This document shows, in pieces, positions 1 to 64,000 of a stretch of DNA of 64,000 nt. Position numbers and translations under genes: made by a program. Origin of the DNA: Hexactinellida sp. DTS-2022. Lineage: Eukaryota; Porifera; Hexactinellida. The DNA lies in contig JAPNXP010000011.1 in assembly GCA_028753945.1 (NCBI GenBank), forward strand, positions 4,154,001 through 4,218,000, read 5' to 3'. The notes under the pieces were generated by a model that searched no databases, had not been told where the DNA came from, and worked only from the letters and a program-made list of their open reading frames with translations. The stretch's first letter is position 1; each line of letters begins with the position of its first letter.

Positions 1-604
1 TCTTTTGCCTTATAAAACCCTTCATCCATAATTGTTTGATAGCCTTGAGTGTTTGTACAAGAGAAGTCTCAAATAGATCGCATGCATTAGCTTGCATATA
101 AAATAATGATTTACTGAGGTTCATTGCAATTCTATGTGTGTCCTTATACGTGGGTGTAATAAATACAGGATAGAGAGGGGTTGGATGGGCAATTACATTT
201 GGATAGTGTTTTTTTATGAGGTCTGTAGTTACTTCACTGTTTGTCAATACTACAAATTTGACGATTCCACGGAAACACAAAAAGTTACTCATTTTTAAAA
301 AGTTTGTTTGAACACGAACCCTGTTTTCATTTTCAGGATCATCAACAAAAGAAGTATGAATTGTCAACAAATACATGTCATTTTTGTATGTTGTTTTCGG
401 TTGAAATGTTATCTTTTTAGGATCAGATTGTAATAATATTGAATCTTCCGTAGCTTGATCCATTTTAGGATCAGGTTGTAATAATATTGAATATTCCGTA
501 GGATTATCCAATGTAAGATACCCACGGTATAAAGTTGGGCAAAATAACAGAACTAGAAGTATACCTAGCAAGCCAATCTTCTTTACGCGATTAAAATGAA
601 CCAT
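1..604 (-). CDS. Putative two-domain glycosyltransferase, copy 1 (5' part; continues off window)
   Basis: The first about 201 codons of a paralogue of the gene at 26971-28947; the 3' part lies beyond the left edge. The start is the ATG at 604, as in the full copy, followed by a basic stretch and one hydrophobic segment (about residues 10-30), typical of a type II Golgi membrane protein. The frame is open throughout. Compared with copy 2 it has 16 extra residues after the anchor, made by an in-frame 48-bp tandem duplication (about 415-510). See the full copy for domain content. Whether this copy is complete cannot be judged here. Confidence 0.7.
   Translation of the reverse strand, partial: MVHFNRVKKIGLLGILLVLLFCPTLYRGYLTLDNPTEYSILLQPDPKMDQATEDSILLQSDPKKITFQPKTTYKNDMYLLTIHTSFVDDPENENRVRVQTNFLKMSNFLCFRGIVKFVVLTNSEVTTDLIKKHYPNVIAHPTPLYPVFITPTYKDTHRIAMNLSKSLFYMQANACDLFETSLVQTLKAIKQLWMKGFIRQK
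415..510 (-). repeat. 48-bp in-frame tandem duplication inside the glycosyltransferase stem region
   Basis: Two adjacent 48-bp units (first at 415, second at 463) encode related 16-residue blocks ending in a DPK motif. The second duplicate gene (near 28800) has one unit. Forty-eight is a multiple of three, so the frame is kept; the change lies in the presumed stem between membrane anchor and catalytic part. Confidence 0.8.
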
Positions 605-848
605 CTTAAGAATTCACTAAAAGAAATAATTACATAAAACATACAAGTATGCATTTGGGGTTTCTACAAAATAAATCATGAGACTGACCTCTGAGGTGAA
701 CACAAGTTTACTTGAGAGTAACCTGTAATTACATTATTGCCCAAATGGTTTGCATTTTAGTGTCTACTAGCGCGCTACGCTTGCTCGATCGCTTCGCGAA
801 TGAGTGAAAACTGTTGGAGTTATTACTTAATTTGTTATTTCATGTCGT
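605..848. other. Upstream region of the glycosyltransferase copy 1
   Basis: Shared with 28948-29208. Presumably holds the promoter of the minus-strand gene. It contains a short CG-rich stretch (about 769-805) of alternating GCTCG/GCTTCG-like words, but no promoter motif that I can call with confidence. Confidence 0.4.
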
Positions 849-1500
<652 letters not shown>

Positions 1501-1798
1501 ATATACTAAATTTTTATTGTTCAAAAAGGTGGATAACCCTAATCAACAAATTACGTAATATATAATGATAGTTTTCAAATTAAATTTGTATTTATAACAG
1601 AGATTACCATTCCCCGCCCAAATTGATAGGCTCTGAATGTTACGAAAAATTTCAATAAATTCACTGGCCTACATGGAATTCCGGAACTTCAAATCCAAAA
1701 GAGATTCTGTAAAAATAATTATTGTCTTTGAAGAAATTCTGCCGGCCACAAAAAGTAATTTTCCGGCCGCATTGCAAATGAGGGGTTGCGGAACACTG
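1501..1798 (-). mobile_element. Right-end fragment of a hAT-like element
   Basis: The right edge reads GGTTGCGGAACACTG, the reverse complement of the left terminus CAGTGTTCCGCAACC seen at 29556 in the other duplicate. In this copy the left terminus is missing and the fragment directly adjoins the GTA repeat. No coding capacity. Confidence 0.6.
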
Positions 1799-2184
1799 AT
1801 ATAAGTATAACTCACGATACTGTTATAAAAAGATCTCCGATAGTATCAACATGTATTGAATAAATCCTTCAACTGGTGTGCGTACTCGAAATATATTAGA
1901 TAGATCGAAAAACAAAATGAAAATTATAATTTGAAATGGATTGAAGTTTGATACAGTATTTTACTTTTATATGAAGGTGTTCATGCATACTTCCAAGAGA
2001 GAATAATTTATCATAGAGTAGTTACTGATGCATTGTTTATTTATTACACTTACATTGACTTCATTAATGACTATGAATGGAATTACGTAATTTATAACCT
2101 ATACTGAAATTATGAAATTAAAAAGAATATTCATATTCTTACCCAGTATTGTATCAATTGATTCTGTAATCATTTCTGTACTCT
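1799..2184. other. Noncoding stretch, nothing recognised
   Basis: AT-rich sequence shared with 32456-32840. No long open frame and no repeat structure found. Position 1802-1810 is the empty site of the 1.65-kb foldback element present in copy 2. Confidence 0.5.
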
Positions 2185-2400
2185 GTAAGGAGATCGGGTT
2201 ATCTTTGCGTAGTATCCGGGCCGCAGTGGTACATACCACTGTCGGCAGGAGCCACAATCGTGGACTGTGGCTATAAGGAAGCGTGACCACCCTGATACCA
2301 GGGGTAGTCATGGGGTCGAGGGTCACCTCCTGATGAGTTCCTGTAATGAAACGAAACCCCACTAGCAGCAGTCGGCTGGCTAGTCTACAGTTACCCATAG
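2185..2400 (+). repeat. Hammerhead-bearing repeat, unit A
   Basis: About 215 bp of structured GC-richer sequence, with hairpins such as CAGTGGTA/TACCACTG (about 2224-2241) and CCCTG/CAGGG (about 2290-2303), then a hammerhead core, then a conserved tail CACTAGCAGCAG. The same blocks, including AAGGAAGCGTGAC, recur at 32840-33055 and 55720-55935; a more distant relative is at 20510-20760. Confidence 0.75.
2311..2361 (+). ncRNA. Hammerhead ribozyme, unit A
   Basis: Order of elements: stem III 5' strand UGGGG, then U and the cleavable C (2317), stem I hairpin GAGG-GUCA-CCUC (2318-2329), core CUGAUGA (2330-2336), stem II 2337-2352, GAAA (2353-2356), stem III 3' strand CCCCA. Stem III is the open one, so this is the type III permutation. 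Stem II here is GUUCC/GAAAC with one C-A mismatch, so activity may be weakened compared with the unit at 20679. Confidence 0.75.
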
Positions 2401-3070
2401 TGGAAACACTACCACTTTACTACACTTTGTTACTTTCTTGATATATTAATTGCATTTGGTTAATACAGACGAATACCGTAATAGATCCCCTAGTCCGAGA
2501 CATACAAGATTGTGCAGCTAGGAGTATCATAGTATAATAAATACAACTGATAAATAAAAACCTTTCGTTAGTACGAACACGGCAATAGAAAATTATTAAT
2601 TCCTGTTATTTAACTTCATGCACAGCTTAATATTAACTCCAAATTAACTTTCACGGTCTGGTATTCGCAGTAACGAGATTTGACAGGTAATCATAATCTA
2701 TGAAACATATTCACATGTTGCAAGCTGTTGGATTTAGTCCATCTAAAAGTTCTTTAGTCTTTTCACTGCTAACCTGATTGGAAATAAAAGTTATGGGTAA
2801 AACAATTATACGGTATAAGTTTGTTTGGACTACTATTGTGAGAACTCCTAATTCACAAACAAAACACAATACATGTATGTATTATTCAGTACATACAATG
2901 ATGTAACTCAAAGTAATCGAACATAATGAAAAAGAGACAAAATAAGTAATAAAACTGTTGCCTGTAGAGAGGATTATCTAAAATCGAAAAAATAATAACT
3001 AACAAGCCAAGGCAGTTAATACTGGCTCACTAGGAAGTAGAATACACAGAAACAAGAGCTCATGAAATGT
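2401..3070. other. Intergenic, nothing recognised
   Basis: AT-rich sequence, shared with 33056-33756, between the hammerhead repeat and the 3' end of the minus-strand propeller gene. No open frame of note and no repeat structure seen. Confidence 0.5.
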
Positions 3071-3979
3071 TCATGAGATGCAACAGAGATAATTAACAAT
3101 GTCCATTAATCTGTGGACATGAATTCTGCCATTAGGAGTAATTAGAATTAATTGATCATTGTTTGTTAATAGAATTTGTCTATATTCTGTTCCCTCAAAC
3201 ATGATGCGACTTAATTCGCCATTTTTCTGCCAAATTTGAATACCATTATTTGAGCAAATAATAATATTACTGAACTGGTCAATACAGATTTCATTAAAAG
3301 GACAAAATTTAGGAAGTTCGAAATGGTTTCCTAATTTCCTTGTTGACCGGACAAGCACAGTTCTACTAACTGAGCAAATTAAATTATTCTCCCTGGACAT
3401 TACAACCATTGTATCATCCCGGATATGGAGAGAGGTGATAAAATAATCATCTGGTATGTCAATTTCAATCACTTCTTTGAATTCCAAATTCTGTGAATAA
3501 ACAGCAATTTTGTTTCTCTCACCATTAGTGTAGATATTCCCTGTCTCGTCGAACTCAATAAAGACTGTTTTATATCGAGAGAAATGGAACTTTTGTGAAA
3601 AATCAGTTAGAATAGGAGGTCTCAAAAAACCGTCGCATATCATTATCATGTGATCCGTAAACCTAACATTCCCAGTCCAGGGACTATTACTATGACAAAT
3701 CTTCCCTGTTATTTTTCTTGTCACATGATAACCTTCTAGAGTGAATATGTCAATAGCACGCTCCTCGATAAATGACCCTATCACGAACTGCCAAGTTGTA
3801 ATCTTCGCATTTATTCTTCTTCCACTGTAGATCAGTATCAAGTTTTTATCATGATTCAGTGCTGAGCAAATAATATTGTGTTTTACAGTTGGGAATGTGG
3901 CTACCAGTGAAATTGCAAATTCATCATTAATGGTTTTCAGCTTTTTAGAACTTCTATCAGATGTAGTAGATCTCTCCAT
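3071..3979 (-). CDS. Beta-propeller (NHL-like) protein, copy 1
   Basis: A 302-aa single-exon protein. After a short basic N-terminus (RSSKKLK) it consists of repeated beta-strand-rich units; the clearest, around residues 140-170, has the NHL/propeller pattern of an acidic-Gly turn followed by NIYTNGERNKIAVYS. A second unit near FSNIIICSNNGIQIWQKNGE has the same layout. No signal peptide or membrane segment. I start at the inner ATG (3979): just upstream the two duplicates differ by one base, which throws any longer extension into different frames. Relative to 33757-34662 there are three 3-bp indels and a few substitutions, all frame-preserving. The family is usually a protein- or RNA-binding scaffold; the function here is unknown. 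Confidence 0.7.
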   Translation of the reverse strand: MERSTTSDRSSKKLKTINDEFAISLVATFPTVKHNIICSALNHDKNLILIYSGRRINAKITTWQFVIGSFIEERAIDIFTLEGYHVTRKITGKICHSNSPWTGNVRFTDHMIMICDGFLRPPILTDFSQKFHFSRYKTVFIEFDETGNIYTNGERNKIAVYSQNLEFKEVIEIDIPDDYFITSLHIRDDTMVVMSRENNLICSVSRTVLVRSTRKLGNHFELPKFCPFNEICIDQFSNIIICSNNGIQIWQKNGELSRIMFEGTEYRQILLTNNDQLILITPNGRIHVHRLMDIVNYLCCIS

Positions 3980-5109
3980 AGTGGTAAAAATATGGATATT
4001 CAATGTTATTCAAACAAGTACAAACAAAAGAATACAGCATTTCTATATAAACAACAATTATGGTTCATAAATAATCAGAGCAGTGTATATGTAGTTTTCA
4101 CTTTAGAGTGATAAACCAAAAGATAATCAGCTGGCAAACACATTTGGTTTAAATAAACGTATACAGGTAACCTCCGAGATACGGAATCATCGGGATAATA
4201 AGTATGTGCCGTATCTCGGACAGCGCCCTTATACAGTCTTAATTTACTAGGTTAAAGTCGTAATATCACATATTGATACCAATAAGTACTAATACTTATT
4301 TAAAAAATTCATCTAAGTGTTGACTGGCTCAACTTCTTGAGCTTAATTACAAAGCAACCATCTATCTTGCTTGCAATAGTATCAGCCTCTTTTCCATGGC
4401 CACTAACTTCGAGGATGTTTTGAACATTTTCAAGTGACTATGGCCTCCTCCTAGGTGTTAAATATAAATGGAGAGGGACACTGAATGTAAATCTATACCG
4501 ATTAACCGAGGAGCAAGTTTTTGGCCTATGTGTCTACTTTCTATATTGACCTAAGATGTACACCAACCGACCAAAAGTATTTGAACAATAAGAATTTTAT
4601 TCCAGACACTAATACTTCTTGTAGCATATTCACGGAGGTATAACCTAATCTGAAACACATGAAATATGTTGCTATAGTTATAAATTTCAAAAATTTGTGA
4701 TTTTGAGTCATTTTAATCCAAAATCCATGAAGTGGCATAAGTATCCCTGCAATCTGCAACTTGTGGCACAAGTGGCACAAAATGGAAATGTGGCTGTATC
4801 TCAGTGGAAAATAATCTTAATCATTAGAAATTTTGCACCTAGAGTAATTCAAATCTGAAATCATAATTCTTATATTATTATTGCCTCATTATGATAATAA
4901 ATTATACATTTAATTAGCTAATTATACAGTTAATGAGTTTAACGCCTCTATAAACATGCCAATTTAAAAAATATGTAATTATATTCTAGTTAACATAATT
5001 TTTATATCAATATCCATGTATAACCATCTCAAATGCTATTATACTGCTAGAAGCTTGATTGTAAGAATTCAAATTGTTGTTGTTCAATTATTTTGGCCGC
5101 AATATCTAG
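3980..5109. other. Intergenic; fragment with inverted CCGAGATACGG
   Basis: Upstream of the propeller gene. Contains an 11-bp perfect inverted repeat CCGAGATACGG/CCGTATCTCGG (about 4172-4215) preceded by ACAGGTAACCT, which looks like the remains of a pogo-like MITE; shared with about 34853-34908. The stretch about 4674-4935 is single here but tandemly duplicated in copy 2. No gene seen. Confidence 0.5.
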
Positions 5110-5501
5110 TATCTATACTATCTATATATATAAAAAACAATGTCTGTCTGTCTGTCTGTCCTCACATCTCTGAGATGCCTGAACCGATCTGTACCAAATT
5201 TGCATATTATCTAGGAATTACCTACCACTCCAGATAAGGAATTTTTAAGAAAAATAATCACTTCTTCCATCCCCAAGGTGACAAAACCTTTAACCAATTA
5301 AATTCGAGGGTTGTCCAGTATGGATTAGCATCTAGAATCCAATTAGTATAAAAGGATTTTTTATGTTTTTTTTAAGTGTGCAGTATAGAATACCTAACTG
5401 AGACTGTAATTTAATTGGGCGAGAGTAAATGAATTCATCCAATCAGTTATTTGTGTTCCGTTTGTATAGCTGTTGTATTCCTATATGATTTCCCATAATA
5501 T

Positions 5502-5560
5502 AAACAACAATTGAATATACATATAGACCAAAAACAACAATTGAATATACATATAGACCA
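5502..5560 (+). repeat. 30-bp minisatellite, two units
   Basis: Two tandem units of an AACAACAATTGAATATAC-containing 30-mer inside the Helitron 5' region. The paralogous site at 36643-36731 has three units, so it is length-variable between the duplicates. Confidence 0.85.
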
Positions 5561-6141
5561 ATAAAATTCAACCTTACATTTGTGTCGTTGTGTTGTTTAA
5601 TAGTCATACCTATTGCTATATATAGATCGGATTGACATTATTTTTGCCAACTTCAGTCATAATTGACATATTAAATCCAAACCTGTTATTCAACTATTAC
5701 GTATTCTACTTAAAAAACGTTCGCGTGCTGGTAATGATTGTAAACAAACGCCCAATACAGCGAGAAAGCGAATAAATCGTGAAAATGAAACTTACCACCA
5801 AAGACAAGTCCGTCTCAAACAGATCGAAAAACAACTGCAACCTCGAGATCCAAAAAATAGGATAATCTCTCTGGCGCTGCTTTTTCATATGATTCCAATA
5901 CTGGCTATAAGAACCAACCCTCTCTGCTGATTAGTTCCAGACAGAAATATGTTCCTTTTGCAATGCAAAAAAATTCAAAGGAGAGACAGCAGGCTTATGC
6001 TGTAATAACGTAAAAGTACAGCTGCCCAATCTAAAATATCGACCTGAACTGATGGAATATTTAATGCTGGGAGAGACTGCTGATTCAAACATTTCTTAGA
6101 AAACATACGCAAGTATAACTCTTGCTTTCAAATGACATCTT

Positions 6142-8687
6142 TTGGATCAACAACAAAAAATTAGGGAGCCCGGATATATGCCAAACTTCAAAATTCAAGG
6201 CCAAGTTTACCATACAGTCGGATCGTTGCTTCCTCTACCAAATGAGTGCCCTAAATTTCTTCAGATTTATTTCATTGGGATGATATTGCGGAGGCCATTT
6301 AGAGGTGGAACACAATCCCTGGAGTTAGGAATCAAATAGTTCTCTCACTTCAAGATATGCTGCACAACAATAACAGTTATGTTACTTCATTCAAATCAGC
6401 TATAGTAAGAATGTCTAACGAGGAATACTGAATTATAATTAAAGCTGATAAGATCCCTGAGGGCGAAATGAGCAAAGATTTAATGCTCCAGTCAGAAATG
6501 AGGTAGCCATATTGATTGTTGGGCAAGAATTCGAAAAACGAGACATAGTCTTAGAAAAGAGAAGCAGTGGCCTGATATGAATTGCTGAAACCCATCGTTC
6601 TTATGATAGCCTTCAATATCCTTTAATTTTTTGGCAAGGACAAGATGGATACAACTTTAAAATTCTGCAACAGGATCCCATTACCAAGGTTAATAATCCT
6701 TGGAAAAAAGTTTCCTCTAGGGACATCTATGCATATCGTTTCATGGTTCGTAATGACAACTTCAACATTATTCAACGCAGCAGGAATCTATTCCACCAGT
6801 TTGTTGTGGACATGTATGCCAAGGTAGAGACAGAACGGCTCAATTTATTCGACTAAATCAGAAGAAGTTACTTGTAGATGATTACATACATCTGTTGTAG
6901 CTGGTGATGGAAATTACACAATATTGGCCTATTAGTTATTTACCGTGATCTTTCACTGGAGGCCCGCGCTACATGCATGAAAGAACGCAGGATGCTATGA
7001 CTTATGTCCGGAATTATGGCAGACCAGATTTGTTCATAACATATCCTGCAACCCGCTTTGACCTGAGATTACTGATTCATTAATGGTGGCCCAGAAATCG
7101 CATGACCGCCATGATATTATTGCAAGAGTATTCCGGCAAAAAGTTATCAAACTGATGGATCTTCTTACAAAGGAAGTGCTTTCGGTAAAACACTCTGCCA
7201 CATGTACACTATTGAGTGGCAGAAACGCGGTCTCCCACATGGCTCACATATTGATTTGGCTTAGAGAAAAAATCTGACAAACTACGATGGATCAATGCGT
7301 CAGTGCAGAGTTTCCTGACCCTAAAGAAGATCTCAAATTATACAACATCATAAGACAAATGATTCATGGACCGTGCGGAGCTCTCAACAAGAATTCACCA
7401 TGCATGAAGGATGGCCGATGCACACAAAAAATCCCAAAAACGCTTAGTGGAGGAAACACAGTGTGGTGAAGATGGATATCCCAAGTACCGAAGAAGAGCA
7501 CCTGGTGAAGATGGTTTCTCAGCAAGGACAATTGGGAGAGCTGACTGTTGATAACAAATGGTAGTTAGTTACAGTCCTTTGCTGTGCAAAATCTTTAATG
7601 CCCATATCAACGTAGAGTTTTGCAACTCAATCAACTCTATCAAATATGTTTGCAAATATATCAATAAGGGTACAGACCAGGCGGTATTCGCACTTGAAAA
7701 AGAAGGAATGGATGAAATAACTGAATTTTCAACAAGGACGTTACATTTGCAGCAACGAGGCACTGTGGAGACTCTTCAGCTTTCCGATCCATGAGCGATA
7801 TCCAACAGTTGCATCTCAGAGTTCATCTAGAAATGGCCAACGTATCTATTTCACAGAAGAGACATTATGTCAACAAATAGAAGTTCCCACCAACACCATA
7901 CTTAGAGCATTTTTTCAACTTTTCCAAGAAGATGACTTTGCCAAAACTACTCTATGTGGAAGTCCCAAAATACTACACCTGGGAACAGAGTAACAAAAAG
8001 TTCAAACGACGTACCCAACTAACCCAAGGAGCAGCGGTAGAAGGATTTCACGAAATCAAGGCAAGTGATGCACTTGGGAGAGTTTACACAGTCCACCCCA
8101 ATAACTTTGAATGCTTCTGTTTGAGGCTGCTTCTACATCGTGTTCATGGTCCAACCTCATTCCAAAACTTGAGAACTGTGAGTGGTCATGTTTACCCAAC
8201 TTACAGAGCAGCATGCAACGTATTGGGTTTGTTGGAAGACGATTCTCATTGGAATGATACCTTATCAGAAGCTGCTACGACTGATTCTTCGACAAAGCTT
8301 AGATACCTATTCGCCATCATGTTAGCAACATGTGGACTATCAAATCCAAAGCAACTATGGGAAAATCATAAGGACAGTCTTTCAGAAGATGTACACCGTC
8401 AAGTCCAGCAGAATAATCCTACTGTTGAAATAAACTACACTGATGACATCTACAACAGGACTTTGATATTGCTAGAAGATTTGGTCCTGTCCATAAATGG
8501 CAAAGCCCTACAAGAGTTTGACTTACCATCTCCAGTTCGCACCAACGCCCCAATTGCCAATCGAGAAATCTTGAAAGAAACGAATTACTGCATTGACCAA
8601 TTGGAGTCATACATTCAGGATAATGAACCTCTGTTAGTGCCAGATCAAGCCGCTGCATATGATAGGATGAGACTAACTGTTCAGTAA
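6142..8687 (+). pseudogene. Helitron Rep/helicase pseudogene, copy 1
   Basis: Pieces of one Helitron protein lie in all three plus frames: a GQVYHTVGSLLP block (about 6200), KKVSSRDIYAYRFMVRN (about 6705-6755), RNLFHQFVVDMYAKVETERL, a degraded HUH-nuclease region around WQKRGLPHMAHILIWL (about 7219-7266) with an extra base in the motif, HGPCGALNKNSPCMKDGRC (about 7365-7420), and a longer intact piece at 7932-8687 ending in LVPDQAAAYDRM, the usual beginning of the Pif1-type helicase. The helicase itself (Walker motifs) is absent. Many frameshifts and stops show it is dead. Confidence 0.85.
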
Positions 8688-9355
8688 GAGAGAGGAACTA
8701 ACTGTTCAGGAAGAGAGAGGATTTTTGATTAACAAATTTTGGACACATTTTTAACACCTTTCAAAGAAATTTTGGTCCATAACTCAAAAATATTACACTA
8801 AACCCTCAATTTTTATTTTACCATTGGATTCACCATAAAATTCTGCGTCGGATGGGAGAAGATAAATTTTAATAATGGGTTTAATTCATGCCATAAATGG
8901 AGGTTTAAATTCCCTTTGTTTACTAACACTTCAGTTCAATTGAAAGTGTTAAATCAAATTCTATTGTTTCAACTTGTAATAATTATATTGATTTAACTTG
9001 TTAAATCTTACTCTATTGATTCAACTCGCGATAATTACAATGATTTAACTTATAAATTCCAGCTGGCTTCTATTTAATTGTAGTATTACTATACAATGGA
9101 TGAAATAAGATAATATAATATAAGGAAAAGGAATTTGTTGACTCAACTCGACCAACCGTGGATAACATTGCTAAATTAATTAAACATTATATTATAATTT
9201 ATTATCCATACATACATATGGCATTAAACTCAAGATGGTTTATGATAGAAACAAACTTCAAATTTATCGACCGTTCCTTGTGACTCGGACAAATTAACAA
9301 ATGGTTCTTGAGACAGTAAATAAATCTTGACACCTTGAGGCGTCGATGACTTGGC

Positions 9356-9482
9356 AAAAAATCCAAAATTGCAGCCTGTGCCGACAGCATGTTCCTTTGG
9401 AGGCACTATCAATAAACAACCAACAAAATATAGTGCCACCAAAGGAACAAGCTTATGGCACAGGTTGAAATTTTGGATTTTA
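9356..9482. repeat. 125-bp palindrome, unit 1
   Basis: An inverted repeat with arms of about 50-55 bp. The left arm contains AAATTGCAGCCTGTGCCGAC and a GTTCCTTTGGAGGCACTAT segment; the right arm is its complement. It would fold into a long hairpin. Related units: 10316, 11624, 12681, 40608, 41662. Confidence 0.85.
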
Positions 9483-10315
9483 TTTTATTTTTATTACTGT
9501 CAGCCGACTATACTTTAGTATAGTGGCCCAGTATTGAAATCACTGCCTTTTTTTTATATATTTTTCTCCGTAGACGGTGCCCTGGCCAGAGCTTTATACG
9601 CACCACGAGTGGAATAAGTTTTACAACACATTTTACAAATTTGATGGCCTAATCTTCATGAAATTCCTTGAAATCTCAAAAAAATGTCCCTAAATCACGA
9701 AAACTTTGAAGATATTTAAATCTGCCACATCCACGTATATCTAGTAAAAAACTACTCTGTAGAAAAAAATACAATTCATTAATCTAGCTATTTCGTGTTT
9801 GTTGTATTATCGCATACATTGGGTGAATACGAGATACGCGGGAAGAAATTTGATGAATAGAACTAGAAAAATAGGCGTTTCTTAATTGTAAATATCCAAA
9901 CATAAAAAATAATCATATTAGATCGTCCTATTCATGATAGATTTTTTTAAATAGCGTAGATTTTGAGTCTCCCGCTTTTCTCCGGATTTTTCATCTTAGA
10001 TCTCCCGCATTTTTGGTAAACTCCCGCCAAAAATGGCAAAACCTCCCGATTTTTGGTTTCCAGAGGTTGGCATCCCTGATATTACTATACTACATTCGAT
10101 TAAATAAAATAATATAATAAAAGGAATTTGTTGACTTATCTCATTCACCGAGATAACAATGATAAAATAAAGAACATAATTTAGTATCAATACATAATGA
10201 ATGAATGGCATTAAACTCTAGATGGTTTATGATAGAAACAAACTTCAACCGTTCCTTGTGACTCGGACCAATTAACAAATGGTTCTTGACATCCTGAGGC
10301 GTTGATGACTTGGCG

Positions 10316-10440
10316 AAAAATGCAAAATTGCAGCCTGTGTCGACAGCATGTTCCATTGAAGGCACTATCAATAAACCACCAACTGAATATAGTGCCACCA
10401 AAGGAACATGCGTCGGCACAGGCGGCAATTTTGTATTTTT
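10316..10440. repeat. 125-bp palindrome, unit 2
   Basis: Same family as 9356-9482, with both arms recognisable (GCAGCCTGTGTCGACAGC and GCGTCGGCACAGGCGGC). Present only in copy 1. Confidence 0.85.
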
Positions 10441-11623
10441 ACTGTGGCAACTATACTTTAGTACAGTGGCCCAGTTCTAATCTTACTGCTTTTATTATTA
10501 TTATTATTATATCTCCGTAGACGGTGCCCTGGCCACACCTTATACATTGAGGGCTGAAACTTGGCATGTAGGATTGGAGTTACCGTATAATTTGCACCTG
10601 GGGTTACGATTTTTGATCAAAGAATTTTAACACCTATTTAAACTAATTATGGCTCTCATTACATGAAATTATACCTTGTGAATTTGATAAATTTTTATAT
10701 TTGGATAGCTATTTTAATTCTACACCTTTTGGAAAATCAAAAATGTTCAACCGTGTGTTGTTTATGCCATAATTGGGGTGCCAATCTCCTGTATTTCATC
10801 ACACTTTAGATCAGTAAAACTGTTAAATCAATTTCCATTGTTTGAACTTGTAATAAATATATTGATTAAACTTGTTAAATCTTACACTATTGTTTAAACT
10901 TTCGATAATCATATTGATTCCACTTGTGAAATCGAGTAGGCTTCTATTTAATAATTGAAAACTAAGATTTTACATTCCATAACAACAGATTATGTGATTA
11001 TATTTATTTCTGCAAGAGTATTCTTGCACAATGGATACACTTACATATTTAATTCTAATTAAATCGCTCTGTGTTTAACTTATAGAGAGGGTTCCAATTA
11101 GATTATTGGGGTTATCGAGTGCGCTGAATTCAAATATGATAGTGAAATTAAATTAAAATTAATAATAATTGCAAATAATTGAACTTAATTTATTTTGCAG
11201 TACATAATAATGGTGTTAAATAATTAATTAATTAATTAAATAATTATACTAATTAGCTAAATTTCATTAATCTCAAAGATGATACAAGATAGAAACAAAC
11301 TTTCAATTTATAAATTGGTCCTTATGGCACGTACCACCTATACAAGTGGGTCTTGACACCTTGAGGTGATTATGACATCGTCAAAAAAATGTATTTTTAC
11401 AATTTTGTGAATTAAATAATTCGCATGGGTTGTTTGGATTTGGGTGAATACCCAAGACGCACTTTAAAAATGCTGAGTCATCACAGATTATATTCTACTG
11501 AAACTTGAATATCTCTTAAATGAAGTGAGCTAAATGGAAACTTCCAACTCACTAAGGGTCGTTGCCTTTTGAAACACCTTTCTGAAATAATTTAACATCC
11601 TTCATAGTGATGATGACATGGCG

Positions 11624-11751
11624 AAAAAAAAATCAAAAATTGCAGCCTGTGCCGACAGCATGTTTCTTTGGAGGCACTATCAATAAACCACCACCAAATA
11701 TAGTGCCACCAAAGGAACATGCGTCGGCACAGCTGCAATTTTGGATTTTTT
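11624..11751. repeat. 125-bp palindrome, unit 3
   Basis: Closest relative of the single unit at 40608-40732: both have TGTTTCTTTGG and the CCACCACCAAATATAG centre, whereas unit 1 has TGTTCC. This marks the right side of the copy 1/copy 2 difference. Confidence 0.85.
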
Positions 11752-11834
11752 AATTATCCGTATCCTCTCCACAGAAAAGAGTTTTATTAACTAAGAACTG
11801 AAACTATCAGGACAGGTGTCTCATGGGTTACAGA

Positions 11835-12593
11835 CAGGACCGGCCTTAGCCAAATTGGCGCTCCGGGCGAGGACAACCTACCGCGGCCCCCTAGCCCCTA
11901 CGAAGGGAATTTGAATCATTCCAAGTTCCTATTCTACCACACTGTTTACAGCGCTTATTTGCTCTTAGAAGCTAGTGTGTAGCTGTTAACAGCTCATATT
12001 TAATGTCATAATGGCTCAAAATTGCTAATAACGGCTTGTTAATAGCTGTTAAGGGAATTTGAACACCTTGCTGTAGCATATGTAATCCAGTGTTACACGA
12101 GGGCCGAAATTCTAAGTGAAACAATTTGAAAGTTACTTTTCTTTATAATCGAGAATATGAATGATTAAAAATTGCAGGGCTTTTCATGAATCACGATCTT
12201 TTCAACTCGAGTCACCGAGTCATTTCACTCGATGATTCATGGCGACACGCGAGTATTTGAGTCAATCAAATGATTCGTGAAAAGCCCTGAAAAATTGTTG
12301 TTAACAGCATAAATTGCTGTTTGCTGTTAACATCCTAGTAGTTTCCACCCTGGTTATAACAATAGTCGCCAAGGAAATTTTGGTATATTTTGTGGCAACC
12401 AGGTGCGCCGAACTTTGTAAAATCTTGATCGTACCAGCAATTCAATCAGCTCATACATTGTTGAGGTGTGCACGTGTGCTCGCTTTATGAGATCGCAACC
12501 AACCAGGTGGGGCTTAAGCGCCCCAATTTCCTTCGGGCTCGGCGCGCATATGGCGCCGACAATAGGCCTTAACGCTCCCTAAGGCCGCCCCTG
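11835..12593 (+). mobile_element. hAT-type MITE with 8-bp target duplication, copy 1
   Basis: Flanked by perfect direct repeats GTTACAGA (11827-11834 and 12594-12601). Termini are imperfect inverted repeats: CAGGACCGGCCTTAG on the left, and the complement of CAGGGGCGGCCTTAG on the right. 759 bp without a coding frame; an internal inverted repeat around CTCGAGTCACC (about 12205-12260). Also at 40818-41574, with the same target site, so it predates the duplication. Confidence 0.9.
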
Positions 12594-12680
12594 GTTACAG
12601 ATGTGCACCTGGGGTCACGATTATTGATTACATTTTTTGGACACATTTTGAGACCTATTTAATGTTGCGACATGAACAAT

Positions 12681-12803
12681 AAAAATCCAAAATTGCAGTC
12701 TGTGCCGACGCATTCCCTTTGGAGGCACTACATTTGGTGGTTGGGTAACTAGTAGCGCCTCTAAAGGAAAATGCTGTCTGTACAGCTGCAATTTCGGATT
12801 TTT
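12681..12803. repeat. 125-bp palindrome, unit 4
   Basis: A diverged unit with arms CCAAAATTGCAGTCTGTGCC and GTCTGTACAGCTGCAATTTC. Interrupted at its right end by the TTAA MITE at 12808. Confidence 0.8.
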
Positions 12804-12807
12804 TTAA

Positions 12808-13151
12808 GGGATTTGAAGCATATCTTGTCCACATACAATTACCTTTTAATCGGCTAAGTAGTATGTAACAATGTAAATCTCGGTAATAGACCTAATTTCG
12901 CACTTTGACTATTTAAAAATTCAAAAATCAAGTTAGTTGACATCAAAAATATGATAAAAGTGGGCGAAAAAACGATTATGGGTCAATTTTTCCGCTTCGT
13001 CACCCTCATGTGAGATATCCAGAAGAGTTAGAGTGGAAAATTCTGGTCTGTTACAAAAATTTACATGGATATATACTACTTAGCCATTTAAAATGTAATT
13101 GTATGTATATAGGATGTATATAGGATTGTATGTATATATGCTTCAAATCCC
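12808..13151 (+). mobile_element. TTAA-flanked foldback MITE (piggyBac-like), copy 1
   Basis: Bounded by TTAA on both sides (12804-12807, 13152-13155). Termini GGGATTTGAAGCATAT and ATATGCTTCAAATCCC are complementary, and the inverted similarity extends inward (ACTACTTAGC blocks). The TTAA target suggests piggyBac mobilisation; it has no coding capacity. Also at 41789-42133. Confidence 0.75.
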
Positions 13152-13155
13152 TTAA

Positions 13156-13835
13156 AAATTAGTTAAAGAATGGACCTCCCATGGTGTCATTGAGGTTTGG
13201 AATCTTCAAAAGGCTATTACAATAAAAGCATAGTTCCGATTGAATTGAAATTTTCAGTGCAGCTAGTACTTATTGTATACTATTCAAAAACACTCTAATC
13301 TCAATTTATGAATTGTTCAGAGAGGGGACTAAATTTTCAAAATGATTGCCGGAGGCCCTTTGAATTTGTCGTTATAAAAAAAATTGCCCACATTTTCGAG
13401 ACCGGCATGGGAGCTTAAATCGCGAGATATACCCAAAGTATCAGAATCAGGCATAAAACTTAACTTCCCAGAGGTTTGTCACGCAATCTTAGATTTTGAC
13501 CCCACTAATATTGGATTTATTTATAGACGCAATGGCTGTACATATATGAATCTAATTGACTAGTATTAATTTAGAGATCAAATTTCAACGTTGATAGGAG
13601 AACCAGTTTACTCAATTAAACTTTGTTAATAGTTATTTCAACTTTGCTATAGAGATATTATATAATAATTAAAACTTGATTACTCTTTAAACAAATACAG
13701 CTGTCACATGATATCACATAGGTATATATTAATGACATATAATCAAGTATATTCTTGACTTGAGATAATCAGTTAGTTTGAGAAACATACTTACTTCTAT
13801 TGAAAAAATTACAATTTATTTATTCCTATTTAGCA
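13156..13835. other. Upstream region of the AMOP gene, copy 1
   Basis: Nothing recognisable beyond AT-rich sequence shared with 42138-42817. Presumably holds the promoter and 5' UTR of the plus-strand gene at 13836. Confidence 0.4.
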
Positions 13836-15029
13836 ATGAACATTATATCTTTTCTACTCTTGAGCTACTTCACAATCTACTCGGTTACCTTTGCATTCTC
13901 ACAAGACGAATGCTCCAACGCGCCAACCAACGCAAAACCATTTATCCTGCAAGAAGTAGGCGGAGAACAGTTAACTATAAACATACCCTGCCTACCCAAG
14001 AAACCTGATCATGCTAACATCAAATGTAAATATGAGTCATTCCCAGATATTGTTTCTGATGGGAAAATATTGGGAGAAAAACAAGTCTCATGTGTAACAC
14101 CCGCGTTTATAAATCTCGGAATTCAAAAGGTATTTGTGTCAGTTGATAACGGCGGTTCATTCCCGTATGTCGGAAAATTCTTTGTGCAGAGTGAATATCT
14201 CCTAATGCCACTTCTCAGTATTGAGAATTTCATGTCCGGCGATTTATTCGATTTCACGACTGACAGGATTGTTACCCTGTTTTGGGATAAGAATTTAATC
14301 CCGCATGACGTTATAACATTGGAATTAATATTGATTGAAGACCCAATATTAGAGTTGATAAATTGGATGGAAAGCACAGTTCTAATTGAAAACATAGACA
14401 ATACTGGAAAACTCTCATTCAGTTTCTCCAATGTTGCTATCTCTATTGAAAAACGAAAAAAGTTTGAAAATACACCAATAACTATTGGTAAATTCATACT
14501 AACTAATCCTAGCACGAGTTTATACCTGGGTGGGCCTAGTCTTTTGGTTACCTTCATAAACATACCGTTTTCAGCATGCAAACTATTCGATCCTATCTTG
14601 GAGCAAATCCCGAAAGGAACCCTTCCCTGTCCATGCAACACAACACAAGCGAAAAATGACAACAACTTTCATGGAGATACAGATACACCCAGCTTGCAAT
14701 TCTTCCATCCAGGTGTGGCCACCTGCTTCAGATCAGTTCCTAGTGAATACGGTTCCAGTGAACAGTGTTGCTACAATGCAAATGGTAGCATTAACATAGG
14801 AACCCAAGGATCAGGAACAGCAGATACCTACAGTCTAGATGTTAGTAATATTAAACATAGCATTTATGATGTCTTGCCATGGATCGTGTGCTGTAAGGTA
14901 GCAGGTCGCTGCGAGTACTACGCGAAATTTAGACCTTCTAATAACTGTAATAATTACATACCTCCTCAATTAATTAATAATGAACTGTACAGACATAATA
15001 CTGAACTTGATATTATGTATTTCATTTGA
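13836..15029 (+). CDS. Secreted AMOP-domain protein, copy 1
   Basis: 397 aa from the ATG at 13836, followed by a hydrophobic signal peptide (ISFLLLSYFTIYSVTFAFS) and an acidic-Cys mature start. Residues about 50-118 (paired Cys, then VSVDNGGSFPYVGKFF) resemble an IPT/TIG-like domain. Residues about 248-376 form an AMOP domain: CPC, then FHPGVATCFRS, QCCY, LPWIVCC and RPSNNCNNYIPP, with the expected Cys spacing. In mucin-4, SUSD2 and Mesh-type proteins, AMOP is followed by a vWD domain; here the chain ends about 20 residues after AMOP, so it is either a short secreted version or an exon of a longer gene. Likely extracellular adhesion or matrix role. The opposite strand has a 180-codon shadow frame, rejected. 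Confidence 0.85.
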   Translation: MNIISFLLLSYFTIYSVTFAFSQDECSNAPTNAKPFILQEVGGEQLTINIPCLPKKPDHANIKCKYESFPDIVSDGKILGEKQVSCVTPAFINLGIQKVFVSVDNGGSFPYVGKFFVQSEYLLMPLLSIENFMSGDLFDFTTDRIVTLFWDKNLIPHDVITLELILIEDPILELINWMESTVLIENIDNTGKLSFSFSNVAISIEKRKKFENTPITIGKFILTNPSTSLYLGGPSLLVTFINIPFSACKLFDPILEQIPKGTLPCPCNTTQAKNDNNFHGDTDTPSLQFFHPGVATCFRSVPSEYGSSEQCCYNANGSINIGTQGSGTADTYSLDVSNIKHSIYDVLPWIVCCKVAGRCEYYAKFRPSNNCNNYIPPQLINNELYRHNTELDIMYFI

Positions 15030-15183
15030 TTTTGATACTTTTCTACTATTCTGTACTGTATACTACGTATGTACATACTTGGGAAACTACACCATAGTAC
15101 CTATTGTGTTTAATGATTATTCTGTCTTTCCCCAATTGGATAGTTAAAGGGTTTATATCACGATCTTACAAAAAAGTATATTT

Positions 15184-15240
15184 TCGGTATATAGAACCAA
15201 GTTAATACGAAATTCGGTTAATAAGTCATTACTTGAGTAT
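15184..15240 (+). mobile_element. Truncated pogo-like MITE at the duplication boundary
   Basis: Matches the left end of the element at 44167-44325 (TATAGAACC, GTTAATACGAAATTCGG) but is cut off where copy 1/copy 2 similarity ends. The duplication breakpoint therefore lies inside a MITE. Confidence 0.55.
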
Positions 15241-16289
15241 CTCGGAGGCTTTCGCAATTCGGAGGACAATATTTGAAGGCCAACTAAAGCTCAAAAAGTT
15301 TGGTACAAATGTTTAATTAGTATGAAAAATGCCAACTACAAACAAACATACAAGCTAGTAAACTAAAAGAAATGAGTAAATATGGGGAACAACTATCTAT
15401 CTATGTCTGTTTGTTTGTTTGTCCAGAATTAATTGGAAAGACTACGAGTCCCAGAAAGCTGAAAATTTGTATACAGGGATAATTTTGTACTGCAACAACG
15501 ATCTATTGGTTTTCGAAGAGAAATATTCACATTCAAAGGTGACAAAATATGTTAGCCAATTAAATTCGAGGGTTTGTTAGTATGGATTAGCAGACTTAAT
15601 CAATTAGTATAAATAGATTGTGCATAATAAAAAGATTTTCTGAGGCTGCAATCTGATTGAGTGAAAATATATTCATTTAATCAATCAATCATTTGTCTAT
15701 TCTATTGCCTGTTTTTCTTTAGTATTATTTGGATTCGAGCTTTCTTATCGTGCACCTGAAATATATTGGGCTACTAATGGGAGATTTGAATTTCCCAAAC
15801 AAATTACATTATATTTGTATTTTATTAAGGATACTTTATGAGGAATATATTTAATTAATACACTACAAAGATGTAGAATTCTAAATGGTTTATTTCAAGG
15901 CGTAAAGCGCCGAACAGTAACAAAGCGACCGAGACCGAAGGGCTCGTTGAATTAATAAGCGTACAAATTTCTTACCCATAATCAGTTTGTTGGCACAATA
16001 ATTCACACAGTAGTCACTTCCCGAGAGTTCTTGAATGTTAAATATTTCTCCTTGTCATTCAGGGCCCCAGCTTCTTCCTTATTTTCATAGATTTAAGAAT
16101 GGATAGTTCTATTACGGTTGATGGCTCGTAAATATTGTTGCCTTTACAGGTTTGGACTTCAGAGATAGTAGTTTTCATCTAGATAAAATTATACCAAAAT
16201 TAGCAAAAGCCAGAGTAGTATATAACCGTGATGAGAAATAGCAAGGATATATGATCAGAAGGATATACTACAATATTTTTTGGTTTGAA
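15241..16289. other. Intergenic with a Helitron 5'-end relic
   Basis: Besides the Helitron-like fragment at 15395-15710 I see no gene. The remainder (15711-16289) is AT-rich and adjoins the 3' end of the EGF pseudogene. Confidence 0.4.
15395..15710 (+). mobile_element. Non-autonomous Helitron 5' region relic
   Basis: TGTTTGTTTGTTTGTCC run, then a block that parallels 5130-5460: AAGGTGACAAAA, CCAATTAAATTCGAGGG, GTATGGATTAGCA and an AATTAGTATAAA block occur in the same order. Diverged; no coding part follows. Confidence 0.55.
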
Positions 16290-18260
16290 ATTTGCTCATC
16301 TATCCCTCCATCAAGATCACTTTCGCAATGGCTACTAATATAAAATGATGTCCTTTATCCTTCAAAGCATGAACATAAATGACCATCACTCTTAATATTA
16401 CAGATGTGATGACAACCTCCGTTATTGATGCAACACTCATCAATGTGCAGTGGTGCTACCCCATCTTGCCGAAAGCCATCATGCCAATTTACTGATACGT
16501 ATTGTGTAAGTGAAAACTTAATTAAGTAATTACACGTATTAAGTAAATATTACTTAGTAGCTAAAGAGAGATGAGTGAATCTTTAATAAATAAAGTAAGA
16601 AAATAGAAAATAACAAAAAATAGTTAGTATGATAAATTGTGTGATATGCCACGTAGAAACTCGAGATGAGGAATAAACAAATATTCATCAACAAGTTTCT
16701 CTATTCTTCTTTTAGCTGAATTTTTTCTTCTTTGATTTGGCCAGTTCGTGACCGCTTCGAAATCTTTCCACCGTTATCTCGTTACCACTCTGTTCCGCTA
16801 CAATTTACGAATGAGTTTGGAAATTTAAAGGATGTGTTATATTTATCCTGATATCAAAGACTCTATGCCAACCCTCAACAGAATTGTTGGTTCTTGGCAG
16901 TGCACACTCAACCCTATCTCTTACATTCCACAATCCAATGGAGAATAAAGGGCGGCGGCGTCTACCATGATACTCCAAACCAATCCAGGTTCTTTCGAAA
17001 AATCAAGGAATTCGCTTAAATCATCACTAGTTCATCACTGAGTGAGAATAAAAATTCATCCTTTATAGAGTAACTTTCTTCCACTGAATATTGTTGATGA
17101 AAATTTCATTTTACCTTTAATTGTGAAATTAAAAATATATATTTATAAGAGGTATCTATATTGAATTGTTTACAAGTTACACTATATTCCTGATGTTTAC
17201 ATCAGTACATTCCATTTAAAACTATTTATTATCGTATCAACACCATTGGAATTTGGGATTATAAATAATATCGTCAGTATGGCTTTCGGTAAGATGGCTT
17301 TCGTCAAGAATATTTCTGTAAGATGGCCTTTCGGCAAGATGGGCGGACACTGGACACGATGCATTCAGTAAAAGCTTGTTTTGTGTACCCGGGGGAGACA
17401 GGAACACTCATATGAAGCTAGGGTATTGATGCAGTTATGAGTACACTTTCCATTCGAATTATCACATTCATTAATGTTAACACATTTCGTCTGCCCTCAA
17501 TCTTGTAACCTTGGCAACCATAGCAGAAATAGGAGCCTGGTATATTTGTACAGTTATGTGAACAGTTCGTAGTCGTATTTCGCATTCATTAATGTCAATA
17601 CAAGATGAGAGTTCTTCTTTTATGTACCCAGACTGACATGAACATTCTCAAGATCCATAGTTTTTGATGCAATTTTTGTGAACAGTTCCCATTCCCAGAG
17701 TCGCATTCATCATTATCAGCACAATATGATATTCCTAGCAGATTATACTTCATGTATCGGAGAGGCAGGTGCTCTCGAATGAACTTAAATATTTGTGCAA
17801 TTGTGATCACAATTTCCATTTGTTGTATTGCATTCATTGATATCAACACACTCTGTTATTCCTTGTTTCTCGTGCCCAGTGAAATATGAACATTCGAAGG
17901 AACCTATATTATTGGTACAATTTTGTGAACAATTTCCATTTGACACGCTACATTAATTAATTTCAACACAATCAGTTAATCCTTGCTTCATGTACCCAGG
18001 AAGACAATAACACTCGTATGAAATTTCCATTCACTGATTCGCATTCGTTGATATCAGAACGATCTGTGAATCCTAGCATCATATAGCTTGGTAGTCAGGT
18101 GCGGTAATAGGACCCAGAGTGTTGGTACAGTTGCGCGAACAATTTACCACTGTGCTCACATTCATCAACGTCTGAACAAATACCCATTGTGTTATAAATT
18201 TCATCTGGATAAATGCAGTCACATTTTGTATTTCTTTCATTTTCAATTCTCTAACAGTAC
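16290..18260 (-). pseudogene. Decayed calcium-binding EGF-repeat gene
   Basis: The minus strand has at least six recognisable EGF-like units in shifting frames, with the calcium-binding signature D-I/V-(N/D)-E-C: CVDINECNTTNGNCDHNCTN (about 17790-17850), DNDECDSGNGNCSQ (about 17690-17735), SDVDECEHSG (about 18150-18185), DINECESVNG (about 18025-18055), CSVSNGNCSQNCTNNIGSFE (about 17895-17950) and HIDECCINNGGCHHICN (about 16395-16450). Each is broken by frameshifts or stops. Originally an extracellular or matrix-type protein, probably fibrillin/fibulin-like in architecture. A real gene with many tiny exons is possible but unlikely, because breaks fall inside single EGF units. Confidence 0.7.
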
Positions 18261-18303
18261 GTCTCCACTACACTCAATGGATTTATTGAAACATTGGTAT
18301 TGT

Positions 18304-18474
18304 CTACGTATTACGTATAATACGTATAATGTAATACGTATTATACGTATACCTTACTTATAATATCGAGCTCATGGAATTTGATTTGAATAACTTTTGG
18401 TTTAATCGTTATTCTTTTATTGTTAATCGATCGTAGTATAGTTTGTATAGTACAAATATGATTATTTGTTAGAT
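18304..18474 (+). repeat. Direct repeat with ACGTATAATACGT palindromes, left copy
   Basis: About 170 bp nearly identical to 20328-20495. Begins CTACGTATTACGTATAATAC, which is rich in nested palindromes, then a shared CTTACTTATAATATCGAGCTC block. The pair brackets about 1.85 kb. Further ACGTATAATACGT clusters lie at about 18550-18615 and 44845-44875. Confidence 0.85.
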
Positions 18475-19627
18475 GTTGTTTTTACAACAAGAATTAGAAA
18501 TATTCTATTGAATTTACTTCAAAGATATCCCTGGTTGATCATAGATTTAACGTATAATACGTACTGGTGGATAGCGTATCACGTATAATACGTATTATAC
18601 GTATTATACGCAATACTCGTATTAAACAACTTAGGTTTAATTACACTGACATGTATTGTGTAACTCAATTGATTTTTAACAAGAAAATTTGTTGTTAATA
18701 ATTAGTTATCACAAATGTAGGAAAAATTGCGCATCATAATTAATATGATAATACTCGGCGTTATTACCAGAGTACCATGTCACAACTCACAACATAGCGA
18801 AGTTGAAATTCTTATATTGAACAGGTTAATTTTGAAGCGTTTAGGCGCCTAGTGAATTCAATAAAGTTAAGGTTTTTCATGAGATATTGCGAACTCATTT
18901 AATAATAATATTGTCACCATTTCTCTAATTGAATTTATTATTTACATGATGGTTTTCCATATTTGATTATTAGAACATCTCTAATGTATATTTGGATGAA
19001 TTGATTAGTAATCATTTTCTGAGTAATTTTATATTAGACAAAACAATTGACCAGTAAGTACGAATGATTTGTATTTCAATATTTACACATTGATGTTACT
19101 AAGAAATTATTCCGACGCCGTTGGGCGATGATTTGTAGTGGATCAGTAAATTAGTTATTAAATTTAACTCAAAAATGGGATATATATTTTAAAATTATAA
19201 ATAACCTAGACTACTCATTTGATTTCTGGTCATATTAATACTTATCACAATTCTTACCACATTTATGTTCTGCGGTACAGTACAGTACACCCTCGCTATC
19301 CAATCAAAGATCCAAATATTTTTAAAATAAATAGAAGCTATAGAAGCTATAGTTTCTATATTATTATGGAAATATAACTAGTAAGTCACAGACAATTATT
19401 TTGAGTATTACACTATTTGTTTCGGTTGATCCCAAGCTTATTTACATAACCCTAATAAGTTTTCAAAAATCGATGTCTAGATATTTCAGCTACATTATCT
19501 CTTTTTCTTATTGCTTCAATCATCTACGGTGTACGTATGTTTGCCTTCATATCTATTTATTTCCTAGTAGTAGTTTGATGATATCCTTATCAATCATATA
19601 ACCATATCATAGAATATTCAACACCAG
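18475..19627. other. AT-rich region upstream of the candidate exon
   Basis: Contains a palindromic ACGTATAATACGT cluster (about 18550-18615) and, at about 19283, an ACAGTACACCCTCGCTA word that matches a pogo-like MITE end also seen at 52960. If 19628-19895 is a terminal exon, upstream exons should lie here or earlier, but I could not identify them. Confidence 0.4.
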
Positions 19628-19895
19628 GATTGTAAGACGTAGGCGACAACTTTTAAGCTACATTTCACTTTGCGATGATCCTAACTTCGCTGATCCTTCA
19701 GGTCGTCTCATTTTTGAAATACTTCATTGGACAGGATTTATTCTGGCAATAATTGGAGCCTCTACTCTTCTCTTACCATACAATTTGTATGGTCTCTCAA
19801 CAATGTGTATTACGCTATGGAGATTAATCAGAGGAAAAACTGGATTTAGAACTCACTTTCATGTCTACCCCAAAACTCATCTCTTTACCAAATGA
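19628..19895 (+). CDS. Candidate terminal exon of a membrane protein
   Basis: An open stretch of about 98 codons with no ATG but a plausible acceptor (CAACACCAG at 19619-19627) and a TGA at 19893. The product starts basic (RIVRRRRQLL), has an SLCDDPNFADPSGRLIFEIL segment, a hydrophobic helix (GFILAIIGASTLLLPYNLYG) and a basic Arg/Lys-rich tail ending HVYPKTHLFTK. Codon use and clean residue composition look coding. Family not recognised. Upstream exons not found; it could also be a fragment of a dead gene. Confidence 0.45.
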
Positions 19896-20327
19896 TGTTT
19901 CCAATCTTTATTTTCTGAACTAAATTAATAGTATTTGTATGCATAGCCTGATACAATTCGTTTCGAGATGTTAATAATTGTCAAACTTGGAATCAGAGAT
20001 ACAGAAAAAGGAAAAATAATCTATGAAAGTGTGTTAATATAATTAACTTATTTTCCTCTTTATAAGACCTGAATTATAGTATCATAGTGAGGAAGAGCCA
20101 TTAGTGCTATTAGAGCTTAATTTATGGCGTAAATTTTGAGTGTATTGTAAATAATGTGTGTGGTTAACAATAATAATATGAAAATAAAATTCCCATTAAA
20201 ATCATTAATTACACTATCATCTGCAGACAACAGTCCAACGAAAATGGTTCTACTTTGTTGTATTTATTATTTATTATATATACAGTGGATAAATTATTCT
20301 AAGTTGTTTAATACGTAATTTATTGGC
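19896..20327. other. Intergenic, nothing recognised
   Basis: AT-rich 3' flank of the candidate exon, with several AATAAA-like words near 20030-20190. No gene or repeat structure seen. Confidence 0.4.
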
Positions 20328-20495
20328 TACGTATTACGTATAATACGTATAATGTAATACATATTATACGTATACCTTACTTATAATATCGAGCTCATGA
20401 AATTTCCTTTGAACAACTTTCTGCTGAATCGTTATTTTTTTATTGTTAATCGACTGATAGTATAGTCTGTATAGTACAAATTTGATTATTTGCTA
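20328..20495 (+). repeat. Direct repeat with ACGTATAATACGT palindromes, right copy
   Basis: Partner of 18304-18474 in the same orientation; it ends just before the hammerhead-bearing repeat at 20510. Confidence 0.85.
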
Positions 20496-20509
20496 GAATC
20501 TTGTATTTG

Positions 20510-20760
20510 TTATGATCCTCAGGAGTACTTGGGGTTGAGGAGCCCTGGGTAGGTGACAGTACGGGCTGACCATGACTACGGGTCTTGGTATTTACGAGCC
20601 GGCAGTACGACTGGTAACCATAGTCTAGGGCACCCGCAGGAGCTACGGGCTGGAGCGAGAGGTGCGGCAGTACGCATGGTGGTCGAGGGTTACCCTCCTG
20701 ATGAGTCCCTGTGATGGGACGAAACCACACACATATAAGCAATAAACTTGTGTAAAGTAC
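20510..20760 (+). repeat. Hammerhead-bearing repeat, unit C
   Basis: GC-rich block starting CCTCAGGAGTAC, with iterated GGCAGTACG words (about 20560-20675) and ending with a hammerhead. It shares its 5' block (CAGGAGTAC, CAGTACGGGC) with 54130 and 55460, and its core architecture with units A, B and D, but the middle differs. Confidence 0.7.
20679..20728 (+). ncRNA. Hammerhead ribozyme, unit C (best preserved)
   Basis: Stem III GUGG-U / A-CCAC (open), cleavable C at 20684, stem I hairpin GAGGG-UUA-CCCUC (20685-20697), core CUGAUGA (20698-20704), stem II GUCCC-UGUGAU-GGGAC (20705-20720), GAAA (20721-20724). Every stem is fully paired. Compared with the other units, stem II changes from GUUCC/GGAAC to GUCCC/GGGAC and stem III from GGGG/CCCC to GUGG/CCAC: compensatory changes that support the fold. 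Type III permutation by my reading. Confidence 0.85.
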
Positions 20761-20990
20761 CTACTATGCATAAATTTTTAATAAGTCCTATATTTTAGAG
20801 CATTAATTTAATTATTTGGGCATTGTCATGTTATTTTCTAATTAAATTAAATATTTATATTTATTTTGGCATAGGATGATGTTATTTGCATATTAATGGG
20901 AATAAAAAATAAAAATAAAATCCCGTCCGCCGTCCCAATTTTCTCGAAAAATATGGATGATAAACAAGAAATTTATTTTATGTGGCCTAA
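20735..20990 (+). repeat. Dispersed repeat, copy without MITE
   Basis: Related to 58478-59096: TTGTGTAAAGTAC, TTTTTAATAAGTC, CATAGGAT, ATATGGATGATAAACAA and TTATTTTA..TGGCC blocks in the same order. At 20898-20903 it has the uninterrupted CATATTA that in the other copy is split by a MITE. Confidence 0.65.
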
Positions 20991-21085
20991 ATTAAATTAA
21001 ATTCAAGATAAAAAGGATAAATGGTTAATGATTTTTCCGATTATTGATGGTTATGTCAAATGAAGTAGAAAATAAAGAAAAGGTA

Positions 21086-22894
21086 TTAAATATTATCGCT
21101 ATGAAGTAAACATTTCGCAATCTGATCGATGACGTTATCATGCACTCCTATGTCCAGGCCATCTACACGTAGTCCCAGTTCCTTACTCATCCCATCACGA
21201 ATTCCTAACTCACACATCAGAGTTAATAAATCTCTCTGTTCAGTTGTGGAAAACAGAATACCTTCAGTATGTTTCCAGGACTGATACCCGATCCCATGCA
21301 TTGCATACCTCCTATGCACTTCACAGTTCCTAGCTGCTAACACGCCTGCAGCTATTGCGTAACCTCCCCAGTTGGAAACACCAGCTGACACCAAGAAATC
21401 GGCTGCATCTGCACTGGCTATAATGCCTCCCTTATCAACGTGCTTAGTAACTTTATCCATAACTTTACCCATTCCCCATTCATTGCCACCGTCTCCAACA
21501 GAAACTGTCTGATCAAACAGCTTAATCCCATTAACCACAGTAGCTATTCTGGTGCAGTACTGAGATATATCATGTCCATGCATAGTGTAGAATTTCCCAT
21601 CTCTAGCTGGTCCAGAATGTTCTATAGTTAATAAGCAGTCGAATAGAGCTCTGTTACTATCGCTACTTGGTATTAAAGTCTCTATTGAAGCAAGAGACTT
21701 CAGTTCAATCTTATTACCTGCTTTGCTCCACTCAAACAGATCCATACATTTATGTAGAATATTCCTCATTTGCTCTCCACTGTGCAAGAGAGTTATTTTC
21801 TTGCCGAGATATGATAACACCTTGGCAACAGCAAACACACCTGGAATGCCATCTGTCTCAAAAGGCACATCAAATTCGTAGTTGCAAGGAAACTCGCTTA
21901 TAATGGCTACAGTGTCACAATGGGATAGGTAGAGACAGGATTTCAAGAGATCGCCTTTTACAATCAAATTCCTAATCCCGCGCTTATTCAGGTCTTGAGA
22001 TATAACTGTCTCTAAGCTATTGATGACGTCAAAAGCTCGTTTCGATACGAAAGACACAAACACATCAGGTGGTTCTCTCAGTGCTACAATCTCAATAGGA
22101 GCTATTAACTCTGGTTTCGCTTCTAGGTCACTGATGAACATTTGTCCCGGGTAGTGAGTGAATACTCTCCCCAGCTTAGCAGAGACTAGTGCCTGCTGTG
22201 TGGTGACTCCGCAGCCCAAGAACACAGGGACGTCTCCCCCAGAGGGAGCTGTGTGCTCTCCGAAGTCTGGTGCAGATATCTCACGGATTCCTATTCTAGC
22301 CGGGCTCCCAATCTAAACAGGCGCGCCATGGCTACCAGGAAAAGAAGCGCTCACTTCATGAGACAATCTCAGAAACTCGAATGGGATATAACGCATTGAT
22401 ACAACCATGTTGCACTCAAAAGGAGGCACAGATACACATTGGATATTGGATATGTACATTGCCACACTGTTGTTAAGCTGTATATGTCTCTGTGGAATGC
22501 CTGAGTTACTTAGCGCATTCTCAAATGTATACGAACAGCCTAGATAGAATGCAACGTAATCCCTAACATCTTCACCCATCAGAGTAGATACAGTACTGGT
22601 CGGTTCTCCATCCTCTAACACTCGGTACTTACTGACGTCTGTTCTCACGTCTGAGTCAGGGCATAGGGGGCCAGCTGATACCTCATTGGGAGCAGAGACA
22701 TAATGACACGGACAAGGTACTGGGTTAGATTCACAGAATAGTTTGAATCTGTTAGCGAAAGAGGCCTCTAGGAGTACTACATTGAATTGAATCTTATTAG
22801 CGCAGAGACCGGCCGTGTCTCCAGTGTACTTGCATGCTCGAATCAAATGACGTAGTTCTGTTGCTGACAGACTGGTTAGCTTAGATGAACTCAT
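21086..22894 (-). CDS. D-glutamate cyclase-like gene (hydro-lyase-like plus DUF4392), interrupted by one in-frame TAG
   Basis: A single-exon frame of 603 codons from the ATG at 22894 to the stop at 21086, broken only by TAG at codon 194 (22313-22315). The first 193 residues match the DUF1445/hydro-lyase-like domain (LIRACKYTGDTAGL, NVVLLEASFANRFKLFC, DVSKYRVLEDGEPT, FPGSHGAPV); after the stop the same frame continues with IGSPARIGI, APDFGE and VPVFLGCGVTTQQAL, then the C-terminal DUF4392 domain (HCDTVAIISEFPCNYEFDV.., DGGNEWGMGKV, SADAADFLVSAGVSNWGGYA). This is the architecture of mitochondrial D-glutamate cyclase (vertebrate DGLUCY), which converts D-glutamate to 5-oxo-D-proline. The stop falls between two conserved motifs. 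Either a very young pseudogene, a read-through gene, or a sequence error. No usable ATG lies close after the stop. Confidence 0.75.
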
Positions 22895-23162
22895 TTTTAG
22901 AGGAAATTCTAAAACGATAAGGATGCCTCGGAAATTCTAGTGGATTTAGTGTAAATTAATTGTTCCTAGACTGACATAATTTATAATAATGATTGTCGTG
23001 GTTCTTTAATAATGCAAAAATTAATAGTCTTTCTGATTTGCGTAATTAACAGTGGTAGTTTATATGAAATTTATTTGCTAATGTGCGAGCAACAGAATTA
23101 ATACCAACATCTGGGAACTTCGAAATTTGTTAGAATCTACGAACTTTCTTGAATGCTTAAAG

Positions 23163-23428
23163 CAGGGTTCGACAACCTTTTTAGTATGCGGGCCAGATTT
23201 AGTCATTTGCTGTATTACTCGGGCCAAGTGTTCTACCGTCCTTTGGTCTTACTTGTAATTTATCCACTATAGAATTGTTAATTATCACCACGTAAATATC
23301 TATTGACTTTCTTAAATTTTGTTATAAGAATATTTCAAATAATTTGGATTTAAATTGAATAATCCAAACTGAAGGTGTGTTTATTGCATTTTTATTGAGA
23401 GCCGCGGGCAAGAGGTTGCCGACCCGTG
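23163..23428 (+). mobile_element. hAT-type MITE with 8-bp target duplication
   Basis: Perfect 8-bp direct repeats GCTTAAAG (23155-23162 and 23429-23436) flank 266 bp whose ends are CAGGGTTCGACAACC and the complement of CACGGGTCGGCAACC. No coding frame. Confidence 0.9.
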
Positions 23429-23436
23429 GCTTAAAG

Positions 23437-23868
23437 ATTAACCTACTATAAGTAGAATTAGCATTTAGGTTTCTATTTGTTTTATTGGATTAATGGATTA
23501 ACTAAATTTCGTTCCTTTGCTTGCAATCAAATCCTCAATTAGTTTCTATATAGTGTACAATCTCTTACACTTGAAAGTATAAAATTCGGGATTATGTCGT
23601 ATATTTAGCATAGGGAATTAATTAAAAACCTAATACATATGTGAATTTGAAGAGAGTACAACTAATATTAATCCTTAATCTAAAATAAAGCCGATATTAT
23701 ATTGATTAGAAGGAAATGTGCAAGACAACAAATGATAATAACGTTTCGAAGGACCAGAGATGATTTAATAAATTTTTAATTATGACTGGTGTTTGTATAA
23801 AAATCATAAATTACAGCTGTACTGACATAATTTTTCACTATCACTCATCCACCAATTTCTATGTACTA
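23437..23868. other. Intergenic, nothing recognised
   Basis: AT-rich sequence between two mobile elements. No open frame beyond chance and no repeats noticed. Confidence 0.4.
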
Positions 23869-24084
23869 CCTTATTTTAGGAAATTAACGCGAATTTCTCC
23901 AAATCGCGTTAATTTCCTTCGCGTTAATTTACATGACCTAAATTTCCTGCTACGTATTTTGCAAAAGTATAATGGATGACAAACTTCCGAGCTACATATT
24001 TTCAGATGTGCAATTAGTTTGAAAGGATATACCATGTCTATCAAGTAGATTGGAAGCCTATTTGGGCACAATAATAGGGGTAGC

Positions 24085-24190
24085 TGGAATACGTCCTACA
24101 AAAATACCGGAATATGTCCTACAACCTCAATACTCGGAATATGTCCTACATTATTTCTGATGTAGGAATATGTCCTACACCAATATGTAC
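24085..24190 (+). repeat. Left iterons of the MULE
   Basis: Five or so copies of GGAATATGTCCTACA (some with one change) spaced 20-30 bp apart; they match the inverted set at 26196-26335 and are probable transposase-binding sites. Confidence 0.8.
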
Positions 24191-24353
24191 TACAATACCG
24201 ATTTGTTTCCTTTTTACGACTATTAATGTTATAATTTAGCAGTTTCATGATGACTGAAAAGTGTGTTTTACTTCTCACGAAAACAAGTATATAAGTTTTC
24301 TATTCTTATTTTAATTTAGTTAAAGTTCTTTATTTCCAAGATTTATCATTGCC

Positions 24354-25958
24354 ATGGAATATACTACAGTTGAAGGGAAGAGGTTATCTTCAAACAATTA
24401 CGAATGTCAAGGTTTCCGTTATGTTAAATCCAGAGACTCCTCAACCACCATCTATCTCAAATGCGCATTATTTAGATCACACGCCTGTAAAAGCTATGCT
24501 AAAATTAATAAAATATCTGACTTAGTAGAAATAACGGAGTTACATAATCACTCTATTGACGCTCACAACTCTAAGAAAATTGTCTTAAGTAACAATATTA
24601 AACGCGGAGCAGAAATATCTACAACAAATCTTCGTGAAATATTTAATGACTGTTGTCGAAATTCGGAAGTAGCATCATCTGTAACCTTCAAGAGTTTAGA
24701 AAGTACCATGTGTAAGCGGAGGAGACTCCTGCAACCCAAAATACCATTGTCTGCGATTGAATTTGAGGTACTTTTACCTGAATCGCAATATTCCAAAAAT
24801 CATTTAAAAACTGCGATCTATGAGGATCAGGTAGCCATTATTTTTGGGTCAAGTTGCATGCTAAACATGATTAACGATTCAGTCCATATTCAATTTGACG
24901 GTACGTTTTGTGTAGTTCCTAAAATCTTTTTCCAACTTTTTACCCTATTCATTCATGTTAATGGCCATACTCTCCCTGCACTCCATGTTTTAATGACTAG
25001 GAAAACGGAAACATTATATAGAGCTGCAATATTAGCTATTTTGGAATTAATTCCTAATTTCAATCCAACATTCGCAATAGGAGATTTTGAACTGGCCCCA
25101 CGAAAAGCTTTGGAAACAATTTTTCCTTCAATTACAACTATTGGTTGCTGGTTTCACTTTACAAAAGCAATTTATGAGAAAATTCAAAAAATTGGATCAT
25201 CAAAATTGTATAAAACAAACCAAACATTCAAAAAGTGGATTCGAAATTTAATGGCTTTGCCTTTTCTTCCGGAAGAGGAGATTCGTTCTGTTTATTTTTC
25301 ATTAGAACTACCTTTACTTGGATTACAAGATTCTGAAAAGGAACTAGTTAACATTTTTAGAAGTTATTTTAATAAAATATGGATAAATGGGAATGTTAAC
25401 TTGTCCGTCTTTTATTATGAAAAAGCAACTAACAATGGGGCAGAATCCTATCATAAATGCCTAAAATCTTACTTTAAAACACCCCATCCTAACATATGGA
25501 AATTTATGGGAACTTTGAATAACGTTATAACAGATTACGACATAGAACTACAGCGATTGCTCGAAAATCACGAAACTACCAGAGGACCTAATTCCATTAC
25601 TAAATACAAAACAGCTCGAAGAAACGAATATAAAGAAAAATATTTGAATAACTCATTTAGTTCAGTTGAATTTCTTGATGTTGGCCATGGGAACTTTTGC
25701 TCAGGCATTACCAAAGTACCAGCAAATAGTTTGGATATTTCTAATGACTTTTCAGACCTTTCAGCAGATGAAGAAGAAATCAATGGAGATCGATGTCATG
25801 TTTGTCTTTTACCTAGAACTCAAAATTTTGCACTCTTGCATGACCAGTACGTTCACGGAGGATTTTGTGAATCATGTTCAATTCGTCTTTTAGTACTAAA
25901 CGCAAATTGCCCAATTTGTAGAAACAAAATAAATGGTGTGTTACAAATCTTTCAATGA
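24354..25958 (+). CDS. MULE transposase fused to a C-terminal RING-type finger
   Basis: 534 aa, one exon, intact. Residues about 1-70 form a FLYWCH/WRKY-type zinc-binding domain (C37, C45, HNH at 64-66). The MULE catalytic domain follows: D182 in FDGTF, D244 in GDFELAPRKAL, the C265/H268 pair in GCWFHF, and E364 in NNGAESYH complete a DDE-type set. After an acidic linker (about 455-478) the C-terminus has C481-x2-C484, H501, C505-x2-C508 and C519-x2-C522 (CPIC), a RING-like finger of the kind found in ubiquitin ligases. FLYWCH plus MULE is common in animals; a C-terminal RING is not something I recall as standard. The ATG at 24354 is the first in frame. Intact ORF plus perfect target duplication suggest recent activity. 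Confidence 0.85.
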   Translation: MEYTTVEGKRLSSNNYECQGFRYVKSRDSSTTIYLKCALFRSHACKSYAKINKISDLVEITELHNHSIDAHNSKKIVLSNNIKRGAEISTTNLREIFNDCCRNSEVASSVTFKSLESTMCKRRRLLQPKIPLSAIEFEVLLPESQYSKNHLKTAIYEDQVAIIFGSSCMLNMINDSVHIQFDGTFCVVPKIFFQLFTLFIHVNGHTLPALHVLMTRKTETLYRAAILAILELIPNFNPTFAIGDFELAPRKALETIFPSITTIGCWFHFTKAIYEKIQKIGSSKLYKTNQTFKKWIRNLMALPFLPEEEIRSVYFSLELPLLGLQDSEKELVNIFRSYFNKIWINGNVNLSVFYYEKATNNGAESYHKCLKSYFKTPHPNIWKFMGTLNNVITDYDIELQRLLENHETTRGPNSITKYKTARRNEYKEKYLNNSFSSVEFLDVGHGNFCSGITKVPANSLDISNDFSDLSADEEEINGDRCHVCLLPRTQNFALLHDQYVHGGFCESCSIRLLVLNANCPICRNKINGVLQIFQ

Positions 25959-26195
25959 ATGATTAGTCAGTCGTTTCTTATCAGAAGTTCATAACAGATT
26001 CATTCTCACTATACTCTTCATTTATATTCCTCCATTTTACTCTAATACCAATTATACTTTAGTCATACATATATATTAATACTATTTTTAATTCGCATTG
26101 TACTATCAATTATATTTCAGTCTTATTCGTTTTATTTTACCAATTATATTTCAGTTTCAATAAATATACTAGCAATTATATCAATCAGAAACTGA

Positions 26196-26335
26196 AATTG
26201 TGTAGGACATATTCCGAAATTGGTGTAGGACATATTCCTACATCAGAAATAATGTAGGACATATTCCGAAATTGGTGTAGGACATATTCCTACATTGTTT
26301 GTAGGACATATTCCGATATTTTCGTAGGACATATT
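26196..26335 (-). repeat. Right iterons of the MULE
   Basis: Six copies of TGTAGGACATATTCC, the inverted form of the left iterons, reaching to within 10 bp of the element end. Confidence 0.8.
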
Positions 26336-26512
26336 CCGCTTTCCCAATAATAGTATTCAATCAGGAGATTAATAATCTTGAGATTTTTTTATAAAATTTA
26401 TTCGCGTTAATTTCATGTATTTGAAAATGTTCAGCTCCAATTCGCGTTAATTTCATGGAGCGTTAATTCCCTGCGCGTTAATTACATGGCGCGTTAATTT
26501 CCTATAATAAGG

Positions 26513-26970
26513 TAGTTCCTCAAATAAAAGTTATAAAGTATATTTCTGAAAGATAAATTATGTAATTATGTTGTTTAATATAATATATCCTGCAGTCTAC
26601 AAGACACGCCTGTTCATTATTTTGTAAATCGCACATTAAAATTTTGATATAAATATGTGATCTTCATGTGAAATAAATAAAAATTTGGTAACATTTACTG
26701 TTAGACAAATTTAATAGTTAATAGCGATTTATAGTAATTTCCAATTAGTGATATTATTAGAAATGATCCTACTGATTGGTGCCCTGACTTCATGTTATAT
26801 AACTAAAGAAGTTTCTTAAACTACGTATTTGAATTTCAATAATTTACAAATTTGCTGCTCACCTGACTTACAATAAAACGAGTCAGGATTCAAATACAAG
26901 GAAAGCCTAACTAACTTGAGCTAATCTTATATAAACTAGCAACCTAAATCCACAAGAGATAGTAATTTAA
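26513..26970. other. Intergenic, nothing recognised
   Basis: AT-rich spacer between the MITE and the 3' end of the glycosyltransferase gene. No features seen. Confidence 0.4.
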
Positions 26971-28947
26971 TTAAAATATTTTAGTGAATGGTTGAAAGGA
27001 GAACGTGGGAATTACTTCTGGTATCTTGATATCGTGATTTTTCTCTGATAAATCAATGTTTTGAAAATTAACTTCGCTCTCCAATGTGCCTTCCCGATAG
27101 CAGTCATTTGCATTCCAATTCAGGATAGTCATCCTTGTTTTCGGTGCTAACGATCCCCTCTTATCAAAAATGTACACTATATCTTGCTGCTCAGGAGTGA
27201 GTAAGTTCAAGTAATACCAGTACCAACTCGCCCATACACTGCGTTCCCAATTACTCCAGTTGCCTCTGTTGTCCAGATAAGATACAGGAGATTTCGAAAA
27301 CGCATAATAAGGAACATTTCCAGATTCCTCCTTGTACCATTTCAAAAATGAAATCCATTTGCTGAGTTCAGGAACGAAACTCCTCACCCAACGGATATTA
27401 CCCAACATGACTGAGCTATGCTCCGGGTAAGATTGCCCTGGGTAGGGTGCCTCTAAACTCCATCCAGCTATTTTCTCGTGAAGTTGTCTTGATTTACTCT
27501 TAATCAACACAGCTTTTAAGTATTCATACCAAAAGGGAGAAAGCATAAGATTATCTTCAAGAATGAGAATGGGAGAAATATTTTCAGTATCAACACTGCT
27601 GTAAGCTTCTAACCATTGATTTAGTTGACCTCTGTGTTCATTCTTCAAGACAAGTTTAAATTTACCATGTGGCCATAATAGTTTTTTAATAAGGATTAAA
27701 GTAGGCAGATCATAGTATCCTAGATATCCAATGTCTAACGAAATGACAAGGTCGATTCTATCATCTTCATATTCAACATTTAGTAATGAGTCCAAAAGTC
27801 GGTTCAAAGAATCTGGTTTATTGCATGCAAGCACTACAACTACTAAGTCAGGTTCGGTTTTGTAGGTAATATTTGCATTTACTTCGTTAAAATCAATCCA
27901 ATACTTGTGTTCCTTGAAAAAAGTATAATCTTCTCCTAATAAAGTATTTATAACTGATTTTGATTTTTTGTCATATATATTGACAGTATTGTTGATCCCA
28001 AATTCTGTTGAGTATCTTGCACATGTAGTGGAATAGTGATCTCTCAACCCCTCTGTCACATAATGGTTCCATTTATGTTCCCCAGTGTTTAAGAGTTCAG
28101 TGTCGTATTTTTGATTATAGTCGTTTTGGTGCACAAGATTAATTGAATGGGAAGCATCAAATGACTCCACTTCATTATGGACTCCAAAGTCCACCATCGC
28201 ATTGTCACATCTTACCCTACCGAAGAGTACCTCTGAAAACAGATCAAACTCGATAGTCTCTTTTGTAAGAATAATATAGTCTTGTGCATCAGGGCGAAAT
28301 TCCTCAGCATTTTTAAAGTATTCCATTACTTTAAACTCATCTTCTACCGGATCTTTAACATCAATATTAAATCTGTTACCAAAAATAATTATCTTTTGCC
28401 TTATAAAACCCTTCATCCATAATTGTTTGATAGCCTTGAGTGTTTGTACAAGAGAAGTCTCATATAGATTACATGCATTAGCTTGCATGTAAAATAATGA
28501 TTTACTGAGGTTCATTGCAATTCTATGTGTGTCCTTATACGTGGGTGTAATAAATACAGGATAGAGAGGGGTTGGTTGGGCAATGACATTTGGATAGTGT
28601 TTTTTTATGAGGTCTGTAGTTACTTCACTGTTTGTCAATACTACAAATTTGACGATTCCACGGAAACACAAAAAGTTACTCATTTTTAAAAAGTTTGTTT
28701 GAACACGAACCCTGTTTTCATTTTCAGGATCATCAACAAAAGAAGTATGAATTGTCAACAAATACATGTCATTTTTGTATGTTGTTTTCGGTTGAAATGT
28801 TATCCTTTTAGGATCAAGTTGTAATAATATTGAATATTCCGTAGGATTATCCAATGTAAGATACCCACGGTATAAAGTAGGGAAAAATAACAGAACTAGA
28901 AGGATACCTAGCAAGCCAATCTTCTTTACGCGATTAAAATGAACCAT
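26971..28947 (-). CDS. Putative two-domain glycosyltransferase (type II membrane protein)
   Basis: 658 aa, single exon, start ATG at 28947. A short basic N-terminus is followed by a hydrophobic anchor (about residues 10-30), as in Golgi enzymes. Residues about 60-290 form a first domain with KFVVLTNSEVT, AMVDFGVHNEV and INLVHQNDYNQK motifs resembling nucleotide-sugar transferase folds. Residues about 365-600 form a GT-A-like domain with VVVLACNKPDSLNRLLDSLL, DLVISLDIG, LILEDNLMLSPFWYEYLKAV and AGWSLEAPYPGQ, the pattern of the GnT-I/POMGNT1-like family (GT13). The metal-binding acidic motif is EDN (464-466) where family members usually have EDD, so activity is uncertain. Substrate not predictable. 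A 5' fragment of a second copy lies at 1-604. Confidence 0.7.
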   Translation of the reverse strand: MVHFNRVKKIGLLGILLVLLFFPTLYRGYLTLDNPTEYSILLQLDPKRITFQPKTTYKNDMYLLTIHTSFVDDPENENRVRVQTNFLKMSNFLCFRGIVKFVVLTNSEVTTDLIKKHYPNVIAQPTPLYPVFITPTYKDTHRIAMNLSKSLFYMQANACNLYETSLVQTLKAIKQLWMKGFIRQKIIIFGNRFNIDVKDPVEDEFKVMEYFKNAEEFRPDAQDYIILTKETIEFDLFSEVLFGRVRCDNAMVDFGVHNEVESFDASHSINLVHQNDYNQKYDTELLNTGEHKWNHYVTEGLRDHYSTTCARYSTEFGINNTVNIYDKKSKSVINTLLGEDYTFFKEHKYWIDFNEVNANITYKTEPDLVVVVLACNKPDSLNRLLDSLLNVEYEDDRIDLVISLDIGYLGYYDLPTLILIKKLLWPHGKFKLVLKNEHRGQLNQWLEAYSSVDTENISPILILEDNLMLSPFWYEYLKAVLIKSKSRQLHEKIAGWSLEAPYPGQSYPEHSSVMLGNIRWVRSFVPELSKWISFLKWYKEESGNVPYYAFSKSPVSYLDNRGNWSNWERSVWASWYWYYLNLLTPEQQDIVYIFDKRGSLAPKTRMTILNWNANDCYREGTLESEVNFQNIDLSEKNHDIKIPEVIPTFSFQPFTKIF

Positions 28948-29208
28948 CTTAAGAATTCACTAAATGAAATAATTAAATATAACATACAAGTACGCATTTG
29001 GGGTTTTTACATAATAAATCATGAGACTGACCTTTGAGGTGAACACAAGTTTACTTGAGAGTAACCTGTAATTACATTATTGCCCAAATGGTTTGCATTT
29101 TAATGTCTACTAGCGCGCTACGCTTGCTCGATCGCTTAGCGAATGAGTGAAAACTGTTGGAGTTATTACTTAATTTGTTATTTCATGTCGTCATGTAACC
29201 ACACTGTG
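28948..29208. other. Upstream region of the glycosyltransferase copy 2
   Basis: Shared with 605-848 and presumably the promoter region of the minus-strand gene. The similarity ends at GTCGTC (about 29208), where copy 2 has about 1.25 kb of inserted or rearranged sequence. Confidence 0.4.
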
Positions 29209-29249
29209 TAAACAGGTGTTTCACATTGGGTTAACCTGTTCTATGAAAT

Positions 29250-29400
29250 CTAGAGTCAATCAGATCGAAATTGAAGGAATTCCGAAATTCCGATTCAAAA
29301 ACCAATAGATCGTTGTCGCAGTACAAAATTACATCTGTATACAAATTTTCAGCTTTTAGGACTGCTAGTCTTTCCAATTAATTCTGAACAAAAAAAACAC
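29250..29400 (-). mobile_element. Inverted Helitron 5' region relic
   Basis: Reverse-complement match to about 15415-15520, including TTTGTATACAGATGTAATTT and AGACTAGCAGTCC-like blocks. Absent from copy 1 at the equivalent place. Confidence 0.5.
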
Positions 29401-29670
29401 ACACACAACAATTGTACTTTTAATACACGTATAGATGCGACGGAAATAAGAAGATAATTACTCTCTTATCTCTCTCCTTTTGTATAACGGTATCAACTGT
29501 GTTCCCAACTATCAAATATATTATCTAATTATAGAAAGTCTATATCTTGATAAAGCAGTGTTCCGCAACCTTTTTGAACTCGAGACCAATTTTCTATAGC
29601 CCACAGCTGTGCCGGCCACAATAAATATTGGCAAAAATTCCCATAGTGTATCACTTATTTTGGTGGCTTA

Positions 29671-29873
<203 letters not shown>

Positions 29874-30463
29874 CAGGGCCGTTGAGAGCGCTAGCGGGCC
29901 CCGGGTCATAATTTTGGGTGCGGGCCCCCTCTGATATTTTAGGTCCGTTATCGTAAGTGTATAAACTAAACCCAAACTATCGCATTCGTATTATATATAT
30001 TTACAATTTTAAATAAATTAAATCCTATTAACTCGTATATTTTATGAATTTTGAAATAGCTATATTAGCCTATATAGCTATAGAGTTTATGATATAGAGG
30101 ATTTTTGCACCAGATTTATGTAGATAAGAAGACATCACAGGTTGTGACTTATTGTTCTAAACAGTCAAAGAAACAAAAATGTTGTTAGCCTATTTACTCG
30201 TGGCTGCGTTTGGATCGAATCCCGTAAACTCAGTTAGTTATGGAATTTTTTTATAACTGATACAAAGTAAGTCAGGACTGGGTTTCTAGGAAGGATTAAA
30301 TAACCAAGGTATTACTCTGCCCAGCAAAGTCTGTATTTTACCCTTGACTTGTCTACTTAATACAGCCAATAAAGTCCATGATACCTTGACAGACAGAGTT
30401 TCTCGGGCCCCCTTGGAACCCGGGCCCCGGGGTAATTAGCCCGCCTACCCCCCCCCCCCCCCC
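29874..30463 (+). mobile_element. GC-ended MITE inserted in the GTA microsatellite
   Basis: 590 bp between GTA tracts. The left end CAGGGCCGTTGAGAGCG is followed by GCGGGCCCCGGG; the right end contains CCCGGGCCCCGGGG, then AGCCCGCCTACC and a run of 16 C. The subterminal parts are inverted. Looks like a hAT-type MITE; its target duplication cannot be judged in the repeat. Not present in copy 1. Confidence 0.65.
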
Positions 30464-30806
30464 AGTAGTAGTAGTAGTAGTAGTAATAGTAGTAGTAGTA
30501 GTATATACTAAATGTTTATTGTTCAAAAAGGTGGATAACCCTAATCAACAAATTACGTATAATATAATGATAGTTTTCAAATAAAATTTGTATTTATAAC
30601 AGAGATTACCATTCCCCGCCCAAATTGATAGGCTCTGAATGTTACGAAAAATTTCAATAAATTCACTGGCCTACATGGAATTCCGGAACTTCAAATCCAA
30701 AAGAGATTCTGTAAAAACAATTATTGTCTTTGAAGAAATTCTGCCGGCCACAAAAAGTAATTTTCCGGCCGCATTGCAAATGAGGGGTTGCGGAACACTG
30801 ATATAA

Positions 30807-32455
30807 GGCTATATACCGCCGGTGAGGAAGTTATGGCTTCAGTATTTAAATAGTGCTCTCTAAGTTTAAAATAAATCTCAGCTCATTCCAATCATTATAT
30901 TCGAAACTATAGCTATTTTTAGTCTGATAAAGTATATTACGCTCTATGCATAGGAATTCATATAAAACCAAAAGTTATGTAGGACCTAGTATACTCAATA
31001 GGCTTCTGTTTAACTCAATTCAAGTTTGTATAGTAAATATACTATGATAACTATCCTGTAAACCACTCACTATAGTCCAGCGTCATAGCCTAAAAATTTC
31101 ACAAGATTTTTCATTTTTTTGATAAAAGCACCAAAATTTGTACACATGTACTTTGATATAGTGCGAACATTTTTGGATATTGAAGCAATTGAAAGAGTGC
31201 CTATATCGGCCATGACAGCTCCCCAAAGTTAACACGTCCGATAGTGTTCGCCGGACTTGTTTCCCATAAAAACTTGTTCAAATTAAATTATATCGTCTTT
31301 TTATTGTTGAATTCGGTTTCCAAGTAAATTTCCGATAATTTGATATATCACATGAACATATTTAGAAGAATTTTCCATAGCAACGCTGGAATGTACCAGG
31401 AATGTGTCAAAAATTCCATTCTCCAAATGTGTACTTACCCAATCGGGTGACCCCTCTTTCGACTCCAATCAACTACCTGAGTATAATTATACACATACCG
31501 ACCCTGTAAAACGTGATTTGATAAATTATTCGAGATTCACCGTGATTTACCATAAATATCGAATAATTTTATCAAATCACGTTTTACAGGGTCGGTATAT
31601 GTATAATTATACTCAGGTAGTTGATTGGAGTCGAAAGAGGGGTCACTCGATTGGGTAAGTACACATTTGGAGAATGGAATTTTTGACACATTCCTGGTAC
31701 ATTCCAGCGTTGCTATGGAAAAATTCTTCTAAATATGTTCATGTGATATATCAAATTATCGGAAATTTTACTTGGAAACCGAATTCAACAATAAAAAGAC
31801 GATATAATTTAATTTGAACAAGTTTTTATGGGAAACAAGTCCGGCGAACACTATCGGACGTGTTAACTTTGGGGAGCTGTCATGGCCGATATAGGCACTC
31901 TTTCAATTGCCTCAATATCCAAAAATGTTCGCACTTTATCAAAGTACATGTGTACAAATTTTGGTGCTTTTATCAAAAAAATGAACAATTGTATGGTTGT
32001 GCCGCTGCACTACTAAGATATATTCTATATAATTATGATATTTGACCCTTGGAGATTATATCACTCGAAAAATGTATCATATTTTGAAATTCTCCAAAGT
32101 TTCAAAGGATGGAATAATATGAGTTCTTATTGAATATATAATCGAATGGTCCACAGGATAGATCTATATGCCTACTTATCGCAGAAACTTAGTTTTAATG
32201 ATTCGGAATGGAATTGACGTCTCTAGGCCCTACAGAAAATTAATTTTGCTGAAAATTAGCACTAAAATCTGCATAAACGGAATTCTAACATTAATGACTA
32301 TATAGGATCGACTTTTAAAAGTTCTGTAATATGAAAACTAGTAATGCGTTAGTCCTGAAACTCGGTCTACAACAAAATATAACATTCTAATGGATATAAA
32401 AAAATATACAAGAGTGATTCGGCCATTTTTGCCCGACCGACTGCATATAGCCTTT
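30807..32455 (+). mobile_element. 1.65-kb foldback element, copy 2 only
   Basis: Copy 1 reads uninterrupted ACTGATATAAGTATAACTC at 1796-1814, so the insertion limits are clear. Ends are GGCTATATACCGCCGGT and the complement of GGCTATATGCAGTCGGT, 14 of 17 matching. An apparent TAA duplication flanks it, a size expected for PIF/Harbinger-type insertion, though three extra T stand at the right end. No transposase frame. Confidence 0.75.
31108..31985. repeat. Long inverted repeat, arms about 425 bp
   Basis: The core of the foldback element: the left arm 31108-31532 and right arm 31559-31985 are nearly perfect complements around a 26-bp loop (centre about 31546). The arms differ by a handful of bases. 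Open frames across it are by-products. Confidence 0.9.
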
Positions 32456-32839
32456 TAAGTATAACTCACGATACTGTTATAAAAATATCTCCGATAGTAT
32501 CAACATGTATTGAATAAATCCTTCAACTGGTGTGCGTACTCGCAATATATTAGATAGATCGAGAAACAAAATGAAAATTATAAATTTGAAATGGATTGAA
32601 GTTTGATACAGTATTTTACTTTTATATGAACGTATTCATGCATACTCCAAGAGAATAATTTATCATAGAGTAGGTACTGATGCATTGTTTATTTATTACA
32701 CTTACATTGACTTCATTAATGACTATGAATGGGATTATGTAATTTCTAACCTATACTGAAATTATGAAATTAAAAAGAATATTCATATTCTTATCCAGTA
32801 TTGTATCAATTGATTCTGTAATCATTTCTGTACTCTGTA

Positions 32840-33055
32840 AGGAGATCGGGTTATCTTTGCGTAGTATCCGGGGCCGCAGTGGTACATACCACTGGCGGCA
32901 GGAGCCACAATCGTGGACTGTGGCTATAAGGAAGCGTGACCACCCTGATACCAGGGGTAGTCATGGGGTCGAGGGTCACCCTCCTGATGAGTTCCTGTAA
33001 TGAAACGAAACCCCACTAGCAGCAGTACGGCTGGCTAGTCTACAGGTACCCATAG
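32840..33055 (+). repeat. Hammerhead-bearing repeat, unit B
   Basis: Duplicate of unit A (2185-2400), with small differences such as an extra G in CCGGGGCCGC and CACCCTCC where A has CACCTCC. Confidence 0.75.
32964..33015 (+). ncRNA. Hammerhead ribozyme, unit B
   Basis: Same layout as unit A, but stem I is longer and fully paired (GAGGG-UCA-CCCUC). The core CUGAUGA and GAAA are intact, stem III UGGGGU/ACCCCA. Stem II keeps the single C-A mismatch seen in unit A. Confidence 0.78.
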
Positions 33056-33756
33056 TGGAAACACTACCACTTTACTACACTTTGTTACTTTCTTGATATA
33101 TTAATTGCATTTGGTTAATACAGACGAACAGCGGATTAGATCCCCTAGTCCGAGACATACAAGATTGTTCAGCTAGGAGTATCATAGTATAATAAATAAA
33201 ACTGATAAATATAAATTCTAAAACCTCTCGTTAGTATGAACACGGCAATAGAAAATTATTAATTCCTGTTATTTAACTTCATGCACAGCTTAATATTAAC
33301 TCCAAATTAACTTTCACGGTCTGGTATTCGCAGTAACGAGATTTGAAAGGTAATCATAATCTATGAAACATGTTCACATGTTGCAAGCTGTTGGGTTTAG
33401 TGACTTTAGTCCTTCTAAAAGTGCTTTAGTCTTTTCACTGCTAACCTGATTGGAAATAAAAGTTATGGGTAAAACAATTATTCGGTATAAGTTTGTTTGG
33501 AAAACTATTGTGAGAACTCCTAATTCACAAACAAAACACAATACATCACTTTATATACATGTATGTATTATTCGGTACATACAATGATGTAACTCAAAGT
33601 AATCGAACATAATGAAAAAGAGACAAAATAAGAAATAAAACTGTTGCCTGTTGAGAGGATTATCTAAAATCTAAAAAATAATAACTAACAAGCCAAGGCA
33701 GTTAATGCTGGCTCACTAGGAAGTAGAATACACAGTAACAAGAGCTCATGAAATGT
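33056..33756. other. Intergenic, nothing recognised
   Basis: Counterpart of 2401-3070 with small indels. No gene or structured repeat seen. Confidence 0.4.
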
Positions 33757-34662
33757 TCATGAGATGCAAAAGAGATAATTCACAATGTCCATTAATCTGT
33801 GGACATGAATTCTGCCATTAGGAGTAATTAGAATTAATTGATCATTGTTTGTTAATAGAATTTCTCTATATTCTGTTCCCTCAAACATGATGCAACTTAA
33901 TTCGCCATTTTTCTGCCAAATTTGAATACCATTATTTGTGCAAATAATAATATTACTGAACTGGTCAATACAGATTTCATTAAAAGGACAAAATTTAGGA
34001 AGTTCGAAATGGTTTCCTAATTTCCTTGTTGACCGGACAAGCACAGTTCTACTAACTGAGCAAACTAATATATTCTCCCTGGACATTACAACCATTGTAT
34101 CATCCCGGATATGGAGAGAGGTGATAAAATAATCTGGTATGTCAATTTCAATCACTTCTTTGAATTCCAAATTCTGTGAATAAACAGCAATCTTGTTTCT
34201 CTCACCATTAGTGTAGATATTCCCTGTCTCGTCGAACTCAATAAAGACTGTTTTATATCGAGAGAAATGGAACTTTTGTGAAAAATCAGTTAGAATAGGT
34301 CTCAAAAAACCGTCGCATATCATTATCATGTGATCCGTAAACCTAACATTCCCAGTCCAGGGACTATTACTATGACAAATCTTCCTCCCTGTTATTTTTC
34401 TTGTTACATGATAACCTTCTAGAGTGAATATGTCAATAGCACGCTCCTCGATAAATGACCCTATCACGAACTGCCAAGTTGTAATCTTCGCATTTATTCT
34501 TCTTCCACTGTAGATCAGTATCAAGTTTTTATCATGATTCAGTGCTGAGCAAATAATATTGTGTTTTACAGTTGGGAATGTGGCTACCAGTGAAATTGCA
34601 AATTCATCATTAATGGTTTTCAGCTTTTTAGAACTTCTATCAGATGTAGTAGATCTCTTCAT
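33757..34662 (-). CDS. Beta-propeller (NHL-like) protein, copy 2
   Basis: 301 aa, paralogue of 3071-3979. Start at the conserved inner ATG (34662), since upstream sequence differs by one base between the copies. Differs by three single-codon indels (an Arg gained near residue 104, a Pro lost near 117, an Asp lost near 175) and scattered substitutions. The propeller-like units are unchanged. All three indels keep the frame, although single-base indels are common in the flanking noncoding DNA, which suggests that both copies make protein. Confidence 0.7.
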   Translation of the reverse strand: MKRSTTSDRSSKKLKTINDEFAISLVATFPTVKHNIICSALNHDKNLILIYSGRRINAKITTWQFVIGSFIEERAIDIFTLEGYHVTRKITGRKICHSNSPWTGNVRFTDHMIMICDGFLRPILTDFSQKFHFSRYKTVFIEFDETGNIYTNGERNKIAVYSQNLEFKEVIEIDIPDYFITSLHIRDDTMVVMSRENILVCSVSRTVLVRSTRKLGNHFELPKFCPFNEICIDQFSNIIICTNNGIQIWQKNGELSCIMFEGTEYREILLTNNDQLILITPNGRIHVHRLMDIVNYLFCIS

Positions 34663-35361
34663 AGTGGTAAAATATGGATATTCAATGTTATTCAAACAAG
34701 TACAAACAAAAAGAATACAGCATTTCTATATAAACAACAATTATGGTCCATAAATAATCAGAGCAGTGTATATGTAGTTTTCACTTTAGAGTGATAAACC
34801 AAAAGATAATCAGCTGGCAAACACATTTGGTTTAAATAAACGTATACAGGTAAACCTCCGAGATACGGAATCATCGAGATAATAAGTAAGTGCCGTATCT
34901 CGGACAGTGCCCTTATACAGTCTTAATTTACTAGGTTAAAGTCGTAATATCACATATTGATACTAATAAGTACTAATAGTTATTAAAAATTCAATTAAGT
35001 GTTGACTGGCTCAACTTCTTGAGCTTAATTACAAAGCAACCATCTATCTTGCTTGCAATAGTATCAGCCTCTTTTCCATGGCCACTAACTTCGAGGATGA
35101 TTTGAATATTTTCAAGTGCCACTATCGCCTCCTCCTAGGTGTTAAATATAAATGGAGAGGGACACTGAATGTAAATCTATACCGATTAACCGAGGTGCAA
35201 GTTTTTGGCCTATGTGTCTGCTTTCTATATTTACCTATGATGTACACCAACCGACCAAAAGCATTTTGAATAATAGGAATTTTATTCCAGACACAATATG
35301 CTTATTGTAGCTTATTAACGGTTGTATAACTAATCTGAAACACATGAATTATGTTGCTATA
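34663..35361. other. Intergenic; MITE remnant with CCGAGATACGG inverted repeat
   Basis: Counterpart of 3980-4673. Holds the same 11-bp inverted repeat (about 34857-34904). Nothing else recognised. Confidence 0.4.
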
Positions 35362-35899
35362 GTTATAAATTTCAGAAATTTGTGATTTTGAGTCATTTTA
35401 ATCCAAAATCCATGAAGTGGCATAAGTATCCCTGCAATCTGCAACTTGTGGCACAAGTGGCACAAATGGGAATGTGGCTGTATCTCAGTGGAAATAATCT
35501 TAATCATTATAAATTTGCACCTAGAGTAATTCAAATCTGAAATCATAATTCTTATATTATTATTGCCTCATTATGATAATAAATTATATATTTAATTAGC
35601 TAATTATACAGTTAATGATAGTTATAAATTTCAGAAATTTGTGATTTTGAGTCATTTTAATCCAAAATCCATGAAGTGGCATAAGTATCCCTGCAATCTG
35701 CAACTTGTGGCACAAGTGGCACAAATGGGAATGTGGTTGTATCTCAGTGGAAATAATCTTAATCATTATAAATTTTGCACCTAGAGTAATTCAAATCTGA
35801 AATCATAATTCTTATATTATTATTGCCTCATTATGATATTAAATTATATATTTAAATAGCTAATTATACAGTTAATGAGTTTAACGCCTCTATAAACAT
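35362..35899 (+). repeat. 269-bp tandem duplication, copy 2 only
   Basis: Two adjacent units starting GTTATAAATTTCAGAAATTT at 35362 and 35631. Copy 1 has one unit (about 4676-4940), so this arose after the segmental duplication. Confidence 0.9.
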
Positions 35900-35913
35900 G
35901 CCAATTTAAAAAA

Positions 35914-36092
35914 GAAATTACTTATATAGAGCTGAGCTTTGTAGAGTTCAGTTTTTCACTATGTGTATTCATGCACTGAGAAAGGTCAGTTTTTTTCCAG
36001 AGTTTGAAATTGACCTTTAGAAAGTAAGCCTGGGCTTTAAGTATGGGAAAAAATCTGAACTCTACAAAGCTCAGCTCTATATAAGGATTCCC
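35914..36092 (+). mobile_element. Palindromic MITE with 9-bp target duplication, copy 2 only
   Basis: TTTAAAAAA repeats flank it (35905-35913, 36093-36101), and copy 1 has a single TTTAAAAAA at the matching place (about 4965-4973). The arms share TTATATAGAGCTGAGCTTTG and its complement. A 9-bp duplication suggests Mutator-type mobilisation. 179 bp, noncoding. Confidence 0.88.
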
Positions 36093-36642
36093 TTTAAAAA
36101 ATATGTAATTATATTCTAGTTAACATAACTTTTATATCAATATCCATGTATAACCATCTCAAATGCTATTATACTGCTAGAAGCTTGATTGTATGAATTC
36201 AAATTGTTGTTGTTCAATTATTTTGGCCGTCTATATCTAGTTTCTATATCTATCTATATATATAAAAAACAATGTCTGTCTGTCTGTCTGTCTGTCTGTC
36301 CTCACATCTCTGAGATGCCTGAACCGATCTGTACCAAATTTGCATATTATCTAGGAATTACCTGACCACTCCAGATAAGGAATTTTTAAGAAAAATAATC
36401 ACTTCTTCCATCCCCAAGGTGACAAAACCTTTAACCAATTAAATTCGAGAGTTGTCTCAGTATCGATTAGCATCTAGAATCCAATTAGTATAAAAGGATT
36501 TTTATGTTTTTTTAAAGTGTGCAGTATAGAATACATAACTGAGACTGTAATTTAATTGGGCGAGAGTAAATTAATTCATCCAATCAGTTATTTGTGTTCC
36601 GTTTGTATAGCTGTTGTATTCCTATATGATTTCCCATAATAT

Positions 36643-36731
36643 AAACAACAATTGAATATACATATAGACCAAAAACAATAATTGAATATACATATAGACC
36701 AAAAACAACAATTAAATATACATATAGACCA
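36643..36731 (+). repeat. 30-bp minisatellite, three units
   Basis: Three units of the 30-mer of which copy 1 has two (5502-5560). Confidence 0.85.
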
Positions 36732-37363
36732 ATAAAATTCAACATTACATTTGTGTCGTTGTCTTGTTTAATAGTCATACCTATTGCTATATATAGATCG
36801 GGTTGACGTTATTTTTGCCAACTTCAGTCATAATTGACATACTGAATCCAAACCTGTTATTCAACTATTACGTATTCCACTTAAAAAACGTTTGCGTGCT
36901 GGTAATGATTGTAAACAAACGCCCAATAAAGCGAGAAAGCGAATAAATCGTGAAAATGAAACTTACCACCAAAAGATAAGTCCGTCTTCAAACAGATCGA
37001 AAAACAACTGCAGCCTCGAGAAATTGCGAATCTATTGAACATACGCAGGCCCGTCAGCAGAAAGATCGGATAACTACTGCAACCTCGAGAACCAAAAAAT
37101 GGGATAATCTCTCTGGCGCTGCTTTTTCATATGATTCCAATACTGGCTATAAGAACCAACCCTCTCTGCTGATTAGTTCCAGACAGAAATATGTTCCTTT
37201 TGCAATGCAAATAAATTCAAAGGAGAGACAGCAGGCTTATGCTGTAATAACGGAAAAGTACAGCTGCCCAATCTAAAATATCGACCGGAACTGCTGGAAT
37301 ATTTAATGCTGGGAGAGACTGCTGATTCAAACATTTCTTAGAAAACATACGCAAGTATAATTC

Positions 37364-39949
37364 TTGCTTTCAAATGACAAAAAAATTAGGGAGCCCGGAT
37401 ATATGCCAAACTTAAAAATTCAAGGCCAAGTTTACCATACAGTCGGATCGTTGCTTCCTCTACCAAATGAGTGCCCTAAATTTCTTCAGATTTATTTCAT
37501 GGGGGATGATATTTCGGAGGCCATTCAGAGGTGCAACACAATCCCTGGAGTTAGGAATCAAATAGTTCTCTCACTTCAAGATATGCTGCACAACAATAAC
37601 AGTTATGCTACTTAATTCAAATCAGCTATAGAAAGAATGTCTAACGAGGAATACTGAATTATAATTAAAGCTGATAAGAATCATAAGATCCCTGAGGGCG
37701 AACATGAGCGAAGATTTAATGCTCCAATCAGAAATGAGGTAGCCATATTGATTTTTGGACAAGAATTCGAAAAACGAGACATAGACTTAGAAAAGAGAAG
37801 CAGTGGCCTAATATGAATTGCTGAAACCCATCGTTCTTATGATAGCCTTCAATATCCTTTAATTTTTTGGGAAGGAGAAGATGGATACAACTTTAAAATT
37901 CTACAACAGAATCCCATTACCAAGGTTAAGAATCCTGGGAAAAAAGTTTCCTCTATGGACATCTATGCATATCGTTTCATGGTTCGTAATGACAACTTCA
38001 ACATTATTCAACGCAGCAGGAATCTATTCCACCAGTTTGTTGTGGACATGTATGCCAAGGTAGAGACAGAACGGCTCAATTTATTCGACTAAATCAGAAG
38101 AAGTTACGTGTAGATGATTACACACATCTGAGAGATGCTGTAGCTGGTGATGGAAATTCACACAATATTGGTCAATTAGTTATTCTACCTTCATATCTTT
38201 CACTGGAGGCCCGCGCTACATGCATGAAATAACGCAGGATGCTATGACTTATGTCCGGAATTATGGCAGACCAGATTTGTTCATAACATTCACCTGCAAC
38301 CCGCTTTGACCTGAGATTACTGATTCATTAATGGTGGCCCAGAAATCGCAGACCGCCATGATATTATTGCAAGAGTATTCCGGCAAAAAGTTATCAAACT
38401 GATGGATCTTCTTACAAAAGGAAGTGCTTTCGGTAAAACACTCTGCCACATGTACACTATCGAGTGGCAGAAACGCGGTCTCCCAAATGGCTCACATATT
38501 GATTTGGCTTAGAGAAAAAATCTGACAAACTACGATGGATCAATGCATCAGTGCAGAGTTTCCTGACCCTGAAGAAGATCTCGAATTATACAACATCATA
38601 AGAAGACAAATGATTCATGGACCGTGCGGAGCTCTCAACAAGAATTCATCATGCATGAAGGATGGCCGATGCACACAAAAAATCCCAAAACGCTTTGTGG
38701 AGGAAACACAGTGTGGTGAAGATGGATATCCCAAGTACCGAACAAGAGCACCTGGTGAAGGTGGTTTCTCAGCAACTGTGCGACAAGGACAATTGGGGAG
38801 CTGACTGTTGATAACAAATGGGTAGTTAGTTACAGTCCTTTGCTGTGCAAAATCTTTAATGCCCATATCAACGTAGAGTTTTGCAACTCAATCAACTCTA
38901 TCAAATATGTTTGCAAATATATCAATAAGGGTACAGACCAGGCGGTATTCGCGCTTGAAAAAGAAGGAATTAATGAAATAACTGAATTTCAACAAGGACG
39001 TTACATTTGCAGCAACGAGGCACTGTGGAGACTCTTCAGCTTTCCGATCCATGAGCGATATCCAACAGTTGCATCTCAGAGTTCATCTAGAAATGGCCAA
39101 CGTATCTATTTCACAGAAGAGACATTACGTCAACAAATAGAAGTTCCCACCATCACCACACTTACAGCATTTTTTCAACTTTGCCAAGAAGATGACTTTG
39201 CCAAAACTATACTCTATGTGGAAGTCCCAAAATACTACACCTGGGAACAGAGTAACAAAAAGTTCAAACGACGTACCCAACTAACCCAAGGAGCAGCGGT
39301 AGAAGGATTTCACGAAATCAAGGCAAGTGATGCACTTGGGAGAGTTTACACAGTCCGCCCCAATAACTTTGAATGCTTCTGTTTGAGGCTGCTTCTACAT
39401 TGTGTTCATGGTCCAACCTCATTCCAACACTTGAGAACTGTGAGTGGTCATGTTTATCCAACTTACAGAGCAGCATGCAACGTATTGGGTTTGTTGGAAG
39501 ACGATTCTCATTGGAATGATACCTTCTCAGAAGCTGCTACGACTGATTCTTCGACAAAGCTTAGATACCTATTCGCCATCATGTTAGCAACATGTGGACT
39601 ATCAAACCCAAAGCAACTATGGGAAAATCATAAGGACAGTCTTTCAGAAGATGTACACCGTCAAGTCCAGCAGAATAATCCTACTGTTGAAATAAACTAC
39701 ACTGATGACATCTACAACAGGACTTTGATATTGCTAGAAGATTTGGTCCTGTCCATAAATGGCAAAGCCCTACAAGAGTTTGACTTACCGTCTCCAGTCC
39801 GCACCAACGCCCCAATTGGAAATCGAGAAATCTTGAAAGAAACGAATTACTGCATTGACCAATTGGAGTCATACATTCAGGATAATGAACCTCTGTTAGT
39901 GCCAGATCAAGCCGCTGCATATGATAGGATGAGACTAACTGTTCAGTAA
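37364..39949 (+). pseudogene. Helitron Rep/helicase pseudogene, copy 2
   Basis: Same protein pieces as in copy 1. Here a longer block (38840-39949, 369 codons) is open: NAHINVEFCNSINSIKYVCK, RYICSNEALWRLFSFPIHER, LYVEVPKYYTWEQSNKKFKR and the helicase start LLVPDQAAAYDRM. The HUH region (about 38466-38510) has lost its first His (CTCCCAAATGG where copy 1 has CTCCCACATGG) and is frameshifted. No helicase motifs follow. Confidence 0.85.
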
Positions 39950-39950
39950 G

Positions 39951-40607
39951 AGAGAGGAACAAACTGTTCAGGAAGAGAGAGGATTTTTGATTAACTAATT
40001 TGGACACATTTTTAACACCTTTCAAAGAAATTTTGGTCCATAACTCAAAAAATGTTACACTAAACCCTCAATTTTTATTTTACCATTGGATTCACCATAA
40101 AATTCTGCGTCGGATGGGAGAAGACAAATTTTAATAATGGGTTTAATTCATGCCATAAATGGAGTTTAAATTCCCTTTGTTTACTAACACTTCAATTGAA
40201 GGTGTTAAATCAAATTCTATTGTTTCAACTTGTAATAATTATAGTGATTTAACTTGTTAAATCTTACTCTACTGATTCAACTCGCGATAATTACAATGAT
40301 TTAACTTATAAATTCCAGCTGGCTTCTATTTAATTGTAGTATTACTATACAATGGATGAAAAACGATAATATAATATAAGGAAAAGGAATTTGCTGACTC
40401 AACTCGACCAACCGTGGATAACATTGCTAAATTAATTAAACATTATATTATAATTTATTATCCATACATATGGCATTAAACTCAAGATGGTTTATGATAG
40501 AAACAAACTTCAAATATATCGACCGTTCCTTGTGACTCGGACGAATTAACAAATGGTTCTTGAGACAGTAAATAAATCTTGACACCTTGATGCGTTGATG
40601 ACTTGGC
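39951..40607. other. AT-rich repeat remnant downstream of the Helitron
   Basis: Counterpart of 8691-9355, with the GTTAAATC-rich block (about 40205-40310). No gene. Confidence 0.45.
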
Positions 40608-40732
40608 AAAAAAAATCCAAAATTGCAGCCTGTGCCGACAGCATGTTTCTTTGGAGGCACTATCAATAAACCACCACCAAATATAGTGCCACCAAAGGAA
40701 CATGCGTCAGCACAGCTGCAATTTTGGATTTT
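40608..40732. repeat. 125-bp palindrome, copy 2 unit at the deletion junction
   Basis: Left flank (ATGACTTGGC) matches the flank of unit 1 (9356), while the interior and right flank match unit 3 (11624). It is thus a hybrid, consistent with recombination between the two. Confidence 0.85.
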
Positions 40733-40817
40733 AAAATTATCCGTATCCTCTCCACAGTAAAGAGTTTTATTAACTAAGAACTGAAACTATCAGGACAGGT
40801 GTCTCATGGGTTACAGA

Positions 40818-41574
40818 CAGGATCGGCCTTAGCCAAATTGGCGCCCCGGGCGAGAACAACCTACCGCGGCGCCCTACGAAGGGAATTTGAATCTTTCCAA
40901 ATTCCTATTCTACCACTGTTTACAGCGCTTATTTGCTCTTAGAAGCTAGTGTGTAGCTGTTAACAGCTCATATTTCATGTCATAATGGCTCAAAATTGCT
41001 AATAACGGCTTGTTAATAGCTGTTAAGGGAATTTGAACACCTTGCTGTAGCATATGTAATTCAGTGTTACACGAGGGCCGAAATTCTAAGTGAAACAATT
41101 TGAAAGTTACTTTTCTTTATAATCGAGAATATGAATGATTAAAAATTGCAGGGCTTTTCATGAATCACGATCTTTTCAACTCGAGTCACCGAGTCATTTC
41201 ACTCGATGATTCATGGCGACACGCGAGTCTTTGAGTCAATCAAATGATTCGGGAAAAGCCCTGAAAAATTGTTGTTAACAGCATAAATTGCTGTTTGCTG
41301 TTAACATCCTAGTAGTTTCCACCCTGGTTGTAACCTCCTAAAACAATAGTCGCCAAGGAAATTTTGGTATATTTTGTGGCAACCAGGTGCGCCGAACTTT
41401 GTAAATCTTGATCGTACCAGCAATTCAATCAGCTCATACATTGTTGAGGTGTGCACGTGTGCTCGCTTTATGAGATCGCAACCAACCAGGTGGGGCTTAA
41501 GCGCCCCAATTTCCTTCGGGCTCGGCGCATATGGCGCCGATAATAGGCCTTAACGCCCCCTAAGGCCGCCCCTG
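40818..41574 (+). mobile_element. hAT-type MITE with 8-bp target duplication, copy 2
   Basis: Counterpart of 11835-12593. GTTACAGA repeats at 40810-40817 and 41575-41582. 757 bp. Confidence 0.9.
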
Positions 41575-41661
41575 GTTACAGATGTGCACCTGGGGTCACG
41601 ATTATTGATTACATTTTTTGGACACATTTTGAGACCTATTTAATGTTGCGACATGAACAAT

Positions 41662-41786
41662 AAAAATCCAAAATTGCAGTCTGTGCCAACGCATTCCCTT
41701 TGGAGGCACTACATTTGGTGGTTGGGTAACTAGTAGCGCCTCTAAAGGAAAATGCTGTCTGTACAGCTGCAATTTCGGATTTTTTT
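41662..41786. repeat. 125-bp palindrome, copy 2 counterpart of unit 4
   Basis: Matches 12681-12803, again abutting the TTAA MITE. Confidence 0.8.
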
Positions 41787-41788
41787 AA

Positions 41789-42133
41789 GGGATTTGAAGC
41801 ATATCTTGTCCACATACAATTACCTTCTAATCGGCTAAGTAGTATGTATCAATGTAAATCTCGGTAATAGACCTAATTTCGCACTTTGACTATTTAAAAA
41901 TTCAAAAATCAAGTCAGTTGACATCAAAAATATGATAAAAGTGGGCGAAAAAACGATTATGGGTCAATTTTTTCCGCTTCGTCACCCTCATGTGAGATAT
42001 CCAGAAGAGTTAGAGTGGAAAATTCTGGTCTGTTACAAAAATTTACATGGATATATACTACTTAGCCATTTAGAATGTAATTGTATGTATATAGGATGTA
42101 TATAGGATTGTATGTATATATGCTTCAAATCCC
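41789..42133 (+). mobile_element. TTAA-flanked foldback MITE (piggyBac-like), copy 2
   Basis: Counterpart of 12808-13151, with TTAA at 41785-41788 and 42134-42137. Confidence 0.75.
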
Positions 42134-42137
42134 TTAA

Positions 42138-42817
42138 AAATTAGTTAAAGAATGGACCTCCCATGGTGTCATTGAGGTTTGGAATCTTCAAAAGGCTATT
42201 ACAATAAAAGCATAGTTCCGATTGAATTGAAATTTTCAGTGCAGCTAGTACTTATTGTATACTATTCAAAAACACTCTAATCTCAATTTATGAATTGTTC
42301 AGAGAGGGGACTAAATTTTCAAAATGATTGCCGGAGGCCCTTTGAATTTGTCGTTATAAAAAAGATTGCCCACATTTTCGAGACCGGTATGGGAGCTTAA
42401 ATCGCGAGATATACCCAAAGTATCAGAATCAGGCATAAAACTTAACTTCCCAGAGGTTTGTCACGCAATCTTAAATTTTGACCCTACTAATATTGGATTT
42501 ATTTATAGACGCAATGGCTGTACATATATGAATCTAATTGACTAGTTTAAATTTAGAGATCAAATTTCAACGTTGATAGGAGAACCAGTTTACTCAATTA
42601 AACTTTGTTAATAGTTATTTCAACTTTGCTATAGAGATATTATATAATAATTAAAACTTGATTACTCTTTAAACAAATACAGCTGTCACATGATATCACA
42701 TAGGTATATATTAATGACATATAATCAAGTATATTATTGACTTGAGATAATCAGTTAGTTTGAGAAACATACTTACTTCTATTGAAAAAATTACAATTTA
42801 TTTATTCCTATTTAGCA
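42138..42817. other. Upstream region of the AMOP gene, copy 2
   Basis: Counterpart of 13156-13835. No motif called. Confidence 0.4.
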
Positions 42818-44011
42818 ATGAACATTATATCTTTTCTACTCTTGAGCTACTTCACAATCTACTCGGTTACCTTTGCATTCTCACAAGACGAATGCTCCAA
42901 CGCGCCAACCAACGCAAAACCATTTATCCTGCAAGAAGTAGGCGGAGAACAGTTAACTATAAACATACCCTGTCTACCCAAGAAACCTGATCATGCTAAC
43001 ATCAAATGTAAATATGAGTCATTCCCAGATATTGTTTCTGATGGGAAAATATTGGGAGAAAAACAGGTCTCATGTGTAACACCCGCGTTTATAAATCTCG
43101 GAATTCAAAAGGTATTTGTGTCAGTTGATAACGGCGGTTCATTCCCGTATGTCGGAAAATTCTTTGTGCAGAGTGAATATCTCCTAATGCCACTTCTCAG
43201 TATTGAGAATTTCATGTCTGGCGATTTATTCGATTTCACGACTGACAGGATTGTTAGCCTGTTTTGGGATAAGAATTTAATCCCGCATGACGTTATAACA
43301 TTGGAATTAATATTGATTGAAGACCCAATATTAGAGTTGATAAATTGGATGGAAAGCACAGTTCTAATTGAAAACATAGACAATACTGGAAAACTCTCAT
43401 TCAGTTTCTCCAATGTTGCTATCTCTATTGAAAAACGAAAAAAGTTTGAAAATACACCAATAACTATTGGTAAATTCATACTAACTAATCCTAGCACGAG
43501 TTTATACCTGGGTGGGCCTAGTCTTTTGGTTACCTTCATAAACATACCGTTTTCAGCATGCAAACTATTCGATCCTCTCTTGGAGCAAATCCCGAAAGGA
43601 ACCCTTCCCTGTCCATGCAACACAACACAAGCGATTAATGACAACAACTTTCATGGAGATACAGATACACCCAGCTTGCAATTCTTCCATCCAGGTGTGG
43701 CCACCTGCTTCAGATCAGTTCCTAGTGAATACGGTTCCAGTGAACAGTGTTGCTACAATGCAAATGGTAGCATTAACATAGGAACCCAAGGATCAGGAAC
43801 AGCAGATACCTACAGTCTAGATGTTAGTAATATTAAACATAGCATTTATGATGTCTTGCCATGGATCGTGTGCTGTAAGGTAGCAGGTCGCTGCGAGTAC
43901 TACGCAAAATTCAGACCTTCTAATAACTGTAATAATTACATACCGCCTCAATTAATTAATAATGAACTGTACAGACATAATACTGAACTTGATATTATGT
44001 ATTTCATTTGA
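42818..44011 (+). CDS. Secreted AMOP-domain protein, copy 2
   Basis: 397 aa from the ATG at 42818, with the same signal peptide, IPT-like and AMOP regions as 13836-15029. Only three residues differ: Ser for Thr in IVSLF, Leu for Ile in DPLLEQ, and Ile for Lys in TQAIND. All AMOP cysteines are conserved. The near-identity against more diverged flanks suggests either selection or gene conversion. Confidence 0.85.
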   Translation: MNIISFLLLSYFTIYSVTFAFSQDECSNAPTNAKPFILQEVGGEQLTINIPCLPKKPDHANIKCKYESFPDIVSDGKILGEKQVSCVTPAFINLGIQKVFVSVDNGGSFPYVGKFFVQSEYLLMPLLSIENFMSGDLFDFTTDRIVSLFWDKNLIPHDVITLELILIEDPILELINWMESTVLIENIDNTGKLSFSFSNVAISIEKRKKFENTPITIGKFILTNPSTSLYLGGPSLLVTFINIPFSACKLFDPLLEQIPKGTLPCPCNTTQAINDNNFHGDTDTPSLQFFHPGVATCFRSVPSEYGSSEQCCYNANGSINIGTQGSGTADTYSLDVSNIKHSIYDVLPWIVCCKVAGRCEYYAKFRPSNNCNNYIPPQLINNELYRHNTELDIMYFI

Positions 44012-44166
44012 TTTTGATACTTTTCTACTATTCTGCACTATACTATGTACATACTTGAAAAACTGTAATATAATACTATTGTGTGATAATTATTAATTAT
44101 TCTGTCTTTCCCCAAGTGGATAGTTAAAGGGTTTATATCACGATCTTACAATAAAGTATATTTTCG

Positions 44167-44325
44167 GTATATAGAACCCAGTTAATACGAAATTCGGTTA
44201 ATAAGTCACTATTTGAGTCTCTTTAAAATCCTTTTCAATACAAATTATATTATGTAATACGAATTCCGGATAAGGCGAGCGCATTTTGACGGTCCCTTGG
44301 TGTTCGTACTTAAAAGGTTCTACTG
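44167..44325 (+). mobile_element. Degenerate pogo-like MITE
   Basis: Ends TATAGAACC..GTTAATACGAA and GTGTTCGTACT..GGTTCTACTG correspond to the family at 52347-52515. Copy 2/copy 1 similarity ends inside it (about 44221). Confidence 0.6.
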
Positions 44326-44371
44326 CATTATATTAGTATTTCAGTCAGGTCGCTTAACATCGAATTTTAGC

Positions 44372-44552
44372 CAGGGTTTCATCCAGGTGTGCGAGTGCGT
44401 CATTCTGAAAGAGAACTTGTCTAGGCGCGCAAAATTCGAGAGATGCTCCCATAGACGTAGTACAAATTTAGTATATTAGCTGCGCATTTGAGCGAGCTCA
44501 AACTTGATCTAGGCGTGGAGAAATGTAAATTATTGCCTGGGTTAAAAGCCAG
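44372..44552 (+). mobile_element. hAT-type MITE with 8-bp target duplication
   Basis: ATTTTAGC on both sides (44364-44371, 44553-44560). Left end CAGGGTTTCATCCAGG; the right end is a diverged complement. Internal CGAGAGATGCTCCCATAGAC and GCGAGCTCAAACT blocks match the element at 55511-55698. Confidence 0.75.
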
Positions 44553-44795
44553 ATTTTAGCCAAATCGGGATACGCTGGACAAAATGCCAATTTATTTTCC
44601 TTAATCATCATGACCCCCGGCATCAAAGTATTCCGAGGCTCCATGTCGAACGGATACATTTTCGATGTCACCTTTGATTTAGCGACCGGACTATTTTTTT
44701 CTAGCCCTTTTGTTAACATCACAACGGGTTATATTTTGACTCAAAAAGGACTTCAGTTCTACATACAGTTTCCTCGAGGGTACTCCTATTAGCTA
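44553..44795 (+). other. Short open frame of uncertain status
   Basis: About 78 codons, open from the MITE edge to TAG at 44790-44792, with an internal ATG at 44610 (MTPGIKVFRGSMSNGYIFDV onwards, ending FPRGYSY). The composition is protein-like, with alternating hydrophobic and polar residues, but no family is recognised and there is no paralogous copy in the other duplicate. Could be an exon fragment. Confidence 0.25.
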
Positions 44796-45123
44796 GTTAT
44801 ATAATACGTGTCAGTGTTTAAGGCGTATTGAAGTTTAGTACGTATGTTTATTGCGTACGTATAATACATTATACGTGAGGGATAATTTCAGTATATTATG
44901 CAACTTTCCCTATTAGCTATGTATTAACAAAAATGTTAATTCAAATTAAAAACCTTATTAACACTATAGACATGTCTATCAGACTGACAGTTTAATAAAA
45001 TAATATAAATAAGCTCCATAGAGAATGTAGAACACGCATTTCAAAGTCTCTTTGAAAATAGAATGATCCTAAATCGAATTATACCTCTAACGTAAAAGCA
45101 ATTAAAGCTCTCAAGTTTGGAAA
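44796..45123. other. Intergenic with ACGTATAATACATTATACGT palindrome
   Basis: Contains a palindromic stretch (about 44855-44876) related to the 18304/20328 repeats. Otherwise the 3' flank of the peptidase gene. Confidence 0.4.
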
Positions 45124-48100
45124 CTAATCAGGAATCATCCACGATTTCCATTTTAAATTGTAGTCAATTGTAGGTAAACTAATATCCTCTTGGTTAATAT
45201 CTGTAGTATTTGTAACATTATGTAATATTGAATTCACAAGATCATCAACTGAGGGTCTAAACCCTAAAAAATCCTCAACCATTTCCCATGGATCCTTCCC
45301 AAATCCATGAGACAAGAATTTGTCTCGATATTCCGCTCCTGCTTTCGGGCAAAGCGGATTAGCAGCAAATTTATTTCGCCAAAAGAGAGAAGCGAATGCT
45401 TTCGCCCAAACATAAGAATAATACTTTGACCCATAGTTTGATAGGTGACTGAATCGTAGTACCCAAGAGGTGTCAGTTTCCGGTGAAAACAAACCATGAT
45501 TGTTGTAAATAGTATTTTCAAGTTCTAGTATCTTATTTTCAGTTTTTATTTCATGTTTGTGTAACATTAGATCGAGTAAACCGTACATAACTTGTATTTG
45601 TGTGGAATACGCCTCGAATTTTGTAGATTTTTGAATATGAAGTTTAATGAGGGAATCTGAAATAACTTCCCCGGTTTGGTAATGGCTGGCGAATAATTTT
45701 ATAAATCTCGGGTCTAAGAGGTAGAGCTCCATTAGATTAGAAGGAATTTCCGCTAAGTCATTTGGGCATCTCGTGCCAGCCACGTGCTGGAACGTAGTAT
45801 TGCCTAACACTGAGTGCAGCGCGTGACCCATCTCGTGAAAGAAACTGTCTAGGTTAACGGGGTTAATTAAAGTATTTTCGTTGTTCATGTGTGAAATGAA
45901 ATTACACGCGAGAGCTGCAACGGGTATTTGGAATCTGCCTTCTTCGTCTCTCCTACTGCCTTGTATTAACTGGTGGCATTCGATATCCGGCTTATTTGGT
46001 CTATTCAGTAAATCTAAGTACAGAACTCCCTGGAGACCCTCAGAATTTATGAGACCGGCTTTTATAACAGACGGATGCCAGGTCTCATTGGGCCGGATCG
46101 CGAGAGGCTCGAAACTCATTTGGTAGAGAGATTGACAAATTATGTTGATTGCTTCAAAACAGTTTCTAAGTGGGAAGTATTCGCAAAGCACTGAGTTAAG
46201 AGTTTTATTGTCTTCTATAGAATTAGTTTGTTGCTTCCATAAATTATTTCGAGCGTAGTTGATATAAAAAGCACCATCATATGCTCTCATTCCAATCGAG
46301 CTATTCGGTTTCTGTGATTTTGCATTTGGGATAAGACTAAGAGCGATCTCCTTTGCTTCTTGTACTTGTTCTAAAGCGATAGGCCGTAAGAACTCGGAAG
46401 ATTTTTCTAGAAGCGCCACTACACTGCTAGTATCTCTAGCCATTGAATCTGCTATAAGTCTATCTGCTGTAGACGGATAGCCCAATAGTTTGGCCAGTTT
46501 GTATCTGGTGTTAATCAGATCCCGTAGAGTTGCTAGGTTATTCATATCAATGCGATAAAATGCTTTGTAAACGGTTTTCCTTATGTGAGAGTGCAAGCTG
46601 AGGGTGTAGCCATCTTCTATTATCCATTGTCCAACGTGTGCTGGTGAGAGAGACTGAGAAAAGAATTCCATTGCAACTTTCATTTCTTTCGATTGGAGGT
46701 GTAACACACTTATTCTAGCCTTCTCGGGCAAATGTACGCCTAGAGAGCAAATTCATTAGATTAGTAATTACTCATTCAGATTAGCCGCATTAACTATGGC
46801 TCTGCTTGTGTTTAGGACTGCAGAATTATAATACAGTCAGTCAGGTCTGCTTATTGTGAACAATATTTCGTCTGCTTATTATGAAAAACTTGACATTATG
46901 AACAAGCCCTTGGTTGCAATTTAACAACTTACATAGTGTTTGTAATAAATTGAGCTCGCTTATTAAAGTCTCTCTATTTTGAACACAATTTTTGCCCCCT
47001 GAATGTTCATAGTAAAAGAACTTCACTAATAATGCTTAATTTTTTCTTAACTCAAATAGATATAAATTATTGGGCAATTAATTAGAAATTCAAGTTATCG
47101 TCCAAAGTATTTTAGTTATTTTCAAGCTTACATACAGTCAGGTTCTTTTATTATGAACGTTCAATTCAAGGGACAAAAATTATGTTCATAATAGAGAGAC
47201 TCCATAATAAGCGAACTAAACGTAGTACAAACCCTATGTAAGTTGTTAAATTGGGACCATAGAGCTTGTTCATAATTTAAAAAATGTTCATATTAAGCAG
47301 AAGAAAAATTGTTCACAATAAGGCGCCATGACTGTAGTTAAGAAAAAGTTAAACGCTATTAGTGAGTAATGCCCTGACTGTCTTCAATCTTATTGACTGT
47401 AAATGTATAAACCAAGCTACCTGAGGTTTCGAAGTCTTTGAGTAATAGCATAGCGACTCTCTGCTCCTGAACACTCCACAGGTGTGAGAAGGTGTCCACG
47501 CACTGCTTGAGTCTGGCGTAGAGCTCGGGACAGGTGTTGAGAGTCTCCACATACGAACTGATGGCTAGACTAGCTGTCTCTGCGGCGCGATTTATATCCG
47601 GAGTTGATTGGGTTATGTGAAGGAAGTTGGAAGGATCAGCGATGGAGCAGAGCTCACTTGACAACCTAAGTGTAATGGATTAATTGAAAAATGAATATGA
47701 AGGAAACAAGACTTATACAGTCGACTCCACTTAATAGAGTCACCTCGGGCCAGGTTATTTTGACCCAATTAAGCGGAGAAATCTATTAACCGGTGACTCT
47801 ATTAAGCGGAGTGGACTGTATATGTTATAACCAGGTTTGAAAACCCTGCAACCAAATACCGATTTAACAAATTAGCTGTAGACCGAAAGTTCACCGAATA
47901 TATTTGGCAAAGAATCGGTGACCTACAATTAAAATAAATAGGGAATTTTCGATTATTCCTGAAAGTGTAGAATTCGTTTTGGATAAACAGTCATAGTAAA
48001 ACCAACACAAAATCAGTAATACGAATAACTAAATATATTCGGCTTCCAACCAAATGCAAACATTGAATTATTCGGTTGCGACCTTGGGAAGATAATTAGT

Positions 48101-48416
48101 TGAGACTGAAATTACAGAAATGCACTGTAAAATCAATAGTAACTAACCTATCAAATTTGTAGACAATTTGAATAGGGTTCAACTCAAATGAATTGTTGAT
48201 TATATCATTGACAATAGTCTGTGCTTTTTCCATTTTCTCTTTGGTCAATCTCATGAAATCATTTCCGCTTATCAAGCCTGGGATGCAAAATAAACCCATC
48301 GCTTCATTGTTGATTTGGTGAGTCACTCCAATCAGTTGTCTGCCTTTCGGGAGAGATGAGACAGAACGGATTATTTGTTTAGTATTTCGGCAGAGAGGAA
48401 AACATGTTCGTAACAT
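45124..48416 (-). CDS. MIPEP: Mitochondrial intermediate peptidase (M3 metalloprotease), three exons
   Basis: Exons 48148-48416, 47421-47665 and 45124-46739 join in frame (269+245+1616 nt, 710 codons including stop, 709 aa; the human protein is about 713). Splice sites: GATAG|GTTAGT to CACTTAG|GTTGTC, and CCTCAG|GTAGCT to CTCTAG|GCGTAC. The start ATG at 48416 is followed by an Arg/Lys-rich, acidic-poor leader suited to mitochondrial import. The zinc site HEMGH is at residues 473-477, followed by ALHSVLG and the GTRCPNDLAEIPSNLMELYL block with the third ligand Glu. FGIPEL-like motif GLFCIPGL and DFETSGVHL match the family N-terminal half. Removes octapeptides from imported precursors in the matrix. 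Both introns hold pogo-like MITEs. All key residues present; functional by inspection. Confidence 0.93.
46834..47334 (+). mobile_element. pogo-like MITE in intron 2 of the peptidase gene
   Basis: TA-flanked (46832-46833, 47335-47336), ends CAGTCAGTCAGGTCTGC and ..GGCGCCATGACTG, with long internal inverted similarity (TTATGAACA words on both strands). 501 bp of a 681-bp intron. Confidence 0.75.
47718..47818 (+). mobile_element. pogo-like MITE in intron 1 of the peptidase gene
   Basis: 101 bp; ends CAGTCGACTCCACTTAATAG and CTATTAAGCGGAGTGGACTG; TA at both sides (47716-47717, 47819-47820). Confidence 0.88.
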
Positions 48417-49348
48417 AATTATTGCCAGATGTCACACCTGTGAGTATTTGGTAGGTAGCTTGCGAGTTACTGTCTATTTTATAGGTTGATTCATGCTCAC
48501 TTTAGTTGTTAGCTCTGTTCATTTGGGTGTGTTAGAATCTCACTTCTAGTATTCACAAACTCAGAAAAATAGTTGACACAATTTGTGGTTAGAACAAATA
48601 TGTTTATCAATTTATTAATTAATCGCGGTAGCCCAGAAATGTGAAAGTGAAAGTTATTTGAATTCAATTTATATGTTTACTATCGCTGAGAGCCACAATA
48701 ATCACCTAAATATTATTTCCTAGATTTTGAAAAAAATTGAGTGTAAACTTGGCTCACAAAACAATAAGCACCGTGTTTATTCGGGGAAATATGGTATGCT
48801 ACATAACTCGGGCAAAATGAAGTCTATCTTTAAAAATATAAAATACAATTTCATATACATAAGTAATTTAGTCTACTACAATTCTACTAGTGCTGGAATA
48901 ATGGAATAATTATTTGGTCCTAGGAAGTTATAATTTCACTACATTTTACAAATGCAGAATGGGTCACATTAGTATTTATGGTTTAGTATTCAGGTGTCTT
49001 TGCTCAATTAAAAAAATGGACATTTAGGCAATGCCTGGCTCTTTTATTAATCATAAAAAATTATATTCTAGTAGAGCTGAGCTATCAAGTTATGCCTTTT
49101 ATCCAACTATTCGAATTGTTTGACCAATTTATTTGTTAAATATGGACTTCTATTGATGTAATGATTTTACTGCGAAATTAAAAATAAATTATGTGTAAAC
49201 TGGTGTCTATTATGATATATAAATACATTAGAGATAATAAAAAGAAAATGCTATTGACAGTCTCGAAACTAAGCATAACTACATGAGAGGAACAGACTAG
49301 AATAAAAAGTTCTTAATTCTAGAATATTCAACTCTCAAAGCTACCAAA
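48417..49348. other. Intergenic, nothing recognised
   Basis: AT-rich spacer between the peptidase 5' end and the VIT-VWA 3' end; both genes are on the minus strand. Presumably holds the peptidase promoter. A 60-codon plus frame at 48727 has no support. Confidence 0.4.
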
Positions 49349-52300
49349 CTATTTCCGCATAAGACAACACAGCACAACACTATCCATTATCTCCTTAACC
49401 AGAGTTGCATACATGGAATTGTTCTCTGATACAAACCCACCCTGGAAGTTGCCTGGATGTAGTGTGAGCATAGAATCATATATAACATATCCAGGCGGAG
49501 AGTTCTCAAACGAGAATAAACAGAAATGCCCACAGAAGCTAGAATCGCCTCGACACTCAACACTCGACTTATGAATCAGGGAACATATTTTCCAACCGTG
49601 AGGGATCAACTCTTTCGGGAATTCGTTGTTGTGCTCAATAATGCCATAATTTATAGGTTCGAGGGGAAATTTATGAGAAAAGTTTTCCAAAGAAGGGAAC
49701 AACTTACAAGGACATTCACGGACTTTTGAAATTTGTGTGTTAACAAATTGAATGAATTCACCTGGGCTCGTTTCTTTTCTAAAAGAAAATCCAAAAGTTT
49801 CGAGAATTTCTTTCATTTTCTGATATTCTTCCATAAGCGAATGTCGCCATTCACGATTCCAATTTTCTCTATTTATCCATACATTTATTAAATTGGATAA
49901 TTGTATTAATATAGGCGGTGCCTGTGTATCAGCTGTGAATGTTAATAGGCACTCTTTCAGCGGCGCAATTGAAATTATAAAAGCAATAGAAGCGTCCAAC
50001 CAACAAGTAAAATTCTTCGAATCAAGGATAGGGCCTTTCAATGCAAATGAAATGCAAGGATCACTGAAAAATGGAGGGGATTTTGTTAGAGGTATACCTA
50101 CACAAGTTTTAAGCTCATTTCTATATGTGAGATCCCTGAGGTCATAAGACGAATTTCTTGACACTTTACTCGGAATATATATACCACCTGTGTTTTTACG
50201 CTTCCGTGAAGCAGAGTTGAATTCTTGTAAAAGCTTAGCTGCCTTATAGCGAGTTAACACACCAGTATTGCCGAGTGATAGGGAATTAAACTTATAAAGA
50301 GAAGAGTCTACTTTACGGGCAAACCCACCCACTTGTCTGGGCATTCGAATGGGAGAAGAACCGCTAAGGGTTGGCAGTGGTACAATGGTATGTGTCATAG
50401 GAGCGTGTTGTATAGTGGCGGCATCTCTCTCTTCCACGGCTATAAAGCTAGTGTGCTTCGTAGCCAGAGAGTAGGTCAGGCCTAATTCTATTATTTTCTG
50501 TTTAATCTCCTCAGCTTTGTCAGGTTTCGCAAGCAAACCCGATTCTTCTAATTCCTGTATCAGAGATCTCGCGGCTAATTTCTGAATAATCTGATTGTTT
50601 CGCGCATACAAATTAGTAGCAGCCGATAACTTAACTTTGTACTCAACTCTCTTCTTATTTGGATCAACCGCACTTAAGGTAACCTCTATATTATTCAGAT
50701 TTCCCTTGAAATTAGGTTCGCTAAAGGCATACACAATATACTGTTCCAAGTTGAATATAGGCGGTAGAGTACTGGGAGCTATTTGGGTAATATTAATTCC
50801 ATTGAATTCTATTTTTGAGTCAGTCATAGCTGGCTGTAGAGCAGCCTGTAACTGAGTTGAAATTATTTCTTCCATATTAGTGACGTCACGAATAAATACA
50901 GCCTTGCCTTTGCCCAATCGCGCTACGCCTTTAACTAACGCCTCTGATACACCAGCTCCTATACCGAATGAGAACACACGTGTTGAGTTAGAGTTTTTGT
51001 GTACAGTTTCCTTAACTTGTTCAGTATTGCCGACGCCACCATCTGTTAGTATGAATATATTCCTAGGCGTACCAGGGATTAGTTTCTGGTTATAAATGTG
51101 TTGTAAAGGCTGTAGAATTTCTGTGCCGCCTAAATTAGCTTGAATTCTATTCGCATGAGTAATCGCCTTTTTGAGACTATCACCTTTCGCCTGCTGAGAT
51201 TCTTTGAAAAGATAATTAAAATCAGAACCGAAACCAACGATATTAAACAAAACTGTATTAGGCAACAATTTGATACAAGTTTTTAGGGCAGTGCGTGCCT
51301 CTATGATTGAACTACCACCCATTGAACCCGAGCGATCCACCACGAATATAATTTCAGTTGCCAGTTCCTTGTATTTAATATTAGGATAAGTGACTAGCAT
51401 TAAAGCTACACTGTCATCTGGACGCTTTTCTGACCAAATCCTTGGTTTGTGTGGCTCGGATAAATGTATTTCTAACGCAAACCCTTTGTCGACTATTTTC
51501 TGCGCTTTTTTCAACACCAAAGCCTCAAACTGGTTGGGAGAAGGGTATTTAATGTTACAGCCATGGGTGGTACAATTAACTTTCCTTATTTTACAATGCA
51601 TATCGGCTTTAACACGCGCATCAAACGTGTATTTAACTGCTTGCTTGTGAGTTAAGTTAATAACTGTAGATCCATGGTTCGGAGGGTAATACGGCTGTAG
51701 TATTGTAGTTGGGATGTTGAATAGCACGTGAGGGGCTTGTTCTTTTCCAGAACCTTTGAGCTCACAAATGTAAGAAATTTCAATCTCAACTACGGTTGCT
51801 GGGGGTAGATTCCCGACTGAAATCGTAAAAACATCGTCAGAAGTCTGCTGCAGCAAATACGCGCCGTGCCCGGATGAAATAGTGTCGTCATAAACCTGTA
51901 TAGTATAATTAGAGTACGTCCTATATATATAAGTATAGGCGAAACCGTTTTTTCTAACCAATTATTTGCATGGAAAGTAAGAAAAATCTTATATTAGAAT
52001 TAACCAACTGAAAATAAAACAAAATTGGAAATTCTTATACATTTTTAATAAATAGTTACGTAGTTAGAAAAAACCGGTTTCGGCTGTATATCAGAATCAA
52101 ACACAAAATACAATCAGTGAATAAATAATTTCACTCAAGGATTTATCCAGGAGCGCGAGACGCTCCTTTTGGAGTATGATTCTTAGGTAAATTTAATTAG
52201 GAGAGCTAAAATTTTGAATCTTCTCCTATACCGTAATATTAATTTGTGATTTAGGTGTTGCAAATTGCATCAGACCAGGATTCGGAGCGTATTTACAAAT

Positions 52301-52843
52301 GGCTATATAATACACTGATTTCACTACTATATAATTACACTAATTACAGTAGAACCTCGTTAGTACAAAACGGTTAATACGAACAAACAGTTCCACAACA
52401 TCAGGTCCCTGCAATGGCTATTCAATGGCTATTACTCCGGTTAATACAAACTCCGGATAAAGCGAACAAATTGTTACCGTCCGCTGGTGTTCGTATTAAT
52501 TAACGAGTTCTACTGTATGTACACATTACGTATTACTCAATTAACTTAATAAGAATTTCCACTGTTAGATTTGATTATTATTTAATGCTTACTATACCTG
52601 CTTCGCTTCTTCGTTCTCCTTCACTTCCGCTCTAATTATTTTATCGTTAATTTTAGCTGTAAAGCCTGTTACAGCTGAGCTCTCAGTTATAGGGAAATCG
52701 TAGGTAGCTTCTATTGGCTCATCCGAATAGTTCTTATAAGTCTGAGTGAGTGTGACCTGAGCTGAATAGTCAGTGATGTGCACATCTGCGAATATTGAAG
52801 TTAGAGGAACTGCAACAGATTTATCAGTGTGGAGTCCAGACAT
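49349..52843 (-). CDS. VIT-VWA protein with a C-terminal USPL1-like cysteine-protease domain, two exons
   Basis: Exon 1 52598-52843 (82 codons) and exon 2 49349-51895 join in frame (AAGCAG|GTATAG to ATACAG|GTTTAT): 930 aa. Start ATG at 52843. Residues 1-130 form a VIT domain (FADVHITDYSAQVTLTQTY, TYDFPITESSAVTGF, TISVGNLPPATVVEIEISY). Residues about 261-430 form a VWA domain with an intact MIDAS (DRSGS, 269-273, plus TDGG). This pairing is that of VWA5A/PARP4/ITIH-type proteins. A linker with SRKRK (645-649) leads to about 220 residues containing CWLD (C713), FCGHF (H872) and YDSM (D889). CWLD and a His-to-Asp spacing of 17 recall the SUMO protease USPL1 (peptidase C98), whose triad I remember as Cys-His-Asp with similar spacing. 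No PARP domain. The VIT-VWA part is secure; the protease reading is inference. Confidence 0.85.
52347..52515 (+). mobile_element. pogo-like MITE in the VIT-VWA intron
   Basis: CAGTAGAACCTCGTTAGTAC and its imperfect complement TAATTAACGAGTTCTACTG, TA on both flanks (52345-52346, 52516-52517). 169 bp. The intron is 702 bp. Confidence 0.85.
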
Positions 52844-53686
52844 TATAACACTAGTAGAATTAATATTATGCTAATTTATAAATAAATTACAGGAGAATGC
52901 ATTTTGACGGTGGTATTCGTACTACCGAGGGTCTAATGTAATATTCTAAATAAATACAGTACACCCTCGCTAATCCGAGGAGAGGTGTTCCGATTCAAAA
53001 AAATTCTGTTCCGATTAGTGAAGTAATACATTTTCTATAGACCTCTATAGACAGGGCCGGATTAACCCATGGGCAACCGGGGCCTCCACCACCAAGGTTG
53101 TACTTCATTTTTCATGGACATTTGTAGTGGAAGGAGTTAGGGACAGGGACGTCACTACGGGGGGCATAGGGAGGAAATGCCCCCCTGGTAGAAATCCTCG
53201 CCCCGGGGCAATGCTCTTCTGCTAAAATTTATTGAACTATTTTATTCCTCTGATTCATTGATGCTATTGAATTCAATTTAATGAGTTCACACTTTCCAAT
53301 CCATTTGAGTCATATGTCTGTACGAGGCTCCAATTTTCCCCTGTACATTGGTCAAGATCCCTAGACACCTCAAATTTTATTCTCGCTCGTTTCGCTCGCT
53401 CGTCTAAAATGTAAATCTACACTTTATTGAAACGAACTACACTGACCCCTAAGCATTTTATTATGTGTGTCAAGATATACATAAGAACATGTTATTTATT
53501 CTTATTATTTAAGTTTGACATACCGTATTTCCCCGAATAAGCGCCGGGTCAATAAAAATGACATTGGTATGATAAAATTTATACACATTAGTTGATCACT
53601 GTAATATAATTCCATTGATTTTGACAACTTCGGTAGGCATACTATTGGTGGAAACCATTAGAACCCACCTAAATATTATATTCTTG
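52844..53686. other. Intergenic; MITE fragments
   Basis: Upstream of the VIT-VWA gene. Contains GCATTTTGACGGTGGTATTC (about 52899), an ACAGTACACCCTCGCTAATC end (about 52960) and GC-rich hAT-like pieces (AGGGACGTCACTACGGGGGG at about 53145). No gene. Confidence 0.45.
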
Positions 53687-53781
53687 ATTAAATAGTTTCG
53701 GACAAGTTCGGTTCGGATTATCTCATTCTATAGACTATAGAATGAGATAATCCGAACCGAACTTGTCCGAAACTATTTAAT
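53687..53781. repeat. Perfect palindrome, 47-bp arms, 1-nt centre
   Basis: 53687-53733 and 53735-53781 are exact complements as far as I can read, around a single A (53734). The outer end is ATTAAATAGTTTCGGACAAG. No element-like target duplication is obvious; ends just before the MITE at 53798. Confidence 0.9.
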
Positions 53782-53797
53782 CCAAACTAAACATATA

Positions 53798-54093
53798 CAG
53801 TCAACTCCCGTTATACCCAAGTCGGATATAACGAAGTACCTGCTTATAATCAATGGTCCGGAAATCCTTATATCTTATTACTACATTACTAAAACTTCGT
53901 TTACAACGAAATGGATATAACGAAATTCCGTTTATAGCGAAGTGTTTTATAATCCCTAATAGCCTCTAAGCTATTGATTTTACTTCTGTTATAACGAAAA
54001 TTCAACTTGTAATGAACTTTTATAAGATCGAACTCCGCTTATAACGAAATGAAACTACGGTCCCCAGCACTTCGTTATAACGGGAGTTGACTG
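53798..54093 (+). mobile_element. pogo/Tigger-like MITE
   Basis: CAGTCAACTCCCGTTATA at the left and its complement TATAACGGGAGTTGACTG at the right, TA at both sides (53796-53797, 54094-54095). Internal TATAACGAA words repeat in both orientations. 296 bp. Confidence 0.92.
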
Positions 54094-54108
54094 TAGTATT
54101 ATGATTTA

Positions 54109-54168
54109 TGAGTACACTCAGTCTCTAGTCCTCAGGAGTACACGGGTTGGGAGCCTGTGTACTCATAA
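54109..54168 (+). repeat. Inverted-repeat fragment of the hammerhead-family 5' block
   Basis: TATGAGTACAC and GTGTACTCATA form a perfect 11-bp inverted repeat around CCTCAGGAGTACACGGG, the 5' block of the hammerhead repeats at 20510 and 55440. The ribozyme itself is missing. Confidence 0.6.
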
Positions 54169-54300
54169 CACTACAGTCAACCGTAGTTTCATTTCGTTAT
54201 AAGCGGAGTTCGATCTTATAAGAGTTCATTACAAGTTGAAATTCGTTGTAACCGGAGTTGGTATAACAAAGTGTAAAATCAATAGCTTAGAAGGCTATAT
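54169..54300 (-). mobile_element. Fragment of the pogo/Tigger-like MITE in inverse orientation
   Basis: ACAGTCAACCGTAGTTTC, TTATAAGCGGAGTTCGATC and GTTGTAACCGGAGTTG match the 53798 element on the opposite strand; ends without a clean terminus. Confidence 0.6.
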
Positions 54301-55439
54301 AGGATTTAAAGATGATAAAAGAGAATAGTTACAAACTTACAATCAGCTACGTTATAATAGTTATAATTAATCAAATAATAATGATTGAGGAGTTTATGAA
54401 TAAGTACATTCAGTACTTTAGTTGTCGACCAGTCCGTACCAATAATTAATATAATTAGTATTCATAGAAAGGAAGTAACTCCACCTTAAACATGTGTTGG
54501 AAATTAAACTTTGCTACGAAGACAACCCAATATTATTCAAATTGAGGATTTCTGAGGGATAACTTATTACATTTCAAGAGAACGCCCTAAATAATTGAAC
54601 CATTGATTAATAATTTAATATGAATATATTATAAATTATTATAATCACATAGAATTCCTTTCATTAACTATTTTTGCAACTTATCTATCGTAATTTTGAT
54701 GTTGCTCACTTTTCATTCAGTTGTAGCTAGTAACGTGTGAATATTTTGGTTATACCAGAATTCAATTATTATGCATATTTATCTGAATGGGAAAAGTATC
54801 TTTATAGTTTAGAAGATTAATGCAGAAATAAATTACAACATATTTCGCATGTTCCATAAATAACCAATTATTGTAGTCATGTAGTTTATCTCTATTCGAG
54901 AATAATTAATGCATTGTGATTTGTGATATACTTAGTTATAGAATGCTATGACTTAGTTTAAAGATTTTTGTTCCTAATTGAAGACATCATATCAGGCTAA
55001 AATATTCAAGCACTGAGAATTTAGACGGGCTTTCAGCCCTAGATGAATACTTGATTCAGGAATATTAACATAAAATCTACAAATTGAATGAGTCCTAGAA
55101 AAATGTACATAACTAAACCTAAGTATACAAAACAACCAATGAAATACAAATTATGAACATTAACTAAATACGTATTAGAATTTTTAAATGCGAAATTAGT
55201 GTTTATCATATTTGTTTACCTACCTCAATTGTTGTGTTTGTTACTTTGTTTGTCAGTCCGGATTATAATAAAGTGATGAGAAATGGTAATTTGGAACAAT
55301 TCCAAGGAAATATTAAGGTTGAGCAGAGCAACGAATATGGCTACTTATACACTTCCACAGATTAATTAATCATAATAAAATAATATTTGTTTTATATAAA
55401 TGAGATTTCAGATTATGTTGTATCTTCTGAATCTACGGA
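54301..55439. other. Intergenic
   Basis: AT-rich. The stretch about 54475-54550 is an inverted relative of 59130-59230 (AACATGT, GAAGACAACCCAA, AATTGAGGA words), so both are pieces of an unclassified repeat. No gene seen. Confidence 0.4.
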
Positions 55440-55510
55440 TGTTATGAGTATCACTGGACCTTCAGGAGTACAGTCCTTTGGAAAGACTGTAGGTGGCAGT
55501 ACGGGCAGAC

Positions 55511-55698
55511 CAGGGTTTCATCATCCAGGCGTATGCAACGCGTCTGGAGGCACGTAAATTTGGAAGGAAATTTTTCTAGGCGCGCGAAAATCGAGAGATG
55601 CTCCCATAGACTTAATACAAAATGAGTAATTTAGGCGGGTGCGAGCGAGCTCAAACTAAATCTAGGCGCGCGGGAAATTTAGTCTGGATGAAATCCTG
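55511..55698 (+). mobile_element. hAT-type MITE nested in hammerhead repeat D
   Basis: Perfect GGGCAGAC repeats (55503-55510, 55699-55706); ends CAGGGTTTCATC and the complement of CAGGATTTCATC. The uninterrupted counterpart of the site is visible in unit C (about 20565). A relative lies at 44372-44552. Confidence 0.92.
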
Positions 55699-55853
55699 GG
55701 GCAGACTATGACTATGTGTCTTAATATTCTGTAGTATCGGGGCCGGTACGAGTGTTGTGTGGAGACGCCGTATACCGGCAGTAGGCACGAGTGGTCGTTA
55801 AGTAGACACCGTGGCAATAAGGAAGCGTGACTACCCACTGATGAGGTGAGTCA

Positions 55854-55905
55854 TGGGGTCGAGGGTCACGGTCCTGATGAGTTCCTGGAATGGAACGAAA
55901 CCCCA
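55854..55905 (+). ncRNA. Hammerhead ribozyme, unit D
   Basis: The core CUGAUGA (55874-55880), a perfect stem II (GUUCC-UGGAAU-GGAAC), GAAA and stem III UGGGGU/ACCCCA are present. Stem I is degraded (GAGGGUCACGGUC pairs only at the two base-proximal positions), so it is probably impaired. Confidence 0.72.
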
Positions 55906-55935
55906 CTAGCAGCAGTTCGGCCGGCTATTCTACAG

Positions 55936-56337
55936 TTGCCTTGATTAGTAATACATTATTACAGTTGTTTCAAGACAAAACTCAGCCGAGTAACCGAAAA
56001 ACGGTTGGTATTTCGTTTCATAACTTTAATTTGTTTGAAATATAAGTTATCCTAAACAATGTAAAGATTAACCTTTATCATTCGTTTAGTCTAATTAGGG
56101 ATGCATTTTCAATTATTTGTAGATGGAAGTTTAAATTTTTGCAGATTTGGTATGTCACCAATTGAAAATAAGCAAATTGCAGGTCAGGTTGTTGCATATC
56201 TTGAACATATACGATGATCATGAACAGACTTTTGCATTCCCGCCTTTAAATAAATACATTTTAGATGCTTAACTTAAATAATCTTTGAGTTATTAAATAA
56301 TTAACAAGATATTATTTTAAAACACGATAATTCGCAC
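55936..56337. other. Intergenic, nothing recognised
   Basis: AT-rich, no feature called. Confidence 0.35.
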
Positions 56338-56661
56338 TAGTGTTGTAAAATTTCCAAAAAATTTGTTTTCATTGGAAATTTCCGAAAATTTCCGGAAATT
56401 TCTGGAAGATTACATATTTCAAATTATGCTTAGGATCTTTATTTTGAAGTGCCAAAATTTTGTGCTATTTAAGTTAGACTGTCATGAGGGAAATAACAAG
56501 CGGCGTTAAGCGCATAGTATCAACTCTACATGTATATATTAGAGATATGGTTCATCAAAATTAAAAAAACTAGGTATATATAATAATTTTTCCTTGTAAA
56601 ATCTCCGGAAATTTAGCTATTTTTGGGAAATTTCCGGAAATTTTCCGACCTTACAACACTA
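56338..56661 (+). mobile_element. hAT-type MITE with 8-bp target duplication
   Basis: ATTCGCAC on both sides (56330-56337, 56662-56669). Ends TAGTGTTGTAAAATTTCC and CCTTACAACACTA; the interior is rich in TTTCCGGAAATTT palindromes near both ends. 324 bp, noncoding. Confidence 0.9.
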
Positions 56662-58477
56662 ATTCGCACAATAAATTACGATCACCAAGGGCGTTGAGGG
56701 GGATCCCCCCAATCTTAGCAGACTGAAATTTTTTCATTAGGATTCAGCAAATTAATCGTTCTGACATACCCTAGCCGGTTGCCAGATCTGATAGGGCCAA
56801 ACCCGGACAAAATTGAGTATTAATATTCATATTTACTGTAACTAAAATGCATTGTATTTTTTTAATCTATCTGAAACTTGGGAACAAACCTAAATTTTTG
56901 GGCACAATATTCGTTGCCAAAAGCTGATTTAACGAATTTTGTAATTTTTGAACTACGCAGTTTGTAATATACAGTGGTGTTGGCGAAATAGTAGTTCGAA
57001 TTTTTAATGAAATTTCCTTGCGAATAGGCGAGCTTGCTATTATAAGAACTTAATTAACATTAAATGCTTGCTTTTTGAAATAAAGCAACTTGCAAATGGA
57101 CAGTGATGGAAACACATATCCTAGATTGGGAGGAACAAAATATTTTTTGGTATTGGTTGTAGCAGTGAAACAGTTTCTTTACAGATTATTTTGTTGTAGC
57201 ATGTAATCTTGAATACAACCGAGCGAGCTTTGCAAGCAAGCGAAATTTATAGATGTTCAGGCCCTATGGAAATGTTTCCAGGAAATTATTGGCTTGCTTC
57301 CTGGGATTTGGTTAGTTCTTTAATAAATATTTAAAAAGTTCTTTAATAAATATTTAAAAAAGAAAAAGTGGGGGATAATTATATTATTAATCCCCACTGC
57401 ATTTACTCCCAGGCGAATGGAGCCAGATTGATATTAGACGAACACCGATCTACTTACATTATAGCTGAGAAATAAAATGATATGTAGAGGTTGGGAGCAT
57501 TCCACTCAGAACAATTTTTGGGAATCTTATAAACCCAGATAAAAAACTTGGGAGGCAAGCCAAAAAACTGGGGGCAACTGCCCCCCTGGAAACGTCACTG
57601 CTTAATATTTACAGTACTACTAAGGCGTAATTTTTTTTGTAATTAAAACCAAAAATGCAAATATTTACTCTATTACTTTTTGGTTAAATACAGAACTGAT
57701 GTTTAGATGAAAAGATTAAAACGATACATAACAAAATTTATAAGAGCCGAACTAGCATAGATAAATACTGAAACATAAAATATTTACTAACTAGGAACTT
57801 GGGAATAATAAATATAACAATAATAATTTAATATTATTGTGCACTTTGTTTACAGAATCAAATTTCTCCAAACCCGGACACCGACAAATTGCTCTAAATC
57901 CAGACAGTCCGGGTCTGGAATACCTAGACATCATCAATTTATGACATTATTAAAAGATTTGCCACATGTTCACGACGCTTAACTTATATTTTGTAATTGG
58001 AATAGTTAATAAACTCAAAATAGGCCAAGCGGCCCAATAGATTTTTGAAATGTTATTAAGTGTTTTTTGTTGGTGGATAGAGGTCGCTGCCATAGAGTTT
58101 CTCATACCGCTAAATCTGTCCTTAGTTACAGTAAATTTATTTGAATCACAGAGGGCTTTATTTTAGCGTTAAAAATAAGTATTGGTTAGAAATATTAATC
58201 CTTATGCTCGAGGTAGTGTGTATTTAGTTTTTCCATTCACTTTTAATGATTAGTGTTTTCTTAGGTTGTTTTGCATACATAGTATTACGTACTTATTTAA
58301 TCAGTTTGAGAATAGTTCCCAGAATAGTTAAGGAAATTCTATCTGATTACAAAATTATAATAAATTACTTAGGGCCTTAGGCCATATAAAATAAATAAAT
58401 TGTTTATCATCCCCGTCCGTCCAATTTATTTTTTAATATCTTATGATATATAATATACGTACGAAATATTAGTGATA
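56662..58477. other. Repeat-rich intergenic region
   Basis: Holds a fragment of the CAGTGGTATTCGC MITE family (about 56972-57090; full-length relative at 59806), a hAT-like terminus GCCCCCCTGGAAACGTCACTG at about 57580-57600, and a 20-bp tandem repeat (about 57315-57355). No gene seen. Confidence 0.45.
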
Positions 58478-59096
58478 AATTTGTGTAAAGTACTCCTAAT
58501 GTATCAATTTTTAATAAGTCTTGTATTTTAGAGCATTACTTAAATCACCTTAATTATTTAAGCATTTTCTAATCAATAAATATTTATATTTATTGTTTTT
58601 GCATAGGATAATGTTATTTACATATTACCTTATTATAGGAAATTAACGCTCCATGAAATTAACGCGAATTGGAGCTGAACATTTTCAAATACATGAAATT
58701 AACGCGAATAAAATTTATAAAAAAAATTCAGGATTATTAATCTCCTGATTGAATACTATTATTGTGCTCAAATAGGTTTCCAATCTACTTGATAGACATG
58801 GTGTATCCTTTCAAACTAGTTGCCATCTGAAAATATGTAGCTCGGAAGTTTGTCCATCTATTGAATAATTTTGATAAATAGCAGGAAATTAAGGTAATGG
58901 AAATTAACGCTCCATGAAATTAACGCGAAGGAAATTAACGCGATTTGGAGAAATTCGCGTAAATTTCATGGCGCGTTAATTTCCTATAATAAGGTAATTG
59001 AAATAAATAGTAAATAAAAAACGTCCCTATAAAAAAGAAAAAGTCCGTATTTTCTGAAAATATATGGATGATAAACAATTAATTTATTTTACCTGG
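58478..59096 (+). repeat. Dispersed repeat, copy with MITE insertion
   Basis: Relative of 20735-20990, split by the 367-bp MITE at 58628-58994. Confidence 0.65.
58628..58994 (-). mobile_element. TA-target MITE, uninterrupted relative of the MULE host
   Basis: CCTTATTATAGGAAATTAAC and its complement at the ends, TA at both flanks. The whole length aligns, reverse-complemented, to the two flanks of the MULE at 23869-24077 and 26345-26512. CTATTATTG (58756-58764) is the unduplicated 9-bp MULE target. The 20898-20903 site shows the DNA before this MITE inserted. Confidence 0.92.
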
Positions 59097-60366
59097 CCAT
59101 ATGTAGAGCGTTCTACTGAAATTTAATAACACACATAAGATCCTCAATTTGGTTAATGTTGGGTTGTCTTCATAAGTAAAGTTCAAATTCCAAACATGTT
59201 CGGGGGGAGTTACTTTCTAACTAGGAATACCAATTAGCGTAAGAAAAATCTCATTTGTACACGAGTTGACGACCAATTCAATTTAAGGACTAGAGATTTG
59301 GATGTACCATTCATAAACTTTCCAGACATAATACTTTACTTAATGGAAACTACATATTACAACGTAGCAGACTTTAGTTCTTTGTTTTTACTCTATAAAC
59401 CCAACTTTGACAATTCTATTTTTCTCAAAAATTTCGAAGGACTTAAAGCGCTAAAGCGGGCCGGGCTTCGGTTACAAAATTCAGACCGGGTGGAACTCTG
59501 CCAAAGAGTAACATTATTTTTATTGCAAATCAATTCACATACAAATATTCAGCACAAGTAGGAAGAATAGGAGGCTATACATAGTCTAGATGTTTGAATA
59601 TATTAGTTCGTCCACATGCTCTTTTCTCTCTATCCAGTTCTTTAAGTCGCTCATTTTATGAGTTCCAGTTAACCCACTGATTTTTCAACTGCTGCAGTTT
59701 CCTCAAATTTAATGAAGTTCATATATTTCAAGGCTTGTTCCTACAGTTAGAAATTAAAGCAATATTATACTTTAGTATAAATTTTAATGAAATCTAAACA
59801 CAACACAGTGGTATTCGCAAGTTGCATTTTGCACGATTTTGCTTGCTGTTAGGCGAACTTGCTATTAGAAGAACAGAATTAAGATAAACGTTTGATTTGG
59901 GACTGAATTGACTTGTTGATAGAGCCATATTGCTACAGTAGAACCAGCCTATTTCGACACACGTTGGGATATGAAAAAATGTTTCATTACCAAAAGGATT
60001 ATTGTACAACTTTCACTATATAACAATCATTTAAATATCGGATCGGTTGAATTCCAGAGTGTACAATGGTCTGATTATGCAAGTTCTACTGTATTAGGCG
60101 AACACCACTGTAGTCGACTCAGCTGAATTGAACATTCTTGTTATAGGTAGTTTGACTCGATTAGCCAGTATCTCAATTAAGCCGATTTAACTGTACTATA
60201 GTGTTTATTATACAACGTTACCTGGGTAAGGAATTTGCAATCCCACCAGCGTATCTTATGGGTCTTTGAAATTGAACACCTGAGTTCATCAAATATATCT
60301 ATCTACTCAATTGCACTCGTGGAATGTAATGTTAAAAATAATTAATCAATGAAACACATAGTAGTA
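59097..60366. other. Intergenic with an unassigned ORF and a MITE
   Basis: A plus-strand open stretch of about 107 codons (59238-59561, no ATG near its start; includes DVPFINFPDIILYLMETTYY and LRLQNSDRVELCQRVTLFLL) could be an exon but has no recognised family. A MITE lies at 59806-60110. Nothing else recognised. Confidence 0.3.
59806..60110 (+). mobile_element. pogo-like MITE (CAGTGGTATTCGC family)
   Basis: CAGTGGTATTCGCAAG at the left, GCGAACACCACTG at the right (complement of CAGTGGTGTTCGC); TA follows the right end, while the left flank has lost it. 305 bp. Confidence 0.65.
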
Positions 60367-60545
60367 CAGTAAATGTCGGATATATGCACACCGGTTATAA
60401 GAACATAACGGATATAAGAACACTATGTTGGAAAACGGTTGCCATATACCCTATATTATTTATGTCCGGTTATAAGAACATACTTATCTGTCATAAGCAC
60501 ATTAAGTGCAGTTCCCGACGATGTGCTTATTACCGGCATCCACTG
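60367..60545 (+). mobile_element. pogo-like MITE
   Basis: CAGTAAATGTCGGATATATG left, ACCGGCATCCACTG right, TA both sides (60365-60366, 60546-60547). GGTTATAAGAACAT words are iterated inside. 179 bp. Confidence 0.85.
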
Positions 60546-61572
60546 TACAAGTATATAATAAATCAATAAGAAAACCTTAAATTTAGTTTAGAAGTTATAT
60601 GTTTCTTATGTTATAGTGTAATTTATCATTAGATATTTTTGATTGCTTATATTAATTTAGATTGCAGAAATCAATAAATTATTCCTCATATGTTCAAAAC
60701 TGCTATCCGGGTTCTTTGAGTAATTGCAAGCAGGATATTGTAGACCAGTGAACCCCAACTGGAATAGAGTAGGGCCTTAGTCAATCGCAAAAAAATTTAT
60801 CCTGATCTCGACCCCGATCATTACTGGGAAATGTATCGCCGATTTAAATCCCGGATCTTATTTTTACAAATGATCGCCGATCCGATCACGATAGTTTTGC
60901 CATCTTTTCTTATTGCGTATTGTAAATAAACAGAATTTAAAAAAATTCTAATTGGATAATTTTGTCCGAATAAATGTAGTTGAGAAAAAATGGATAACCA
61001 ACTACAATCCTCTTCACAGAAGCTTTCATATCCTAAGTGAACCTCCTTACTGAGACTTAATCAACATTGATTAAATTATTTATCACTTTTTCAAAAGATC
61101 GGGATTAAGGATCGAATTTTAGGAGTTAAAACGATCGCGATCTCCAATTAGATCCTCCTGTAAACTATGATCGGAAAAGAATCGCGATCATTGATCATGC
61201 AATTATAATGCTATAGAATAGAGTGACATTAAACTTCGATAGCAGAGGTGTAAATAAGCTGTGGACCGCTGATTTTGTTTGTTTAATAAAGATCCTGACA
61301 AAAACCCTTTGGGCATTTGTATACTATAACAAACGCTTTTCTATTCATTGAGGAATCCCAAATTAATGAAAATAATATTTGTAAATCACACACTATATTC
61401 TATATACTAAAAACATAATGTATAATACACAGTTCTACTTTTCTAGTAGTCCTAACGACTAGTTCTAACTAAGGTAGGGCAAACATTAAATTCATGTCTT
61501 GCAACTAAGAGAAAACTAATCTAATTCTAATAATCTAACACACTACAAAGACACTATTTGTCTTTTGATAAT
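60546..61572. other. Intergenic; GATCGCGATC-rich stretch
   Basis: 3' flank of the unrecognised minus-strand gene. About 60790-61195 has repeated GATCG/CGATC words in both orientations (ATCGCCGAT, ACGATCGCGATC, ATCGCGATC), probably a degraded foldback element without clear ends. Confidence 0.4.
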
Positions 61573-64000
61573 CTATGGTTTCCCAAGATCCACAGTTACA
61601 GGGATCATTAAGCTTCCGGACATAAATAGCGTGAGCGCATCATAGTCAATTCCTCCAACCCAGAAATCCAAATACCAATCTTGATCTTTGAAAAACTCAA
61701 TTCCAGACAGTACACCTTCAGGTCTAAGGTTTTCAGCAGTAAAGTATTGTTCATCTTTCGGTGCATTCAAGGGAATATGGTAGAAACATTGGAACGGGGC
61801 GGCAATACAGTTAGCAGCGATCAGTTCCATGCAATTTAGGTATCTCGTACACAGATAAGATAACCTGTTAATATCTGGTGGTGGTATATTAGCCATCAGC
61901 GCTAATATAATTAATTTCGACTGTGGGTAATCTTTCAGAAAAATGTTAATTACCTCTGCTAAATGATCATCTGTGTAATTTTTCAGGATTTTATCTATCT
62001 CAACTTTAATCGCATCACACCTCCTCTTGTAAGTAGTGTAAAAATCCGAAGAAGATTGCCCCGCGCCAGATTTTGCATTAATTCGATTCGTGTTCTTTAG
62101 TAAGCCGTTATTTACTTGAAAGGGATCTACCCATTGTAGATAGCCACCGCTCTTTGGCATACGACTATCTAATATATGAGGATATGCGCCAAAGTTATCA
62201 CTGCAAGTTAAACAAGCAGTTATAAAATCAACAACTTTACCATCCTTATCGTATGTTAGATTTGCCCTTTTAACTTTGAATTGATCGGTATTAAATACAA
62301 TGTAGATTGGATCAATCCCAATTTGCCTCGTTATTGCATAATTTAGTTGTGGAAATCTAAATTCACTTTTAATACCGTCAATTTCAATGGATAAGAAACA
62401 GAAATCTGTATCCTTAAAATCTTCTTGAAGTGCTCCTTGAATTGCATGGAATTTCTCCTTATTTATGGTATCCTCTGACTCATAACAAGGCAACACCAAC
62501 TTAGCAGAAGTACATTTCACGCCCTTGTAGAATCTATCTGGGACAAACTCTCTTCGAAACTGACCATACTTATTTTTGAGAGTATTTTGTGAATGAAGTT
62601 CATCTGTGAAATCAGGATCCTTTTCTTCCTCAAACATAAACTGATGCCCCCAAAAACCCCTGGTTTCAAATGTTGGATCATTATCAGTAGCCATACTGTA
62701 GATAACATGACCTTCGAATTCAACATTGAGATAGTATTTATTAACATTTTCGGTGTGTTTTGGTGGATTTGCTTTGCTTTTACCTTTTTTAAGTTCAGGT
62801 TCAGATTTACTAGGCGCGAGACTATTCGTAAAACCTAAATAGAGTATCCTTATGCTTTCAATGACGTGCTTGAGCATGTATGCCACTCGATCTGCAATTG
62901 GTTCCCGATCCTGTTCATTATCGATCCACATTCCGACACACGATTTTAAATCACTGAAAATATGTTTCTCCAACTCCAGACTCTGTTTGTAGAGCTTCGT
63001 TAATGTCAAAACAACATCATGGAACTTATCAAGTGGATTAAAAGTATATGGATCATTTGTGTTTGGAATGAATGGAAAACCTGCGGTCAACTTTCTTCCT
63101 TCCTCCTCAGTGCTCAGTTGAAAATAACTTAGAATTTCTCCTAACGGGTAAATTAAGATGGACATAATTGGGTAGAACTTAATGTTATTGTATCGCTGAG
63201 TTATTTGATAAGATTCATTTAATTCATCGGGGACAGCTATGATCGTTCCTTCTAATATCTTTAGAAGCACATGGTAAGCTGTATTGGTTAGCTCAACTAT
63301 TTCTATTGTTATTGGATGGTATACACAATTGTTAGGGCGTGGATGTGAGGGACGAGAGAAGTAAGCTGCAAATAAATCGGATTCTGCCTTGGCTTTTACT
63401 TCTATTCCTGCTTGCTTCATTAACATTGTATAATTGAGTATCATCATTAAGAATCTTGCAAAGTGCGAAGGGTCGATAAATTGTTCTTTGATAAAATCTT
63501 TTTTGTCGAATGGTAATGGAATTTTCGATAATTGTTCAAATCTCTCAGTCAGGTTAATTAATTCCAAAATATCTGGAACCAATTGTTCTAAATCTCCAAC
63601 TTCTTCTAAAATCTTCTCACAAAGTTCTATTATTTTTTTTTTGATTTCAACTATTTCATGCTCCCCTGGTACAACTACATTTTTAATCCATTCTAAAAAC
63701 TCTTTGATGATATCGTCGAAAAGTTTCCCACCTAATTCACCTTCTCCTTGTTCTTGAATTGTTTGAATATCTTTTAAACAAGAACTCAAATCTGTATAAG
63801 CTTGCTTCATTGGTGACATCCCGGTCTTAACATAGAACATTGAATTCCCAATTTGTTGATGGATATTTTCAAAACCTTTACTAATTGCAACGTATAGCTG
63901 TGAAATGCTGATATACTGAAAACCTTCTTCTATTTCGGGTTGAATTATATTAATGCTTCGGTTAACATCAGATTCATCAGAATATGGTTCTTCATTTTTT
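61573..64000 (-). CDS. Unrecognised large protein, C-terminal 809 codons (5' end beyond window)
   Basis: The frame is open from the right edge to the stop at 61573; the Met at 63840 is internal, because about 53 in-frame codons precede it (EGFQYISISQLYVAISKGFE and neighbours), so the true start lies outside. N-terminal third is Glu/Lys-rich and helical (about 1-180), then a mixed domain, then a Lys/Ser/Pro-rich linker (SKSEPELKKGKSKANPPKHT), then a beta-rich C-terminal half with LNVEFEGHVIYSMATDND, GFWGHQFMFEEEKDPDF, GGYLQWVDPFQVNNGLL and DWYLDFWVGGIDYDALTLFM. No signal peptide, membrane segment or motif that I can name. Codon use and length leave little doubt it is a gene. Confidence 0.75.
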   Translation of the reverse strand, partial: KNEEPYSDESDVNRSINIIQPEIEEGFQYISISQLYVAISKGFENIHQQIGNSMFYVKTGMSPMKQAYTDLSSCLKDIQTIQEQGEGELGGKLFDDIIKEFLEWIKNVVVPGEHEIVEIKKKIIELCEKILEEVGDLEQLVPDILELINLTERFEQLSKIPLPFDKKDFIKEQFIDPSHFARFLMMILNYTMLMKQAGIEVKAKAESDLFAAYFSRPSHPRPNNCVYHPITIEIVELTNTAYHVLLKILEGTIIAVPDELNESYQITQRYNNIKFYPIMSILIYPLGEILSYFQLSTEEEGRKLTAGFPFIPNTNDPYTFNPLDKFHDVVLTLTKLYKQSLELEKHIFSDLKSCVGMWIDNEQDREPIADRVAYMLKHVIESIRILYLGFTNSLAPSKSEPELKKGKSKANPPKHTENVNKYYLNVEFEGHVIYSMATDNDPTFETRGFWGHQFMFEEEKDPDFTDELHSQNTLKNKYGQFRREFVPDRFYKGVKCTSAKLVLPCYESEDTINKEKFHAIQGALQEDFKDTDFCFLSIEIDGIKSEFRFPQLNYAITRQIGIDPIYIVFNTDQFKVKRANLTYDKDGKVVDFITACLTCSDNFGAYPHILDSRMPKSGGYLQWVDPFQVNNGLLKNTNRINAKSGAGQSSSDFYTTYKRRCDAIKVEIDKILKNYTDDHLAEVINIFLKDYPQSKLIILALMANIPPPDINRLSYLCTRYLNCMELIAANCIAAPFQCFYHIPLNAPKDEQYFTAENLRPEGVLSGIEFFKDQDWYLDFWVGGIDYDALTLFMSGSLMIPVTVDLGKP

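Follow-up and report, generated by a model that had tools for sequence, protein, structure and literature searches.

LTR retrozymes with type III hammerhead ribozymes are known from plants. The available portion of their description (PMC4918200) gives them LTRs of ~300-400 bp, a short non-coding internal region, a purine tract, a tRNA-Met primer site and units of 600-1000 nt, and states a problem that they face: the cut RNA is left without the repeated ends needed for reverse transcription. Animal retrozymes, as presented in the available parts of two accounts (PMC7229834, PMC11722881), are instead non-LTR elements with type I hammerheads, lacking LTR, primer site and purine tract.

The repeats described here were found in a window of 64,000 nucleotides (forward-strand positions 4,154,001 to 4,218,000 of contig JAPNXP010000011.1) from the glass sponge Hexactinellida sp. 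DTS-2022. The genome itself looks animal, with TGF-beta present and an animal-like RPL3, and a search for Wnt that found none, together with a GC content of 35%, is suggestive of a glass sponge. The repeats, most of them solo LTRs or truncated ones, very probably derive from LTR retrozymes that are non-autonomous, a judgement that leaves aside the hairpin-primer step considered below. As far as the plant elements are covered by the portion of PMC4918200 available, the sponge family resembles them in having a type III hammerhead per LTR, similar LTR size (300-400 bp being reached in copies L040 and L069, those of lineage W being smaller), a short non-coding internal region, a purine tract, many solo LTRs, Ty3/gypsy-like boundary boxes, a stable RNA fold and, in lineage A/B only, 4-bp target duplications, those of lineage W being 5 bp. 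It differs from them in its animal host, its smaller units (380-527 nt), its inverted composites and its priming, with presumed Gly/Ser-type sites in W and a junction hairpin without a tRNA-type site in A/B; lacking a tRNA-Met site, it is set apart as a variant. With the metazoan non-LTR retrozymes, as characterised in the same parts of PMC7229834 and PMC11722881, it shares a hammerhead within a short non-coding animal repeat and a similar unit size, but differs in ribozyme type and in possessing LTRs, primer sites and a purine tract. The sequence-only reading had remarked that such a form would be unusual in an animal, and against these accounts, as far as they extend, the remark holds. Topology and core are those of viroid and plant type III hammerheads (RF00008), the sponge copies differing in being genomic and in lying within animal LTRs.

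Hammerhead motifs and LTRs in the window

CTGATGA...GAAA cores are present at 2311, 20679, 32964 and 55854, where the sequence-only reading had located them, each with an open stem III of ~5 bp and a C at the cleavage position. The type III order proposed for them was borne out by matches to the Rfam type III model (RF00008; gathering score 48.5 bits), albeit with a divided result: the copies at 20679 and 32964 score above the threshold, while those at 55854 (E 1.9e-6) and 2311 (E 3.1e-6) fall just below it (Table 1). A stem is impaired in three of the four, stem II at 2311 and 32964 and stem I at 2311 and 55854. The stem II pairing GUUCC/GGAAC, reported earlier as one of two variants, is present only at 55854, the copies at 2311 and 32964 having GUUCC/GAAAC. 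That pairing rather than sequence is conserved is only weakly apparent from these four, but is evident in the genome-wide ribozyme set (61 distinct sequences, 3 of 100 places having been dropped before counting), in which the stems change on both sides and remain paired. The bare core pattern is no evidence by itself, since 1.48 instances are expected by chance in the window and four were reached in 9 of 100 shuffles; that these are real hammerheads is attested by the covariance-model scores and by the family's presence throughout the genome.

Table 1. Ribozyme motifs and LTR copies in the window
Feature	Position	Strand	Remarks
W-family LTR, apparently solo (CGTAGTATC...TTACTACA)	2208..2424	+	target duplication CTTTG at 2203-2207 and 2425-2429
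Type III hammerhead	2310..2362	+	43.7 bits; predicted cleavage after 2317; stem I 1 base short; stem II C.A mismatch
A/B-family LTR, 3'-truncated, 5' end TGTTATGATCC	20508..20735	+	end placed by eye from subfamily alignments; target duplication looked for, none found
Type III hammerhead	20677..20730	+	56.5 bits; predicted cleavage after 20684
W-family LTR	32860..33079	+	target duplication CTTTG at 32855-32859 and 33080-33084
Type III hammerhead	32963..33016	+	52 bits; predicted cleavage after 32970; stem II C.A mismatch
W-family LTR, ends TGTAGTATC...TTATTACA	55730..55963	+	no target duplication found
Type III hammerhead	55853..55906	+	44.4 bits; predicted cleavage after 55860; stem I 2 mismatches

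The W LTRs at 2208 and 32860 lie inside a duplication within the window (1802-4936 and 32456-35618, 95.8% identical) and have the same flanks and the same target duplication, and so represent one insertion that was copied. What had been seen as a family of four is thus four real motifs, of which those at 2311 and 32964 count as one; the window holds three independent insertions, two W events and one A/B. Likewise, the CCTCAGGAGTAC 5' block (20518) and the CACTAGCAGCAG tail, previously assigned to a single repeat, do occur in repeats, but in those of two different LTR families with little in common beyond the ribozyme. Elsewhere in the window, a candidate microRNA at 53685-53782 was rejected: several unrelated miRNA models matched it on both strands, below threshold, and it is accordingly read as a palindrome.

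Two lineages of ribozyme-bearing LTRs

The dispersed-repeat context suggested from the window was corroborated, the repeat being found across the genome. RF00008 scores exceed the cut-off at 64 of the 68 genome places scored, with E-values down to 1.8e-12; a failure of genomic copies to conserve CUGAUGA/GAAA, which the sequence-only reading had named as fatal to its proposal, did not occur. IMG/VR, searched for exact copies of a 26-mer from the ribozyme, yielded 0 matches, as did prokaryote genomes searched for a 24-mer. Loop II of one subfamily, UGAGAU, is taken by us to resemble that of peach latent mosaic viroid.

As the ribozyme repeats are LTRs, the elements are classed as LTR retrozymes, and two lineages of these, A/B and W, coexist in the one genome. 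In the complete copies L040, L069 and L109, both LTRs contain a type III hammerhead. The LTRs measure 325-330 bp in L040 and L069, 203-328 bp in other A/B copies and ~203-238 bp in W; the internal region of L040 and L069 is ~160-175 bp, and is judged non-coding by its length. A purine tract adjoins the 3' LTR in both lineages (A/B copies L040 and L069; W copies L109 and L110), and the RNAs extending from ribozyme to ribozyme are predicted to fold better than shuffled sequences (z -4.6 to -7.4).

Exact 4-bp target duplications flank 18 of the 44 A/B places at which both ends were found (54 of 98, without a recognisable end, having been dropped), compared with a shuffled mean of 0.75 and maximum of 5 in 5000, and duplications of 5 or 6 bp flank none. 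The equivalent for W is an exact 5-bp duplication at 10 of 24 places (10 of 34 rows dropped for the same reason; shuffled mean 0.61, maximum 4 in 5000). The places without an exact duplication, 26 in A/B and 14 in W, include some that form part of composites or of complete copies and others that are degraded. The complete copies L069 and L109 are bounded by AGTA/AGTA and ACATG/ACATG respectively; no outer duplication was found around L085, an inverted W composite.

One base past the W LTR lies a primer site, TGGTGCATTGGCCGGGAA in L085, L110 and L125 and TGGCGACGAAGGTGGGAT in L109, which we take to be of tRNA Gly- and Ser-type. No tRNA genes were found in the window or in the 60 loci searched (L009-L068 of 128).

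Putative gypsy partners and possible priming of A/B elements

The box at which the A/B purine tract meets the LTR also occurs in some Ty3/gypsy elements (L096, L097 and L098), the pol pieces of which match RVT_1, Integrase_H2C2 and rve, the rve match of element G1 (25.7 bits) being below the Pfam cut-off; of the nine places with this box, five (L091-L095) belong to a different repeat, and no LTR was recognised in it. G1 has the target duplication ATGT/ATGT. Its primer site is complementary to a stretch of 14 or 10 nt within the LTR, and that of G2 to one of 13 or 11 nt, giving 10-14 nt in the four gypsy 5' LTR copies against a best complement elsewhere of 7-8 nt. G1 and G2 carry putative self-priming sites similar to those of Tf1/Tj1-type elements, as outlined in the available part of PMC4600332. 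In A/B, unlike these elements as outlined there, the complement is just downstream, as a hairpin, rather than in the LTR. No tRNA-type site was seen in A/B, and in six elements the primer site finds a complement of only 5-7 nt in its own LTR, too short to be called Tf1-like. In these six the LTR/internal junction is bridged by a hairpin whose arms are 14-16 nt long, a biased count as the elements were chosen for having an 8-nt palindrome there. The two arms covary across the LTR boundary, and tail-to-tail inverted A/B composites turn at the hairpin.

Transcript cleavage, an RNA circle and hairpin priming are steps that we infer. A transcript through both LTRs would be cut by the two hammerheads to yield an RNA of ~380-527 nt, which may be ligated into a circle and copied by a Ty3/gypsy reverse transcriptase, the cDNA being inserted by integrase through its TG...CA ends. 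Host tRNAs would serve as primers in lineage W, and A/B would parasitise gypsy elements that prime themselves. The usual self-primer is the 5' end of the transcript, which is lost on ribozyme cleavage; A/B would accordingly carry a primer in cis, which could be the 3' arm of the hairpin, the 5' arm covering both the primer site and the end of the LTR. This is the weakest step of the scheme, at roughly even likelihood. It is equally a balanced question whether A/B relocated the self-primer of its Tf1-like gypsy partner to a hairpin in cis joining LTR end to internal region, so that cut or circular RNA without a 5' end could still be copied, with tail-to-tail inverted dimers as records of priming from the hairpin.

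There is a considerable chance, a little short of even, that the elements are LTR retrozymes in which the hairpin instead serves to stabilise the circular RNA or is a palindrome at the DNA level, the A/B primer having gone unrecognised and the composites having arisen by DNA snap-back. Palindromes favour snap-back, and W composites form without an A/B-type junction hairpin, as in the head-to-head L084 with its GATTA/GATTA duplication. Contrary to this, the hairpin occupies the position of the self-priming site in gypsy elements with the same box, and the covariation of its arms, the lack of any tRNA-type or LTR-complementary site seen and the turning of composites at this point all favour a role in priming.

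Other origins and significance

It is improbable that the repeats are solo LTRs of coding, autonomous gypsy elements, with the ribozyme a passenger. The majority of copies are indeed single LTRs, and there are gypsy elements that share the boundary box, but the complete copies seen (L040, L069 and L109) are internally too short for pol, and no hammerhead core was found in the G1 and G2 LTRs examined. Less probable by far are non-LTR elements moved by LINE or Penelope-like machinery, whether metazoan retrozymes of the ordinary kind or satellite repeats resembling SINEs. These would match animal retrozymes as the available parts of PMC7229834 and PMC11722881 describe them, and some sponge copies are adjacent or tandem (L018, L040, L060). 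Such an origin is contradicted by the target duplications and primer sites; a SINE-like nature of the repeat was likewise not upheld, given that it ends in TG...CA, is flanked by exact duplications of 4 or 5 bp, has a purine tract and either a tRNA-type site or a junction hairpin, and occurs in LTR-internal-LTR copies. The hammerheads are moreover type III, the type I model matching 0 of 73 scored in their own genome, a count with no positive-control signal, and a Penelope-like element, which would have a PLE reverse transcriptase and type I hammerheads in its repeats, is made unlikely by the type III form and the duplications of 4-5 bp. Chance hammerhead-like motifs, which the commonness of the bare pattern and the impaired window stems might suggest, can be practically discounted in view of the genome-wide RF00008 scores and of stems that change on both sides.

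If the elements are LTR retrozymes, as proposed, this group would be extended from plants to animals, with two lineages in one genome that each have a different means of priming reverse transcription. A primer supplied in cis by a hairpin on the RNA circle, if true, would be a concrete answer to the problem of the missing repeated ends, and the family bears on the kinship of viroid-like RNA circles and genomic elements.

Type III hammerheads in the window and in the genome

The four CTGATGA...GAAA cores claimed by the sequence-only reading are all present on the + strand of the window and have the type III order, with stem III open; as a bare pattern they are weak evidence, 1.48 being expected in the window and four being reached in 9 of 100 shuffles. 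The Rfam type III covariance model (RF00008, Hammerhead_3; cut-off 48.5 bits), proposed as the test of that reading, placed two of the four copies over its cut-off and left two under it. Stem I forms the hairpin GAGGG-UUA/UCA-CCCUC, with defects in two of the four. The copies starting at 2310 and 32963 share their flanks and their CTTTG target duplication, and are a single insertion inside a duplicated region.

Features of the window
Feature	Position	Strand	Remarks
Type III hammerhead	2310-2362	+	Hammerhead_3, 43.7 bits, below cut-off
Type III hammerhead	20677-20730	+	Hammerhead_3, 56.5 bits, above cut-off
Type III hammerhead	32963-33016	+	Hammerhead_3, 52 bits, above cut-off
Type III hammerhead	55853-55906	+	Hammerhead_3, 44.4 bits, below cut-off
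Large direct duplication	1-15242 and 28392-44222		Aligned blocks 95.4-97.8% identical, gaps between blocks; each arm with an AMOP-domain gene; Helitron-like fragments also twice (name our own reading, no Pfam match)
9-bp minisatellite	679-1505		Six frames are long single-amino-acid runs
Open frame	24324-25958		MULE transposase and C-terminal RING finger domains
Inverted blocks of GGAATATGTCCTACA repeat	24086-24184 and 26201-26337		Flank the MULE/RING frame
Similar outer inverted blocks	58624-59008		Perhaps a short derivative
Palindrome, ~885 bp	31106-31989		97% identical to own reverse complement
Near-perfect palindrome	53679-53789		Probably a foldback element; MIR171_2, mir-232 and mir-208 models match below threshold on both strands

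Across the assembly (112.4 Mb, 18 contigs), 68 of 12,319 first-look candidates were scored with RF00008; all 68 matched at E <= 0.001 and 64 exceeded the cut-off, bearing out the proposed family. The true number is at least this high, as the two matches in the window itself are missing from the set. The same search found no family match in 14 control genomes, and type I hammerheads had no match among 73 places scored in the genome, which does not establish their absence, since the controls gave none either. Counting over the window together with the fetched loci gives 118 occurrences of a core pattern. Stems were compared in 61 distinct sequences, drawn from the 97 of 100 pattern places kept, in which the core is fixed, in part because the search pattern requires it. 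Variable positions of stem III pair as TA, GC, AT and GT/TG, and its three outer pairs are paired in 167 of 183 cells, against a shuffle mean of 140.7 and maximum of 155 (2000 shuffles, relatedness ignored). Stem II also has two-sided changes, CG/TA, so that the claimed variation with pairing kept extends genome-wide to both stems. For copies L054-L058 and L064-L067, similarity to another copy continues through the greater part of the flanks aligned (700 bases upstream, 500 downstream), as if they had multiplied via longer duplications, not transposition.

LTR structure and target duplications

The hammerhead repeat is, on its sequence, an LTR, and occurs in two lineages, A/B and W. Aligned copies of one subfamily have sharp ends, TGTGACG...CATAACA. 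With end patterns fixed by family, A/B has an exact 4-bp duplication at 18 of 44 places and none of 5 or 6 bp (shuffled partners: mean 0.75, maximum 5 in 5000), the patterns having been composed after the alignments were viewed and the 3' pattern changed once, from a version giving 8 of 44. L069 is a complete element, with LTRs of length 330 on either side of the internal region and AGTA/AGTA flanks (read from sequence). W LTRs, including three of the four window copies, have the ends TGTAGTATC...TTACTACA; exact duplications of 5 bp flank 10 of 24 places, of 4 bp one and of 6 bp none (5-bp duplications with shuffled partners: mean 0.61, maximum 4 in 5000), the 5-bp count becoming 8 of 22 when the duplicated window insertion and the pair L068 and L126, which have flanks in common, each count once. 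L109 is a complete W element, flanked by ACATG/ACATG.

Stretches between two predicted cleavage sites measure 486, 486 and 527 nt (L040), 504 nt (L069) and 380 nt (L109); their GC content is 51-54%, that of the window 35%. When each is folded in circular form and compared with 60 dinucleotide shuffles of its own, the real sequence is the more stable (z -6.8, -7.4, -5.6, -6.1 and -4.6).

Candidate priming sites, inverted composites and a likely Ty3/gypsy partner

Directly after the LTR, the W copies L085, L110 and L125 have one T and then TGGTGCATTGGCCGGGAA (query taken from L085), which we take to be the complement of the human tRNA-Gly(GCC) 3' end; the candidate primer site of L109, TGGCGACGAAGGTGGGAT, presumably resembles tRNA-Ser(GCT). 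No tRNA-type site was seen in A/B elements. Their junction hairpin, spanning LTR end and internal region and proposed as a cis primer, pairs without mismatch over 14-16 nt in six elements (L012, L040, L046, L069, L071, L072), a count biased by their selection through an 8-nt palindrome at the junction; in these six the junction stretch has just 5-7 nt of complement to its own LTR. The LTR and internal halves covary among copies (CATAACA/GTTATG, CATGACA/GTCATG, CGTAACA/GTTACG).

If the LTR were copied starting at the 3' arm of the hairpin, tail-to-tail dimers would be expected, and tail-to-tail composites turn at this hairpin in L025, L040, L048 and L073 (7 of 14 listed junctions, some from both strands) and in L118; such dimers could alternatively arise by DNA snap-back. 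Outer duplications match in three composites, CTAT (L040), CGTA (L025) and TGAA (L048, read from sequence), and only one side of L073 is visible. Of two W cases, the composite L085 lacks an outer duplication, and the locus L084 has a head-to-head arrangement flanked by GATTA/GATTA. Composites with outer duplications are insertions as units.

A search for the box RGGGAAGGTGATGTTAT that allowed up to one mismatch found nine places in the genome (reversed-pattern control: two): one in the retrozyme L069, five in another repeat (L091-L095) and three at the 3' LTR starts of Ty3/gypsy elements (L096, L097, L098). The L091-L095 family, ~98% identical over 1.4-1.7 kb and with an open frame, shares box GGGGAAGGTGATGTT either through descent or as a coincidence. 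In the sequence preceding L097 and L098, RVT_1, Integrase_H2C2 and rve matches lie in pieces in Ty3 order, the pol pieces spread over several frames; the rve match of one gypsy element, G1, is below its cut-off at 25.7 bits. The G1 LTRs differ at 1 of 187 positions, with an ATGT/ATGT target duplication, and what follows the LTR contains the complement of a 14-nt stretch within it (10 nt in copy L108). The corresponding complement in a second element, G2, is 13 nt (L106) or 11 nt (L104, from 9 nt in), and in both elements the best match beyond the post-LTR region is only 7-8 nt. An LTR-internal complement after the LTR is, in the passages available from PMC4600332, the mark of Tf1/Tj1-type self-priming. 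A/B retrozymes have the purine tract and LTR start of these gypsy elements and the duplication length of G1; like G1 and G2, they show no tRNA-type site. These gypsy elements are A/B's likely partner, and mobilisation by them is probable.

The host and known retrozymes

TGF-beta was found at four places in the genome, one with an internal stop, and the best RPL3 match scores 630 bits, other chain groups reaching 592, 568 and ~554 in a match table without organism names; we take these to be chains of vertebrate, fly, fission yeast and plant ribosomes, respectively. Because TGF-beta was found, and with this order of RPL3 matches, the host is taken for an animal. No Wnt candidate was detected in the genome, which does not establish its absence, since the control genomes were equally without signal. 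Glass sponges are described, in the portions consulted of PMC10282587, PMC10280926 and PMC5684314, as lacking Wnt and having GC near 36%. A glass sponge is the likely host. Contig ends L086-L089 (C1, C15, C2) are made up of satellite repeats with units of roughly 200-400 bp, and their terminal 500 bases showed no telomere repeat.

In the excerpts available, LTR retrozymes with type III hammerheads are described from plants (PMC4918200, PMC7229834, PMC7761336, PMC6155905, PMC11722881, PMC11721086, PMC3088659), and animal retrozymes as non-LTR elements with type I hammerheads (PMC7229834, PMC11722881); type III hammerhead elements in bacteria or insects are mentioned in PMC7761336, partly as work in preparation. 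Among the matches listed from the open-access literature, no title or abstract reported an LTR retrozyme in an animal. The placement of the present elements as LTR retrozymes with type III hammerheads is solid, as is their division into two lineages that differ in duplication length and primer sites; their host is very probably an animal.
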